The position numbers and the translations under genes were made by a program. From Pelagomonas calceolata (Eukaryota; Sar; Pelagophyceae; Pelagomonadales; Pelagomonadaceae), in NCBI GenBank assembly GCA_918797485.1, contig CAKKNE010000001.1, positions 1,488,001 to 1,552,000 of the forward strand: a DNA stretch of 64,000 nt. The letters are read 5' to 3'. The notes below the pieces were generated by a model. The model was not told the origin of the DNA. It did not search any database and worked only from the letters and a program-made list of their open reading frames with translations. Shown one piece after another: positions 1-64,000 of this stretch. The first letter of the stretch is position 1; every line of letters begins with the position of its first letter.

Positions 1-642
1 AAACTCGAAGCGCTCGACTTGGAATTGGACTCCCACGCCTCGAAGCAAGTAAGAGAAGAAGAGCGCAACGAGTTGTGGGATTTGCGGGAGGCCCCGGCGA
101 ACGCGCTGGCGCTCGCGCGGACTAGAAGGTTGGTGCCGCGGGACGTTTCCAACAGTTCGATCAAGGTGTTGCGACGGCTCTACGCCTCGGCCCTGCCCGA
201 CAACCTCGACGCTTCGAGAAAACTCGCGCGGCGCGTCTTCCACACGCCGGCCTTGTGGCTGGTTCACGCTTCCGCGAAAGATTTAAGCGGTATGCACGAG
301 GCCGACCTCACGCGCAAGTACGACTGCACGCAGCTGGACGTTGTGGAATTGCGTGCAGTCTACGGCGCCGTGAAATCTATACGATGGCGCGACGTGAAAG
401 GCCACGCGGACGGCCGCGCGGCGTGGCGGAAGGCGGCTAGGGATCGATTGGTGGCGTTGGTGGACCGGGAGCGGCGGGGGGCGCTGCGTCCCCATGAAAC
501 GCGGCGCCCGGAGTACGCGTGCTTCGACGCGACGCGCGTCGACCTGGACGCGGTCGTGGTAGTGGATGTCGCGGACCTGGACGTCATGGAGACGGACTCG
601 GCGTCCTTCGACGGGTTGAGCGGGCATTCGCTAGGAGCATAA
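1..642 (+). CDS. Unknown protein, 5' end outside the window
   Basis: The frame is open from base 1 to a TAA at 640-642. No ATG is seen before the first clear codons, so the start lies upstream. About 213 residues are visible, rich in Arg, Asp and Ala, with helical stretches and no signal peptide or membrane segment. I recognise no domain. The C-terminus carries a phrase like YACFDATRVDLDAVV that recurs, diverged (YARFDSMRVDLDAVV), just after the stop because the DNA there is tandemly duplicated. The stop may therefore be recent, or the real gene may continue through an intron. It converges on the Rab-like gene that follows. Confidence 0.5.
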   Translation, partial: KLEALDLELDSHASKQVREEERNELWDLREAPANALALARTRRLVPRDVSNSSIKVLRRLYASALPDNLDASRKLARRVFHTPALWLVHASAKDLSGMHEADLTRKYDCTQLDVVELRAVYGAVKSIRWRDVKGHADGRAAWRKAARDRLVALVDRERRGALRPHETRRPEYACFDATRVDLDAVVVVDVADLDVMETDSASFDGLSGHSLGA

Positions 643-818
643 CTTACGCGTTGTTCATCGCAGTACGCGCGTTTCGATTCGATGAGGGTCGATCTGGACG
701 CCGTCGTCGGCGTGATCGATGCCAGACACGTCGTCGTCTTGGACGAGCTGAACACTGCTAAGTCCTGAGCGGCCACTCGCTAGGAGGTTCGCTAGGAACA
801 TAACTTACGCGTTGTTCA

Positions 819-820
<2 letters not shown>
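508..820. repeat. Tandem duplication of about 161 bp across a gene end
   Basis: Bases 630-659 and 791-820 are near-identical (GCTAGGA, then CATAACTTACGCGTTG, then TTCATC), 161 bp apart. The preceding coding-like stretch from about 510 recurs, more diverged, from about 660. The second copy reaches the stop codon of the Rab-like gene on the minus strand, so the repeat unit includes the convergent 3' ends of both genes. Confidence 0.7.
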
Positions 821-1674
<854 letters not shown>

Positions 1675-1738
1675 TTATGAAATAATGTGCGGGAGCGGCC
1701 GGCTCGGGCCGCAAGAGGTACTATACTTATGTACTTCA

Positions 1739-2012
1739 TAGGGTAAGGTAAAACGGCAGGGGGGATTAAAGCTGCGACTATCAGAGCGACCGGGGGTATT
1801 CCACCGGACATAGGAACCGCTATTAGATTTATGATCGACCGACTTGACCACTCTCCAAAAAATCCCGCAAGCCGTGCGGTACCGTCGTCATGGGGGTAAG
1901 GTATTTTAAACGGGCCGGGATTAAAACCAAAAATATATCAGCGACACCACTATTACACAGGACATAGGGACCGGTATTGGATTCATGATCGACCGACTTG
2001 ACCATTTTAAAA
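1739..2012. repeat. Two diverged copies of an AT-richer repeat
   Basis: Copy 1 (about 1739-1857) and copy 2 (about 1890-2012) share GGGTAAGGTA, GGGATTAAA, GGACATAGG and ATGATCGACCGACTTGACCA in the same order, about 151 bp apart. The stretch is poorer in G+C than its surroundings. It lies between the 5' side of the Rab gene and the 3' end of the EGF-like gene. No transposase or structure is visible. Confidence 0.7.
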
Positions 2013-2169
2013 ATATCCGACTTTTTTTTACCATGCTCCAGAATCGCCCGGCACGTCGCGCCCGGCTCGAGACGACATCGACGATGGCAACCCGGACGCG
2101 AAGGGAACTGCAGGATATAGAGGCACCCGGACTTAAGCGGCGGGGCGCGGGGGGAGGGGTCCGCGCGCC

Positions 2170-4705
2170 CTAGGACGCGAGCGCGGACTGGAGGTTGCAG
2201 TTGTCGCCCGTGTAGCCCGCGAAGCACTCGCAGTTGCCCTCGTTGCAGAGGCCGCGGCCCGAGCACTGCGCGACGTACTCGTACGACTCCGCCGTCGACG
2301 TGTCGAACTTGACGATGGTCTGCAGGCCGATGAGTTGAGAAACGGTCGCGCTGTCGCCGAGCTTGGAGAGCCACGCCGCCTCGACGGCGTTGAGGCCGTT
2401 GTCCGTCAGGGACGACGAGGACGTCGAGCGCGCCGCGGTCGCGGAGCCGTCCCAGTTGATGGCCTTGTCGACGACGAAGTAGAAGCGGTCCTCGGTCGTG
2501 GCGGTGGTGGCCGACGGCGCGTCGACGCCGACCTTGACGACCTCGTACATGTTGCCCGCCGTCGCCGACTGGTCGACCTCGGCGTCCGTCAGGCCGTCGC
2601 CGTCGCCGTAGCCGGCGTCGGCCGTGTCGAAGCGGTTGTTGAAGAGGAAGACCTTGTCGCCCTTGTTGAGGCAGGCGTTCATGATCGTCTCGTGGTTGAT
2701 GTGGCCAATCCCCAACTCGGGGCAGGACGTGTCGTAGCTCGTGTAGACCTTCGTCGCGCCTCGGTCGAAGCGGGCCGTGACGGCCGTTTTATTGGTTGCG
2801 AGGACCGTGGCGACGCCGGACGTCGGGAAGACGGCGAACTTCTTATTCGTGTCCGACGTGGGCAGGCCGCTAAAGTAGAACTTGTTCGTCGAGGCGTCGG
2901 CGTTGTCGTTGGCCCGGCCGTACCAGACGAGGTTGAAGGTGCCCGCGTCGTACATGCCGCTCTTCGAGTCGTCCGTCGGCGCTAATTTCACGATGTGGGG
3001 CGTGTTGGTGGAATTGGGCGTGCCGTAGTCCCAATTATAAACCTCGAGGTTGTTGTCGGCGTTGCCGTCGGCGTCGCCCAGGCAGGCCTTCAAAAGCTTC
3101 TCCTCGTCCGCGGACAAACCGCTGTTGGAATCGGTGAAGGCCGCGCCGAGCGTCCTTTCATTCTGCGGCGTCTTCGCGACCATGAACTGGACGCCGTGGC
3201 AGATGCTCGGGAAGTAGTCGACGAATTCGCCGGAGATGCCCTTCCAGTTCGGGAAGACGTCGATGTCGACGTTGAACTCCTGGTCGGTGGAATTGCCGTC
3301 CGCGAGGTAGACCGTGGGGCGCTCGCCGTCGAGGTAGGCGTTGACCTCGATGGGCTTCAGGTCCCCCGGGTTCTCCTCAAAAACTAAATCGTAGGCCACG
3401 GTCTGGAGGCCCGGCCCCTTGCCGTTCACCGGCTTGTCGCTCTTCGTGTAGCCGCGCATGGTGCAGGCCACGCCGTGCTTCGGCACGACGTCGTTGGCCA
3501 TGCCTTCCAGGGCCGCGACGACCTCGGGGCACTTGGCGCCCACGCTCAACGGCGCGGTCTCGTAGTCCTCTCCAAAAGCATCGTAGAACTTGATGGCGTA
3601 CGTGCCCTCGAGGAAGCTCTTGCGGGCCGCGCCGAAGGCTGCCGCGTCGCCGACGGCCTTCGTGCCCGTCAGGTTGCCCACGGAGAACGACACGCGCGCC
3701 GTCGGCGCGCGGACGGCCATGACGTCGTCGTCGTAATACAAAGGATCGATGCCGTACTTGCACATCTTGGAGGCGCACGTCGGGCCGGAATAGCCCGGCT
3801 CGCAGAGGCACGAGAAGCCGACCTCGGCGTCCCACAGATTATAAACGTTGTCGTGGTCCTGGGCGGCCAGGTTCTGGGCGTTCATGCAGATGCCGTGGCC
3901 CGAGCACGTCGGGTCGGCGCAGGTGGCTTTCTGGCAGCCCGCGCCCGCGTAGCCCGGGAAGCACTCGCACTCGCCGCTGCCGCGGTCGCAGATGCCCTTG
4001 TTGCCGCACTCGGCGTAGGCGTGGCCCGTGTTCGTGAGCTGCGTGCCCGCCGAGTCGGCCATGTAGGGGTACTGCTCCGTCGTGCCGTGCGGGTAGACCA
4101 TCGAGCCGACGACGACGTTGTTGACGGTGTTCACGCCCGCGGCGGGCCCCGAGAGCGCGTCGGCGGAGCCGTCGAGGTCGCCCTTGGGCGTATCCACATG
4201 AGCCGCGGCGAAGGGGCAGGTGCGCCCGGAGCAGTCGGCCTCCTGCCAGTTCGGGAAGCAGGCGCACTCGTCGAAGGCGCCGCAGGAGCCGTGGCCCGAG
4301 CACGCCTGCGCGTTTTTTTATGGGTTAGTTCGTCCGGCCTTGGAGCGGTCTCTCTTGTTTCATGCGTTCCTCGCGTCGCGGTGCGGTGTCTCTCGTGCGG
4401 TTTATGGGTTTTATGCGTCCGTCGCCGCCGGCGCGGCGCGAGCGGGGTTGTTTTTTGTGGGTTGGTACGTCCGGGCGCGCGGCGCGGGCGGTCCGCGCGG
4501 ACGGGGGTCCCCTCGCGGCGCGTTTGTGTGTTTCCGTGGGAGCGGGGGTGCCCGAGCCCGCGTTGGGACGGCGGGGGCTGCCTCTTGCGGGGCGCTCCCG
4601 GGCGGCAGCCTTTCTCTGGCCGGCCTTTGTTGCAACGCTGCTGCTCACGTTCGGGCACTCGGCGACGGCCGTGCCGGCGGCTAGCGCGAGCACGATGAGC
4701 TTCAT
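2170..4705 (-). CDS. Secreted multi-EGF-like protein
   Basis: About 730 residues from two exons: 4705-4649 (signal peptide MKLIVLALAAGTAVAEC) and 4305-2170, joined in phase 0 over a 343-nt intron with a GTGAGC donor and GCGCAG acceptor. Splicing creates the EGF-like start CPN-ACSGHGSC. EGF-like Cys clusters sit near residues 20-50 (CSGHGSC), 107-130 (CGNKGICD), 135-185 (CSGHGICMN, CLCEPGYSGPTC) and at the end (CSGRGLCNEGNCECFAGYTG). Between them are about 500 residues of Asp/Thr-rich beta-like sequence with no assigned fold. There is no C-terminal anchor, so it is probably cell wall or extracellular. Such CSGHG...RTCPF modules are common in heterokont secreted proteins. Confidence 0.8.
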
Positions 4706-4987
4706 TCTGCCGTCCTCTGGTGCGCTGATGGATGTCCTGGCGCGCAGCGAGGGCCGCTGGTTTAGGCGCAGCTCCCCGGGCCCGGCCAGCGGAACTGGCA
4801 TTTTAGCGATCCCAGCTAATGTTTGCCCCAAAATGTTGCGTCTACAAGTACGCAAGACCCAAGCAGCACTCGGCCCGGGAGCCCTCCGCAGGCGACGCCT
4901 CCCCGGACCAGGCACTCGACGACGCTCTCTGACAGACTCTGCTGCGCCTTCCGTCTCGTCGGCGTGCGCCGCCTTTTTACGAGGCCC

Positions 4988-5437
4988 ATGGCGGCGGACA
5001 AGGCGGCCCCGACGGCGGCGGAGCGGCAGGACGCTGCCCTGCGCCAGCTCCTCGCGTCGATGCGCTGCAAGCAGTACAAAAAGGCCAGGGAGGCCGCACG
5101 GGCCGCCCTCGCCGCCGGGGCCGAGCCGAAGCTGATGAAGGACTACGCCGCGGCCCTCGACGCCGTCATCGCGCAGCGCGGCGGCGGCGCGGACGACGTG
5201 GCCGCCGAGGCCGAGGACGGCTCCGGCCGCGGCCGCGTTGTCGAGCAGCTCGCGGAGCTGCTGCTGACGCTGAACGCGGGCACGGCGGACAGCGTGGGCT
5301 CGTCGCGCCGGCGCCAGAGCGTCCTGCCCTTCGAGCCCTTCCCGTACCCCAAATTCGACCCCGCTGCCCTCGCCGGCAACGACGAGTCGAGCGAGGAGGA
5401 GTCGGACGAGTCGGGCGGGGAGTCGGCGAGCGCATAG
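4988..5437 (+). CDS. Small acidic protein, possibly ERICH2-like
   Basis: 149 residues from the ATG at 4988; the frame is open further upstream, but that part reads poorly and overlaps the divergent gene's promoter. A helical segment (QLLASMRCKQYKKARE, AARAALAAGAEPKL) is followed by an acidic tail rich in Ser, Glu and Asp (ESSEEESDESGGES). The helical pair plus acidic tail faintly recalls the conserved region of glutamate-rich protein 2, but this is a weak resemblance. No signal peptide or membrane segment is present. Confidence 0.55.
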   Translation: MAADKAAPTAAERQDAALRQLLASMRCKQYKKAREAARAALAAGAEPKLMKDYAAALDAVIAQRGGGADDVAAEAEDGSGRGRVVEQLAELLLTLNAGTADSVGSSRRRQSVLPFEPFPYPKFDPAALAGNDESSEEESDESGGESASA

Positions 5438-5490
5438 GCGCCCGTCGCGGCCCGGCCCGGGGGGGGCGAGTAAATATAAACTCGACTTAC

Positions 5491-7155
5491 TTACCAGGAG
5501 AGCGCGGCGCCGAGGAATATGGTGACGAGGCAGAACGCGACGGAGCGGGTCGTGGCGCCGTCGCTGCCCAGGGCGCCCGGCGTCGGCACAGGCGTCGTCG
5601 TCGGCGCGGGCGTTGGCGCGGGCGTCGTCGGCGCGGGCGTCGTCGGCGCGGGCGTTGGCGCGGGCGTCGTCGGCGCGCGCGTCGGTGCAGGCGTCGTTGG
5701 CGCAGGCGTCGTCGGCGCTGGCGACGGCGCTGGCGTCGTCGGCTCTGGCGTCGTCGGCGCTGGCGTCGGCGCGGGCTTCGTCGGCGCGGGCGTCGGCGCG
5801 CAGGTGCCTGCAGCATTCTGCTGGACGCCGCACGACGTCGACTCGCATGGGGTGCCGTAGAACGCACTGCTCATTTTCACGCCGTCGTCAAAGCACCAGC
5901 CGAGGTCCTGGTCGAATGCCGAGGCGAGGTAGAACATCCCTTTCATGCTCGTGACGCCGGAAGTGTCCCACGCGCTGATGTCTTGGTTAAACGACGAGGC
6001 CGCGTCGAACGTCGCATCCATGCTCATGACGCTGCCAACTGCCCAACCGCTGATGTCCTGGTCAAAGGCGGAGGCGGAGGAAAACATGTTGTACATCGTC
6101 GTGACGCCAGAAGTATCCCACGCGCCGATGTCCTCGTTAAAGGACGCCGAGGCAGTGTTGCAGCCCGAGGAACTATGGTATTGAGACCCGCAAAACAACC
6201 ACGACATGTCCGTCACCCCGCCAGTCTCCCACCTAGAAATATGACCGTACGTCGCCTTGGCGGCCGTCGCGTCTGCGAGCCACGCGGCGACGGCAGTGCG
6301 GATGGTGGTGTCGTCCGCGACCAGGGGCGTAACCGTGGGCGCTAGCGTTGCGGTCGGCGCGGGCGTCGTCGTCGGTGCCGGCGTCGGCCCGCAGCTCACG
6401 TCCTTAACGCCCACGCCGCACAAGGTCGACGCGCACATGGTGCCGGAGAACGCGTCTTGAATCGTGTATTGACCATTCCAGGGCCAGGAGTCAAAATTAA
6501 CGCCGTCGTCCACGCACCAGCCGAGGTCCTGGTCGAAGGCCGAGGCGTGTTGGAACATAGATGACATGCTTGTGACGCTTTGAACTGCCCAACCACTGAT
6601 GTCCTGGTTGAAGGCCGAGGCGTACCGGAACATAGAGTCCATGGTCTTGACGTTGTCGACCGCCCAGTTACCGATGTCTCGGTCGAAGACCAAGGCTTCG
6701 TAGAACATACCGCTCATATCCGTGACGCTGTGGACCGCCCAACCACCGAGGTCCTGGTCGAAGGCCGAGGCGTAGATGAACATGAAGGTCATGTCCTTGA
6801 CGCTGTGGACCGCCCAACCACTGATGTCCTGGTTGAAGGCCGATGCGCCTCGGAACATCATTCCCATGCTTGTGACGCCGGAGGTGTCCCATGCGCCGAT
6901 GTCCTCGTTAAAGGACGCCGCGGCCGTGTTTACGTAATCGCAATAATAAGTTGATGCTGCAACGAAGAGGCAACTCATGTCCGTCACCCCCCCGGTCTCC
7001 CACGTCGAGATGTGGCCGTACGTCGCCTCGGCGGCGGCGCTGTTCGAGAGCCACTCCGCGACGGCCGTCCTGATGGTGCTGTCGGTCATGACGTAGCTGC
7101 CAGCCACGGCTTCTGATAAGCCCGCCACGCACAGAAGCGCTGCGGACCCCATCAT
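5491..7155 (-). CDS. BspA-like (DUF285) surface protein with Pro/Thr stalk
   Basis: 554 residues. The start is the ATG-ATG at 7155, chosen because the paralogue near 29 kb begins MMGAAALLC; a further in-frame start exists at 7221. A signal peptide ends at AVAGS. Two blocks of DUF285 repeats follow, with the pattern SAFNQDISGWAVHSV-DM-MF, as in BspA-like leucine-rich proteins. They are separated and followed by linkers of (T/A)PAPT repeats, the second about 80 residues long. The end is GSDGATTRSVAFCLVT plus a hydrophobic tail, which would suit a GPI-type anchor. The product is probably an extracellular adhesion or recognition protein on the cell surface. Confidence 0.85.
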   Translation of the reverse strand: MMGSAALLCVAGLSEAVAGSYVMTDSTIRTAVAEWLSNSAAAEATYGHISTWETGGVTDMSCLFVAASTYYCDYVNTAAASFNEDIGAWDTSGVTSMGMMFRGASAFNQDISGWAVHSVKDMTFMFIYASAFDQDLGGWAVHSVTDMSGMFYEALVFDRDIGNWAVDNVKTMDSMFRYASAFNQDISGWAVQSVTSMSSMFQHASAFDQDLGWCVDDGVNFDSWPWNGQYTIQDAFSGTMCASTLCGVGVKDVSCGPTPAPTTTPAPTATLAPTVTPLVADDTTIRTAVAAWLADATAAKATYGHISRWETGGVTDMSWLFCGSQYHSSSGCNTASASFNEDIGAWDTSGVTTMYNMFSSASAFDQDISGWAVGSVMSMDATFDAASSFNQDISAWDTSGVTSMKGMFYLASAFDQDLGWCFDDGVKMSSAFYGTPCESTSCGVQQNAAGTCAPTPAPTKPAPTPAPTTPEPTTPAPSPAPTTPAPTTPAPTRAPTTPAPTPAPTTPAPTTPAPTPAPTTTPVPTPGALGSDGATTRSVAFCLVTIFLGAALSW

Positions 7156-7227
7156 CGTTACGTGTTGCTCGCGCTGGGGCAGCGAATTTATCGAGTCTGG
7201 CACGCTGATGGGCTCATCCATGGCGGC

Positions 7228-7350
7228 TTGCTAGTGTACAGGCCGCTAGCTGCAGTCGGACCACTCCGGGAGGAGTGAGCCTGGATGCCACAAGCTCCTA
7301 ACAAGCTCCGAGGACCATGGCTCCCAACCCGCACGAAAAAGCGTACTAGC
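7228..7350. promoter_or_regulatory. Upstream region shared with the second DUF285 gene
   Basis: It begins with the intergenic motif CTAGTGTACAGGCCGCTAG (7231-7249). The next 100 bp match 29250-29372 in order: AGTCGGACC, CTCCGG, CTTGGATGCCAC (here CCTGGATGCCAC), AGCTCCGAGGAC, CCCGCACGAAAA and TACTAGC. It lies just upstream of the start at 7155. Conserved non-coding DNA before two paralogues suggests shared promoter sequence, or a recent duplication that carried the promoter along. Confidence 0.6.
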
Positions 7351-7482
7351 TTTTTGAGCCCGGACGGGCCAAGGTGCTCTCCCGTAGGGAAAGGACGCCG
7401 CCGGCGAGGCCTATAAAATATACTTGGTTTACATACGGCGGGCGCCCTCCCCGCCAAAAGGCGAGGAAGCGGCAGGCGCCCT

Positions 7483-8347
7483 CTAGAAGAGGCCGAAGAA
7501 CTTCTTCTCCGGCGCCTTCTGCCCGCCGGGCGTGATTTTGGGCGCGGCGCCCATCATGCGGCGGCCCGAGTTCATGCGCTTGATCTCCTGCTGCGACAAA
7601 GCGCCGGAGTCGCGCCACATCTGCTGGTCGTTCGTGAGGCCGTTGCGCTTCGCGCGCGCGGCGAGGTCGTCGCCCTTGGCGCCGCCGCCCCAGTTCAGGG
7701 CCTCCCCGAAGAAGCCGATGTCGGGCTTGATGTTGTTGTACTTCTTGTCCGACGCGAGCTCGCGCTTCTGCTCCGCTTTGCCGTCGTTGTAGGCCGTCAT
7801 GCCGAAGCCCGTCTTCATCCAGCCCTTCTTGCCCTTGAGGTCCGAGTTGTCCCAGGACCCGCCGCGCTGCATGTAGGGCACGTCCTTCAGCGCGATGTTG
7901 CCCTTGCGCACCTCGTCGGGGTTCACGGCGAACAAATGCGTCGCCTCGCCGCGCTCCATCGCGTCGACGAACGAGTTGAAGGAGCGGCTCTTGAAGCCGC
8001 GCGCGCCGCCCGCGCCGAAGTTCTTGCCCGTGCGCTGCTTCTTTTCTTTATCCTGGATCTTCTTCCACTCGGCGGCGGACATGCCTGCGCGTCGTCGACC
8101 GGTGAGTTTTGTTGCGCAAGCAGAGCCTCGCCCCGCCCCGCCGTCGCGCAGGCGCCGCGTCGACGGCGTGGAGGCCACGACGCGGCCGGGGGCGGAGTTT
8201 GAAACGCCGCGAAATTTGATTTGTACGCCGGGACGTGCCGCTCGGGACGTACGCGGAGAGTTTCGTGAGGCCCGGCGCCGTGGGGGCGGGCGGGACGAGG
8301 GCGAGCGCCGTCGCGACGAGCGTCGCGAGGAGCCAGTGCTGCGCCAT
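7483..8347 (-). CDS. Plastid- or secretory-targeted unknown protein
   Basis: 236 residues in two exons, 8347-8239 and 8084-7483, joined in phase 1 over a GC-AG introner. Exon 1 is almost entirely a presequence: MAQHWLLATLVATALALV, a hydrophobic ER-type signal, then PPAPTAPGLTK. This fits the bipartite targeting signals of complex plastids but could be plain secretion. The mature part (MSAAEWKKIQDKEKKQ...) is basic, rich in Gly, Lys and Asn, with aromatic patches (GGSWDNSDLKGKKGWMK, DIGFFGEALNWGGG) and ends KKFFGLF. I recognise no family. The presequence appears only if the intron is removed. Without it the mature ATG at 8082 would be taken as the start. Confidence 0.7.
8085..8238 (-). mobile_element. 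Introner forming a GC-AG intron
   Basis: A 154-nt intron. The left 8 bp GCACGTCC (8231-8238) nearly match the 8 bp after the acceptor, GCATGTCC (8077-8084), 7 of 8. The donor is the GC of the left copy; the acceptor ...GACGCGCAG is the element's end. The element starts CGGCGTACAAATCAAATTTC, close to the CTGTGTGGAAATCAAATTTC end of other copies, and contains CACGCCGTCGACGCGGCGCC. Reading frame and presequence logic support the splice. Confidence 0.75.
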
Positions 8348-9018
8348 GGCGTCTAGTGGTGCTGTGTCTGCTTTCGAAGCAAGTTGGATTGCGCGCCTTA
8401 TCGCTGCGGACGCGCGAGGAAATTGCACGAGGAGCTGCGATAGGCCGCTGAGATGGTAGACGTAGCTGGTGCGGTGCGTTGCGGGCACCTGGTTTGGTTC
8501 TGGCTGTCAAAACAGAGATTAGCAGGTCCTGACGGTCGACTTGCGTGGCATCGAGCTTGAGCGTGGTTTCTGTCTTTTGCGCGTGCGGCTCGCTCCCTTA
8601 CGCGTCGACTCGTCCGCAGGGGCGCCTTGTACGCCCCTCCCGTGCCGTCCGACGATGAAGCCCAAGGGAGCCCTCCACCAAAATCCTCACGGAAATGCCA
8701 CTAGGTTCGTGAACAAGGACGGCATTTCCCCATTCGACAGTCCCCAGATCGACGGGGCTGCCCCGTGATCTGCGCTGCAGCCCGAGTCCGGTTTGGAAGA
8801 AACCGCGCGCGCGTCCGGAAGCGAAGCAACGAAGCCACATACAAAGGGGTGGGGCAGGTGGGCGAAGAGGCCTGCTGGCGAGCCCCGCAAGCGTGCTGGA
8901 TGCGGCGATGTGCCGTGTAGCGCCCGAACTTCATAGACAACCCAAGACGCCGCACGCGCCCGCCGCCGATAAAGATAGCGAAAGGTGCATAAAACGAACG
9001 AACTTAAATATGGACAAT
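8348..9018. other. Intergenic, no supported gene
   Basis: About 670 bp between the start of the plastid-targeted protein and the 3' end of the GH5-like gene. Short open frames exist on both strands but none shows codon bias, a domain or a plausible start. No RNA gene seen. Confidence 0.5.
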
Positions 9019-10864
9019 CTAGACGGCCTCGTATCCGGACACCGCCCCCCGCTTCCGCGACGCCATCACCACCATCGTCGCGAGCAACGCGCCGCAGCCG
9101 AAGCCCCCTAAAGCCGCGGCCACTCTACCAGAAGGCGCCGCGGCCTCGACGGGCCAGTCCTGAGGAACAACGGGAGGCGGCGGCGGCGGCGGCGCGGCCG
9201 ACGGCGGCGCCGTCGCGTCGCCGAGCGCGAAGTCCGCGGCCGGCGCTTTCAAGCAAGGGGGCAGCGCCGGCTTCGCAGAAAGATCGGGCAGCCAGCCCGC
9301 CTGCGACGCCGCCCGCAGCGACCGCTGCGCGAGGACGGCCGGGTGCATGGCGCTTTCTGTCGCTTCGTCGAATTTCCACGCCCCAAAGGACCACCCCAGC
9401 GACCCGCTTCGCTCGTAGGCGTCCCGCTGCCGCGCCGCGAACGATTGAGTATGGCGCGCCCACCAGGGGCTCCCCATCCTGTCGTCCAAATGGGCGCACT
9501 CGCCGTAGGCGCCGCCGTCGGTCGCGTCGCAGTCGTCCGTGGCGAGCGACCAGCTCCGCACGAAGAAGGGCGCGCGCTTGCGACAGGCCACGAAGCCGGC
9601 GAGCGCCGCGTCGCCGCCTGCGTGTGATGATGCGTGAGGGCGGTCCGGCACCCAACACTCGTCAAAAGAAAACGAGAGGTCCTCGGAAAGGTACTATCAA
9701 GTGAATCGTGTGTTCTGTGCCGCACGTTCTGTCGAATCGGTGAACCCACAGCGGATCGTCTTCGGACCGTTTTTTCGAAGTGCAAAACGGGACGCCGGTC
9801 TCATACAAGCCGTGGCCTCGTGGAAGAAGAGCTTCGTGCGGTCCTCGACGGGCGACGACGACGCGACGTCGACGACGGTGGCCGCGTCTGCGGCGGGGGG
9901 CGGCTCGGCGCGACGGCGCGGCGGCGGCGTACTCGCGAGCTCGAGCGGACGGCAGGGGTGATCTCTAGGCCACCCCCACGCCGTCGCCGACGAAGGCAGA
10001 AAAGGACACAGAAAACAAACGCGAGATCTCGTAGGCGACGCCGTCCGATTCATCATAAGAGCGCAGCGCCTCCTCGGAATCGACTCTCAGTAGCACGGGC
10101 ACGCCGGCCGCTTTAGCCGCCGCGCGCACCTTCGTCGCGGCCGCGTCGCACTCGACGAGCGCCGCATCACTCACATCGACGTCCGCGTCGCCGTAGACCG
10201 CTAAGATGACCCGCATGTCAATTTTGTCGAGCGAAGAAACGTCCTCGGCTTTGACAGGGACGCGGACGCTATTCAAACCCAGTGCTTTCATCGCTGCGTA
10301 GTCGTCCGACGAATGCGGCGTTTTTGTCACAGCATGACCGGCGCCATCCAAGCCGGCGATACCATGTAATGTTACCGCCTTGTATGAATCGGTAGTAGAG
10401 ATACACTCGGAACCCGTTAATGCAGCGAAGCCGCCGGCGCCACACGCCCTAGGATCCTTGCTCGAACCGGGCGTCGACGCGTAGACCGCCTCGACGTACT
10501 GATCGTAGACATGTACAGCTTCTTCTGCCGTCAAATTACCACCATCAAATTGCCGCACGACAGCGTTCGCGTCCCACGTGTCGCACTGGCACAAACCGGT
10601 GGAGGCGCAGTGTTTTACTTTATGATTGGGCGCCCACTGCAGCGGGAACGCGGCGCAGCCATACACATGACCGTCGCCCGGGCTCGTGACAAATAAACCG
10701 CGGTTCGCTCCACACAAACCCGCGAGCAGCGACGCGGCGAGGTCTTCTCTTATTAAAGGAAAGGTCGTCGCGTTGACCATGGTCGCGTCGAGGGCGCAGG
10801 CGAGGTCGCTCTTTGCTGCCGCGGCGATGGCGCATGGCAGCAGTGCTAGCATTAGGCGATGCAT
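9019..10864 (-). CDS. GH5-like exo-beta-1,3-glucanase relative, probably inactive
   Basis: The N-terminal exon runs from ATG 10864 (signal peptide MHRLMLALLPCAIAAAAK) to about 10025. It includes YAAMKALGLNSVRVPV, the GH5 barrel's NxVRxPv strand. The C-terminal exon, from about 9631 to 9019, contains ACRKRAPFFVRSWSLATDDC, SLGWSFGAWKFDE and a final membrane segment plus RKR tail, like exo-beta-1,3-glucanases of this family. Exon limits between 9631 and 10025 are uncertain; a coding-like frame around 9830-9900 (VVDVASSSPVEDRTKLFF) probably belongs. Known members have GEWSLA with the nucleophile Glu, and a conserved His after the RxP strand. Here the positions read RSWSLA and ILAVYGD. It may be a membrane-bound beta-glucan-binding pseudoenzyme. 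Confidence 0.6.
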
Positions 10865-10994
10865 CTTTGTTCAATGCAGTTGTTCGGTCGCAGCGGTGCT
10901 TGCGCCTGTCGCAGCGATGCTTACGGCTGCCGAAACCCTTCGATTGCTGCAGTTACGGGCGCCGCGAGGCACTTCGACTCGAGCTCTTGCTTGG

Positions 10995-11017
10995 CTAGTG
11001 TGTCTTGCAGCCGCTAG
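10995..11017 (+). promoter_or_regulatory. Intergenic CTAG...CTAG motif
   Basis: CTAGTGTGTCTTGCAG followed by CCGCTAG, between the divergent starts at 10864 (minus) and 11157 (plus). One copy of the window-wide motif. Confidence 0.5.
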
Positions 11018-11156
11018 CTCGAAGCTGCCCGAGACGTCGTTTATCCGTCATATACCTGCCCGCGGTCTCGTAGCCTTGATTTCGAGCTGCTTTGCCTCAA
11101 TGAGCGTCGAGCCATCCTCGTCAAGCAAATCCACAAATTGCTCACTTTCGTACACG

Positions 11157-12257
11157 ATGTATCGTGCAGCAGTGGCCGCTTTATGCTTCGGCAGCAGCTC
11201 AGCCTTCATCGCACCGCAGCCTGCTCGCGTGGCAGCGCCGGCTCTGCAAGCTGTGCCGAGAGATGATGCTGCCAAGCCCTTAGCTGCCCTGGCTCCCGCC
11301 GCACAGCTCGCGGCCGCACTGTCGCTTGCCACCATCACGATCGGTGCGCCCGAGGTCGCGTGCGCTGCAGTGTTGAACCAGTTTCGACTGAAAATGACCG
11401 GAGACGGTGTTCGCTTCCGACGCGAGTGCGCCAACGCAGGTTCGCCGCGACGTCGATGGCGCCGACGACGACAATCTCTGCGACGAGCAGCAAGAAGAAG
11501 GCGGTCAAGGCGGCGCCGAAGCGCAAGGCCCCCGCGAAGCGCAAGGCCGCCCCGAAACGCAAGGCCGCGCCCAAGCCCAAAGCGGCGCCCAAGAAGGCCG
11601 TCGCTCGCCGTGTCATTTCCGTCGGCGCGTCCTCGTTAATATGCACACGCGCAGGCGCCGAAGAAAGCGGTAAAAAAAGCAGCGCCGAAGCCGGCCGCGA
11701 AGAAGCCCACCGCCGCCAAACCCAAGGCGAAAGCCGCGCCGAAGGCCAAGGCGCCGGCGCCGAGGCCCGCCGCCGCGAAGCCCGCGCCGAAGGCCAAGGC
11801 CTCGAAAGCCGCGCCGGCGCCCGCGCCGGCGAAGAAGAGCGCCCTCGCCGTCGAGCCCGCCGTCAAGGCCGCGCCCCTGGACCGGACGTCGGCCAAGACC
11901 GGCGGCAACATCGGCTTCAAGCTGAAGGACGAGTCGGCCAAGCCGAAAGCTAGAGCGGCGGCCGCGCCCGCGGCGGCCGTCGACGACGGCACGTCGAAGC
12001 TCGCCAACAAGGCGGGCGCCAAGCAGATGAACCAGCTCGCGCGCGAGGCGCCCGGCGCGGCCAAGCCCCAGTCGATCAAGCTCGAGAAGAAGGCGGCGCC
12101 CGTCGCCAAATCGGCCCCTTCGAAACCCGTCCAGAAGACGGGCGACTTCTCCGTGAACCCCACGAAGCCGGGCAAGAAGACGTACACGAAGAAGGGCGCG
12201 GAGTCGTCCGACCTCTCGGACGCGGCGCTCGCCGAGAAGCTCCAGTCGAAGTTCTAG
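11157..12257 (+). CDS. Lys/Ala/Pro-rich H1-like protein behind a plastid presequence
   Basis: Best model: exons 11157-11380, 11440-11611 and 11655-12257, 332 residues. Exon 1 reads MYRAAVAALCFGSSSAFIAP, a signal peptide with the heterokont S-A-F plastid motif. Next come an Ala-rich transit part and LATITIGAPEVACA-AV, like a thylakoid-transfer or membrane segment. Exons 2-3 are dense in KAAPKRK/PKAKA repeats, as in histone H1 tails, ending in a less repetitive part (TGGNIGFKLKDES, NPTKPGKKTYTKK, DLSDAALAEKLQSKF). The introns are short, 59 and 43 nt. Alternative: the H1-like part is its own gene from ATG 11456 and exon 1 belongs to something else. The same 15-residue C-terminus recurs as a duplicate at 13963. 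Confidence 0.55.
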
Positions 12258-12293
12258 GTCTAGTGCCTAAACACCACCATCAAGAGACTCGGT
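12210..12293. repeat. 84-bp direct duplication, copy 1
   Basis: It covers the last 15 codons (DLSDAALAEKLQSKF), the TAG and 36 bp of 3' flank of the Lys/Ala-rich gene. It matches 13963-14046 with one mismatch (GTCTAGTGCC versus GTCTAGGGCC). Confidence 0.9.
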
Positions 12294-12576
12294 GTCGCGT
12301 CGACGGCGTATCGAACGGTGTCTCCGGGGAGTGAGAGTCTTGAACTAGCCCCGTACTGGACATCACTGCAGACTCAGTGCAGTACAGTCGGTCGCGAAGT
12401 TGTTCGCTGCGCTCAGTAGCGGCTGCCCATTGCGGCTTCTGCAGACTCTGGGGCAGGGCAGCAGCAATCCTTGGTCCCACTGCCAAGACAACTAACAACT
12501 GGCCGAGCGCCACGCCGAGGAGGCCCAGTGCGAGGCCGAGGACGCGCCCGCTGGTGCAGCCGACGCGACAGAGATC

Positions 12577-13875
12577 ATGAGCCCAGGAGAGGTGGTCGTG
12601 GAGGGCGTCGTCGTAGAGCAGCCGGCAGAGCAGGAAGCGGTGCGAGCAACAACTGCCGGCGAGGTCTTCTGCATCTCCGAGCAGACCGTGTCGGTGACGC
12701 CGGGCAAACTCGGGCTCACCTTCGAGTGTGAGCGGCCACTCGTCGTCACCCGGGTCGCCACGGGGTCACCGTTATTCGGCAGGGTCCATGCGGGCGCTAA
12801 GCTCGTGGCGGTGGACGGCGTGGGCGCCACGCCCTATAACATTCATGACGTCAAGGGGGGCATCTTCACGAAGGGCCAGAAGGGCCTGTTGGACGCGACG
12901 AAGGCCAAGACGCTCATCTTCCAGAGAAACGACCTGAGCGGCGTCAAGTACGTGGGCAGGGAGGGCATCGAGGGTCGCCTGATGTCCACGGACGCGGTCG
13001 TGGACGTCCTCGCCATGGACCGCGGGCTCTTCGACGCCGCCAACGCGGCCAAGGCGCGCACGCACTGGGGCGAGCCCGGGAACCTCGCACTGGTCGACGG
13101 AGCTAGTAATCCGGTGGAGGTTTGCTGCGTCCCGCCGTTGTGTACCTTTGTATCTGTTATGGTATATACCTATGTGGCTGTTATTTATTGCCTTGCTCCA
13201 CTCTGGTGTGAGTGTTGGTGCTGCTGCTGCTGCCGCAAGAGCACACCGCACGAAGACATGGCATTTCCCGACTGGGCCGATAGGGCCCTGGTGTTCACGG
13301 ACAAGGGCGTGGTCGGCCGCCGGGAATTTACTGGGGAGGTCAACGCCATCACGTGGGACGGCTTCAGGATCGAGGACGTTCGGATCCGGACCTTCGACGC
13401 CCCGTGCCTGTGCACGAGCCCGCATTACGCGCTCTGCTGCGTCGAGGGCCGCGACCCGAGGTTCGACCCGGACCCATTAGTCCTTTCGTGCTACTTCGGA
13501 TTCTTAGTCCCCTGCTGTCGCTGCGCGTTGTGCCGGCCCGAGGCGCCGGGCCTCTATCGCGCGACCATCTCGAGCATCCACAAGACACAAGACGGTCGCC
13601 ACGAACACACCACGGCTAGGATCGAGGTCCTCGCGCTCGCCCGCTCGCCGGACGACCTGAGGAGTTCGCTCCGCGCGGCCAAAGAGAAGTACGGCGCCCC
13701 GACGGCGGCCGTCCCGACGGCGCCGCCGCCGCCGCCCAAGACGCATACCTGCCGCAACTGTGGAGCAACATTCCGGGGCAGGAACGCCCTGTTCCGGCAC
13801 CTGCGCGACGAGCGGTGCGGACAGGTGCCGCGCGCCAGCGCGCCGCCGCCGCCGCCGCCGCCTCCACCGCCGTGA
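12577..13875 (+). CDS. PDZ-like, Cys-rich membrane and C2H2 finger protein
   Basis: 432 residues from ATG 12577. Residues 30-85 look like a PDZ domain (KLGLTFECERPLVVTRV, GSPLFGRVHAGAKLVAVDG). Residues 180-225 hold a Cys-rich hydrophobic stretch (VYTYVAVIYCLAPLWCEC, then a run of Cys), and a second Cys cluster follows near 290-325 (CYFGFLVPCCRCALC). These could be palmitoylated membrane contacts. Near 390-412 is a C2H2 finger, CRNCGATFRGRNALFRHLRD-ERC, and the end is polyproline. A strange mix of membrane and nucleic-acid or protein-binding parts. The gene is bracketed by the 84-bp direct duplication. The lower-GC stretch at 13140-13210 could hide an intron, but the frame is open through it. 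Confidence 0.7.
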   Translation: MSPGEVVVEGVVVEQPAEQEAVRATTAGEVFCISEQTVSVTPGKLGLTFECERPLVVTRVATGSPLFGRVHAGAKLVAVDGVGATPYNIHDVKGGIFTKGQKGLLDATKAKTLIFQRNDLSGVKYVGREGIEGRLMSTDAVVDVLAMDRGLFDAANAAKARTHWGEPGNLALVDGASNPVEVCCVPPLCTFVSVMVYTYVAVIYCLAPLWCECWCCCCCRKSTPHEDMAFPDWADRALVFTDKGVVGRREFTGEVNAITWDGFRIEDVRIRTFDAPCLCTSPHYALCCVEGRDPRFDPDPLVLSCYFGFLVPCCRCALCRPEAPGLYRATISSIHKTQDGRHEHTTARIEVLALARSPDDLRSSLRAAKEKYGAPTAAVPTAPPPPPKTHTCRNCGATFRGRNALFRHLRDERCGQVPRASAPPPPPPPPPP

Positions 13876-13962
13876 GGCGCGTCGGCGGCGTCGAGAGGGC
13901 TTGTGCGTGCACGAAGGACAGCACCCATGCACACTCGAGACGTCGACACACTCGATGCGACG

Positions 13963-14046
13963 GACCTCTCGGACGCGGCGCTCGCCGAGAAGCTCCAGTC
14001 GAAGTTCTAGGTCTAGGGCCTAAACACCACCATCAAGAGACTCGGT
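13963..14046. repeat. 84-bp direct duplication, copy 2
   Basis: A near-perfect copy of 12210-12293, located between the stop codons of the PDZ-like gene (13875) and the convergent PUB-domain gene (14089). It is no longer joined to the rest of the Lys/Ala-rich coding sequence. Confidence 0.9.
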
Positions 14047-14088
14047 TACTATTCGTGATAGTCATGGCACAGGGGGAGAGACCACTAC

Positions 14089-14774
14089 TCAGCGCCGCGG
14101 CTTCTTCTTCTTGCCCGACATCGGGTGCTGGTCGTGGAACTTGAGCAGCTGCCGGTCCTTCTCGCGCTTGCGCTTCGACGCCTCGGAGACGCCGGCGTCG
14201 GAGAGCTTGCGGCGCTCCGCGTCGAGGTACGTCTTGAGGCGCTCGAGCTTCTGCAGGTTCGACGGCGCGGTCATGGTCTCGTTGACGACGTCGAGGACGA
14301 GCCAGTCGATCTGGCGGCCGTCGTCGTCGCCGCGGCGCGTCACGAAGCCGGCGGCCTGGAGGACTTTCTCGGGCTTGCGCGCGCCGGCGAGCTTCTTGAG
14401 GAGCGTTGCTTTCTTGATGACGCTGTACTTCGGGTTGTCCGGCGATTGGCGGATGTGCCGGCACACGTTCAGGAGCTCGACACAGATCTCGTCCGCCTTG
14501 GCCCCGCCGAGGGGCTTGAGCAAATCTTCGGCCGACCGCGCGACCTCGTTGATTTTCTCGGCGTAGGCCTGCGTCGCATCGACGGCGTCCCGCGTACCAC
14601 GACGTCGAAGACGCCGCGTCAGACCTTCTGGGCCGGGGTCTTGCGGGTGAAGGAGCGGTGGCGGCGCGGCCCGCCCTGCGGCTGCGGCTTGGGCAGCGCC
14701 AACGGCACGCCGGCGCCCTGGCCCTTCCGGCTTTTGGCCTCGAGGTGGAGCTGCTTGAGGGCGCTGTTGGACAT
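14089..14774 (-). CDS. PUB-domain protein
   Basis: 209 residues: exon 1 14774-14625, exon 2 14568-14089, phase 0. The N-terminus is basic and low-complexity (MSNSALKQLHLEAKSRKGQG...). Exon 2 has a PUB (PUG) domain, the p97/VCP-binding fold of peptide N-glycanases and UBX proteins: ICVELLNVCRHIRQSPDNPKYSVIKK followed by KKLAGARKPEKVLQAAGFV. A helical Lys/Arg-rich tail ends GKKKKPRR, a likely nuclear signal. No glycanase, UBA or UBX domain is present, so it probably acts as a p97 adaptor. Its 56-nt intron carries the introner core CGCCGTCGATGCGACG before the acceptor. Confidence 0.75.
14569..14624 (-). other. Short intron with introner core remnant
   Basis: 56 nt, donor GTCTGACG, acceptor GCGACGCAG. 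The 8 bp after the acceptor (GCCTACGC) align to the donor octamer only with a gap. It contains GCCGTCGATGCGACG. Probably a shrunken old introner. Confidence 0.45.
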
Positions 14775-15062
14775 GGCGCTGGCTGAGAGGCTTTGCTCGG
14801 AGCGATTGCGTCGCAAGCCGACGAGGAGGCAGGAGCTCTGAGCCTGGTGACCTGGGCTTCTGTAGGGCGCGTGGCCGCCCGACGGTGCCTGGAAACGCTC
14901 GGCGGTGAGCGTTGGAGGTCGCAGCTGTGCCGAATGACACGCGCGGAGTCTCAGCACGACCTGTGTGCCGCGGACAGGCTGGGCCTGCCTGAGAGCACCC
15001 CTAGATGTGACACACTAGGACAACCGCAAACTACTCGTAAATCGCGTCGAGAGGGACGGACC

Positions 15063-15556
15063 ATGGCGGAACACAACGACCATGGCTTCATGGCGACGAA
15101 GGAGAACGCCGCGCCGCTCAAACAAGCTACGATCGACCGCGCGTTGGCCATGAATGAAAAGTCTGTCAGTTTGCCGCGCGATTTAAACAAGACGCGGGCG
15201 CGGCGTGCCGCGCGCCTCGAGAGCCACCTGCCCGTGGGCAGACAGAGCGGACGTCGCGCCCGGACAGCGCCGGACCGGCGCCAGCGCCGGACGTAACGGT
15301 CGCCCGCGGACGCCGGACGCGCGAGCCGCGAGGCTCAGCACTGAGCAGGAGCTGACGGTCACGCCCCTCGCAGGGCAAGAAGGCCCTGCTCGGCTACGCC
15401 AAGTCGCGCTTCTCCATCCACTGCGAGTGCTACGCCTACCGCGGCAACTACCAGGGTGACGGCGTCGGCCCCGGGATGCCGCTCCACTGCCTCAACCGCG
15501 AGCAGCTCGCGGTCCGCCTCAAGGAGTGGAAGACGACCACGGGCGACGACTCCTAG
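15063..15556 (+). CDS. Small unknown protein, two exons
   Basis: Exon 1 15063-15233 (57 codons, MAEHNDHGFMATKENAAP...), exon 2 15374-15556 (GKKALLGYAKSRFSIHCECY ... REQLAVRLKEWKTTTGDDS). A phase-0 intron of 140 nt starts GTGGGC and ends CTCGCAG. The 117-residue product is basic, with HCECYAYRGNYQGDGVGPG, a Cys/Tyr/Gly motif I cannot assign. The donor is chosen by frame only; other GT or GC sites nearby are possible. Confidence 0.5.
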
Positions 15557-15599
15557 GCGACGCGCGCGCCGCTGGATAAAACACAACCAACAACATTAC

Positions 15600-18284
15600 T
15601 CACTCCGCGTTCTCGAAGTCCCCGCCGCACTTGATGTCCTTCCCCCCATTATCCGTGTCCTTGGCGCAGCACGCTCCAAAAATCTTCTTGCAGGGCTTGT
15701 CGTGCGTCTCGCGCCGTTTTTTGTCGGTTAACGTTTCGTAGCCCTCGCGGAAGACGCGGGACATGGTCTCGAGGTGGTCCGCTTGTGGTCTTGCATGTCC
15801 ATGTAAGATCTGCGCGTCGTCCAAGAGCAAATCGCCCGCATGGAGTAACTCGTCGGCTCGATTCGTATCATCGATTGCTTCCTCAAGAGCCTTCCTAGAA
15901 CCGCGCAGTGTAAACGGGATGGGGGGGAATAAGATCGCGGCGTCGCGGACCGCGTCCGCCGGCGACAGCCGCTTCTGCGAGACGAAGGAGCCGGCTTCTA
16001 CAAAAGCCGAAGAAACAGCATCCCTCAAACTTTTCAGTCGGTACTCGGCGTCGTACAACGCCTCCGTCGCGACGCGCCGAGCCCCTCGGGCGTGCGCGAG
16101 AGCTCGTCGCGCGTGCAAGTGCGTTTCTCGCGAAGCTCGTAGCGTCTCATTCAGCTCCGTTAAATTCCTCAGCGTCTCCGCCAGCATGCCCGCCACCGGC
16201 GCCATGCCAGCCAGGTAGGCATCGACCAACGTGTCGTTGTCCGCGTCCCGCAGCGTCGCCAGCGACAGGTAGTAGTCGTAGCCGAAGGGCGACGTCATCT
16301 GGAACCGGCGGCTGTGTGGAAACCAACCAGTGAGTTAGGTTAACGCCATCATGGAGACAACATCGCGTCGATGGCGTGGGATCGCCACGCCATCGCGCAG
16401 ACGCAGCTACAGAAGCACGGCGTGATCGCGCGAGATTTGATTTCCACACAGGCAAGCGCCGTTCGGCCCTCGCTAATGAAGTAGCAATAAATTCGGCCAT
16501 GTGCGGCCCGCACCCGGGCGGGTAGGGGTGCACCCGCCCGCAGAACGCCTCGCCCGCCCGGAGCTCCCGCGGCACGCACCCAACGGTCCAATTTTCTGCC
16601 GTCAGCGGATCACTAGGGTCCAAGCCATCCGGGCCCGGTCGGCCGTCACACGGCGGGAACTCCGAATCATAAAAGGGCATCTTGTACTTGAGTTCGGACA
16701 CCGTAAACTCCTGCACGAAGCGCGGCTCGCGTGCCGTGCGAGGCCCGCTCTCACAACTTATCCTCTGCGCCTCCGTCAGGCCTCGATCCTGCTCCAGCGC
16801 AGCACAGAACGTCTCGTGCAGGTTCGCGCGCACGTGCATCTTCGTGTATTTGGGCTGGAGGTACTTTTCGCGCTTGCAGTAGTCGTAGACCGCGTCGCCT
16901 GGCAACTGATAGGGCGACATCTCGACTCTCCCTTTCTCCTTGCCATCTTCGTGCACCGGGAAGAAGAACGAGATGGGGTCTCCTCTTTCACACTCGACGA
17001 AGCCATCGTTACAGGCGGCATGCAGCAACGCGTACCGCTGCTCGATATCAAGATCATATCTACGAGCATAGTCAAAGGCATTGTCCGTCGCCTCCTCGCC
17101 CTCCCAGACTTCGAAATTCGGCCAGTAGGCCATCTCCGGCACGCCCAGGATGTCCGCTGGAGACCGAGAAAACACCCTAGCTTTCGTTCTCGTACACGAG
17201 ACACCTTCCTGCGTACATAGATAAGCTAGTAAACTCTCGCGAAACTCTTTGGAGGACAGCCCGTGCTGCTTCCCAAAAAAATAGGCCGCGTCGACGCCCT
17301 CGTCGCCTGCGCGGTTTCGGAGATGGTGACGCGTCACTCGCGTCGCGTCGATGGCGTACGCCCGACCCCCACGCCATCGCCGCGACGCGTCACTCGTCGA
17401 TGGCGTATGAGCGCGGACGGCGCGTCGACGGCGCCCGCCCCCCACGCCGTCGCCGCATGGCGAGTCACGTATGAGTGATTTCGACACCGCTCGGCGCCCT
17501 CGAACATCCGCACCACGCCCCTCGGTTTGTCACTGCCGTCCACCGTGATCGGTAATTCTGGGAGAGGCTTCCGCCGACCTTCACACGACAATCCTGGTAG
17601 AGAACAGACATGATCTACTAAAGCTTTGCGGAACCAGCCATTGGGCACCCGCATCGGTTCGGATAAGGTATGGTTATCCAGCAACCAGTCGAGCTCCGAG
17701 ATCTGTTTCAAAGCTTTATCTCTTTCTGAACGTCTACGAGCGACGTGCTCCGTCTCCACCACAAGCTCCACATTCCGCGTCCTATTCTTCTCCCAGCGCT
17801 CGTGCTCCGCGTCCCATTTCGTGCGATTCTTGAGAATTTCCTTCTCCGCTTGCAACAAGAAGTACTCGACGGCCTTCGTGGGGTCCTCGTCCTCCCAGAC
17901 CTCGAGCTTGCCGGGGTAGCTTCGATCTTGATCCGGGGCTTGAATCGACTCTTCATAGTAGAGAGCTCGTGTCCTCCAACAGACCGGTAACTTCTCCAGT
18001 AAGTCTTTGTCGGCCTCCAACGTGCGTTCACAGACCTTCGCGGCGAGCATCTTCCGGAACCAACTCGGTAACTCGTTTTTCGCACAATACGCGGCGACGG
18101 CGTCGACGGCCGCGTCCTTCTCATAAAATTCTAAATCACCCAGTTGTCTCCCATCATCAGTGGCGATGGGGAACGCTACCAATAACTCGCCTTTCGGTTG
18201 GTCGCGGCTGAGGATGTCGACCACGGAAGCCCTGGTGAGTGCTATGATGGCTGCCCATAGGGCGCACAGCAGGGACCGCCGCAT
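15600..18284 (-). CDS. Large secreted repeat protein with two introners
   Basis: 781 residues from exons 18284-17498, 17306-16460 and 16311-15600; all three junctions keep frame (phases 1 and 2). Signal peptide MRRSLLCALWAAIIALTRA. The body repeats a module of about 100 residues: a beta pair ending LEVWEDEDPTKAVEYF or FEVWEGEEATDNAFDYA, then a short helix and a conserved Cys (KALVDHVCSLPGLSC, ESLLAYLCTQEGVSC, KMLAAKVC). The C-terminal part is helical with HARRALAHARGARR and ends with a Cys cluster (CKKIFGACCAKDTDNGGKDIKC). Similar EVWE(D/G)E modules occur in heterokont secreted proteins and glycosyltransferases, but I assign no function. Confidence 0.7.
16312..16459 (-). mobile_element. Introner forming a GC-AG intron
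   Basis: 148 nt. The element runs CTGTGTGGAAATCAAATCTC ... CACGCCATCGACGCGATG ... TAACCTAACTCACTGG, then TTTCCACACAG. Frame forces the donor to the GC exactly 8 bp before the element (GCGCTTGC). The octamer after the acceptor is CCGCCGGT, only 4 of 8 alike, so the duplication has drifted or the donor changed. Confidence 0.85.
17307..17497 (-). mobile_element. Introner (variant ends) forming a GC-AG intron
   Basis: 191 nt. Octamers GCGCCGAG (17490-17497) and GCGACGAG (17299-17306) agree at 7 of 8. The element begins CGGTGTCGAAATCACTC and ends CTCCGAAACCGCGCAG, which are roughly inverted copies of each other. The centre has two GATGGCGT/ACGCCATC fold-backs. The splice is phase 1 and joins FEG to DEGVDAAYF. 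Confidence 0.8.
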
Positions 18285-18391
18285 GTCGGGCAGCCCCCGG
18301 GCCCTTCCGAAGTTGTCCCTGGCGAGCGCTGCGGTCGCGTCGCGCCCCGGGAGGCAGGCTTCGGCTTGCTTTTGGGCGCTCGACGCTTTAG

Positions 18392-18413
18392 CTAGCGGCA
18401 TGTAAGACACTAG
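18392..18413 (-). promoter_or_regulatory. Intergenic CTAG...CTAG motif
   Basis: On the minus strand CTAGTGTCTTACATG followed by CCGCTAG. It lies 108 bp upstream of the secreted protein start (18284) and 270 bp from the divergent start at 18681. Confidence 0.55.
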
Positions 18414-18680
18414 CAAGCCGGCGCCGCAACCAATTGCGAAACAAGTGCCGCAAGGGCGCAAGTACTGCCTCCGCGCGCCGGTTTTCGGTTTGCGGCATCA
18501 CCCCGTGCGCGTGGCAACGCGTGGGCACGAGCGCGCTGCGCCAGCACGTAGTTGGTCGGGAGAGCCCAATCTCTGTGCTGCTCGCGTCGGCATACTGGTG
18601 GCTTGCGTGCACGCAGTGCTCCCTCGCGCGCGTAGACAGGCCCGACAGACGCTGCCGACGCGAGTCCCGCCGAAGAAACA

Positions 18681-20549
18681 ATGGCTACGGTACGCGTCGA
18701 CGTCACGTTCACCGAGCAGCGCCTCCGCGTGCAGCTCAACCTGCAGCAGGTCCAGGGGTCGGTGCAGGTCGACCGCGTCGAGCCGCAGAGCGCGGCGCAC
18801 GGCCGCGTCACGGCAGGCGCGACGCTGGTCGCGGTCAACGGCACGCCGATACGACCGTTAATGGGCAGGCAGGCCTGGGTCGCCTTCTGCGAGCGGGTCA
18901 GGGAGACGCCGCGGCCGATGACGTTGACCTTCGAGCAGCCGGCGCCGGCCGGCACGGTCGCGGTGCCGCCGGCCGCCGCGCCCGCCGCCGCCGCGTCGAC
19001 CACCGAGGAGGAGGAGGAAGAGCCGGCCCTCGTGTGCGTGCCGCGGAAGAAGCCGGCACCACCACCCGCGCCTGCGCCTGCGCCGGCGCCGGCACCATCG
19101 CCCAAGGCGAAGGCGCCCGCGCCGGCGCCCGCCGCGCCCGTGGCGCCGCCCGCGCCGGCACCTGCGCCGCCCGCGCCGGCACCTGCGCCCGCGCCGCCGC
19201 CGCCCGCACCGCACCCTTTCGCCGCCGCGCCGGCGACGGCCGCGCCGCCCGGGATCCAGCGCTTTAAATTACCCGCCGATGCCGTCCTGGTGTACAACCT
19301 CGAGGTCTGGAACGAAAAGGGGTCGGCCTGGGCGCAGCCGTGGGCCCGCGCGCCTGCCTCAGGCGAGTCCGTTGTGCTCGGCTGCGCGTGGGAGCCGCAC
19401 GTCGATGCGGCGCTGCCCTGGCAGGTGTACTGGAAGACGGGCGGCCACCGCCAGACGCAGCGCATGGCGACGGCCGACGTCCGCGTCTGGTCCGCGCCCG
19501 CGCCCGCGCCGGCGCCGGCGCCGTCGGCGCCCGAAGCGCCCGCGGCGCCGCCGTCGAAGGCGAAGCGACGGCGCACCATCGCCGCCGAGTCCGACGACGA
19601 CGACGCCGCGCCGCCGGCGGCCGCCCCGGAGTACAAGGGCGTGACGGAGACTAGGCCGGGATCGTTCCAAGCGAAAATATACGACAAGGGGCCGCACCAC
19701 CTCGGCATGTTCCCGACCGCGCTCGCGGCGGCGCGCGCCTACGACCGCGAGGCCCGGCTGCGGGACAAGGAGCCCAACCGGCGGGACGTCTGCGACTACT
19801 GCGAGCGGGCGACCGTCGACGCGGACGGCGACGCGCTCGCCGACGTGCTCGTGTGCGAAGAGTGCGAGGCCGAGGCGCATTTGGGATGTGCGAATTTAGG
19901 AGAGGTGCCGGCGGACGACTGGCGCTGCGCGCAGTGCGTTGAGAAGGCGCGCTCGTCGCCGCGGGCCGCGCCGCCGGCCGCCGAGCGGGCGCCGTCGCCG
20001 CGGCCCGCGCCCGCGCCGGCGCCCGCCTCCGACAGCAGCAGCGACGACGACGACATCAACGCGCTGCGCGCCAAGGCCGCGAAGCCGCCGGCAAAAAAGA
20101 AGCGGAGCGACCCCCTCGCCGATCTACTAGCCGACGAGAAGCCGAAGAAGAAGAAGAAATCTAGGCAGAGGAGCGACGAGTCGACGCCGTCGTTCGACGA
20201 CGTGGGTGGGATGGCGCTCGGGCGGTCGACCAACGGCTACGCTTCCTTAGGAGCCGTGCGCAGCGCCTTCGCGGCGGGGCGCTACGGCGCGCAGAACACG
20301 GAGTTCTTACAACGCTTCGACGCGTGGTTACAACGCGAGGCGCTGCCGGAGCGGGTCGCGGAGTTTTCGGCACAAGCGCACGCGGCGGCGGAGGCCTGGC
20401 GCCAGGGCCGCGACTACCTCCTGGCGCGCGACCTTTGTTCTGATGCGGCGGCGGCGGATCTGCGGCGCGTGGCGGCGCTGGGCGACGGCGCGGCGGGGGC
20501 GGAGTTCCTCCTCGCGTTCGCGCACTACAACGCGCTCGACGCTTCGTGA
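18681..20549 (+). CDS. PDZ-AP2-PHD nuclear protein
   Basis: 622 residues, single exon from ATG 18681. Residues 1-95 are PDZ-like (QVDRVEPQSAAHGRVTAGAT, LVAVNGTPI). A Pro/Ala-rich linker with (PAPA)n follows. A unique region (VLVYNLEVWNEKGSAWAQPW) leads to a basic patch KAKRRR. Residues 317-366 are an AP2/ERF-like domain (YKGVTETRPGSFQAKI, HLGMFPTALAAARAYDREAR). Residues 370-415 are a PHD finger (CDYCERAT, CEECEAEAHLGC, DWRCAQC), followed by acidic and KPKKKKK stretches and a helical C-terminus. AP2 suggests DNA binding and PHD suggests histone-tail reading, so a chromatin or transcription regulator is likely. Confidence 0.8.
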   Translation: MATVRVDVTFTEQRLRVQLNLQQVQGSVQVDRVEPQSAAHGRVTAGATLVAVNGTPIRPLMGRQAWVAFCERVRETPRPMTLTFEQPAPAGTVAVPPAAAPAAAASTTEEEEEEPALVCVPRKKPAPPPAPAPAPAPAPSPKAKAPAPAPAAPVAPPAPAPAPPAPAPAPAPPPPAPHPFAAAPATAAPPGIQRFKLPADAVLVYNLEVWNEKGSAWAQPWARAPASGESVVLGCAWEPHVDAALPWQVYWKTGGHRQTQRMATADVRVWSAPAPAPAPAPSAPEAPAAPPSKAKRRRTIAAESDDDDAAPPAAAPEYKGVTETRPGSFQAKIYDKGPHHLGMFPTALAAARAYDREARLRDKEPNRRDVCDYCERATVDADGDALADVLVCEECEAEAHLGCANLGEVPADDWRCAQCVEKARSSPRAAPPAAERAPSPRPAPAPAPASDSSSDDDDINALRAKAAKPPAKKKRSDPLADLLADEKPKKKKKSRQRSDESTPSFDDVGGMALGRSTNGYASLGAVRSAFAAGRYGAQNTEFLQRFDAWLQREALPERVAEFSAQAHAAAEAWRQGRDYLLARDLCSDAAAADLRRVAALGDGAAGAEFLLAFAHYNALDAS

Positions 20550-20644
20550 GTAGGTAGTTAATAATTGTGGTGTTAACGGTGTCTGCAGCGGCGAGGCGAT
20601 GGCGCGGAAGGTCAGTGAATGTGATAATTTAAAGGCTGTTGCTT

Positions 20645-21760
20645 CTACCACGCCCCGGCATCGGCGAGAGCCAAAGGGGTTGGTCCCATCTCGCGCACGC
20701 CCCGACGCCGGTTGTCGGCGAGCCCATTGCCATTGTCAAACCAAGCAGTAGCATCGGCTGGGTGGGGCGCTCTCAACCAAGCAGCGTCGTGAGTCTGCTC
20801 GATCATATCGATAAAAAACTCACTCACTTCGATATGCGACCTCATCGTGACGAAAGCGCTGCCGTGAGCGAAGTTCACGTGAACATGTTTCAGGCGCAGT
20901 ACGCCAGAATCGTCGTGAAAAAGCTGGAGTGTGGGGTCGGCCATGGTGTGCTCGATCGCATAGGCTCCCACAGAGCCCAGGCGCCCGGCATCATATAAGT
21001 TTTCCAGCCGGCCGTAACCATAATCTTCAGGGAATTCCGTCAATAAATTATGTCTAAAGAAGGCCGTGTCAGAGGAATACGCCTGCAAGTTGCCATCGTC
21101 CTCGGGCAGAGCATAGCGGGCGTACCCATCCATTACTTCGACCGACCAGGTCAGCATGTCCGAAAAGAGCGTCACGCACCTCAGGGTCCGCATGTCGATG
21201 ACGTGGAGAGTCTGGGCGACGTGAACGCCCACGGCCTCCTCGCACTCCTCGGAACCCATCCTGTGCCATTCGGTGCCCTCAGGAAGCTTGACGTCGTCGA
21301 AACGTGTCTCGCTCGCGTCCGGCTCCCAGCGAACTCCCGCCGCGAGATCTGAATTCGGATCCCACTCCGCTTCGCCGGCAAAAGGCCCGACGCAGACGAT
21401 GAAAACGAGTCTGTCGGGGTCGGCATTCTCGCAGTCCCTTCTGTATAGGATCTTTTTCGATGCTTCGTTGCCGACGCAGCGCTCCGGGCGCCGGAGGATA
21501 TTCGTCCGCGCGTCCTTTCTCGTGTCGAACGCGCGGTAGAGTTGCCGCGCAGTAGCGCGCGGCCGAACCGAGCACAGCGCCGCGCCCTCGCGTGGCCAGC
21601 GCGCAACAAGACGTCCGCACCAAGCAAGGTCGTCTTTTTTCAGCAGGTCGCGCTGCGCGCGCGATGAAACCGCAAGTGGTCCGACGCAGTCCGGCGCGCA
21701 GAAGTCTACGACGTGCAAATTGATATCATCTGGTAGCGCGCCGAGCATTGTTGTGCACAA
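20645..21760 (-). CDS. F-box-like protein
   Basis: 371 residues. The N-terminus LPDDINLHVVDFCAPDCVGP...LAVSSRAQRDLLKKDDLAWCGRLVARW fits an F-box-like motif (LPxDxxxxVxxF ... W). The remainder is a single globular region with many Asp and aromatic residues, including EGTEWHRMGSEECEEAVGVH and FAHGSAFVTMRSHIEVSEFF. F-box proteins usually recruit substrates to SCF ubiquitin ligases; the substrate domain here is not recognised. The start is ATG 21760, or the in-frame ATG four codons later. Confidence 0.6.
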   Translation of the reverse strand: MCTTMLGALPDDINLHVVDFCAPDCVGPLAVSSRAQRDLLKKDDLAWCGRLVARWPREGAALCSVRPRATARQLYRAFDTRKDARTNILRRPERCVGNEASKKILYRRDCENADPDRLVFIVCVGPFAGEAEWDPNSDLAAGVRWEPDASETRFDDVKLPEGTEWHRMGSEECEEAVGVHVAQTLHVIDMRTLRCVTLFSDMLTWSVEVMDGYARYALPEDDGNLQAYSSDTAFFRHNLLTEFPEDYGYGRLENLYDAGRLGSVGAYAIEHTMADPTLQLFHDDSGVLRLKHVHVNFAHGSAFVTMRSHIEVSEFFIDMIEQTHDAAWLRAPHPADATAWFDNGNGLADNRRRGVREMGPTPLALADAGAW

Positions 21761-21832
21761 CTGCTGCTAATCAGGAGTCTAATTGCCCTCAGATGACCTC
21801 TCAAAGGCCAAAGTGCTTTGGACTCGGTGGGC

Positions 21833-21853
21833 ATAGCGGCTGTAAGACACTAG
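21833..21853 (-). promoter_or_regulatory. Intergenic CTAG...CTA motif
   Basis: On the minus strand CTAGTGTCTTACAGCCGCTA, between divergent starts at 21760 and 22098. The second CTAG is degenerate. Confidence 0.5.
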
Positions 21854-22097
21854 AAAACCGGGGAGGACACGTCCACAAACCCATCGCTGCAGGAAGTTCG
21901 AAACGCCCTAGGGAGGACTCTTACGGACGCGTAGGCTCCAGGTGCCAACCCGCGCAAAGGCAGCGCTGCAAAGGAGAGGCCTGGACCTTAGCCGAGCCAT
22001 GGGGCGCACCTAGGCGCCCGCACCGGTCGCAAGCGCTCCCCAACAACCCCAGCGCAGCGCCCGTCGGGGCTGCCCAGCGCTGCCGCCCACAGACGCG

Positions 22098-25000
22098 ATG
22101 CACCAGCGCATGGCCAGCAACGCGTCCAAGGGCCGCCGCCTGAGCGTGGCGGCCATCACGGGCGGCCGGACCGCCGACGGCCAAGAAACCTTAGAGAGTC
22201 GCATCCGACGGGAGCGCGTCGAGAAGCGCCAGCAGGCGCTGCCCAAACGGGTCGCGAAGCGAAGGCAGACGCAATTAACCTTAGTGAAGCCGAAGCGGGA
22301 CGGGAGGGTCGCTACTGGTAATGCCGAAGCCGTCGTGAAAGATGAGATCGTGGTGCGTATTGATGCTATACGTGTCCGTTCTCACGCGGCCAAGAGGTTA
22401 TTCCTGCGCGAGGACGACCAGGCCTATTCGCAGTGCATCGCGCCGCGCTTTTATACCATTCCTGTTTGTGATTCACCTCGGAAGAAACTGGATTTGCACG
22501 GTCAACCTTTGAAGCGGTTGCAAGATGAATACCGAGGGCTGCGGAAAATTGACCGAGGGGTCAGAAGGAGAAGAAATGAGCTCTTCGACCAATTAGATCA
22601 ATGTGCGGATTTGCTGAGGGTGCTGAAGAAGGAGTTGTTGCTGTTACTAGATAAAAGGGCGTCGCTCGCGCAGAAACGTCTGGAGCTCGTCGACGAGCTC
22701 GGAGGTTGGAAAGGTAGAGATGCCCAAGGCAATGCCGCGCTGCCTTCCTCCCTTGTGGAAAGGAAGGTCTCTGGACGGGTGGCGATGCGCGAGCTGCTCC
22801 AGCAGTTGAGTGATCCAGTGAGTTACGCCGGGGTGCTTGCTACTTCCGGCGAACAAGCGCCAGCTCTACTCGAGTCGAGGAATCAGCTGCGGCAACACAT
22901 CCGGGACGCGCGATCTTGGCGCGAGCGTCTTAATGACGACGAGTTCGTCGGCGACTATTCGACGGAAGATTCTTCTGAAAGCAGCGATAGCTCTGATAGT
23001 GAAGGTGGTCAGAACGTTGCTGGAGAAGGTAGACCATCAGACGACGACAGACAGGCCGCTCGTGATTTGTTAGTCTTCTGGGACGCCCTCAACCGATTGG
23101 AAGCGGCGCACGCCGGCGAGGCGGTCGAGGCCCCCGTCGGTGTAAGACCGACGCTCGTGGACGTTACGGTGGTCCCGGAGAGCCCAGTGGGTCGTCGACC
23201 GGCCGTGCGCTTCGCGGCGGAGTCGATCCACAGCCAGCCGGCGAGACGGTACACGATCACCACAGATCAAGTGAGACCAACCTCAAAAACTGGCAGTAGG
23301 GCTGAAAGGCGGCGTCGAAGGGACGAGCCCGAGATGTTTTCAAGTGAGGTCGTTCAAGAGAAGAAGTCCTCGTGGTTCGGGAGTAGAGCGCCGGCCCCGG
23401 CGCCCTCTGTCGTACCTCTACCCCCCAAGCCCGGCCGACCGTCGGCGCGATCTTCCGTCCGCATCAGCACAATAGCCTACAAGGACCAGGGCGTGCCGGC
23501 GAAAGTCGCCTTAGAAGTAGCCGAGTCCCTACCCGATCTATATAGAGGCAAGGACGAGCTCGTAGCGCTATGCCAGTCGCTCTCGAAGAAGTGGGGCAAG
23601 AGTCGCTCGACGGTGCCTCTGTCGGCCTTCGCTCCAGCCAAGGCGACGTTGTGGTCCTCGTTGCAGCGCTTCGTGCCGTGGCTCGAACGCTGTCCTTTCG
23701 CTGATGATTTTTTGTGGGAATTGAGACACGAACGCACGTTAAAATTCGAATCCAGAAGATCGAAGGCCTTACTCACGGCGAGGAAGAAGGAGCGCGGCGC
23801 GGAGCTCGAAGAGGAGGAAGTTCAGGAAGAAAATAAAGTTCTCAAGAGACGGGAGCGACGCGCGAGGACGATCCTGGCCCGAGAGAGAAGAGGAGCCACG
23901 CTCGTGAAGGATGCGACGGACGGGATGCTGCGGGAGCACTTACATGATGAAGAGTTCATGAATAGCGCAGCGGTGCACGGGAACGACACGCGGGTCAGGC
24001 TCGAGGTCCTCGAGCCGGCGTTGCGGGCCCAATTGAAGGAAGCCGCGGTTCTAAGGACGGCGTTGCGGGCCGAGGTGGCGTGTTTGACGCAGTTCGTGTT
24101 GAGTAGAGCGGCCGTGCACGCTCAAAAAATGTGGCGAGGTAAATTAGCAAGAGGTGATCGCAGCAAGGACGGTGCCAAGGACAAGTTGCGGAACTTCACG
24201 CTCCATCAGGCCTACATGGGTGCGTACAGTGCTTGTGTGCAACTGCAGGGCTGGGGCCGGATCCGAGTAGCGAAGAAAGTAGCACGAAACGTCTTGTGGT
24301 GGCGGCGCTACGATTGTGCGGTCCGGATTCAATCCCAAGCTCGTCGACTGTTTGCTGTACAAATAGCGTTAAATATAATCGCGGATCTCGAGAGACGAGC
24401 GTTGGCGCGAGCGGTGTTACTAGCGCAAACTAGAATACGGGGCTGGCGCACGCGAGCGAGGCACGGGGCGCGCACGAGGTACCTCAAGAAGATGGCTGAG
24501 GATGGAAAACGAGCCTGGGCCGCCACTTGTATCAATGCTCATAGTAGAGCACATTTAGCCAAGAGACTTAAGTCGAGAAGGAACGTCGAGAGCGAGGTGA
24601 ATCAACGATTACTCAGACTAGCCCACCGCTACCTCAAGGACGGCAATCTGTGGGCCTTTGTGGAAGCGGTAGATGCCGACTACCGGCGCTACGAGCGCGA
24701 CGCGGACGAAGCCAGAAGACGAGAAGACGTCGACGCGGCGACCTTCGTCGAGAAAGTCCTGCAACAGCGGGACCAGGACCACGTCAAGGCCTGGCGCAGT
24801 TTCATGGAGGCTACTAAGAGCAAGTATGTTGATGAATCACATAGGGATGATGGTGGTACTTCACTCATACCAGGACCTAGGTTACGGTTGCTGTTGGATG
24901 GCCTGGGCTCGGAAGTCACGCCGGAGCAGGAGGCGGCCGCTCGCGCCGCCGTGTCGCCCGTCGAGGCCGGCCAGAGGCACCGGAAGGAGATTGCCGACAC

Positions 25001-27488
25001 GTACGGCCTGCCGGGCGCGCTGGCGTCACCAGTGACGGGTACGCCGGCGAAGGCGTCGCCGGCACCGCAGGCGTCGCCTACTAAGCGGTCGCCTGGGCCG
25101 CCCCAGCGCTCTCCATCGAGGTCACCGACACGAGGGTCACCAATCCGCTCCCCCGGCGGCTCGCGGCGCTTCCCGACGGGCAACCCGTACGAGGGCCGCT
25201 TCGCGGAGCCGACGGGCGCTTCACCGATCAAAACTATGACAGGAAGCAAACCACACGCCTCCTGGGCGCCGGCCTATCGGTCGAGGAGCATCATGGGGTT
25301 GGTGAATGCTGCTGCTCGCGCAGCGGCTGGTGAGGACGGAGACCGCCGCAAGAGATTACACAGGGACCACTCGACGCCGGCGGGCTTGGAGGCCTTGCTC
25401 GATGTGCCTCGTGGTTTGGACGACGCGCTGGAACCGTTACTACGAGCGGCAGCTTTACGGGCCCACGTGCCCGAGGAGTTTCCCGAGGGCACTACTCCAC
25501 AAGAGGCCTTTGAAGTGTACAGGTCCTTGCCTCCCTCCCTCATCAAGTCGAAGCACGAGATGGACGCCCACAAACGCGTGCCGCGGTGGATCGCTGCGCT
25601 GAGAGCTTCTGGTTTCGACACGGTACGATCTCTATGCCCACCTAGACGGTGCCGCGAAACGATCCTGAACCTGGAGCCCTGGGTGAAGCGCAACGAAGAA
25701 CCGGGTAGAAGTCCAGACAGAGACGTCGTATCGAAGCAGGAGCTCGCCACGGTGCTACCTGCCAAACACCTGGCGGACGCCTGTTGTCAATTACTTATAG
25801 ACTTGCATCAGGTCGCTACGACATCACTAGCTAGTCAAGGCATCGCCCAGAACGCCACGGCGGAGAAGTGGCAAGCGATCGAGAAGGGTAACTTTGAACC
25901 CACTGAGGATAGTGACTTCGAGGAGGCCCCGTCTGAACAGCTGGATGCCGATGATAGGGCAGAATTAGAAGCGGCCATGGAGGGGCGAGAAGCGACGGCT
26001 CTTGACAGAGCATTGCGCAAAGAGAAGGAATTAGTCGAGGTGAAGGTGCGGCCGCCGCTACACCCTGATGATGTGGCACCGAATCCCTCACCTCGAGGAC
26101 GGGAAGTCCAGAAGCAGATGCATCGCGCTACTGGTGCGATTGACTTGGAGACTAGTTTGGAAGATGGAGCCATGAATGATCTGAGGAGGGCCGGGGGTGT
26201 TGAGGCTCCCGCGAAGCTACTGTTGCGACGAGCTGCTTTTCTCTCGGGCGGTTCACCATTAGATGTGTTTGCGGATCAACTGTTCGGTGCCGAAACACCC
26301 GACGAGGAACGTCAATTAGTGTCAGAAAGGCATAGGAAAGCAGCGGAGCTGACGGGCGTCCTGGGGACTGAACTGGAGCGAGCGGGCATTAACGTCGCGC
26401 GGGACTTGGCTTCCGCCGACTTAGCGGCCTTCGGGGCGTCGCCTGATTTGGTGCGACGGGTCGAGGTGCTGTTACGGTTCCTGGCTCCTGGTTCGGCCGT
26501 GGGCCGCCCGAAAGGGTTACCGCCGGCCTCGGCCAATTCCGAGTATCGGAACGGCCCGCCACCGTCCCGGGGCACGGGCCCGCACAAGGTTCCAGATGTG
26601 CGCGTGCGACCGGTGGCCTTGCCCTACGACCCGCGGTTCCAGCGCGGACCTTTTGATGCCGCCGGTGCTGGCAGGTTGTTAAAGGGCTGGTCGGAAGGCA
26701 GAAAGACGCCCATTCCCCATCATCGAGAGCCGGCGGCCGAAGCATTTCGAGTGAAGGCGCAGGGCGGCGACGCTCAAGATTACGAGGTGGCACCGAGTGC
26801 CGAGTGGATCTTTTCTCAGACGACGCCGGCGCCCGCTCCAGTTGCTGAGAAGCGACGGCCTCGCATCTCCGATGCCAGGCACGAGCTCGTGCCGTTACAT
26901 TTACAACCCCAGGAGTTTGTGGGCGGCCATAATCGAAGCGGAAAATTGCACAAGCGTGTTCTAGATCGAGCCACGAACTACTTCGCGGGCTATCAGCAGT
27001 ATACGCAAACGAGGCAATTGTTTCGGGACGAGCCCCGCGCCGTGTACGAGGCGAGAACAGGAGACATCCAGGAGCCGCCCGGCACCCTAGAAACGTTATC
27101 TGTTGAGTTGTTGCGGAACTCCGCGTTCAGGAACGAGGCGCCCGCTCCCATGCCGTCCGTGTCGACCGTGAAGACGGCGTCTTCGGTAATCAGGACGCCT
27201 TATGGGGTCGTCAAGGCGGCCGAAAAACGGAAACCTCGGAGAAGGCCAGCGCCGCGGCGGCGGAGGCCTAGGCCTATTGATCCTGAGAAACAGTTGAGAA
27301 CCTTGATCGACAAAGTGGATGCAGCGACTTTGGATCGTATTTTGGCCGAGAAGCGTCCTCCGGCGCCGGCTCCCGCGGAAGAGGCAGAGGTGGAAGAAAC
27401 GCCCGAGTTGCTCGCGCGGCGCGAGGCGCTCTGGAATCAGATTCGGAGCGATTCAGAGGCGCGGGCGCGGGGGGAACCCGTAAGATGA
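22098..27488 (+). CDS. Giant IQ-motif and coiled-coil protein
   Basis: 1796 residues in one exon. Residues 1-300 are basic and coiled-coil prone (LDQCADLLRVLKKELLLLLD). Residues 460-640 are helical with many Arg/Glu. About residues 670-820 hold a run of IQ-like calmodulin-binding motifs: AVHAQKMWRGKLARG, VQLQGWGRIRVAKK, AVRIQSQARRLFAVQ, VLLAQTRIRGWRTR, INAHSRAHLAKR. A Ser/Pro-rich stretch (SPTKRSPGPPQRSPSRSP) around 980-1020 looks like a kinase target or microtubule-type region. The C-terminal half has no assigned domain and ends with a basic, Pro-rich tail. Probably a calmodulin-bound cytoskeletal scaffold. Leu codon TTA is used more than expected for the base composition. Confidence 0.75.
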   Translation: MHQRMASNASKGRRLSVAAITGGRTADGQETLESRIRRERVEKRQQALPKRVAKRRQTQLTLVKPKRDGRVATGNAEAVVKDEIVVRIDAIRVRSHAAKRLFLREDDQAYSQCIAPRFYTIPVCDSPRKKLDLHGQPLKRLQDEYRGLRKIDRGVRRRRNELFDQLDQCADLLRVLKKELLLLLDKRASLAQKRLELVDELGGWKGRDAQGNAALPSSLVERKVSGRVAMRELLQQLSDPVSYAGVLATSGEQAPALLESRNQLRQHIRDARSWRERLNDDEFVGDYSTEDSSESSDSSDSEGGQNVAGEGRPSDDDRQAARDLLVFWDALNRLEAAHAGEAVEAPVGVRPTLVDVTVVPESPVGRRPAVRFAAESIHSQPARRYTITTDQVRPTSKTGSRAERRRRRDEPEMFSSEVVQEKKSSWFGSRAPAPAPSVVPLPPKPGRPSARSSVRISTIAYKDQGVPAKVALEVAESLPDLYRGKDELVALCQSLSKKWGKSRSTVPLSAFAPAKATLWSSLQRFVPWLERCPFADDFLWELRHERTLKFESRRSKALLTARKKERGAELEEEEVQEENKVLKRRERRARTILARERRGATLVKDATDGMLREHLHDEEFMNSAAVHGNDTRVRLEVLEPALRAQLKEAAVLRTALRAEVACLTQFVLSRAAVHAQKMWRGKLARGDRSKDGAKDKLRNFTLHQAYMGAYSACVQLQGWGRIRVAKKVARNVLWWRRYDCAVRIQSQARRLFAVQIALNIIADLERRALARAVLLAQTRIRGWRTRARHGARTRYLKKMAEDGKRAWAATCINAHSRAHLAKRLKSRRNVESEVNQRLLRLAHRYLKDGNLWAFVEAVDADYRRYERDADEARRREDVDAATFVEKVLQQRDQDHVKAWRSFMEATKSKYVDESHRDDGGTSLIPGPRLRLLLDGLGSEVTPEQEAAARAAVSPVEAGQRHRKEIADTYGLPGALASPVTGTPAKASPAPQASPTKRSPGPPQRSPSRSPTRGSPIRSPGGSRRFPTGNPYEGRFAEPTGASPIKTMTGSKPHASWAPAYRSRSIMGLVNAAARAAAGEDGDRRKRLHRDHSTPAGLEALLDVPRGLDDALEPLLRAAALRAHVPEEFPEGTTPQEAFEVYRSLPPSLIKSKHEMDAHKRVPRWIAALRASGFDTVRSLCPPRRCRETILNLEPWVKRNEEPGRSPDRDVVSKQELATVLPAKHLADACCQLLIDLHQVATTSLASQGIAQNATAEKWQAIEKGNFEPTEDSDFEEAPSEQLDADDRAELEAAMEGREATALDRALRKEKELVEVKVRPPLHPDDVAPNPSPRGREVQKQMHRATGAIDLETSLEDGAMNDLRRAGGVEAPAKLLLRRAAFLSGGSPLDVFADQLFGAETPDEERQLVSERHRKAAELTGVLGTELERAGINVARDLASADLAAFGASPDLVRRVEVLLRFLAPGSAVGRPKGLPPASANSEYRNGPPPSRGTGPHKVPDVRVRPVALPYDPRFQRGPFDAAGAGRLLKGWSEGRKTPIPHHREPAAEAFRVKAQGGDAQDYEVAPSAEWIFSQTTPAPAPVAEKRRPRISDARHELVPLHLQPQEFVGGHNRSGKLHKRVLDRATNYFAGYQQYTQTRQLFRDEPRAVYEARTGDIQEPPGTLETLSVELLRNSAFRNEAPAPMPSVSTVKTASSVIRTPYGVVKAAEKRKPRRRPAPRRRRPRPIDPEKQLRTLIDKVDAATLDRILAEKRPPAPAPAEEAEVEETPELLARREALWNQIRSDSEARARGEPVR

Positions 27489-27658
27489 AGTCTGTGTTTT
27501 ATGAACTCTTGTGTTGGCGCGTTATTACCCGTAGGCGAAGGACGGGTCTGGCTGAGCGATAAAAACCCGCACTCACTTTTTCCTGAGATTAATCGGTCCA
27601 GTCGATCTTTACGCTGCTCAGCGAACCCTTTGACGTATCGCGCGCACCAACGAAAAGC

Positions 27659-27949
27659 ATGTCGTCCTACCAAACTTTCGAGCAAGCTGAGACCAAGACC
27701 TTTCGTCCCAAAAAACACTCGGTGATGATTGCGGACGGCCAGGTGGGCCACGGGCGGCGCCTGAATTCCTGCTTCTGCCGCAAGGCCTTCAAGGAGATCG
27801 GGCGCGACTGGGGGCGGCACACGAATGCTACGGACGACGACGACGATGCGGCCGTTGAGGCGCCGGCCGTTGAGGCGCCTACGAGTACTTCTAGTACGAA
27901 GAAGAAGGCGCTCCCGGCCTTCGCCCTAGACTTCGGGAACGGGGCCTAG
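27659..27949 (+). CDS. Small unknown protein
   Basis: 96 residues from ATG 27659. The N-terminal half is moderately conserved-looking (FRPKKHSVMIADGQVGHGRR, LNSCFCRKAFKEIGRDWGRH), then comes an acidic run of Asp, a VEAPAVEAPTSTSS linker and a short end (ALPAFALDFGNGA). No signal peptide. No family recognised. It converges on the DUF285 gene 30 bp away. Confidence 0.5.
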   Translation: MSSYQTFEQAETKTFRPKKHSVMIADGQVGHGRRLNSCFCRKAFKEIGRDWGRHTNATDDDDDAAVEAPAVEAPTSTSSTKKKALPAFALDFGNGA

Positions 27950-27981
27950 AGCGACCGGATAGGTCGGGTGTATTAAGACTA

Positions 27982-29196
27982 CTAGCCGGCCTCGCGGTCG
28001 AGGAATGCGTTCGTCACCGCGACGAAGCCGGGCCATGTCTGGAAGTCTTCGGGGTTCGGGAACGCGCCCCATCTTGCGCGTAGCGCGGCGTTCTCCGGCT
28101 CGTTGTACCAGGCGGCGATCTGGTTGTACGTCTCCTCGGCTTTCGGCGCGGCAGGCTCGGCAGGCGTCGGCGGAGGCGGCTGCTCGGCCGAAGGTGCCTC
28201 CTCGGCTTCCGCGACGGTGAGGGCGGTGGGCTCTTCTTCCTGCTCCCCGAACAGGAACGAGGACAGCTTCCTCGTGTAGCCCGGGCGCTCGGCGGTCTCC
28301 GCGGCCTTGGCTTTGGCGGCGGCGCGCGTCTCCAGAGACTCCTCATCAGGTGGCGGTAGTTCGGTCGGCTCTGGATTGGCGCTACTCGGCTCGTCGGCCT
28401 TATCCCGACGGCAGCAGAAGTAACACGCGCCGACGGCAAACAGTAGCCCTAAAAGGGCACCGTCGCCTTTGAACAGAATGGGACCGCCGCGGGAGCTCGA
28501 ATTTTTGCGGGGCGTGACTGTCGGCGGGGGCGTCGGCGCGGTCGGCGCGGACGTCGTCGGTGCGGGCGTCGTCGGTGCGGGCGTCGGTACGGGCGTCGGC
28601 GCTGACGTCGGCGCGCAGCCGCCTGCCACTTGCTTGACGCCGCACGACGTCGACGCGCACGGGGTGTGGTGGAATGCGCTTGTAAGGTCCACGTCGTCGT
28701 CCACGCACCAGCCGAGGTCCTGGGCGAAGGACGAGGCAAAAGCGAACATCGCAGGCATCGTCGTGACGCCGGAGGTGTCCCATGCGCCGATGTCCTGGTT
28801 AAAGGCCGAGGCGTAGTAGAACATCACATCCATATCCGTGACACTGTGGACCGCCCAACCACCGAGGTCCTGGTTGAAGGCCGAGGCTTTGTAGAACATC
28901 CCGCGCATGTTCGTGACGCCGGAGGTGTCCCACGCGCCAATGTCCTCGTTAAAGGACGCCGCGGCCGAGTTGCAGTAACCAGAGTAGTCGGCTGAGGTCC
29001 CGCAAAACAAATACATCATGCCCGTCACCCCGCCAGTCTCCCAAGTAGAAATATGGCCGTACGCCGCCTCGGCAGCAGCGCTGTCTGAGACCCACGCAGC
29101 GACTGCCGTTCTGATGCTACTGTCGTCCATGACGTAGCTGCCAGCCGCGGCTTCTAACAAGCTCACCACGCACAGAAGCGCTGCGGCCCCCATCAT
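27982..29196 (-). CDS. BspA-like (DUF285) membrane protein with cytosolic tail
   Basis: 404 residues. Signal peptide MMGAAALLCVVSLLEAAAGS, nearly identical to the gene at 5.5 kb. One block of DUF285 repeats (SAFNQDLGGWAVHSVTDMDV, DIGAWDTSGVTTM) is followed by a short PTPAPTTPAPT stalk. Instead of the GPI-like tail of its paralogue it has a membrane segment (GALLGLLFAVGACYFCCRR) and a cytosolic region of about 170 residues. The last 50 of these are globular (TYNQIAAWYNEPENAALRAR, WGAFPNPEDFQTWPGF). The architecture is that of a surface receptor made by swapping the C-terminus. Confidence 0.85.
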   Translation of the reverse strand: MMGAAALLCVVSLLEAAAGSYVMDDSSIRTAVAAWVSDSAAAEAAYGHISTWETGGVTGMMYLFCGTSADYSGYCNSAAASFNEDIGAWDTSGVTNMRGMFYKASAFNQDLGGWAVHSVTDMDVMFYYASAFNQDIGAWDTSGVTTMPAMFAFASSFAQDLGWCVDDDVDLTSAFHHTPCASTSCGVKQVAGGCAPTSAPTPVPTPAPTTPAPTTSAPTAPTPPPTVTPRKNSSSRGGPILFKGDGALLGLLFAVGACYFCCRRDKADEPSSANPEPTELPPPDEESLETRAAAKAKAAETAERPGYTRKLSSFLFGEQEEEPTALTVAEAEEAPSAEQPPPPTPAEPAAPKAEETYNQIAAWYNEPENAALRARWGAFPNPEDFQTWPGFVAVTNAFLDREAG

Positions 29197-29249
29197 CGTT
29201 GCGTGCTGCTCGCGCTGGGCAGCGAGTCGTGCTGCCCTGGCGCCGCCTC

Positions 29250-29372
29250 TCCTAGTGTCTTACAGGACGCTAGCCGTAGTCGGACCCCTCCGGCAGTGGG
29301 CTTGGATGCCACGAGCTCCGAGGACCCATGGCGGCACGCCCCCACCCCGCACGAAAAGCATACTAGCCTTTA
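29250..29372. promoter_or_regulatory. Upstream region shared with the first DUF285 gene, with motif
   Basis: It contains CTAGTGTCTTACAGG then ACGCTAG at 29252-29273, 56 bp upstream of the minus-strand start, and the blocks matching 7228-7350. It also serves as the 5' region of the divergent meckelin gene (start 29501). A second half-motif, CATACTAGC, is at 29357. Confidence 0.6.
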
Positions 29373-29500
29373 AACATGGCAGGCACCGGCTGGCCTGAAA
29401 TTGGCGCCCCGGCGCGCGACGGCGCTACGAACCACGCCGCCCGAGGCAGCCCATAAAGCACGAGCGACGCGCCCGCGCCCCATCGGCAGCCGTAAGAACG

Positions 29501-32500
29501 ATGCCGCGGCTGCTCACCCTCGGCGCCCTGGCCGCCGCGGCGGCCGCCGACGACGCGCCCGTCTTCGCGAGCCCCGTCGCCGGTCTCTGCCAAACGAACG
29601 AGTACTACTCGTCGCTAACCTTGAGCTGCCAGCTCTGCGCGCCGACGACGCCGGACCTCGCCGTCGGCATCGACTTCGATGGGCTCGGCAACGCGCGCGC
29701 GTGCCAGTGCGCGGCCGGCACGATATCAAGCTACGCGCCGTGTGCGGGTCGCGGCGGCTACGACGAGGTGACTGGTGATTGTGCTGGTCTCGTGTGCACG
29801 GCGTGCCCCGCGGCATCGACCAGAGACCGCTCCGCGTGCGCGGCCTGCAACGCGACGCAGGGGTACTCGACAGACACAAATGAGTGCACCTGCCAAGCGA
29901 ACGAGATCCTCGTCGAGATGGAAGGTACAAATGGTACGTTTGCCAAAACGTGCGTCGCGTGCGCCCCCGGCACGTTCGCAGTCTGGATCGATGAGACGAA
30001 GGGCGGCGCCTTCTTTGAGGGAGACCCGTATGCGTGTCGACGGTGTCCCGACGCGAAAATGAACGCGGACTGCACGGCGTGTGCCGAGGGCTACACGCTC
30101 GTGGGCGACGCGGCGATGGGGCCCCAGTCCTGCGTGAAGACTGCGCATGTGACCGAGGCCGAGGAGGCCTTCGGCACTATAACTGAAGCGACGTCCGTCA
30201 AGGTGCTCAACTTGCAGACCGGCGACCCGCACCCTAGGGAGAAATCAAAGGACTCCTCGGATGGTATTGTGGACCTGAGCGACGTCGGCGTCATGCGGCA
30301 CTTGTACTTGAATGCATCGGTGAGGTGTTTATATCATGACGGCACGAGTGATGCAGACAAGGCCTGTCAAAGTCTAGCCAATCTGTGTGTCGTGGCCTCC
30401 TACAGATTGGAACATCCAGCATGCAAGGCCTTCTGGGACGACGAGACGGGCCTTAGAGAATTACGAGACCCGCTCCATGAGCTGGGCTCGCGGGTCCACG
30501 TGCCCTGGCTCTTCTACGAGGGGTCCGGCGAGGACGTGCGCGGAGATCGGGGTTTGAAAGAAGGTTTTGCTTTTTCCGCTTCTACCCGAAATAGAATGCA
30601 CAGATTGGAGCTGCGAGCGGCGACGTATACCTTGAACGGCACCTTTCTTGGTACTAGACCATTCTCCTCCGACCTATTTTACTGCGAGACGAGAGCACCT
30701 CGCACGGTATTTGGTGGTGGTCCGAATTCGGACACGCAGTGGACGCGGTTCGGGCGAAGCACGTGGACGCACTTCCACTGTGATTTGAGGACTTTATTAG
30801 GGAGAGAACAATTATTTTACGATCTTTATCTGGTCGATCCCGACGCGGGCTGTGGGAATGAGGATTGTTTGTACCCCATTCCCATCTTGCACAAGGACCT
30901 CATTAATGGAAACCACTACCCAAACAAGAACGGCAAGACGGCGCAAGGTAGAGATGACATCTTCGTGAGGCGATTCAGCTTCTTCAACACGTTTTTAGGA
31001 GAAGGGACAGAGCCCACAAATCATATCCAGTACCTGGACGACATCATTTTACATGTCGAGTCGTCGGACAAAAAACTCGCACACATAAACACGCCCATTC
31101 TCGAGTTGAGGTACAGAACACGTAGAGTAGACGCCATAACACCACACCATAGCAAACTACGGGAGGCCCATATTGATGTAAAAATAGAGTACAGCGCCCC
31201 GAACACCGAATTGTTCGACAACGAGATGGCCCTGTCGATCACGTTCTTCGTCATCAGCGTCCTGTTAATGGTCTACGCTTATAGAGTGTGGAGCGGCAAC
31301 GCGTACTACGAGATCCAGGGCGTGCCGCAGGATGAGAATGTCTGTCTATATTACCTGAAGGTCTGGTTACTCTACGCACGCTTATGCGTCCATTTATTTT
31401 TCCCCCTCGTGTTCGCGGTCACGTCGTATATCCTGATCTTTTTTAAACTGCAAGAAGACATATTCATGCTCTTACCGAGGGAAAACAGGGAGGACGGCAT
31501 GGGCTTCAACTACTATCCCGTGAGAACGGTCATCATCACGATGTGGGCTTTTCAGACCGGTGTCGTTGCGAAGTTAGTACTGGATCAATGTAGCGTAGAC
31601 ATCTTCTTCGTGGACTGGGAGCGCGCCCGAGCCTCTAGTACGAGGCATCGCGCACCCGTGTCGGTGTGGCGGACACTTTTTGTCGCGAACGAATGGAACG
31701 AATTGCAAACGGCCCGAAAAACGAATATCAATTTTGTACTTTTATGCATGGCGTTCGTGTTAGTAGGCTACAAGCTGGAGAACGTGGCCTGTAGCTGGCC
31801 GGGGTTCTACCTCGCCGACGGCCACCACAACATCGCTCTCAGATTCGCGAATACGACTTGGTGGTTTTTTATGTTAGCTGGCGGGCAGTATGCGTGGAAC
31901 TACTTCTTCTGGGAGCGTTATATCAGTGAGCCGAAGGCCCAACAATTTTTAGACCTAACAACGGTGGCCAAGGTATCAGTATTCGTACTAGATGCAGAAT
32001 ATCATGGCTGGTACCTCCATGGCGACGCGCCCTTTTCGCACTCAGATGATACGATGAACCAGCTGACGCAGCACTTAATTAATGAGTCCATGTCCGAGTC
32101 GATCGGGCGGGGTCTCGAGATCGACCATCCGGACTTACAAACATTTCAAATGTGGCTCACACCGGCGTTCCGGAACGCGTGGCACTCGGTCAATACGGGC
32201 AAGCCCCTACCTGTCAAAAAAGATGAGCCTGTGTCCGAGGAACCCATTGACGGGGCGCCCCAATCGAAGAAAGGTATCGAGGCGCCTCGCTTCTTGCAAG
32301 CTTTATTTGGTCAGAAAGGGAGTAGCTGGTTAAATCCGGAAGAACAGCCGCAGCAGGTGCGCGTGCAGCGGGCGAAGCGAACGGCTACGACCGAGCAAGT
32401 AGGAGCATTCTTGAGGACGTTCCTCGGCCACGGCTACGCCGAGACCTTTGACCTAGACTGGGATTTGCGGATCCCGTCGATCTGGGAGCGGCTCGTATTT

Positions 32501-32800
32501 CATCCTCCTCCGCTCAATGAGCGCACACAGGGAACGAAGGGCAAGGTCATCTTCCAACCAGATAAACCGTGGTTTGGGGGGGATGATGGGTGGACGTGCG
32601 TCACGTTCCTGGGCCACGACTACGAGCTGCTGATGCACGAGATCCTGACGTTCGCGGTCGCGGACATCTGGTTCCGCAATACCTGGTTGTCGATACTCTG
32701 CACGTTCCTCATGCACCATTTGGTGAGGATTGTGAGGGAGATCCTGGGCGAGTCGAACCTGTCGGAGCGGACGCTGGTGGACCAGCGGTTCCTGATCTAA
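29501..32800 (+). CDS. TMEM67: Meckelin (TMEM67/MKS3) homologue
   Basis: 1099 residues, one exon. Signal peptide (1-16), then a Cys-rich domain to about residue 215 (CQLCAPTTPD, CTACPAASTRDRSACAAC). A beta-rich ectodomain follows. Membrane segments lie near residues 576-595, 627-650, 671-692, 742-760 and 782-805, with another hydrophobic stretch at 1047-1075. The most telling stretch is DIFFVDWERAR ... VWRTLFVANEWNELQTARK, which matches the conserved meckelin core. Meckelin sits in the ciliary transition zone of flagellated eukaryotes and gates membrane-protein entry. Its intact presence argues that the organism has, or recently had, a flagellum. Confidence 0.92.
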   Translation: MPRLLTLGALAAAAAADDAPVFASPVAGLCQTNEYYSSLTLSCQLCAPTTPDLAVGIDFDGLGNARACQCAAGTISSYAPCAGRGGYDEVTGDCAGLVCTACPAASTRDRSACAACNATQGYSTDTNECTCQANEILVEMEGTNGTFAKTCVACAPGTFAVWIDETKGGAFFEGDPYACRRCPDAKMNADCTACAEGYTLVGDAAMGPQSCVKTAHVTEAEEAFGTITEATSVKVLNLQTGDPHPREKSKDSSDGIVDLSDVGVMRHLYLNASVRCLYHDGTSDADKACQSLANLCVVASYRLEHPACKAFWDDETGLRELRDPLHELGSRVHVPWLFYEGSGEDVRGDRGLKEGFAFSASTRNRMHRLELRAATYTLNGTFLGTRPFSSDLFYCETRAPRTVFGGGPNSDTQWTRFGRSTWTHFHCDLRTLLGREQLFYDLYLVDPDAGCGNEDCLYPIPILHKDLINGNHYPNKNGKTAQGRDDIFVRRFSFFNTFLGEGTEPTNHIQYLDDIILHVESSDKKLAHINTPILELRYRTRRVDAITPHHSKLREAHIDVKIEYSAPNTELFDNEMALSITFFVISVLLMVYAYRVWSGNAYYEIQGVPQDENVCLYYLKVWLLYARLCVHLFFPLVFAVTSYILIFFKLQEDIFMLLPRENREDGMGFNYYPVRTVIITMWAFQTGVVAKLVLDQCSVDIFFVDWERARASSTRHRAPVSVWRTLFVANEWNELQTARKTNINFVLLCMAFVLVGYKLENVACSWPGFYLADGHHNIALRFANTTWWFFMLAGGQYAWNYFFWERYISEPKAQQFLDLTTVAKVSVFVLDAEYHGWYLHGDAPFSHSDDTMNQLTQHLINESMSESIGRGLEIDHPDLQTFQMWLTPAFRNAWHSVNTGKPLPVKKDEPVSEEPIDGAPQSKKGIEAPRFLQALFGQKGSSWLNPEEQPQQVRVQRAKRTATTEQVGAFLRTFLGHGYAETFDLDWDLRIPSIWERLVFHPPPLNERTQGTKGKVIFQPDKPWFGGDDGWTCVTFLGHDYELLMHEILTFAVADIWFRNTWLSILCTFLMHHLVRIVREILGESNLSERTLVDQRFLI

Positions 32801-33221
32801 GGATGAAGTGCCTTCTCTGTTGCTAGGACTAGTGGGGGGGAGACGCGTTGTCGCCGCCGCGCGCCGCATGGCGTGTAAACCAAGGGCAGTTTCGCCCCCT
32901 CTGATTCGTGCGAGGATTCATCCTCCTTCGTTTGAGTCGTTGGACCCGTGTCGCCGGGGCGCCACGCTTCGCGTGTGCTGCCCAAGACTCAGCGGCTCTC
33001 GCCGTCGAGAATCGCCGGCGCAACCGGGTGCAAGAGCGCTGTTATCGTTATCGAACAGCTCTCTGACATCGCTACTGCACGCTGCCTTGACGGCTTGCAA
33101 CAACTCGCCGCGCACGGCTCAAATTCGACACGGTTCAACACCCTGTTGCAGTTGTGAGGTGGCAGAAAGCGACGCCGAAGCGTAAAATTAGACGCCAGCA
33201 GCGCGGCTTTACGTCGTAGCC
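32801..33221. other. Intergenic, no supported gene
   Basis: 420 bp between meckelin and OvoA, both on the plus strand. No motif copy, RNA gene or convincing coding stretch seen. Confidence 0.5.
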
Positions 33222-35639
33222 ATGCTCCGAGCATCAAGGCTCCTGCGCGTGGAACTGAGACTAGGCGCGGCAAGACGCCGCCTCAGCCTCGCCTACAGCC
33301 CGCCGCTGACGGGCGCCGACTACCTGCACACGCCCAAGTTCTGGACCGGTTTGGAGCCTCAAAATACACCAGGCTTCGACGCCGAAAGGAACTGCCTCGC
33401 GTCGCTCAAAGCCCCGGACCTACGAGAACGAGGCCCCAAACTCCGCGACACCCTCGAGGACTACTTCGAGAACGGCTGGGCGTTGACGGAGGTCCTCTTC
33501 TCCTCGCTGCGAGGGCCAGAAGCGTATTACAGACCACCAGCACATGGCCTAAGGCACCCGCTCGTCTTTTACTACGGACACCCCGCCGCACTGGCGGTCA
33601 ATAAGTTAAGGGTGGCCGGCGCTCTCACAAAAGGTCTGTGTGATGACTTCGACGTCTTGTTCGAGACGGGCGTCGACGAGATGTCCTGGGACGATCTCGA
33701 CACGCCGTCGACGAGATGGCCCGAATTGCAAGAAGTGAGAGAATACCGTTCCAAAGCTCGCGACTTGGTCTTGGACGTGATCCGGAACCACCCCGCGCTC
33801 GATGAACCCATCTCTAGTAAGGAAGCGACGGACTCGAAGTTTGTGGTGTGGAGCCTGGGCATGATTTGTGAACACGAGCGCATCCATTTGGAGACGTCGA
33901 CGACGCTGATGCGGGAGCTGCCTATTGACGACGTGTCGAGGCCGTCGTATTGGCCGCCGGACCACCCTTCCGTTACTGCAGAGACGTCTGTGGCTCCTGT
34001 GGAGCTCGTCTCAGTGAATGGTGGCTCGATCGAGCTGGGGAAACCGAGGACGCACTCTACCTACTCCTGGGACAACGAGTACGGGTCTCGGGTGATCGAG
34101 GCGCGACCGTTCAAGGCGTCGCGGACGCAGGTGACGAACGGGCAGTACCTCGACTTTGTGAAGGCCGGCGGCTACGCTTCGCCGGAACACTGGAGCGAGG
34201 ACGGCTGGGCCTGGCGGTCGTTCCGCAACACGAAGTGGCCCCACTTCTGGGAAAGGACCGGTCCCCAAGGCGTGCACGAGTACGCGCTGCGGCTGCCGTT
34301 CGACGAGGTGCCGTTACCTCTGGACCTCCCGGCCGAGGTGAACAAGCACGAAGCCCACGCCTATGCGAAGTGGCTGTCTTCGGAAAAGGGCCAAAGCTTA
34401 CGCCTCCCGACGGAGTGCGAGTACCACCTGATGTTGGAAGCCAATAACGGCTGCACGCTAGCCAAAGCGCGAGAAAACGAAGCTGTGGACGACGTCGCGA
34501 CGATGGGCGCCAAAGAACTCGCTCCGACTCCTTTGAACGCCAATTTAGCCTGGGGCTCTCCATCAAGTGTATATGACGGCCAAGCGCCCTTCGGTGGGTT
34601 AAGAGGCAACAGCTGGGAGTACTGCGAGGACTGGTTCGCGGCTTTACCGGGCTACGAGACGCACCCCTTGTACGAGGACTTCTCCACGCCCTGCTTCGAC
34701 GGGCAGCACGCCTTGATACTGGGTGGGAGCTTCGCCTCGACGGGCAACGAGGCGTCCGTGTTCTCTCGCTTCCATTTTAGGCCCCACTTCCACAACCTGC
34801 TGTCGTTTCGCGTTGTTAGTGGAGAGGAGCACCCCGAATTAACCTCGCACGACGCCGCGAAGCCGTGGGCCGCGGGGTGGGTCCCGCCTACCTACAAAAA
34901 GCAGTCCGAGGAAGGGTCGCACAAGTACGAGAGTGCTGCCCAATTGGCCGCTTATCTCGACTTGCATTATGGTGGGAGGGGTGCCTTAGACGGGCCTGCT
35001 TCGTCTCTTCACAGTTTATCATTGGAGGACGCCTTGGACTTTCCCCAGCGGTGCGCCGCGAAGCTAGGTAGTGGTCGAAGAGCTTTAGATGTGGGCTGCG
35101 CCGTCGGCGGGTCCTGCAAAGCCCTCGCGTCTTCATTTGATGAAGTCGTGGGTATCGATTACGCCCAGGGGTTCGTCGACGCGGCCAATGCCCTCAAAAC
35201 GAACGACCTCAACTACGCTAGATCAGGTGAGGCGTCGCTCCCGGGTGCGCAGTGCCTCGCTCATGCATTCACACCAGCCGAAGCGGCGAAGCTCACGTTT
35301 CTCAAGGGCGACGCGTGTGCCTTACCTGCATCTCTGGGCACCTTCGACGCCGTCCTCGCCGCCAATTTATTATGTCGGTTACAGGAGCCGCTGGCGTTCA
35401 TTGACCGATTGCCTTCTTTGGTAAACGCGGGCGGACGCGTCTTCTTCGCGTCACCGTTTTCCTGGATGAGCGAGTACACTCCACCAGACAAGTGGCTGTC
35501 GCCTCAGCAGCTCGAGGAGCGGATGCGCGAAAACGGCTTCGTCCTGGAAGCGGCGGCGCCGGAGGCGGTCGTCATCCGGGACCACGCGCGCAAGTTCCAG
35601 TTCGTCGTCTCGCACGGCATGCTCTTCCGCAAGAGCTAG
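33222..35639 (+). CDS. ovoA: OvoA-type ovothiol synthase (sulfoxide synthase plus methyltransferase)
   Basis: 805 residues. An Arg-rich N-terminus (MLRASRLLRVELRLGAARRR) may be an organelle transit peptide. A DinB-like part carries the iron-binding HxxxHxE in CEHERIHLETS (about residue 216). A formylglycine-generating-enzyme-like domain (about 260-545) includes VTNGQYLDFVKAGGY, LPTECEYHLML and GNSWEYCEDWF. The C-terminal class I methyltransferase (about 610-805) has LDVGCAVGGSC and VVGIDYAQGFV. OvoA joins cysteine and histidine to 5-histidylcysteine sulfoxide, and the methyltransferase half methylates the imidazole of thiohistidine. The separate lyase step is not encoded next to it. Ovothiol is a redox thiol of many marine algae. 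Confidence 0.92.
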   Translation: MLRASRLLRVELRLGAARRRLSLAYSPPLTGADYLHTPKFWTGLEPQNTPGFDAERNCLASLKAPDLRERGPKLRDTLEDYFENGWALTEVLFSSLRGPEAYYRPPAHGLRHPLVFYYGHPAALAVNKLRVAGALTKGLCDDFDVLFETGVDEMSWDDLDTPSTRWPELQEVREYRSKARDLVLDVIRNHPALDEPISSKEATDSKFVVWSLGMICEHERIHLETSTTLMRELPIDDVSRPSYWPPDHPSVTAETSVAPVELVSVNGGSIELGKPRTHSTYSWDNEYGSRVIEARPFKASRTQVTNGQYLDFVKAGGYASPEHWSEDGWAWRSFRNTKWPHFWERTGPQGVHEYALRLPFDEVPLPLDLPAEVNKHEAHAYAKWLSSEKGQSLRLPTECEYHLMLEANNGCTLAKARENEAVDDVATMGAKELAPTPLNANLAWGSPSSVYDGQAPFGGLRGNSWEYCEDWFAALPGYETHPLYEDFSTPCFDGQHALILGGSFASTGNEASVFSRFHFRPHFHNLLSFRVVSGEEHPELTSHDAAKPWAAGWVPPTYKKQSEEGSHKYESAAQLAAYLDLHYGGRGALDGPASSLHSLSLEDALDFPQRCAAKLGSGRRALDVGCAVGGSCKALASSFDEVVGIDYAQGFVDAANALKTNDLNYARSGEASLPGAQCLAHAFTPAEAAKLTFLKGDACALPASLGTFDAVLAANLLCRLQEPLAFIDRLPSLVNAGGRVFFASPFSWMSEYTPPDKWLSPQQLEERMRENGFVLEAAAPEAVVIRDHARKFQFVVSHGMLFRKS

Positions 35640-35814
35640 TGTCCCGTCCTTTCCCCCATCATGTTGACGGACACGTTGCGCTGCGCAAGCGCGCTCTAAA
35701 GTTACTATTATGTTACACACCCACATGATGATCATACGCCGTCGCTGCGAATTCCGTCCGCATAATGATGGTGCGCCGCGGCGAGGGCGTACTGAGCACG
35801 CCGCCGCCGCGACT

Positions 35815-36495
35815 TCAGTACTCGACGTCCGTCCGCACGCGGAGCTCCGACAAAGGTATCCGCCGCACCTCGTTGTTCTCGAAGCTCGAGCCCGTGAGCG
35901 CCGAGAGTACACCCCAGTGGCACGTCACCCCGATCACGGCCTCGTCCCGCGCCTCCAGCCAGGCCGTGAGCGCCGCCATGCGCGCGCGGAAGGCGTCGAG
36001 CGGCTCGCCCGCCGAGCAGTACGTGCCCGGCGGGCGCCAGTCGTCGGCGGGCGGCGGCGCGTAGGCGTCACTATTTGCGAGCGCGCCGTACCACCAGTTG
36101 TCCTCCGGAAATTCGTCGTCGCGGAACGCGAAGCGCTTGCCGACGCCGTCCCGTAGCACTGATACGGGCGTCCCGACATCCGAACTCATGTAGCAGCGTT
36201 CTGCTGCGAGCGGCAGCGCCAACGCGGGCACGCCGCGACTCAGGGCGTCGTCGAACGCCGCGTCCGCCGTCGCGAGCGCTCGCGTCAGCGGCGACGACAC
36301 GACGAGCTCGACGTCCGCCGCGTCTCGCGCGAGCGGTTCGCGCAGCGCGCGCGCGCCCGCGAGGCCCGAGGGTTCCAATGGCGCGTCTCGAATATCCGGG
36401 TCGACGAAGTTGGGACTGCCCCAGGGCTGTCTTCCGAGCGCGACGTTCATTTTGGACAGGCCGTGGCGCACAAAGACGATGTGTCGCGCAGCCAT
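35815..36495 (-). CDS. Histidine phosphatase (phosphoglycerate mutase) family protein
   Basis: 226 residues from ATG 36495, chosen because it precedes the first strand directly (MAARHIVFVRHGLSKMN). The catalytic RHG is followed by the usual SSPLTRALATADA and, near the end, the second catalytic His in VTCHWGVLSAL. The phosphatase fold is complete, and the acid/base region reads LAAERCYMSSDVG. The substrate is not predictable; the family includes phosphoglycerate mutase, fructose-2,6-bisphosphatase and many broad phosphatases. Confidence 0.85.
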   Translation of the reverse strand: MAARHIVFVRHGLSKMNVALGRQPWGSPNFVDPDIRDAPLEPSGLAGARALREPLARDAADVELVVSSPLTRALATADAAFDDALSRGVPALALPLAAERCYMSSDVGTPVSVLRDGVGKRFAFRDDEFPEDNWWYGALANSDAYAPPPADDWRPPGTYCSAGEPLDAFRARMAALTAWLEARDEAVIGVTCHWGVLSALTGSSFENNEVRRIPLSELRVRTDVEY

Positions 36496-36586
36496 TGCTG
36501 CTTGAAAATGGAGCGTAATTCGCCACATCCAGGCCATGAATGGTGCACCTATGGCAAGAGTGGCAACCAAAGAGAGCAGATGGAAG

Positions 36587-36606
36587 CTAGCGCACCGACA
36601 TACTAG
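36587..36606 (-). promoter_or_regulatory. Intergenic CTAG...CTAG motif
   Basis: On the minus strand CTAGTATGTCGGTGCGCTAG, 92 bp upstream of the histidine phosphatase start. Confidence 0.5.
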
Positions 36607-36912
36607 CCTTGCAACCCAAAGGCGCCCCCACAGCCTTGTGGCCCAGAGAGGAGGTAAAGAAGCGTCGAATAAGGCCTTCTAAGGGTCCACGAAGGTCACG
36701 ATGACACGCTGCGAAGCCGTTTTGCGCGTGCCCTCAGAGCTCTTGATAAACGTACGCGCGACGAAATACGGAAGCAGTGGCGCTGCGGCGCACGCAAAAT
36801 TACTTCTCTACCCCAACGGCAGCCAGCGCCGAGCTGTTCACGCCGCTAGGGGCGTTTTAGAGGCAGTCTACTTGTAAGCTCTTCGTATCCGCGCGCAATA
36901 CGCGCCCGCAAG

Positions 36913-37488
36913 ATGATCTCCGCACTCGCCGTACGCTGCCGCGCAAGCCGGCTCTTCTCAAGTGTCCCGCGCGACATCTCCGTCTCGCTGTACGGCGGCC
37001 GCCTCCCGCTCAACGCCGTCGGCAGCGTCGCTTTGGTGAGAGACCGCGTCGTCGTCACGCCCTACGACGCGAACACCAGCAGAGATATAAGAGCATCGCT
37101 GGCCGAAGCCCTGCCCGAGAACCGCCGCGTCTATTACGACAGCAAGTCCGGCCAGGTCGTCGTGGCCCCGGCGGACTCCCCGCGCCGCGCCAAGCAAGCT
37201 CGCGAGCCGCGGAATCCGCGTGCCGTGGAGCTCGACGAGGACCTCGCAGAGCTAGCCGAGGACGTCGAGTTGTCGACGTCCTCGCCCACACGCCGCTCGA
37301 AGACGCGCCGCCCCCGCACGAAAGTAAGCAAGCGCTCGCGCCGCGGCGACGAGCTTGACTACCGCTACGAGAGAAGGGCGGCCAGCGGCGGCGCCAAGAC
37401 TCGGCGGCAGCTCGACCGCGAGTTGGCGCGGCGGTACGAGTACGTCGACAGCGTCATCGTGGAGGACGACGCCGAGGAGGCGCTCTGA
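36913..37488 (+). CDS. Organelle-targeted protein with ribosome-recycling-factor-like segment
   Basis: 191 residues. N-terminus MISALAVRCRASRLFSS resembles a mitochondrial presequence. Residues 30-75 (LPLNAVGSVALVRDRVVVTP-YDANTSRDIRASL) resemble the central domain of ribosome recycling factor (TPLNQLA...VxPFDKxxxKDIEKAI). The rest is basic and Arg/Lys-rich and lacks the long C-terminal helix of true RRF, so it may be a divergent or specialised form. Confidence 0.5.
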   Translation: MISALAVRCRASRLFSSVPRDISVSLYGGRLPLNAVGSVALVRDRVVVTPYDANTSRDIRASLAEALPENRRVYYDSKSGQVVVAPADSPRRAKQAREPRNPRAVELDEDLAELAEDVELSTSSPTRRSKTRRPRTKVSKRSRRGDELDYRYERRAASGGAKTRRQLDRELARRYEYVDSVIVEDDAEEAL

Positions 37489-37565
37489 AGGCTCCTCCTA
37501 CTAAGATCAAGACTGTATTTAAGCACAGGAGTAGTAGTATCTACACAGCAAAAGACAAGCAGCGG

Positions 37566-38303
37566 CTACTGGACGGCGAACCAGTCCAGCGCCAGGGGCA
37601 CGACCGTGAACGTGCCAGCTAATGAGACCGTCCGCGCGGGCAGGCCCCGGAAGAACTCCCTGAGTCCGCCAGCTGCATAGATCTGGGCGATCGCCTGGCG
37701 GGGAGTCACGCCAGTGGCCTGTTGATACGCGGCCACGACGGAGGGCGCATGGCTCGCGGGACCGGCCACAGAGGCGGCGGCCACGCCGCAGGACAGCTCG
37801 CGCAGGAACCGTTGCGTCGTGGGGTAGCGCTCCTCCGCGATGGTCCGCAGGCGCGGGCGCACCGCGAAGAGAGCTGCGGCGAAAGGAACTTCGCGGCACG
37901 CCGTCGCAAGCATGCCGGGTGGCCACGCAAGACCAGCGACGCCGCCGCGCCGGTAGATGGCCACGGCGGTCTCTCGCACCGATAGATTTCGGGCGTGCGA
38001 CGCCGTGATGCACCGCTCGACTTGCGACGTGACACAGACGCCCGCGATCGCGCCGGACGCGGCAGAGGCCGCGAGGTCCCCACACCGCGGCTTTAGGACA
38101 GTGGACACGCCGTCCTCGATGATGGTCGTCGGCGCGATCGACACCCAGAGCGCGCCGCCGCCGGCGTACAACCTGTGGAGCGGCGGCAGCGCCGAGAGAC
38201 CGGCCCCGACGCGCTTCGCGACGATCCAGAGCGGGTAGTTGACCAAAATGTCCGCGGCCATGGCGGCGCCGACGCTCGCCGCGCGCAGGACCCGGCGCTC
38301 CAT
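37566..38303 (-). CDS. Mitochondrial carrier family-like protein
   Basis: 245 residues, shorter than the usual 300. Helices recur with degenerate carrier signatures: YPLWIVAKR (normally PxDxxKxR), SQVERCITASHAR and SVVAAYQQATG. Each is followed by an IYRRGGVAGLAWP- or IYAAGGLREFFRGLPAR-type matrix loop (the second is the canonical G-x-x-x-x-x-G-x-x-x-R). CREVPFAAALFAVRP matches helix 4 of carriers. The substrate is unknown and the contact residues are poorly conserved. The start lies four bases after the stop of the next gene upstream. Confidence 0.65.
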   Translation of the reverse strand: MERRVLRAASVGAAMAADILVNYPLWIVAKRVGAGLSALPPLHRLYAGGGALWVSIAPTTIIEDGVSTVLKPRCGDLAASAASGAIAGVCVTSQVERCITASHARNLSVRETAVAIYRRGGVAGLAWPPGMLATACREVPFAAALFAVRPRLRTIAEERYPTTQRFLRELSCGVAAASVAGPASHAPSVVAAYQQATGVTPRQAIAQIYAAGGLREFFRGLPARTVSLAGTFTVVPLALDWFAVQ

Positions 38304-38307
38304 GGCC

Positions 38308-38520
38308 TCAGTCGCCCTTCTCCTTGGTCGCGTAGCGCTCCTCGTAGGTCTTCTGGATGGCCTCGTCGGATAATGAGCGGGAGCGGCGCCGGGGGTCGAC
38401 GTGCTGCGACATCTCCTGTATCGAACCCTTGGAGACCGTGTGTTTCAGTGTCGGTGCGGGCGCGGACCGCTGGTCGTTGCTGGGCGCGTCCTCGGCGATG
38501 GCGGGCAGCGTCGACATCAT
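38308..38520 (-). CDS. Small hydrophilic protein immediately upstream of the carrier
   Basis: 70 residues from ATG-ATG at 38520 (MMSTLPAIAEDAPSNDQRS ... LSDEAIQKTYEERYATKEKGD). Helical, charged C-terminus; RRRSRSLSDE could be a phosphosite. The TGA at 38308-38310 is followed after four bases by the carrier's ATG in another frame, a spacing that is odd for a eukaryote. It could be a separate cistron or an N-terminal exon joined by a missed short intron. Confidence 0.45.
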   Translation of the reverse strand: MMSTLPAIAEDAPSNDQRSAPAPTLKHTVSKGSIQEMSQHVDPRRRSRSLSDEAIQKTYEERYATKEKGD

Positions 38521-38892
38521 CTTATTGTAAGCGGTGTGGGGCGGAGAACAAGAGAGCACCGGCCCTTGTCACACCCTGAATCTGGTCACATGCGGACAGG
38601 TGCGACGAAGACGGGTCCCAATCATCCCCGTCCTCACTTACATGCATGGAACTGCGTCTCCCCGTTGCCTGGTGCTGCCGAAGCAAACCCGACCCCAGTC
38701 GAGCTCAACACACAAAAACGCGACTGGCAAATCGCGTTGATCTCTCACATAAATCAACCAATCCGAGCGTCGATTGGAGCTGCAGTGCTCGGAGGTTAGC
38801 AGATTACATTGCTGCAACCTCATTTGCTGTGCTTGCACTGGTGTCGAGCGGCAGCTGTGAGAACAAGGCACTATTCGCAGGATAGGCGTAGC

Positions 38893-39008
38893 GCAAGCCC
38901 ACAGATCTCGCCGCAGCGCGGGCAAGCTAGCAGATCACACCGCAGCGCGGGCAAGCTCGCAAATCACACCGCAGCGCGGACAAGCCCACAGATCACACCG
39001 CAGCGCAG
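38893..39008. repeat. Four tandem 29-bp repeats before the kinase gene
   Basis: Units begin at 38893, 38922, 38951 and 38980, each GCAAGC-x-GCA(G/A)ATC-ACACC then GCAGCGCGG, with one to four differences. The last unit ends 15 bp before the kinase ATG, so it is in the 5' leader or promoter. Confidence 0.8.
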
Positions 39009-39023
39009 CGTCAGCGCAGGACC

Positions 39024-40785
39024 ATGACGGGCCGCATCTCCCCGCCGAGAAAAGGCGAGCGGTCGTCGTCGATGGACGACAGCGGTTTAGATCATCGCTT
39101 CGACAGCGGGAAGGGGTACAAGACGAAGCAGAGCGAGTTGGACGACGTGGAGCGCTACGTCGCGGGCTGCATGTTATTGAGGCACGTTGCTAGAGGCGAG
39201 CGCGAGCAAGCTAGAAAACTGTGTACCGATGATGCACGCTTGGTGAACTATCGCGACTACGATCGAAGAACGGTGTTGCATCTGGCGGCGAGCGAAGGGC
39301 GCCTCGGCATCCTCGAAGACCTGCTCAACCGTGGTGCTAGACCAAATAGGTCGGATCGGTGGGGCGGCTCACCTTTAGATGATGCCCTGCGGCACCGGCA
39401 CCACGCCGTCGCTTCCGAATTGCGGAAGCGCGGTGCGCGGCTGGGTGCTGGAGTAGACTACGGCGCGCAGATCATCGCGGCGGCCGCGGCGGGGGACGTC
39501 CGCGCCGTTGGAAGACCGTGTGGAAATCAACCAATCGAGCAGACGTCGCGTCGATGGCGTGGAGTTTGACGTGATTTCTACACAGGTCGAGGATTTACTT
39601 GATGATGGGGCCATCCATGCGAACGCGCAGGATTATGACGGAAGACGGCCGCTCCACCTGGCCGCCGGCGAGGAGCACCTGGAAGTCGTCACCCTACTCC
39701 TGAGCAGGGGCGCGGACCCGGGAGTCAGAGATAGGTGGGGCCACGCGCCCCTCGACGGGTGTAGTCATGATGGAGCGTGTGAAAAAGCACTCATAACAGC
39801 GGGCGCGCCGCCGCGGCGCATGGACGGCTCGCAGGCGTCGGGCCGCGGCGACCAGACGCCGCGAGACGGAGGTTGTGAGTTCATCACCGACCCGCAGGAT
39901 GTGGAATTGCTTGAGAGGTTAGGTGGAGGGTCCTTCGGCGTCGTGTATCGGGCGACGTGGCGGGGCACTCCTGTAGCCGCGAAATGTTTGAGGGCGACGG
40001 CGGGCAACTCCGAGGACGAGGCGCTAGCCCTCAAGGATTTCCACAACGAGGCCACCGTGCTGTTTCGGTTAAGGCACCCGAACATCGCCACTCTGTTAGC
40101 CTACTCCGACGCCCCGGGAAAGGAGATATTAGTGTCCGAGCTCATGCGGGGCTCGGTCCTAGATCGTCTTAGGGTATTAGGAGACGGCCGCTACTTACAA
40201 AAGCCGAAAGCGCTGCGATGGGCGACGGAACTATGTCGCGGCATGGCCTACCTCCACTCGCGGCGGCCGCCGGTGCTCCACCGCGATCTAAAACCCGGCA
40301 ATCTACTGCTGGACTCCAACGACTCCATCAAGATCACGGACTTTGGCCTGGCGACGATACGAGTCGCTTCTACGGAATCGAAGAGCCCCGGCCCCGACTC
40401 GCCGGAAGATCTAACGGGAACGACGGGTTCGTTCCGCTTCATGGCGCCGGAAGTCGCCGCGTCGAAGCCGTACGGCCGGCCCGTCGACGTCTACTCCTTC
40501 GCGATGATCCTCTACAATTTATATGCGTCCGAGCCGCCGTGGCGCGGTGAAAGTGGGGAAAGTGCGGCTCGGCACGGCATTCGGGGCGAGCGGCCGAATT
40601 TACCTCGTAGCTGGGATCAAAAAGTAGTGGATCTGATCCGCAATTGCTGGGCGCACGAGCCGGCGGCGCGGCCGTCGTTCTTGGCGATTCTAGACCTGCT
40701 CGACGAGCTCGCGTCGGCCGGCCTCGTCGAGGCGGACACAGCTTTTTCGACGAGGGCGAAGAAGGCGTGCTGCGTCGTCTCCTGA
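39024..40785 (+). CDS. Ankyrin-repeat TKL-type protein kinase
   Basis: 560 residues: exons 39024-39506 and 39586-40785, phase 0. About residues 85-240 are ankyrin repeats (RTVLHLAASEGRLGILEDLL; RRPLHLAAGEEHLEVVTLLL); one repeat is completed only by splicing. The kinase domain, about 275-545, has the Gly loop GGGSFG, the catalytic Lys in VAAKC, HRDLKPGN, DFG and MAPE. The sequence suits tyrosine-kinase-like or integrin-linked-kinase-like families common in protists. It ends CCVVS, a possible lipidation site. The ATG follows directly on four 29-bp repeats. Confidence 0.9.
39507..39585 (+). mobile_element. Introner in opposite orientation
   Basis: 79-nt GT-AG intron. Left octamer GTTGGAAG, right GTCGAGGA. 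Between the ends the order is reversed relative to other copies: GTGTGGAAATCAACCAATCG, then CGCGTCGATGGCGTGG, then GTGATTTCTACACAG. Splicing joins DVRA to VEDLL and restores an ankyrin repeat. Confidence 0.85.
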
Positions 40786-41189
40786 GGACTCATCTCTGTC
40801 CCGTACCGCTCTCGAGCCGACCGGACATCCTACCCCTATCTTTCTCTCACGCTGACTCTCATGTCTAATACGAATGTAAACTACTAGACTCGGATACGCT
40901 CAGCCGAGCGCGTCGACGTCGTAAACGCGGCGGTATGGATACCTGGGAGACCTATTGTTGGAGTGCTAGTATGTCACAGCTCTATGCCAGGCAAGTTTTA
41001 CAAGCCTGACTGGCCTGATTACAGCGCGCAGTGGTGCAGGGAGATAGAGGCTGATAGATCCAAGTTACGAGTAATAAAAAGAAGCGCAAGCGGCGCAAAT
41101 TGTCGCTGCGCGTTCAGCTGACAGCGCGATTGCACAGAGAGCACAGCGTCATAGCACTGCTGTGCATCAACTTGGTGACACACGCAGAG
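40786..41189. other. Intergenic with a partial motif copy
   Basis: A 404-bp gap. At 40966 is GCTAGTATGTCACAGC, a half match to the intergenic motif; its partner CTAG is degenerate. Nothing else seen. Confidence 0.4.
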
Positions 41190-44100
41190 ATGTGCAAACA
41201 CCCGGAGGAGCCGGCTGGTGACGCGCACAAAGCCGCCGATGCAGCGGAAGCAGCGGAAGCAGCGCCCTACGACGCCGCGAGCCTCTGGTCGCGGTTGACG
41301 TACCGCTACGCGCTGCCGCTGTTTAGGATAGGCGTGCAGCGACCGCTGCAGATCGACGACCTACCAACAATCGCAACCAGAGACGAGCTGCCCGACGTCA
41401 CGCGGCGAATCGTGGACGCGTGGGAGGCCGAGCGCACAAAACCAAAGCCGTCGCTGCCCTGGGCCCTCGCCAGATGCATGCGTAAAGATCTGATCCTGAG
41501 CGGCATGTTGTTCCTGCTCGACTTTGGCGCTTTGGTGGCGCAGGCGGCGTTATTGCGCCCTTTCGTCAACTGGCTCGCCAGATCCACGGGCAACGCGGGC
41601 GGCGGCTTCTGGCGGGCAGCACTAGTAGTGATAGCGGGCCTGACCAACTTATTTGCCCACCACGCGGCGTTCTTCATGGTCATGCGCATCGGCTGGAACT
41701 TGAGGTTGGGCATGACGGTGGCCCTCCAGAAGAAGTTATTAAGAACAAGGGCCGCGGAAGTCTCGCGCGTCAGCACGGGCTTCATCGTCTCCTTAGTGAC
41801 GAACGACTGCCAGCGCTTCGATAACCTGTTGCCCTTTTTACACGCTCCTTGGGTTTCTGGGATATTAATCGTCGTGGCCTACTTCCTCATCTCGAACATT
41901 GTCGGATACGCTGCAAGTGCCGCTGGCTTATCAGTACTACTTGTAAGTGTGGCCATCCAGGCTCGACTGGGTTTCGTGTTCAAGAAACTGCGAGCCAAGA
42001 CGGCCAAGGCCACCGACGGCCGTGTTAGACTTATCTCGGAATTACTAAATGGCATTCTGTCCGTCAAAGCCTTCGCCTGGGAGGAGCCTTGTTTGGAAGC
42101 CGTCGCCGCCGCACGATCGAAAGAAGCGTCGACCGTGTTGAGGGCGCAGTGGTGCCGCTCCTTGACGGCCGCTCTCTACTTCTCGACGACGGCCATGTCT
42201 GTCTTCGCTACTTATGCCGTGTACTTCCGCACGCAGCGAGGTCACAAACTAAGTGTAGGAGACGTCACCTCATTGGTAGCTTTGTTAAATGCGTTACGGC
42301 AGATCGTGTCCTTCGGGTGTGCTTACTTTGCGATGGCCGGTCCGGAATGCTTGGTGGCTGTTCGGAGGATGCAGCGCTTTTTGGAACTCGACGAGTGCGC
42401 GCGCGTGCCGGTGCCGGTCGACGAGCATCTACTGCGGGCAGACGGTGCCACGGTCGCGTGGCCGCGCGCGTCGCATCCGGCGGTTCTCGACGCGTGCTGC
42501 GCCGTCAAGCCCGGCCAAGTTATCGTCGTGGCGGGCCCGGTCGGGTGCGGCAAGTCGTCGTTGTTGCAAGCGTCGCTGGGCGAGCTCGACGTCACTGCTG
42601 GCAAACTGGAGTCGAGCCGCGGCGTCGTCTACGCGCCGCAGTCATGAACTGTGTGGAAATCAAATTTCCGGCGCCCCACGCCATCGACGCGGCGTCGTTA
42701 ACTCACTCACAGGTCGGCCTGGATCTTCTCCGGAACGCTATTGGAGAACGTGACGCTTGGAGCGCAGAAGATAGATAGGCAAGCGTTCGACCGCGCCGTC
42801 GAGGCTTGTGCTTTGAGGGTTGACATCGATAGTTTAGAACACGGCGAACAAACGCTGCTAGGCGAGCGCGGCGTCAATCTGTCAGGAGGCCAGAAGGCTC
42901 GGGTTGGCTTAGCTCGATGCGTCTACGCTTCAGAAGTATCGTTAGCAGCACCATTAGCTTTACTCGACGATCCCCTCGCGGCCGTCGACCCAAGTGTAGG
43001 GAAACACTTATTGGACGCGTGTGTTTTCGGTGCTCTGAAGAAGTGTGGCGTCGTCTTAGCTACGCATTCAAGACAAGTGTTACAGCGGGCCGATGCTGTG
43101 TTGGTCTTAGATGCTACTGGCACTGCGCTAGGCTTCTCGAAGTGGCACGATTTACCAGAGCAGGCCCTGGCGTTGGTGCGCGTCGACGACGAGGACGAAA
43201 TAGATGAGGTCGTAGACGCGAAGGACGTCATCGTTACCACCACGAAGAGTAAGGAGGACGCACCGACACAGAAGGAGGAGACGCGGGAGGTCGGGGACGT
43301 TTCGATGAAAACGTGGGCGGGCTACGCTCGGAGAGCGGGACCGTACACCCTCATCATCCTTGTGCTATTGTTCGTCGTAGGCCAGGGCTTACTGGTCTAC
43401 GGCGACTTCTTTTTGCTGAACTGGGCGTCGAAGAAGCCGCGCCAACAGAGAAAGACGAAGTACCTCAAAGCTTATGCGGTGATAGCGGCCTGCCTCTTGG
43501 TCGTAGCGGTCACACGAGCCTCGTCCTTTTTTTGTTGGACCATCAAGGCCGCAAATGTCCTGCACAACGACGCTGTAAGTAGGGTCCTACGAGCGCCATT
43601 GTGGTGGCACCACGCGACGCCGCGCGGCCAGGTGTTGAATCGACTGTCCCAGGACGTGGGCAACGTGGACGAGTTATTGGCGCAGGCTTTGTTTGACATG
43701 ACCCAGTTAGGCATTATGATGTTATCTGTGGTAGTAACAGCTTGCGTCGCGTTGCCGTGGATGTGACTACCTGCGTGGAAATCAAATGTCAGGCGCCCCA
43801 CCGCGACGCTGTCCCTGTGATCGCGTCGGTAACCTAACTCACTGGTTGATTTCCGCACAGGTGCCTCGTCCTCCCGCTTCTGTTGTATGTTTTCCTGAGA
43901 CATAAACGATTTGTGGGAGCCTCAATGACGGAACTGAAAAGGCTGGAGGCCATCACGAAGTCGCCCGCAGTTGGGATCTTTTCCGATACCTTACATGGGT
44001 TGACAGCCACAAGAGCGTTCCGCGGCGAAGCGAAGGCGGAAGGGGCTTTACTAGGTGCATTAGATAAAAATGCGAGGTCCTGGTTCTGGTGGTTATTATC

Positions 44101-45267
44101 TCAAAGATATCTAGGGTTCTACCTCGACGCTATTTGTGTTACCTTTCTGGCATGCTTGTTAGTTGCGACCATACTGCTGAGGAATCATCATCAACCACAA
44201 ATCCTCGCGTTAGCTCTATTGTATGCGGTGCAATTAGCGGGCACGTTCCAGTGGACGGTCCGGCAGCACGCTTTAGCTGAGTCCTTCATGGCGTCTGTTG
44301 CTGTGTGGAAATCAAATCTCAGGCGCCTCACGCGATCGACGCGACAATGTCCTTGTGACTGCGTCTGCTCAATGGTGAGCAGACTCTGCTACGCCATCGA
44401 CGCGACGTTGTCCCCGTAACCTAACTCACTGGTTGATTTCCACACAGGTCCGTGGAAAGACTGGTCGAGTACGGAGACATGCAGGGCGAATCTCATGAGA
44501 GCGGCGCGTGGGCGCCGTCGTCCGGTACGATTGTGTTGGATGGCTTGGGCTGCCGCTACCGGGACGACCTGCCCCGGGTGTTATGTAACGTGTCGGCTTC
44601 CCTACAGTCGGGCTCGAACGTCGGCGTCGTCGGACGGACGGGCTCGGGCAAGTCGTCGTTGGTATTGGCTCTTGCTCGATTGAACTGTGTTGATGAAGGT
44701 CGAGTGTTGATCGACGGTGTGGATGTATCAAAGTTGCCGTTGGCGGCTCTGAGGCGCGCGTTGGTCCTCGTGCCGCAGGAGCCGCACTTGTTTCGGGGAA
44801 CGCTACGCTTCAACCTCGACCCGTGGGCCGAACATTCGGACGAAGCGTTACGGGCGACGCTCAAAATGCTGGGTCTAGCTACGGAGCTCGACGCGTCAAT
44901 CTCGGAGAACGGCGACAACCTCTCGGCGGGCCAGCGGCAGTTGTTATGCGTGTGTCGCGCCCTACTCGTGTCACGGCGCATCATTTGCGTGGACGAGGCG
45001 ACGGCGTCGGTCGATCAAGAAACGGACGCGGTCATCCAGAACGTCTTAAGGACGGCGCCCCAGTTCAAAAGAGCTACCTTGATCGTCATCGCGCATCGCA
45101 TCAAGACAATCGTCGACTCCGACCAGATTTTGGTGTTGGACCGCGGCCACCTCGTGGAAGACGGCGCGCCGGCCGAATTAATGGCGCAGAACGGGGCCTT
45201 CGCGGAGATGGTGCGCGCGTCGCGGTCGCGGTCGGCGACGAATCTTGTTGCCGCTGCAAATTCGTAG
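41190..45267 (+). CDS. ABCC-type full transporter with three introners
   Basis: 1250 residues from exons 41190-42640, 42713-43762, 43861-44292 and 44448-45267, all phase 2, with lengths that keep frame exactly. Order: short acidic N-terminus, membrane domain 1 (from about residue 100), NBD1 (Walker A GPVGCGKS, signature LSGGQ, Walker B LALLDDP), linker, membrane domain 2, NBD2 (GRTGSGKS, LSAGQ, IICVDEATASVD). The third junction creates the typical ABCC linker SVERLVEY. NBD1's Walker B has Asp where active sites usually have Glu, as is normal in ABCC. It probably exports conjugated organic anions from a vacuole or the plasma membrane. Confidence 0.95.
42641..42712 (+). mobile_element. Introner, truncated at the right end
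   Basis: 72-nt GT-AG intron. Donor octamer GTCATGAA, then CTGTGTGGAAATCAAATTTC, CACGCCATCGACGCGGCG and TAACTCACTCACAG. The usual GGTTGATTTCCACA part is missing. The right octamer is GTCGGCCT (3 of 8). Splicing gives APQ-SAWIFSG. Confidence 0.85.
43763..43860 (+). mobile_element. Introner
   Basis: 98-nt GT-AG intron. Octamers GTGACTAC and GTGCCTCG (5 of 8). The element runs CTGCGTGGAAATCAAATGTC ... TAACCTAACTCACTGG, then TTGATTTCCGCACAG. Splicing restores the membrane helix ALPWM-CLVLPLLLY. Confidence 0.9.
44293..44447 (+). mobile_element. Introner, full-length
   Basis: 155-nt GT-AG intron. Octamers GTCTGTTG and GTCCGTGG (6 of 8). Complete ends CTGTGTGGAAATC and GATTTCCACACAG, plus the internal CGCCATCGACGCGACG and its partial inverted copy. 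Confidence 0.92.
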
Positions 45268-45340
45268 ATTATATGCTAATTGTGTAAGTAGTGTGGTGTC
45301 GAAAACTGTTATTACTGCTGCGCGCCGTCCGCGCAAGGTC

Positions 45341-47239
45341 TCAGTCGACCTCCACGACCTCGAGGCCATCCAAGACCTCCGCCTCGACGTCGATCTCCTC
45401 CGTGCCCGTCGGGATCTGCCGGAGGTACATCCCTGGCGCCGGATCCGTCGACGAGGAGTACTCCGCCTGCTCCCGCTCCAAATCCTGCTCAGCCTTTCTG
45501 ACTAATCCTAATTTCGCTTCGGCCTGGGCGTGGATCTTGTCCTCGGCGTCGCGCAGGCAGTCGGCAAATGTCGGCCACTTCTTCCTCGGAGCCCGCTCCG
45601 GCGGCGGCCGCGTCGAGGCCTCGAGCTTGGCGTAGAGCTGGTCAACTGTAGAACCAAATAATTTCGACGAGCGGACCGTGCCGTCGCGGACGCGCGCACA
45701 AGCTCCCAATGCGCCGAGGGCGACCAGCTTCCGCGCCACAGGTTTACTGTATCTAGCTAACGACTGCAGCGCGCTCACGACAGAATAGTTCTCGAACGTC
45801 GGGTCGTCGTTCGCCGCGCCGGAAATCTTGCCAATGGCCCAGGTCACGACGGTGGCGTCCGGGTCAGCTCTCGTAATTTCGTCCCAGACCTCGTCCGAGG
45901 ACAATAAGTAGCTCCCCGAGGACCGAATTACGGTCGCGTCGACGCATCTCCACAAAGAAGTGCAGGTGCCGTCGTCGAATTGATCGCGCCTCTTCACGTG
46001 CGTCAGGAGCTTCCGCAGACACGCTCTGACCGCGGCGCGCCAGCGAGCCGCCCGCGCGGGGTCATCGACGAGAGCGGTGGCTGCGTCGGGATCTCTAAGA
46101 ACATCCCTGAGAGCGTCCGCAAGCTTACGTGCCGTCCTCGCTCTACTCGCGCGCGTCACGGCGCCTCTCAAAGCGGGTGCAAATCCGGCCGCGTCGAGCA
46201 TGAGAAAGCGACTGCTGGAAGGATCGTCCGTCGTAGCTCTATACACGTCGTCGTCGCGCAGGAACTTGCGCAGCCACTCCCCCAACCAGTCCGGAGCAGT
46301 CCTCACAAACACGTCCGGTTCGCGCCGTAGGATCTCGAGAACTGAGCCAGCAACCGTCACGTCGCGTTCGCAGCGCGGCCGCGGGTTCGTCACTGGGCAG
46401 TCCCTCAGCAAGCAGTAGTCGGCGAAGGACATCGTAAATGAGGTGCTAAAAATATCGGCTCCATGGAGCGGCGCGATGAGCCGCACCCTCAGCAAAGCTT
46501 CGGGATCGGGATTCGCCAGAAATTCCGACGATCTCGCCGCAATGTCTTCCAGGACGGCCAAGGGCTCGTAGCCCCGAAGTGCCAATGTGAGCTGCGGCGG
46601 CGACGCGTAGGGGGCGATCTCGGCGCAGGCGGCCTTCACGCCCGCTCTGAGGACTTTGGCACCGCCGTCGCGCTGGAAGCACTTGATCGACGCCAGCCTT
46701 CTAAATTCCTCGGCACGCAGGAACGCGAAGGCTCTCGAGGCCACGACGTACGGCAGACGGCCAAGGATGCCTCCGCCCTCGACACGAGCTCCAGCATCAG
46801 GGATGCTGGCCTTCGCAGCTCTTCTTTTTTTGGCCGCGTGTTCAGAGGCGCGGTCGTCGGCCTTTTTCTGCTTCGTCGCCTCGTCCCTTGTCAAAGCTTC
46901 CATCGTCGCAGCCACCAGCCCGTACAACTCCTGGCGCTCCTCGGGCGACATGAGGCCGGCGCGCGCCTTCGCGAGGCGCTGCATGTCGCCTGCCGCTTCG
47001 ACGGGCGACTGGAAGGGCCCGGTCGGCGTGGCGGCCGGTGTCGTCGGCGCGCGGCGGCGCGTCGCGCTGCGGTGGGTGCCCGGCGCTGGTTCCGGCGGCG
47101 GCGCCTCGGCTGGCGTAGGCTCTGGCGCCGGTTCTGGTCCGGACCGCCGTCTGCGCGCGCCGCGGCGGGCGGTGGTTCCCGGTTGTTCAGCCGGCGCTTC
47201 TTCAGCGGGCGTGATCTTCTTGTGTTTCCTTTTGGCCAT
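45341..47239 (-). CDS. Large nuclear protein, helical repeats, unknown
   Basis: 632 residues. Starts MAKRKHKKITPAEE, a nuclear-type basic patch, then a Pro/Ala/Glu-rich linker and a coiled helix (EERQELYGLVAATMEALTRD). From about residue 155 a helical region begins with an F-box-like stretch (GRLPYVVASRAFAFLRAEEF) and continues with armadillo-like helices (VVSALQSLARYSKPVARKLV) up to a Glu/Asp-rich tail (TEEIDVEAEVLDGLEVVEVD). No family can be named with confidence. Confidence 0.6.
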   Translation of the reverse strand: MAKRKHKKITPAEEAPAEQPGTTARRGARRRRSGPEPAPEPTPAEAPPPEPAPGTHRSATRRRAPTTPAATPTGPFQSPVEAAGDMQRLAKARAGLMSPEERQELYGLVAATMEALTRDEATKQKKADDRASEHAAKKRRAAKASIPDAGARVEGGGILGRLPYVVASRAFAFLRAEEFRRLASIKCFQRDGGAKVLRAGVKAACAEIAPYASPPQLTLALRGYEPLAVLEDIAARSSEFLANPDPEALLRVRLIAPLHGADIFSTSFTMSFADYCLLRDCPVTNPRPRCERDVTVAGSVLEILRREPDVFVRTAPDWLGEWLRKFLRDDDVYRATTDDPSSSRFLMLDAAGFAPALRGAVTRASRARTARKLADALRDVLRDPDAATALVDDPARAARWRAAVRACLRKLLTHVKRRDQFDDGTCTSLWRCVDATVIRSSGSYLLSSDEVWDEITRADPDATVVTWAIGKISGAANDDPTFENYSVVSALQSLARYSKPVARKLVALGALGACARVRDGTVRSSKLFGSTVDQLYAKLEASTRPPPERAPRKKWPTFADCLRDAEDKIHAQAEAKLGLVRKAEQDLEREQAEYSSSTDPAPGMYLRQIPTGTEEIDVEAEVLDGLEVVEVD

Positions 47240-47444
47240 CTCGACTCAATCTGGTTACGCGACGCTCGTACACGGCGTTATGAGTGCTTGACTCTTATGT
47301 GCTCTTCAGCCCTCTGCGCCGACGCGGGCGCTCCAGTGGCTGGAGTTGGCGCGGCGCACTCGTATGCTATTATTGACTGCGTGAATGGTTCCAGCGAGTC
47401 CTGCGCGCTGCAATTGGGCCCAGTGCACCGCCGGTGTTTGCTGG

Positions 47445-47469
47445 CTAGTGTCTTATTACATGCCGCTAG
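47445..47469 (+). promoter_or_regulatory. Intergenic CTAG...CTAG motif
   Basis: CTAGTGTCTTATTACATG then CCGCTAG, between the divergent starts at 47239 and 47641. Confidence 0.55.
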
Positions 47470-47640
47470 TCCTGGAGTATAATTCAGTCGGCGCAGCGGG
47501 TAAAACCCATCTACACTAAGACCGGTATATAAGAGCTCACTTTCAAGGACTCTCAGTAAGTACTGGACCGGTAACGGTGAAGTTCGTACCGGAAACGACG
47601 ACATAAAGCCCGGGTAAAGCGGTTTTTCTCGCTACCATCA

Positions 47641-49113
47641 ATGGTCCATCATAGTACCATGTTCATCATCATCATCAGTCTCCTCGCCGCGGGCGCGCGT
47701 GCCGCGGAATGCGACACCCTCGCGAAGTACTGGGTCTCGGCGCCGTACGAAGCCGAGCGCATCGGCAAGGACGGCGAAACCACGACGCTCGCTAACCTCT
47801 CGGCCACGCTCACCATTACGTCGCAAAGCGGCTGCGCCTTCGAAGGTATCAATAGCTGGACGAACGGCCAAATTGGGGGCAAGGAGACCGTCGCCGGCAT
47901 TATCGATTCGGAAACTGAGATCACGATGCTGGAGCTGGGCGAGCCCCCCGCGGGCGGCTCGACGGCCCGCATCGACGCCACGCTCGAGACCAACGGCCTC
48001 ATGCGCTGGCGCTACACGGGCCAAGGCGCCGCGGCGGACGACCGGTGGGTGACCGTGTTCGACGCCGACTTCGCGCCCGACGCCGCGCCTGCGGTCGCGG
48101 AGAAGGACTGCCTCGACATCAGCGGCACCTGGAAGAGCAACGCCACGTACTACTATCGGCTCTACGAGGACGGGACGCGCGAGAAGGTCGGGCCGCTCTA
48201 CAACACGCTCACGCTGACGATGGCGAGCGATTGCCTCGTGAGTGGGACAAACACCTGGGACAACGGCGTCGCCAACGGGACGGAGGTCGTGGCGGGCGTC
48301 GTCCACGCCAACACGAGCAGGGACGGTCCGTACTACACGAGCGCCGCGACGCTCGTAGAGATGGGTGGTATGTACGTCGACGGGCGCATGGAGGTCAATT
48401 TCGATTGCGCGCTCGACTGCGACACGATGCAGCTGCACTTCATCGGCCAGGGCAAAGAAGGCTACGGGGTCCTCTTCGACTCGTACCTCGGCAAAGGCGA
48501 AGGGCCGACCGTGGCACCACCAGACTGCGAGTGGGTCAATAATCTCGTGGGTACGTACACCGCGTCGGGCTTCGACATCTTCCGCGTGCCAGGTCCACCT
48601 CTTACGGACGTGTCCATGACCATGGAGATCCTCGGCCGCGACGGCTGTACGTTCTGGGGCCACGCCGGCAATATCGGTGACGGGATACCCGGGACACCGC
48701 TCCTCGGCTTGATTCCCTGGTATGAATTGGACTTTGACTTGACTGCAGATGGAGGTATGAATCGGTCGACCGCGATCGTGTTGGCAACGGCGTCGATTCT
48801 GCAGATCGGCCACGTCTGCGTCAACACGTCGGCGATTGACGCAGACTGCGACGTGTGCGGGGAAGTCTGCCTCAACACGTCGGCGGTCGTCGACGCGCAA
48901 TTTACTCTCTCGCGCTTTACGGACGAAGGGACGGTCAAGTGGCACTACGTAGGCACGGCGGACGACGGCCAAAACGCCGAGGTCTTCGACGCAGTCTTCG
49001 CGAAGAACAGCGACGCCACGGCGGCGCCGACTACTACGCCCGGGTCCGACGGCGCCGCGGGCCGCTCCGTCGGGTTCCTCGTCGCGCTCGCGGCGGCGGC
49101 GGCGGCGCTCTGA
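47641..49113 (+). CDS. Secreted triple-repeat protein with GPI-like tail
   Basis: 490 residues from ATG 47641; ATG 47659 gives a cleaner signal peptide (MFIIIISLLAAGARA). Three tandem beta-rich domains of about 130 residues follow, each beginning near a Cys (CDTLAKYWVSA, CLDISGTWKSN, CEWVNNLVGTYTA). Each contains TLTLTMASDCLVSGTNTWDNG or a variant, and the first two end in a VFDADF-like strand. Many N-glycosylation sites (NXS/T). The end is TTTPGSDGAAGRSVGFLV plus an Ala-rich hydrophobic tail, the same GSDGA-xx-RSV-x-F pattern as the DUF285 protein at 5.5 kb. Likely surface-anchored, perhaps carbohydrate-binding. Confidence 0.75.
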   Translation: MVHHSTMFIIIISLLAAGARAAECDTLAKYWVSAPYEAERIGKDGETTTLANLSATLTITSQSGCAFEGINSWTNGQIGGKETVAGIIDSETEITMLELGEPPAGGSTARIDATLETNGLMRWRYTGQGAAADDRWVTVFDADFAPDAAPAVAEKDCLDISGTWKSNATYYYRLYEDGTREKVGPLYNTLTLTMASDCLVSGTNTWDNGVANGTEVVAGVVHANTSRDGPYYTSAATLVEMGGMYVDGRMEVNFDCALDCDTMQLHFIGQGKEGYGVLFDSYLGKGEGPTVAPPDCEWVNNLVGTYTASGFDIFRVPGPPLTDVSMTMEILGRDGCTFWGHAGNIGDGIPGTPLLGLIPWYELDFDLTADGGMNRSTAIVLATASILQIGHVCVNTSAIDADCDVCGEVCLNTSAVVDAQFTLSRFTDEGTVKWHYVGTADDGQNAEVFDAVFAKNSDATAAPTTTPGSDGAAGRSVGFLVALAAAAAAL

Positions 49114-49188
49114 GCACTTCTCTGTTCTCTGAGCGCATCATCATCTCCCATCCCTATCCCCCATCGTCTCCATAAAAAAGCTTACGCA

Positions 49189-51379
49189 TCATCGACTCTT
49201 CCCGTTCGCCTTCTTCTTGTACATCCGCGTGTCCGACGGGTCGAAGCCGTCTTCCGCCGCGCCGAGCAGCGCCCAGGGCGGGCAGGGCGCCTTGTAGTCC
49301 TCCACCGTGAACGGCTCGCCGGACGCCGCGAGCGCGTGGAAGCGGTCGTAGTCGATCCACGTGTCCCATGTCCCGTCGGGAGCCTTGAGCTGGTCGCAGC
49401 GCGCGAGGAGCACACTCACAGAATGTTTGTGCGCGCAGGCGACCTCATACGTCGGACATGAGGGGTGATCCTTCGCGATGCGAGCGGCCAGTTCCTTACA
49501 GAACGCCTCGACCTGTGTGGAAATCAACCAGTGAGTTAGGTTATCGCGTCGATGGCGTGGAATCGCCGCGCCATCGAGCAGGCGCAGTCACAAGGAGCGT
49601 GGGCGCCCGAAATTTGATTTCCACACGGGCCTCGACCTCGTGGTGCCACGGGCAGTTCGCCATCGTGAGGTCGGAGGCGTCAGATTTCCCGCAGAACGTG
49701 ACGCCCTTCACCTCTACCAGTGTCGGTTCGCCCAACGCGATCAATTCAGCGTAGCCCGCAATGTCGCCCTCGTTGTGGCCCTTCACCAATGTTAAGCGAG
49801 CTACCGTCCGCTGCTTCTTCTCCCTGAGTATCACCAAGGACTCCCTTAATCTTTCCCAGGCGTCCCGGAACAGCGGTCGATCGACCTCCTCCAGATCATC
49901 TTTATTGGGCGCATCGACACTCACATACAGCTGCGTCACCGGTCGTAGTGTTCGAATGGCCTCAGGAAATTGGGCGTTCGTGACCAGAAAACTCGAAATC
50001 TTCCGCGCGTGGAGCTCGCCGATGAGCTCGTTGATGCGAGGGTACATGATCGGCTCGCCGACGAGCGACAACGCACAATGCCGCACCGTGTGGGCCTCGC
50101 GCCATCTTTCTTCTAGCACGCCGGGCACGCCCCTGCACTCGTTGATCATCGCGACGTGCAAGCGCACGGCCTCGGCGACGATCATCGCCGGGTCATCACC
50201 TGTGTGGCACGACACCGTCGCTACACGCCACGTCGACGGCGTCGAGGCGATGCGGTCTCATGAAGACGCCATCGCCGCGACCACGTCACGTTCAAGTTCA
50301 CTGAAAACACCGAGTCACGCACTCTTCCACTTCCACTCCGTCGCGACGGGATTCTTGTGGTGCCGCCAACAAAAAACGCACTTGTTCGCGCAGGCTAAGG
50401 ACGGTGTGGCCTCCATGCATTGATACGAGGTAATCCCGTAGAAGGTATGTTTGTAGCAGCCGCCTCTTCCCCTTAATTGATGCTTCGTCCAGCGACACAA
50501 TTTCACGGCCGAATGCCCCCCTATTAACTTATATCCTTCTTTCTTGAGAGCTTTGGCCTGGGACTGCGTGACCATGTCCTTCGGGCCCTTGGCCTTTTTT
50601 TCTTCCTCCTTCTCGCCTAACGCAGCGCCCATGTCTTCCACATCTGTCACAGACTTCTTTTTCTGAGGAGCTTCCTCATCACTACTATCAGACACTCTAT
50701 GAGTCTTCTCGAGTTTGACCTTGCGCGGCTTCTGCTCGCCCCGCACCTGGGGCCGCGAGAACGCGGCCACTACTCTATTCTCCCATAACGCGTAGGTCTC
50801 CTCGGTCTCCTCCGTATCATCTAGGCGTTGGGAAGCGACGCGCGCCGCTCCTAATTTACGTAGAGTCTTCTCCGTGACACGAGCCGCGGTACAAAATCTA
50901 GCCGGGTCGTAGGCCGTCGAGCCACAACCTAGTACCGCAAAACGTCGGCCTCGCAAAGCTCCTTGGCCCACCCGATGATCCGCCGCAATATCATCTAATT
51001 CTTCCACCAACAACCGACGAGAGGGCTCCGGCGCGAGGCCGCCGTGGACTGTAGAAACTAACACGGCGCAGTCCCGGCTGTCGCCGTTCAAGAGCTCGTC
51101 CCAGGGATCGAGCTGGGGCTTCGCGGCGTCGACGACGATCGATGCTCTTCCGGCCTTGGCGAGGGCTTCTCTCAAGCGTCCTGCGAGCTTGCGCGACGTA
51201 CCCGTCACGGACGCGAAGACGATGAGAACCGGCGCGGCGTCCTGCAGGAACTGGCTTGTTGGTTTGGCTACTTTCGGTGCGCGTTTTCTCCTTTTTTGTA
51301 TGAGGAGCTGGACGACGTGGGCTGCTAGGAGCACTATGGTTGCTATCAGCGCGTAGTTGGCCGCCTCGGCGGCGTGCAT
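49189..51379 (-). CDS. TYW1: tRNA wybutosine-synthesizing protein 1
   Basis: 647 residues: exons 51379-50323, 50199-49637 and 49512-49189; lengths and phases agree. Order: an N-terminal membrane helix (YALIATIVLLAAHVVQLLIQ), a flavodoxin-like domain (VLIVFASVTGTSRKLAGRL), an acidic linker, then the radical-SAM core with CANKCVFC (C-x3-C-x2-C) and CWRHHKNPVATEWKWK. Further TYW1 phrases are HCALSLVGEPIMYPRI, SSFLVTNAQFP, VSVDAPNKDDLEEVDRPLF and EVKGVTFCGKSDASDLTMA. TYW1 builds the tricyclic core of wybutosine at position 37 of tRNA-Phe from N1-methylguanosine and pyruvate. The N-terminal helix suggests an ER-anchored form, as in other eukaryotes. Confidence 0.95.
49513..49636 (-). mobile_element. 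Introner with perfect 8-bp target duplication
   Basis: 124-nt GT-AG intron in TYW1. GTCGAGGC stands both before and after the element (49629-49636 and 49505-49512, identical). The left copy supplies the donor. The element runs CCGTGTGGAAATCAAATTTC ... CACGCCATCGACGCG ... TAACCTAACTCACTGG, then TTGATTTCCACACAG. Splicing gives HHE-VEAFCKEL. One of the youngest copies. Confidence 0.95.
50200..50322 (-). mobile_element. Decayed introner in TYW1
   Basis: 123-nt GT-AG intron, donor octamer GTGCGTGA, right octamer GTGATGAC, acceptor GTGCCACACAG. The left end reads CTCGGTGTTTTCAGTGAAC, similar to the CGGTGTCGAAATCACT variant. The inside has GCGGCGATGGCGTC and GACGCCGTCGACG. It joins WKWKS to DDPAMI, as in other TYW1 proteins. 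Confidence 0.75.
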
Positions 51380-51863
51380 GGTGCCGTCTTTGCTCCCAGC
51401 GCTTGTTTTTATGATGAATGAGGTTCCCGAACAGCTTGTATACGTCGCTAGGTGAGCAGGAGGCAATTTCGCTCGGTTGCCTGCAACTGCAGCTGTCTAA
51501 CTCAGATGGAAGCGAGTCGCCCGAATTTGTCCCACGGCTGGTGCTATCGACGGATGCTGTCTGCCGCAGCCCTCAGACACTTCTGTAGTGCGCTACAAGC
51601 TCGTAACTAGCCGTTCGCCGCTGCAACCTGCTGAGGAGCTAGCGCTCATAAAGACACTAGCACAATTTTGCCCAACTTGCAAACCCCACGTAATTTGACA
51701 AGCGACACACGCCACGCTACACAATGGACTCGACACGACAGACGATCCCGTCGCCGCCCGCTCGCCCGTGAGGATGACTGCCAAAGAGCTCATGTACTAA
51801 GTGATTGACAAAACAACTGTTAAGATAAAAGCCATGTGCTTTCTCTCACGACGTCGCAGCGTC
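51380..51863. promoter_or_regulatory. Intergenic region with motif copy
   Basis: At 51639-51660, minus strand, CTAGTGTCTTTATGAG then CGCTAG. The motif lies about 260 bp upstream of the TYW1 start. The rest of the gap shows nothing I can assign. Confidence 0.45.
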
Positions 51864-54201
51864 TCACCGGGCCCGCGGCGCCCTCTTCTTGGCCGGCGCA
51901 TCTGCTGGAGGCGTGCGCCGCTTCGCCCGCCGCGGCGGCGCGGGCGCCGCCGCGGGCTCGCTCTGCGGCGGCGGCGGGAAGGTCGGCGGCGGCGGCGGGC
52001 GCCGGAGGCGGACGATGGTCTCGCCCTTGGCGTTGACGCGCGCGCCGGGGGGCAGCGGCGGGCGCGGCGCCTCTGTGGCCGCGGGCGCCGCCGCGGGCTC
52101 CTCCACGTCCATGGGCGCGGCGCGCGCGTGCTTTCTCTTGTGCTCCTCGAGCGTCTCCTCGAGGCGGCGGTAGTAGTCCGCCCAGTCCTCGGGGTCCAGC
52201 TCCGCGAGGTCCTCGAGCACGTCGCGCGCGCGGCGCTCCCCAAGAACGCGACCCGCCCGCACCCCGGCCTCAATCATGTCCGTCGTCACCCCGACCGCGC
52301 GCGCTTCCGCATCTATCACAATAGTAGGAGCACTTCCAGACGTACGAGTCGCGCGGAGCCGCGCGCGCCGCAGCTGCACCCCGAGGCCCCACGTATAATC
52401 CGAAACCATATAACGCAGATGGAGGCACGCCGCCGCGTAATCATCACTGGCGAAGGCGGTGTAGCAGTGCGGCTCGCGTCCGCCGGCTATAGCAGCGGTA
52501 TGAGTACAATAAAGGAGGCACTTGCGCGTCGTCTTTCTCGCCTTGCCGAAGGAGTGGAAGCCGTAATACTTCCTGATCAAAGCAATCTGATCCGGCGTAA
52601 ACGTCGTCCCAGACTCGGGCCGGACGTCGGCCGCCTCCAACAATCTAATATCGAGGCCCGCCTCGAAGGCGACCTCGTTGAAGCAGGCCAACGCGTCTCT
52701 AGAGCCGCTCTTCGACAGCTCCAGCGCGGCGCTCCAGTACTTGTCGACGTCCGTGACCAAATCCGGGTCCTTGCGGTGGAGCTCGACGTCGTTGCAAATG
52801 CAGAAGTGCCACTGGTCCATCCGCTGTCCAGGAGGCGCGACGACGAGGCCCCGAACTCCACCTCTATACAACTTAACCGTAGCTGCCCCATCCGCGGCCC
52901 TCAATTCGCGCATGACCTGCGTTCAACGAACCGTCGCGGCGCTCGCATAATCGGAGCGAGACTCTCTCCGAAGTCGCCGAAGCGGCGTCGCGTCGACGGC
53001 GTCGATGCTAATGTTCAAGCTCCACACTGAGTCGCACCAGCGAATGGCGGCCGCGTCCTTCCCGCTTGTTCGCGTCGTCCCACGACTTCTCCGACGGAGC
53101 CACGGGGGTTTTGCCGATGCGCGGCGTGCGGCCGAGCCTCCTGCACTTCTCCTGGTATTGATCGAGGGCGGCCTGCTCCCTTTCTGATAGGACTCGGACC
53201 AAATACCGGTCGAGGTTCTGGTCCATCCAGGGCTCACCCGCCCGCGCCTTGCGCGCCGCTTCCTTCAGCTCATCTGACAACCGGCAGAAGATGGGCGAGT
53301 CGTCTAGCTTGCCCTTGAGGTGGTCCAGTGCGCACGCGATGGCCATGACGCCGGCGGCTCTATTGGCCTCGGCCTGAGTGGTGCCGCCGAAGGTAATGCG
53401 TAAATCTCCTCCAAAGTTTGCGACTGTACAACGAGCCAAACAGCAGCCCGGGGCCAATCGATCCTGTTCATTGGCACGCGCCGGCCCCGCACAATTTTCG
53501 GAAGCAAACAATTTCATCCCCGGCTCGTCCAACGTGTCGGCCTCGAGCCACCGTCGGAGGCTGACTCCAGTTGTTGCTGTCGCTCCCTTCTTCCAGGGGC
53601 CGTCGTCTCGCGCGTCGGTCCCTATGGTCTTATCGAAAGATCGGTCTCTCACGTCTTCCTTGGCATTGAACTTCAGCCGATCGATAGGTAGCACGTGTCG
53701 GCCGTCGTCGCCGCGTGATGTAGCCGCGGCTTCGGCCAGCTCGACTTTGTGCCCGTCCACCGTCGCGTAATGAATTTGTCTAGCTCCGGTGGACTTGGAC
53801 CACTTCGCCGTCGTCCAGCCCTTCGGCACCTTTACTTCTATTACATGATGACCCTCGTAGCCCTTGGGCACTTTTAGACCACTCGCTTTTGACCACGCTC
53901 GCATCGTCGTGCGGCCCACGATTTCACCATCTTTGCCGCGGAGGCGCATCGGCGTGTCCGATTTCTTTTTTGAGCGATCTACTTTAGGCACAGTTTGCAG
54001 CAGTTCGCCCTGGTCCGCCGCGAAGAAACTCCTTCGCTTTGTAATTGACTCGCCGGCGCCGCCCTCGTCCGGAGCGAGATGCACCTTGTCGTCCAACGTG
54101 GCGCTGTACCAGCCCTTGTCGGAAATGGTGACCGTCGCGATGCGGCCGCCCGCGGTCCGTATTTGCACGCCCACCGTCGGCGCGGCTGGGGTGGCTTCCA
54201 T
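51864..54201 (-). CDS. Unknown nuclear protein joined across a decayed introner
   Basis: 738 residues from exons 54201-53038 and 52916-51864, phase 0. Taken singly, each exon looks like its own gene, but the first ends without a natural C-terminus and the second starts right after an acceptor. Exon 1 has a repeated beta motif (VRTTMRAWSKASGLKVPKGY-like, then KVPKGWTTAKWSKSTGAR), a Cys-rich stretch (APGCCLARCTVANFGGD) and a helical end. Exon 2 has WHFCICNDVELHRKDPD, FTPDQIALIRKYYGFHSFGK and a Pro-rich, Lys/Arg-rich nuclear tail (PPRRAKRRTP). No known family. The start is ATG 54201. Confidence 0.55.
52917..53037 (-). mobile_element. Decayed introner
   Basis: 121-nt GT-AG intron. Donor octamer GTGCGACT is followed exactly 8 bp later by CAGTGTGGAGCTTGA, a worn copy of CTGTGTGGAAATCAA. 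Then CATCGACGCCGTCGACGCGACG and the acceptor TTGAACGCAG. The right octamer is GTCATGCG. Confidence 0.65.
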
Positions 54202-56396
54202 AGTGTCTGAGTGTCTGTGCAGCTCAGCAGCGTCGTTTATGGGCCGCGCGCTTGCACGGAGTGGTCCAGGGGTATCGAAGGTCTGCTGCTTTGCGCCGCT
54301 GTGCAAATGGCGCTGTGGTAGGGCACTCCCGGCCACAATACCACGCCGCCGCGGCACTGCTCAAAATCGGCCGCGATGCGAGCAACGCGTGGAGGCCGAA
54401 GGACCCCTATCTGGCATCTACGCGCTCCCTCCGGAGAAATGGGTGGCTTTAAACCCCCGGCCGGGCCCCAGGCAGTGACCCGCGACGACGCCGCCGGCCG
54501 CTAACAAGTACACAAAACAAATTTAGGACGCGGGAAGCCGCGTCAGGTGACGAGCGACTCCCCGAGGCGGAGCGTTCTTCGTGGCTCGCCGAGCCGGTCG
54601 CCCTCGCAGGCGTCGGCGATGGTGCTGGCGCGTCCGTCTGATCGCGCGTCGGTCGTGGATGCCCATGACCGTTTGCCTCAAAATGCTTATCGGTTTCACG
54701 TACGGCGCTGAGTTCGGCCATCGACCGTGTTGAGTGAAGGGAACACCAGCGCGTCGGCGGCCATCGCGGGCTCTAGATGTCCATGGTCGAGTCGTTGACC
54801 ATCGTTGCTGCGGTCGTCATTGCCAGCACTTGCAAAAATATCGCGGCGACGGCGTGACGAACTCCTGGTGCCGTGGGCGGGTCGCTGTTGTGACCGATCA
54901 AGGAGAGAGGCGCTGCTCGAACTTTTTACAAAGAGGTAGGCCATGCCCCAGGCGTTCGTGGCGCCGCGGGCTGGTGCTCGTGCCGCGGCTATCATAGCGA
55001 GGCGGTGCGCGGCGTCGGTCACGAGAAGTTCTGCAGGAAGCGGACGATGGAGCTCCGGGGGCTGCCCCCGTAGCCGTCGTCGCGGCAACGCTTAGTATGC
55101 GGATTCGTGGCACCGGTCGTGAATCTAACCGTGCACGAACCTCGCGCCAGCACTGCGGCACGGCGCTTGTCTTGGGCGTGCCTGCCGCGATCGCGGCGGC
55201 CGAGGAAGCAGTAGACCGACGCCGCCGGCGCGATACCAGGCGCGAAACGCTAGCTGCGTGCATTCAATACCGTTCGACGAGAGATGCTTGATCTCGAAGC
55301 ATCACGGACGCCAAAAAAGGGCTGCCCCTGGCTCTCGTATCGATCTCTCCCTACCTTGAAGGAGGCGTTTTTCCCGCTATGAATTGCGTAGCGCTCTTGC
55401 TCGGCATTAAAAACGAATGCGCGGGCCGCGTCGATCGCTGTCCGCAGTGTTTAGAGTGTGCCCAGCGCCTCCAGGCCCTGGCTCAGATCCTGGCTCGTTG
55501 AGGGACCCGCACGTAAGGTAGTTCGTCGAGCGCGCGAACAACGCACAATACGAGAAGTACCAGGAGCTCTCACAAAGGGCGGGTGTTCGTTTGCTTGGTG
55601 CTCGTTTGGCTTTGTCGTCCGCGTCCGTCCGCGCGTTTGCACGTCAAATTTCAGCAGCAAGGAGGCCGGGGGCGACCAAGCGCTCCTCGGCAGACTAGAA
55701 GCATCTGTTCGGCTTGAAATGGCGTCCGTTCCGCTTTGATGATCGTGTCGGGTTCTTGGCTCATTGCAGTGCGCTTTTGCAAGCTCTGCTCAGCCGCAGC
55801 GATCGATTGAGTAGGTGCTCGCGACGCAACTGGCAGCGCACCGATAGGACGCAAGCGCCTACACCACTAATCGCATTCATGCGATGTCTCCTGTTGCAAA
55901 AACCAGCACTGACGCTAGGCTCTCCTACTGCACCCCTGCCACAGCCGTGCGTACGACGACCCAGCGGCGATTTCGGCGGCAAGGCCGACGGCGCACGCGC
56001 GCCGCAAGCGTGATGTTCAGAAGCAATTAGGCAGCGACTGAACAAACGCGGACGGCGGCCAGACGCACGAAGGGCCCGCGGCCGCCGCACGGCGGCGTCG
56101 CCGTACGCGTGCGCGGCAACCCGGACCACGGCTCGGCGCACTGCCCGAGGTTCGTTCCTTGGCCGCAAATCGTGAATGCGACGGGAGGACTTCTGGAACG
56201 CGACTGCTCAGCACTAAGTCGGGCACACCGCGCGCGCCGTCCACCATCGTCGACTCTCTTCTTTTGCACTACGCATATGGCGACCTGTGATGGCGCGGAG
56301 ACGCCAAGCTCGAGTTCTCCATCCCGAGCGCGACCAGCAATTCCCTTCCTCGAGAGCCCCTAGGTACTTCGGAGACGAGTAAAGTAAGTTAGCATC
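54202..56396. other. Gene-poor stretch of 2.2 kb
   Basis: Short open frames occur on both strands but show no codon bias, domain, signal peptide or plausible splice partners. No tRNA, rRNA or known small-RNA pattern seen, and no introner core or CTAG motif noticed. Could hold a non-coding RNA or a decayed gene. Confidence 0.4.
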
Positions 56397-56995
56397 CTAG
56401 AGGCGGCCGTAGCGCAGCTGCATTGCGAGCGCATTCTCGGTGAGCTCGATGGCGCCCTGCCACCCGGCGCCCGTGTGCTCCTTCTTGAACTGCTCCTCGG
56501 TGTTGCGGTCGAACTGGTTGTTGAGGCACTTGATCATGAGCTGCGGGGGGCGGGGGACTGGTGCGTCGGTACGAATCCGCGGGGAAACGTCGCGTCGATG
56601 GCGTGGAGGGGAGAGCGCGGGTCCCGGAAAATTGAAGGCCCCTTGACGCCGGCCCGCGCGCAGAAATTATTGGGGTCGTCCATGAGGGGCGCCCAGACGT
56701 GGTCGAGCTGGAACCACTTCGCCTCGAGCAGCTCCTTGAGCGTGTCCGAGTCGAGGCCCCAGCCGTAGGCGTCCTCGAGCATCTCCTGGAAGAGGTCCTC
56801 CTTGATGAAGGTCTCCTTGACTTTTCTCAAGAACGTGCCGTATTGCGCGCGGTGGCCGACGGACTCGAACGCCTCGCGGATCTGCGCGGAGTTCAAGGTC
56901 AACTTCAATTTCAACTCGGACTTGGGGCGGGCGGTGCCGCCGCCGGCGAGCCGGGCGCCGGCGCCGGCACCAGTGCCAGGTTCATTTTCGGCGGC
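56397..56995 (-). CDS. Small helical unknown protein, uncertain start
   Basis: The certain parts are about 56914-56648 (KLTLNSAQIREAFESVGHRA, TFLRKVKETFIKEDLFQEML, DTLKELLEAKWFQLDHVW) and, after a 107-nt intron, 56540-56397 (LMIKCLNNQFDRNTEEQFKK ... LTENALAMQLRYGRL). The N-terminus is unclear: ATG 56995 needs another small intron to reach the main frame (for example GTGCC...CCAAG, giving MPPKMNLAL-SELKLKL). All-helical, soluble, no family recognised. Confidence 0.5.
56541..56647 (-). other. Intron with introner core
   Basis: 107 nt, donor GTCAAGGG, acceptor CCCCGCAG. It contains CACGCCATCGACGCGACG, identical to the core of the clear copies, but the ends are lost. Confidence 0.55.
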
Positions 56996-57011
56996 ATGCG
57001 GGTGAGTGCCA

Positions 57012-57048
57012 GCGACGCACCTAACTGTAGTGTAGTTAGGTGCGTCGC
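57012..57048. repeat. Perfect 15-bp inverted repeat, 7-base loop
   Basis: GCGACGCACCTAACT, loop GTAGTGT, AGTTAGGTGCGTCGC. In the 5' region of the small helical gene. The GTTAGGT phrase also occurs inside introners. Confidence 0.85.
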
Positions 57049-57242
57049 GGCGAACAGTAACGCGTGTCTACGCATTCGTGACTCGACAGAGGAGTTAGGG
57101 ACTCGCCGACAATTGATTTGCCAGGCGACGAGCGTTGCTCGTTTGACAGAGCGATGCGAGTCGGCGCGGTGGTGTACTCTCTGATCCTTTGTCTCGGCGG
57201 AGCCCTTGGCGGCGTGGAAAACGTGGCAAAGGCTAGCGGACA

Positions 57243-57265
57243 CTAGCGTCGCATAAAGACACTAG
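57243..57265 (-). promoter_or_regulatory. Intergenic CTAG...CTAG motif
   Basis: On the minus strand CTAGTGTCTTTATGC then GACGCTAG, about 250 bp upstream of the small helical gene and just before the MYND-like fragment on the plus strand. Confidence 0.5.
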
Positions 57266-57353
57266 CATGCCTTGCGTCCTAGTCCGGCCGGACGGGTGGG
57301 CCCGGGGGGAGCGGGAGGGGTACGGGGGACCCTGCGACGTAACTAGCCTCAGC

Positions 57354-57470
57354 CTCAGCCAAGCGGCCGGGCATCCCACGCGTCGACCGGCCGCGCTATT
57401 GCAGCGAGGAGTGCCAGCGCGCGCACTGGCTCGCGGGGCACTGCCACGAGTGCCCGTGCACCGGGTAAGA
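57354..57470 (+). pseudogene. MYND-finger fragment
   Basis: The plus-strand frame reads RPRYCSEECQRAHWLAGHCH-ECPCTG and then TAA. YCSxECQxxHWxxH is the second half of a MYND zinc finger. The first Cys pair is not found in frame upstream, and GGTAAG at the end could be a donor with no partner exon. Probably a remnant or a piece of an unresolved gene. Confidence 0.35.
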
Positions 57471-57492
57471 ACAAAGTTTTGAAACACAACAC

Positions 57493-58824
57493 TTACGCGC
57501 CGCGAAACCCGCTCACGTGCGCGCCGAGCGCCGGGTCCTCCGTCAACGCACGACTGGCGGCGTCCGCCCAGGCGCCTAAAGCCGCGGCGCCGGGGCACGC
57601 GTCCGCCGCCACGCCCTCCTCGAGGAGCGTGTCCCTCAATATGTCGCCCGCGCCGCGCCACGCGGCCAAATCGCGAGGCGTCTGGACGTTCCCCTTCTTC
57701 AGGGCATTGTAGCCGTTCACGCCGCAGATCTCGACGAGCTTCCGGACGACCGGATCATCGTCATCATCAGACGAGTCCTCCTCCACGGTCGCGCGCGCTT
57801 CGGCCGCCGCCAACGCCGCGCGCCGCCGGTCTTCCGGTGGCGGCGGCGGCGGTAACGGCGCTTGTACGGGCGCTTCTACAGGTGGCGGCGCCCTCGTACA
57901 GCCGCGCCGCCGCCGTTGCGCGAAGAGCGCCGCCCACCCGACCTCCGGAACTAATTCCTCAAGCGCCGCGGGAATGAACTTCCCGTTCGAGTGCCGTACC
58001 AGAGACCAGAAGACGCGCTGGGACGCGCGCGCACAGTTCTCCGGTCGCAGCATGTCCGCGTCGCCGTCACTGACCGCTTGCCGGACGGCAGCAACGGTCT
58101 CCTCTCGCGACAACGCGTCCACGACATCTTCATGATTACCACGACTACCATGGCCCTTGGCGAAGGTGACCTTGAGCTTCGACGCGTTGCCACTCAAAGT
58201 GGTCTCTGCGACCGATATCTCGAATTTACCGCTCTGGCACGCCGCGACGCGATCCTCGGCCTTCGTGTCCTCGTAGCGGCCTTCGACCGCACCCTTCAGG
58301 GCCTTGCGGAAGAACTTGCCTCTCGTGCCGCTTTCGCCGGCCGCGGCGCTCGCGAGGTCGATGCCGACGCCTCCTTCCGACGACGCCATGTTGAGCCTTC
58401 TTCGTCTTGGTTGTTTGGGGGCCGTCGCGAGGGGCTGCGGTCTGGATGGTGCGGGCGCGGGGTTAATGATCTCTGCGGGCGCAATGCCGGCGGCCCGCGC
58501 TTCGGCCGCCCTTAAAGCCGCTGCTCTTCTATCGTCGACGGGAGGGCCCTTGGCTTTTTTGCGCGTTGATGGTTTCTTGGCCGGTGCCGCGCGCTTCTTC
58601 TCGATGCCGCGCAGCGCGGCGTTGTTCGTCGTCACGTCCTTTAGTATTGAGGCTGCGTCGAGCGCTTTGGGCGGAAAGCCGCCGGCTAAGTCTAGGCCTC
58701 CTTTGCAGCGGAAGTCCGCCGCGGCGCGTTCGGCTAAACTGGAGACGGCGTCGTCCGGGTTCACATGTGAAAAGGTCTTCGTCGCGCCCTTGACGGTGAT
58801 GCGCAGGGACCAGAGCTCGGCCAT
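57493..58824 (-). CDS. Ubiquitin-like-domain protein
   Basis: 443 residues from ATG 58824, where a clean beta-strand begins (MAELWSLRITVKGATKTFSH). Residues 1-75 resemble the ubiquitin-like UBX-L region of OTU1-type proteins (DDAVSSLAERAAADFRCKGG ... ILKDVTTNNAALRG). A Lys-rich linker follows (KKPSTRKKAKG). A conserved-looking central domain comes next (KFFRKALKGAVEGRYEDTKA ... FWSLVRHSNGKFIPAALEEL), then acidic and Pro runs and a C-terminal UBA-like stretch (VRKLVEICGVNGYNALKKGN). No catalytic domain seen. Likely a ubiquitin-pathway adaptor. Confidence 0.6.
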   Translation of the reverse strand: MAELWSLRITVKGATKTFSHVNPDDAVSSLAERAAADFRCKGGLDLAGGFPPKALDAASILKDVTTNNAALRGIEKKRAAPAKKPSTRKKAKGPPVDDRRAAALRAAEARAAGIAPAEIINPAPAPSRPQPLATAPKQPRRRRLNMASSEGGVGIDLASAAAGESGTRGKFFRKALKGAVEGRYEDTKAEDRVAACQSGKFEISVAETTLSGNASKLKVTFAKGHGSRGNHEDVVDALSREETVAAVRQAVSDGDADMLRPENCARASQRVFWSLVRHSNGKFIPAALEELVPEVGWAALFAQRRRRGCTRAPPPVEAPVQAPLPPPPPPEDRRRAALAAAEARATVEEDSSDDDDDPVVRKLVEICGVNGYNALKKGNVQTPRDLAAWRGAGDILRDTLLEEGVAADACPGAAALGAWADAASRALTEDPALGAHVSGFRGA

Positions 58825-59479
58825 CGCTGCGGCGGCGTCTTGGGGGTCTGAGACTCCCCTGCGCAGCTCTGAACTTGGCCGCTCGACCTTGGCGTTGTGC
58901 GCGCTCGCTGCAGTGGCTTCTTGGCTGTATCTAGGACTGCCAACGGCAAACGTAACGTAATTTGCGTCCGCGCGTCGACCGCTATTCGACCCGCTTTGCC
59001 GAGTCTCAGGCGCCGCAAATCGGGTTTTGAATTTGAAACGTCCGTGCAGCGGTCCGAGGCGTCTCGGAGGGCTCCGCTCCGAGGCCTGCGACGGCTCGCT
59101 GGCCCGTCGAAAACACTGCGCTCTCCGCAAAACAGGGAGACAAGCAGCGGCTTTATCGACTTGTGCGAAGCCCTCGCGCGAGCCAACCAAGCCATCGCCT
59201 AGGCGTATCTCTTTGCCGCAGTAGCGAGCGCAAATTCGGCTCGTCTTCGGGTCCTCGGAAGCCCCGGCGCGCCCAAAAAAGAGGCTTGGCGCCTGGCAAG
59301 CGAACACATTAATCTAAGGCCGCGGCGGCGCAAGCGCGCCCCGAGACGGTCGCGCGCGCTTGCCACAGTCCGGGACCCAACACAGAAGGCCCCCTGTACT
59401 CTCAAACAGCTTGCGCCCGCACACCGCGCGGACCGCCTCGCCGAGCCCTATAAAAAACACAAAAAGCGGCGACCGAAAC

Positions 59480-61024
59480 ATGGCCGAGGCCTGGCGCTCG
59501 AAGCCCTTCCCCCAGACCGTCGCCTGCCAGATCTGCACCCTGGAATTGACCATACCAAGCCCGGAAGTGATCCCGTTCCTGAGTTGCGAGGCCTGCGGCG
59601 CGACGCCCTGCGCGCGGCTCTGTGGCAGGTGGTTCGCGAGCGAGCAGGGCGCGGCGAAGCACACGCTGAGCTGCGGGCGGATGGCCGCCAGGAAACCGAA
59701 ACCCCCGGCGTCGCCCCCGAGGCAGGCTTCTACTTTACCGGTGCACGGCTTGTTGGAAGGTGCCGCTCCCCCAGCGCCCTCGCCCGTCGTCACGCCGCCC
59801 GTGCCGGGCGCGCGCGACGCCGCCGTCGCGCGCGCCGGCGCCGCCGCGCCGCGAGGAACCGTGGTCGTGAACGGGGAGCCCCGGGGTGCAGGGGCGCCGC
59901 CGCCGAAGCCCAAGGCGAAGAGCTCGGCGCCGAAGCCCAAGGCGCGGCCGAAGAAGCGCGTCAAACGAGAGGCGCCTCCACCAGCACCGGTGGAAGAGGC
60001 GGAGCCGCTGCCGCCAGCGCCCGCCGATAATGAAGTTGCGGAGGGCGCGGCGCTCGCACCCCGAGCCTTCCGCGAGAAGCTCAGCAAGGCCCTCGACAAG
60101 CTAGGCGGCCGCTACAACCTCGAGACGTCGCCCGGCGTGCGGGGCAACTTGCAGCCCGCGGTCCAAGTGTGTGCTTCCGGCCAAAGAGACGCGCACTATG
60201 GAGCGGTGTTGCCGGCGCTGGTGGTCTCAATCTGTGTGGAAATCATGACCTCCACGCCATCGACGCGGCGCCTGCTCGACGGCGTGGCGATGCCGGTTCC
60301 TCACCGCTCGACTCACTGGTTGATTTCCACACAGGTCTCAATACTACGCCACGCGCGCTTCCAGCCCGGCGAGACCTTCGCCGATGTGGGGAGCGGTATT
60401 GGCACCGCGGTGCTACAGACGGCTCTTACGACAGCGTGCGCGCGAGCGACGGGCGTCGAGGTCGTCCAGACGAGACACGAAGCGGCGCTCCGAGTTCATG
60501 CCGCACTGAGGGAGCTACTTTCCGATGACGAGCGTTCTATTCTAGAAGCCAAGTGCGCTCTTTGTCTCGGCGACGCGTTTTCAGATTCAACCTCTGCCTT
60601 CCTAGCTTCATGTGATGTCCTCTTCGTGAACAACGCGTCGGGCACGATGGCTCCCGAACGCGTCGCCGGCACGGCACTCGACGAGCAGCTCGCGAACGTC
60701 GCGAAACGGTGCCGCGTCGGCAGTCGCCTCATCGCGATGGACCGGATCCCTTTGTTAGATGAGTGCAACGCGTTCAAACTGGAACAGTTCTACTCGTCGG
60801 AACGCGCCGTGACCTGGACGGACGCACCCGTGCCGTTGTACGTCTACGCCAAAAAGGCGGACACGTGGCAGTGTCGAAGATGCACCTTCGCCAATCCATT
60901 AATGGACGACTACCACTTCATCACGGAGTGCCAGGCCTGCTCCGACGAGATGCGGAGTCGCTTCGGTTTGAACGACGGCGAGCGCATTTCCGGGAGGAGG
61001 TCGCGGTCGCCGCGGCCGACTTAG
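59480..61024 (+). CDS. DOT1-like methyltransferase with zinc fingers
   Basis: 477 residues after removing the introner (exons 59480-60223 and 60335-61024). The N-terminus has Cys pairs (CQICTLELTIPSPEV, CEACGATPCARLCGRW) and a His/Cys pair (KHTLSC). A Pro/Ala/Lys linker carries the basic patch PKKRVKRE. The catalytic part has GETFADVGSGIGTAVLQTAL, GVEVVQTRHEAALR and DVLFVNNASGTMAPE, matching the SAM site and NN motif of DOT1-type histone H3K79 methyltransferases. Near the end is a RanBP2 zinc finger (WQCRRCTFANP...ECQACSDEM). DOT1 with a RanBP2 finger is unusual; a nuclear, chromatin-bound role is likely. Confidence 0.8.
   Translation: MAEAWRSKPFPQTVACQICTLELTIPSPEVIPFLSCEACGATPCARLCGRWFASEQGAAKHTLSCGRMAARKPKPPASPPRQASTLPVHGLLEGAAPPAPSPVVTPPVPGARDAAVARAGAAAPRGTVVVNGEPRGAGAPPPKPKAKSSAPKPKARPKKRVKREAPPPAPVEEAEPLPPAPADNEVAEGAALAPRAFREKLSKALDKLGGRYNLETSPGVRGNLQPAVQVCASGQRDAHYGAVLPALVVSICVEIMTSTPSTRRLLDGVAMPVPHRSTHWLISTQVSILRHARFQPGETFADVGSGIGTAVLQTALTTACARATGVEVVQTRHEAALRVHAALRELLSDDERSILEAKCALCLGDAFSDSTSAFLASCDVLFVNNASGTMAPERVAGTALDEQLANVAKRCRVGSRLIAMDRIPLLDECNAFKLEQFYSSERAVTWTDAPVPLYVYAKKADTWQCRRCTFANPLMDDYHFITECQACSDEMRSRFGLNDGERISGRRSRSPRPT
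60224..60334 (+). mobile_element. Introner with perfect duplication and open frame
   Basis: 111-nt GT-AG intron, GTCTCAAT on both sides (60224-60231, 60335-60342, identical). Ends CTGTGTGGAAATCATGACC and CACTGGTTGATTTCCACACAG, with the core CACGCCATCGACGCGGCG. The length is a multiple of three and no stop occurs, so retention would insert 37 residues just before the methyltransferase SAM motif. Confidence 0.95.
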
Positions 61025-61624
61025 GCCTCGATTTTTGCTCTTCCCTCCCGTGCGTAAGTGGCGGGTTCCCTATCTTGTCGCGGCGACGGCGTTGCGCGTC
61101 GACGGCGTGCGCGTCGACGGCGTGCAGATGGCTCTCGCGTTTCGAGGGCCGACGACGGCGCGTTCTCAAGAAGCGAGAGCGCTGCGCCTGTTCGTACGGG
61201 TCCGTCGATCGCCCAGCAATTTTTCTCGACTGCTGGGTGACGGGGACGCCGTGGACCCGCTCAATCGGGCCTCACTAATCGCGTATTCCCTAAATCATTT
61301 AAACACTCTAGGGTGCATGCAGAGTGCGTGAAGCACTTGGGCTAAATTGCGCTAGACGCCCCGCTCGTGCCAGGCAGGGGTGATTTTTGCGCGCTGTAGG
61401 CCTGGTCTTGAGCCACAGTGAAAACCGGCGCGCCGGCGCGGTCTCGGGAAGCGCTGAGACTGCTCCTTTGCGGGACACGTTCGCAGTGCACAGAATACGG
61501 CGCGCGGCGAGGGACCGCCTGCGCGCCCGCTTTTCTGCAGCACCGAACACCGCAAAGAAGCGCCGCCGACCGGTGTCGAGCCGCACACCGCTACCAAAAA
61601 ATACAGACGCTTTAGCCGAGCACG
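61025..61624. other. Intergenic with short GCGTCGACGGCG repeats
   Basis: At 61083-61125 the phrase GCGCGTCGACGGCGTG occurs twice, like the introner core, but no ends or splice sites surround it. Nothing else supported. Confidence 0.4.
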
Positions 61625-64000
61625 ATGGCCAAAAGCGAACGCGACGACGAGGACATGGCCCCGGCGCCCGCGCCGCGAGGAAGCCCACCGTCAGCGACGG
61701 GCCGCCGCCGCGCCCCACCGAAGCGCAAGGCCGACGAGGACGACAAGGGCGACGCCCGAGCGCGACGCCGACGCGCAAGAGAGCCCTCGGCGCGCACGAA
61801 GGCCCAGGACCCGCTCGGTGCGGCGACGAGGTTCGTGGATCTCACACGGAGACTAGCTGCCGGTGGCGCCGATGCTTCGCCTGGTTTAGAGTTAGAAGCA
61901 CTAGCAAAGCTACTCTACGCGCTGACGCAACGGACGGCGACGACCGAGGAACGATCTTTGAGTGCGAGGGCCCTATTAGCAGCTAGAGACGCGCTACTCG
62001 CCTTATCAAGCCAAAGGTCCGAGGACGACGACGCGGCCCCGGCCTCGAGAACGAGAGCCCAGAAGGCCATCGAGGAGGAGGACCAGCCCCAGCCCCTCGA
62101 CAAGAACGCCCAGCTCTGCGCCGGCGCAGCTTTAGAATTATGTGTTGAGCTGTGCCAGCAAGAGACGACTGGCGTCGTTTGTAGGGACCAGGCTTCGCAA
62201 AGACGGGCTAACGTGGCGTTGGACGTCCTGGAGGAGCTCTGCGGCGGCTCCAGTTGTGCTTCGGTGGATTTAGCGGAGGACGCTTCCAGTAGTCGAATCC
62301 CGCCCTTCGAGGACGTCCTGGCCACGACTTTGCACGCCGCCGCCGCGCGCTGCGCCGACAAATTAAGGCGCGTAGCTCCATCTCAGTCCAAAGAAGAACG
62401 AAGACCGTCGCCCGTGATCATCCAACTAGCCGCAGCCAATCTCAGTCGCATAGAAGCTCCTCAGAAGTTACTAAGGTGCGCGGACACTGGTCTCAGAATA
62501 GCGGGCGGCCACAAACCAGACGACGAAATGAAAGACCAGGACGAGGACGGGGATAGGAATGCGGCGATGGCCTGGGCCTCTAGACTAGCTCGAGTCGCGA
62601 GACTCGTGGAGGACGAGCGCGCTGATGAGTTAGTGAGTCAGGCCCAACGCAATAATGTCGAGCAGGCTTGTTTTGATGTGGCCGCGCGCTTGGGTGCCGT
62701 GGCCGCTCTGTCACCGGTGGAAGCGTCACAAGTACAAAGTGGAGGCTGGCGCGAGCCACGGAGGCGGCACGCCGCAAAGTTCACGAATGAGGAGGAATGC
62801 AGCGAAGCTGTTAGGTGCTTCGCCGACGTCTCCATGATAGCGCAAACAGCAAAACCGGACAATCCGCAGCCGCATCTGGTCGACGCGATCGGCGCGGCGG
62901 CCGTGTTCCGGGCCTGCGGGCCTCTCAGTTCAGCTATTGTGGAAGGCACCACTACGGGAGAAGAGCGATTACCTTGTGCGGTAGCCGCCTTCGCTCTGAC
63001 TGCTGTCGCCGAGGCTTCGCAACATAATTGTACAGGACCCTTAGCGCAAGATGCTCTGTCGACGATCGATGGTTGTTGTGCTTGCGCTCTGGCCGGTGCG
63101 GCCCGCTCCACAGATGACGATTTGGCGACCCTAGGCCTGAAAGCGTTAGCTTCACTGTTAGGACCTCCCTCAGAAAAACAGGAAACGAAAAAAAGAAGAC
63201 GCGCGGTTGAGGAGGACGGCCCGTCGGCGTTCCGAGATGTTTTAACAACTGATCATGCGTTGGCTGTGCTCTACGCTACGGCTTGGGATTCATCAACAGA
63301 CTTACCTAAGGATAGTACGATAGCGAGAAGACGCGCGCGGGGCGACCGGGCCTGGCTCGCGGCTCGAAGTGCCTCGCGAGCCGTCGCCGACTCACTAACA
63401 GGCGAATCTCTAGACCAGGCGCGGAACGCTTTTGTGGAACACATGTCCCAGGACGACGCCATTGATATGGGAATGCCTAGGAAAGCTTTCTCGGTAGTAT
63501 ATGATCTGGTACTAGATAGAGGAGAAGGCTGTTCCCAACACCTGACGAAGGTGGCGTCTTTATTATTCGGGGATGATGTTGAGGTGTGTCCTCTCGGGTA
63601 CGCCCCGCACGGGGCTCGTTTTTTAGTCGATGCTCTGTCGTCACCGCGACGGGATGCCTTCTCAACAGCAGTAGGAGAGAAGCTGTGGGAGCACATCACG
63701 AAGTTGAATGACGACGACGACCTCCAGACCGCGGCTCGGTTGCTCCACGTCGCGCGCGCGTCCCTCGAAGCCTCACCGACATCGTCGTCACTACTCGCGG
63801 ACCGACTGAGGTCGGAAGACGACGATGCGGATGAAAACCAACTCTATGCGGCATTGAGAGGCTTCACAACCACGGAGCCGCCGAAGCGCATGCGGCGGCG
63901 GCGGGCCCCCGCGGCGAAGAAGGTGACCCAGCAACCTGCGCCATTGGTCGAGGGCAAGCGCATCACCGAACTACGAGCAGCGGCCGTCGCCATCCTCAAG
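61625..64000 (+). CDS. Large helical nuclear protein, 3' end outside the window
   Basis: Open from ATG 61625 to the last base, 792 codons, with no stop. Starts MAKSERDDEDMAPAP, then a basic Pro-rich region (RRRAPPKRKADEDD) and long alpha-helical repeats rich in Ala and Leu (LEALAKLLYALTQRT, LEELCGG, VAARLGAVAAL). There are charged linkers (KQETKKRRRAVEEDG) and KRMRRRRAP near the visible end. The character is that of HEAT-repeat nuclear proteins such as condensin or cohesin-associated subunits, but no specific family is assigned. Confidence 0.65.
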   Translation, partial: MAKSERDDEDMAPAPAPRGSPPSATGRRRAPPKRKADEDDKGDARARRRRAREPSARTKAQDPLGAATRFVDLTRRLAAGGADASPGLELEALAKLLYALTQRTATTEERSLSARALLAARDALLALSSQRSEDDDAAPASRTRAQKAIEEEDQPQPLDKNAQLCAGAALELCVELCQQETTGVVCRDQASQRRANVALDVLEELCGGSSCASVDLAEDASSSRIPPFEDVLATTLHAAAARCADKLRRVAPSQSKEERRPSPVIIQLAAANLSRIEAPQKLLRCADTGLRIAGGHKPDDEMKDQDEDGDRNAAMAWASRLARVARLVEDERADELVSQAQRNNVEQACFDVAARLGAVAALSPVEASQVQSGGWREPRRRHAAKFTNEEECSEAVRCFADVSMIAQTAKPDNPQPHLVDAIGAAAVFRACGPLSSAIVEGTTTGEERLPCAVAAFALTAVAEASQHNCTGPLAQDALSTIDGCCACALAGAARSTDDDLATLGLKALASLLGPPSEKQETKKRRRAVEEDGPSAFRDVLTTDHALAVLYATAWDSSTDLPKDSTIARRRARGDRAWLAARSASRAVADSLTGESLDQARNAFVEHMSQDDAIDMGMPRKAFSVVYDLVLDRGEGCSQHLTKVASLLFGDDVEVCPLGYAPHGARFLVDALSSPRRDAFSTAVGEKLWEHITKLNDDDDLQTAARLLHVARASLEASPTSSSLLADRLRSEDDDADENQLYAALRGFTTTEPPKRMRRRRAPAAKKVTQQPAPLVEGKRITELRAAAVAILK

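Follow-up and report, generated by a model that had tools for sequence, protein, structure and literature searches.

Origin of the introns

Several unrelated genes in the window (the whole 64-kb stretch of DNA that was analysed) contain introns that are similar to one another up to their boundaries, which raises the question of how such introns came to be placed there. The first-pass annotation described nine introns of one layout between positions 8085 and 60342. The layout is real, and the set that fits it best consists of introns B, C, D, E, F, G, H, J, and I; three more (A, M, and K) were found besides, giving 12 element-derived introns in the window. The two sequences given for each intron are the left and right octamers, with the number of identical positions in parentheses.

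1310..1412, minus strand: A, within the gene of a Rab2-like GTPase, eroded but still introner-like; donor GTCCCGCG, exon GCGTCGAG (4/8)
8085..8238, minus strand: B, intron with a GC donor and diverged ends; GCACGTCC / GCATGTCC (7/8)
16312..16459, minus strand: C, intron with a GC donor and near-intact ends; GCGCTTGC / CCGCCGGT (4/8)
17307..17497, minus strand: M, intron with a GC donor and left end CGGTGTCGAAATCAC; GCGCCGAG / GCGACGAG (7/8)
39507..39585, plus strand: D, within an ankyrin-kinase gene, its element in antisense orientation; GTTGGAAG / GTCGAGGA (3/8)
42641..42712, plus strand: E, first of three introners in an ABCC4-like transporter gene, right end shortened; GTCATGAA / GTCGGCCT (3/8)
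43763..43860, plus strand: F, second introner of the same gene; GTGACTAC / GTGCCTCG (5/8)
44293..44447, plus strand: G, third introner of the same gene, both ends exact; GTCTGTTG / GTCCGTGG (6/8)
49513..49636, minus strand: H, intron in a TYW1-like (wybutosine) gene; GTCGAGGC in both copies (8/8)
52917..53037, minus strand: J, diverged intron with left end CAGTGTGGA; GTGCGACT / GTCATGCG (3/8)
56541..56647, minus strand: K, eroded introner-like intron with the core kept; GTCAAGGG / CTCATGAT (4/8)
60224..60334, plus strand: I, intron in a DOT1-like methyltransferase gene; GTCTCAAT in both copies (8/8), the right copy at 60335–60342
L035:722–782 (outside the window, not counted among the introns): L35b, antisense element that passes the offset test described below, though the frame in which it does so no longer encodes the conserved protein; an in-frame GT, found by eye, lies 3 nt upstream of the element

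Four further introns (L33a, L33b, L34a, and L35a) were found on alga-like contigs within two bacterial metagenome-assembled genomes (MAGs). The statistics below refer to these four and the 12 of the window, 16 introns in all, L35b not being among them. The elements are dispersed and sit in genes as introns, and they have the ends CTGTGTGGAAATCAA and TTGATTTCCACACAG, or variants of these, around a core CACGCCATCGACGCG. In 11 of the 16 introns the terminal inverted repeats (TIRs) depart from the consensus at no more than 3 of 15 positions in the left end and no more than 5 of 15 in the right end. The weak copies A, J, K, and M also align with other copies, with best scores of 40–46 against a shuffled maximum of 25.5. 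Element length is 57–183 bp. The 16 introns measure 65–191 bp, whereas a peak near 210 bp is given for P. calceolata introns in the relevant part of the published account. The GC content is 63%, in keeping with P. calceolata. These appear to be short mobile elements inserted in genes, each of which is probably removed as an ordinary intron.

Predicted donor and acceptor sites

The predicted donor is GT in 13 of the 16 introns and GC in three, and it lies exactly 8 nt upstream of the left end of the element in 13. In D the distance is 9 nt, and in A no left end can be made out at a distance of 8 nt from the donor. The predicted acceptor is the CAG that closes the element, as the first-pass annotation had proposed; in every intron whose right end can be recognised, element and intron finish on the same base. 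All 16 joins leave an open frame, which is not an independent test because the frame was taken into account when the donors were placed by eye. Donor position was also examined with the element ends fixed and the by-eye calls unused, in the 15 copies within genes whose left end could be recognised (L35b included), any of the three frames being accepted. At offset −8, GY is present in 14 of 15 copies and the join is open in 14, with both together in 14 (D fails). Elsewhere between −20 and −1, the two coincide in 0–4 of 15 copies per offset. All counts of this test carry the caveat that wrong frames in GC-rich DNA are often open and that any of three frames was counted.

Homology extends across the join in nine of the 16 introns (A, D, E, F, G, H, I, L34a, and L35a). 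The alignment of A with Rab2 is ungapped at the join, as are those of the ABCC4-like gene at all three of its joins. The join of D lies within Ank domain matches (Pfam). In H, a Wyosine_form match crosses the join and the homologue alignment is ungapped there, while in I the DOT1 domain match crosses the join, beginning about 10 residues upstream of it. Pfam matches also cross the joins of L34a and L35a. The joins of B, C, M, J, and K are supported by the reading frame only; in C, by eye, an alternative GC 6 nt further in would keep the frame as well, and the protein of the gene carrying B had no match at E 0.1 among sequences of solved structures. The reading frames, the offset test, and the homology across nine joins uphold the earlier claims that the donor lies in the left octamer, that the acceptor is at the right end of the element, and that excision leaves the exon in frame. 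The predicted arrangement, in which one splice site lies in the element, the other comes from the duplication, and exon length is unchanged, is supported at the sequence level.

Flanking octamers

Left and right flanks agree over exactly 8 bp: across the 16 introns, positions 1–8 are identical in 13, 15, 13, 8, 10, 11, 10, and 10 cases, and positions 9–16 in 2, 3, 1, 5, 2, 4, 3, and 6. Over positions 3–8 there are 62 matches of 96 against a shuffled mean of 32.0 (P = 2e-5), and 30 of 54 against 15.4 (P = 0.001) in the nine originally described introns alone. The duplication is exact in five of the 16 (H, I, L33a, L33b, and L34a). When these five, B, and M are removed, the remaining nine pairs give 22 of 54 (mean 17.5, P = 0.125), which does not differ significantly from chance. 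The first-pass annotation had the octamer simply repeated; the 8-bp stretch of identity stands, but a plain repeat was an overstatement, since of the original nine only H and I are exact (8/8), B has 7/8, G and F have 6/8 and 5/8, and C, D, E, and J have between 3/8 and 4/8 (4, 3, 3, and 3, respectively). GY is found at the start of the downstream exon in 13 of the 16 cases, compared with a frequency of 0.171 in the window. In E and F, the left octamer contains an in-frame TGA, so that the left copy would there be intronic, and the copy that changed. A palindromic target preference, GTCNNGAC, was considered and is not claimed (A at position 7 in 8/16, C at position 8 in 7/16).

A scan for exact octamers with complementary ends returned 31 places, and 0–2 in each of five simulated controls. 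The described ends occur only at H and I among the 31, and the other 29 are presumed to be GC-rich or coding repeats. An unguided scan for repeated GY octamers (at most one mismatch) gave 13 rows in the window and 1–7 in simulated controls. Real ends were present only in H and I of these 13 and, outside the window, in L33a, L33b, and L34a. Near-exact octamers alone are therefore insufficient to identify copies.

Orientation and predicted folding

The elements of D and L34a are antisense to their genes (similarity 264 versus 158 and 362 versus 147, respectively). By pairwise score, orientation is ambiguous in M (179/187) and in L33a (174/191), for which nhmmer favoured antisense. The inverted end contains TTGAT at −15 (eight copies), followed by TTTCC and CACACAG, and either end may consequently be able to act as a 3′ splice site. 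A branch-site-like CTAAC is found at −27 in four copies. In predicted RNA folds the ends were paired in all eight introns tried (5 bp in E), with z from −6.1 to −1.0; no function is drawn from this hairpin, because the pairing follows from the inverted repeats.

Proposed mechanism and alternatives

Very probably, judging from these sequence features, the introns are made upon insertion by a family of MITE-like non-autonomous DNA transposons. An element of 57–183 bp would be inserted by a transposase that is presumably encoded elsewhere, and insertion would duplicate 8 bp of the target. The left copy, starting with GT or GC, would supply the 5′ splice site and the CAG ending the element the 3′ splice site, and the exon would be restored once the left octamer and the element had been removed. 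With either end able to serve as 3′ splice site, splicing could occur in both orientations. The left octamer, now intronic, would keep its GY and otherwise be free to vary, while the right copy would remain coding. A domain search at E ≤ 0.001 of 20 window ORFs (of 37 picked) found no transposase domain. Target site duplications (TSDs) of 8 bp occur in the hAT, P, and other DNA-transposon superfamilies, and the length alone does not decide the superfamily.

Splicing from a donor inside the element (CTGT|GTGG, 4 nt in from the left end) would leave the octamer and 4 nt (12 nt, four residues) in the mRNA. All 15 copies have GY at this point, and 12 of them give an open join from it; such a donor would account for left octamers staying exact in some copies, and the same 8 + 4 arithmetic has been published for an Aureococcus sp. 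family (family 4, in the pertinent section of PMC9860276). It is nevertheless an improbable reading: splicing there would run into a stop codon in E and in F and shift the frame in D, the four-residue insertion is absent from the homologue alignments at the joins of E, F, G, and H, and the GY at −8 in 14 of 15 copies is left unexplained. Its site is also less consensus-like, matching at 19 of 105 positions compared with 36 of 105 for the −8 donors, by the usual donor consensus. That the element is a mere passenger in pre-existing introns might be read from the eroded A and K, whose donors do not adjoin a recognisable element end, but it is very improbable given the 8-nt spacing in 13 of 16 introns and the terminal acceptor described above and a duplication that covers both the start of the intron and the start of the exon. 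Spread through RNA by reverse splicing, with introns carrying their own 5′ ends, would need no duplication in the low-identity pairs; such copies, however, are expected without TIR and TSD, whereas these have inverted ends and, in five cases, exact 8-bp duplications, their left octamers vary between copies, and the antisense D and L34a are unlike a reverse-spliced sense intron, so that this route can hardly be credited.

A further proposal is compatible with insertion by a DNA transposon and would add to it. The exact-octamer copies would be plain insertions, whereas in C, D, E, F, and L35a an older introner would have had its element swapped or converted in place, or selection would have driven fast change in the donor octamer. 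These five differ from a near copy at 0–8% of aligned sites, yet at 3–5 of six octamer positions, and octamer mismatch has no positive link with decay of the element ends. The alignments behind the 0–8% figure are gappy and understate divergence, the copies are few, and left octamers show no signal of drift towards RAGT (12 versus 10 of 36); the proposal is a tentative one, less likely to hold than to fail. More speculative still is the general form of this idea, that after insertion the turnover of the donor octamer is much more rapid than that of the remaining introner, through swapping or conversion of elements or a remodelled 5′ splice site (perhaps from +4 to −8). An introner site would then not be the fossil of a single insertion but a docking place that persists and evolves.

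Under insertion by a DNA transposon, these new introns could be read base by base, from the duplication and the two splice sites (donor and acceptor) to orientation and decay. An 8-bp duplication, GT and GC donors, and antisense copies are in line with the idea that introns can be seeded either way round by DNA transposons whose ends are symmetric, and two candidate donors 12 nt apart in one element offer a direct view on the choice of a co-opted splice site. The presence of the family among marine MAG contaminants means that more copies should be recoverable. Scans of the window with Rfam (gathering threshold) and for tRNAs returned nothing. Viruses were considered as carriers: in scans of viral contigs an 18-base and a 19-base pattern gave no matches, and the 15-base end was found in 43 contigs, but none of the stretches fetched from these contained its partner end at a distance of 600 bp or less, with as many as three substitutions allowed.

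Comparison with known introners

That introners are non-autonomous DNA transposons was already known from Micromonas and Aureococcus, as the first-pass annotation correctly stated. The co-option of a splice site from the target duplication is stated in these terms in the relevant passages of PMC12403724, and those of PMC9860276 describe families in which the 3′ splice site belongs to the element and the 5′ site comes from the TSD. The mechanism is therefore already published, and the elements described here would be another set of that kind. Among the closest known systems are the introners of Aureococcus anophagefferens and Micromonas pusilla, non-autonomous DNA transposons with inverted ends, one splice site carried and the other from the target duplication (according to parts of PMC12403724, PMC10228655, and PMC9860276), although the A. 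anophagefferens family is likened by description and not by sequence. Insertion in both orientations, reported for Aureococcus and Micromonas in the passage of PMC10228655 on Huff et al. 2016, is likewise found here.

Aureococcus sp. family 4 (TARA_AOS_82_MAG_00129), as outlined in PMC9860276, shares the 8-bp TSD, the marine algal host, and short introns (77 bp by coordinates in one example). In that outline both splice sites are carried and 12 bp are added to the mRNA, and here too 4 + 8 nt would be added if splicing used the internal GT that lies 4 nt into the element, but E, F, and D could not be spliced in that way in frame. Exon length is best taken to be kept unchanged here, unlike in family 4. 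The introners of Symbiodinium microadriaticum, in the corresponding part of PMC9860276, resemble the present ones in having TIRs, a 3′ splice site in the element, and a donor from the TSD, and differ in a TSD of 4 bp instead of 8 bp. Those of Amoebophrya, as presented in sections of PMC7789003, similarly have direct repeats at the intron borders and inverted repeats able to fold; there, the direct repeats are 3–5 nt long and the splice sites mostly non-canonical, in contrast to the 8-nt repeats and GT/GC–AG borders of the elements described here.

Element-derived introns and their joins

The intron set comprises 16 introns derived from introners (short dispersed elements with inverted ends): twelve in the window (A to K and M) and four outside it (L33a, L33b, L34a and L35a), on contigs of two bacterial MAGs. 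The frame is open across the join in all 16, which alone proves little, as donors were chosen by eye with the frame in view. Homology supports nine of the joins, through alignments without a gap at the join (A, E, F, G, H) or a Pfam match across it (D, I, L34a, L35a). For B, C, J, K and M, the reading frame is the sole basis of the join; no Pfam family was found in the joined segments of B, C, J and K, or in the ORF containing the upstream exon of M (17337–18497). The domain match in L33a and L33b ends before the join. L35b, an extra gene copy outside the set of 16, loses the conserved frame when joined at the expected octamer.

The donor dinucleotide is GT in 13 introns and GC in three (B, C, M). 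All 16 end in CAG, in agreement with the first-pass annotation, which had placed the acceptor at the AG of the right element end. Putative branch sites were sought in the last 45 intron bases with the pattern YTNAY: CTAAC lies at −27 in C, F, G and H, and TTGAT at −15, within the inverted end, in F, G, H, I, L33a, L33b, L34a and L35a. No match to the pattern was found in this interval in A, J, K or M. In two introns with homology-supported joins, D and L34a, the element is antisense to its gene (similarity to other copies 264 versus 158 and 362 versus 147, respectively), while the orientation of L33a is ambiguous by the same measure.

Target duplication

The target duplication is 8 bp. When the intron start is compared with the start of the downstream exon, positions 1–8 match in 13, 15, 13, 8, 10, 11, 10 and 10 of the 16 introns, positions 9–16 in 2, 3, 1, 5, 2, 4, 3 and 6, and upstream positions −8 to −1 in 4, 6, 1, 7, 3, 2, 4 and 8. 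With the donor dinucleotide excluded, 62 of 96 flank positions match, versus 32.0 with shuffled partners (P = 2e-5); the length of 8 bp follows from these comparisons. The first-pass annotation had described nine introns, between 8085 and 60342, each with a second copy of the octamer; the duplication holds over the 16 introns, but the copy is exact in just two of the nine that fit that description. The nine least similar pairs, when pooled, are not above chance (22/54, P = 0.125).

Agreement between left and right octamers in the 16 introns
8/8 (exact): H, I, L33a, L33b, L34a (5/16)
7/8: B, M
6/8: G
5/8: F
4/8: A, C, K, L35a
3/8: D, E, J

Octamer mismatch does not rise with mismatch of the element ends, either in the 13 introns whose left end can be recognised (Spearman −0.51, p = 0.075) or in all 16 (−0.02). 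In C, D, E, F, G and L35a, the left end is mismatched at 0–1 of 15 positions and the octamer at 2–5 of 8; their nearest-copy mismatch is 0–8%, a lower bound because these alignments are gappy, and octamer positions 3–8 differ at 2–5 of 6. Octamer mismatches without element decay could reflect a donor octamer that changes faster, the swapping of elements, a donor that moved from 4 nt inside the element (+4) to the start of the left octamer (−8), or small-number noise. In E and F, the left octamer contains an in-frame TGA, so the intronic copy is the changed one.

Position of the donor

Donor positions were compared by fixing only the two element ends and moving the donor; the 15 gene copies used were D, L35b and the 13 introns that have a −8 donor. 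At −8, GT or GC occurs in 14 of 15 copies, an open join in 14, and both together in 14; the copy that fails is D, whose donor lies at −9. The remaining offsets from −20 to −1 combine the two in only 0 to 4 copies. Inside the element, they coincide in 6/15 copies at +2 and 12/15 at +4.

A donor at +4, with an mRNA that keeps 12 extra nt (the octamer plus CTGT), is the alternative to be weighed, and we consider it improbable. The +4 site is GT (GC in L33b), for example at 60236. In 12 of the 15 copies its use would lengthen the product by 12 nt in frame, adding four residues without a stop; this comparison displayed C and L35b in an open frame that differs from the conserved one adopted for them. 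This layout also matches the description of Aureococcus sp. family 4 in PMC9860276. However, +4 splicing would run into a stop codon in both E and F, it would shift the frame in D, and homologues of E, F, G and H lack the four-residue insertion. The −8 donors also match the common donor consensus at 36 of 105 positions, versus 19 of 105 for the +4 sites. On this sequence evidence the −8 site is retained as the probable donor, as the first-pass annotation had proposed in placing it at the start of the left octamer, with the exon restored on excision.

Element copies on contigs of bacterial MAGs

A family profile, built first from five copies and then from eleven, located the introner family in the window and in contigs of two bacterial MAGs. 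A scan of genome contigs with an 18-base element-end pattern returned two contigs: NZGT01000054.1 (L034), from a Spirochaeta MAG, and CAJWHT010000282.1, from a Desulfobacteraceae MAG. The family is present on L033, L034 and L035 (1–1200); L046, L047 and L048 carry the core sequence only. NZGT01000054.1 looks algal: it carries an acetyl-CoA carboxylase-like gene that has a plastid-type leader. Both L033 and L034 have the appearance of algal contamination in bacterial MAGs. CAJWHT010000282.1, the contig behind L035, is probably a eukaryote–bacterium chimera, since its first ~1.1 kb is eukaryotic-looking and the remainder encodes a bacterial histidine kinase. The element family common to the window and these contigs, together with leader motifs, suggests that the window too comes from an alga.

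One copy on L034 (2229–2397) lacks the left end. Inspection by eye seems to place it between two paralogous genes arranged head to head, where it would be intergenic or part of a 5′ leader; GTC also opens its right flank. At ~6460 on L034, an intron of the acetyl-CoA carboxylase-like gene with a GTTCGGAA donor contains, by eye, a decayed core of the family, which suggests that older introns here descend from introners too.

Other features of the window

The window has a G+C content of 62.7% over 64,000 bases. Its eukaryotic genes encode Meckelin, which is a cilium protein, an ABCC4-like transporter, a Rab2-like GTPase, a TYW1-like enzyme and a DOT1-like methyltransferase. Other features are:
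5494–7230 and 27985–29259: a pair of related ORFs containing DUF285 repeats, with a GC-rich repeat of 12/15-base periodicity
12205–12293 and 13958–14046: an 89-base repeat, 97% identical, at a spacing of 1.75 kb
33192–35636: a single ORF with DinB_2, FGE-sulfatase and methyltransferase domains, a domain combination of the kind found in ovothiol/ergothioneine-type enzymes
38893–39035: a tandem repeat of about four units with a 29-base period

Comparison with known introners

The introner mechanism proposed here is already known, as the earlier annotation had stated. PMC12403724 summarises it from Huff et al., and PMC9860276 reports 548 introner families, some of which supply the 3′ splice site themselves, the 5′ site being drawn from the target site duplication. 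Insertion in both orientations was reported by Huff et al., according to PMC10228655, so the antisense copies are not new. As described in PMC9860276, Aureococcus sp. family 4 leaves 12 extra nt in the mRNA, which equals the +4 option of the present family, where it would not give an open in-frame product in D, E and F.
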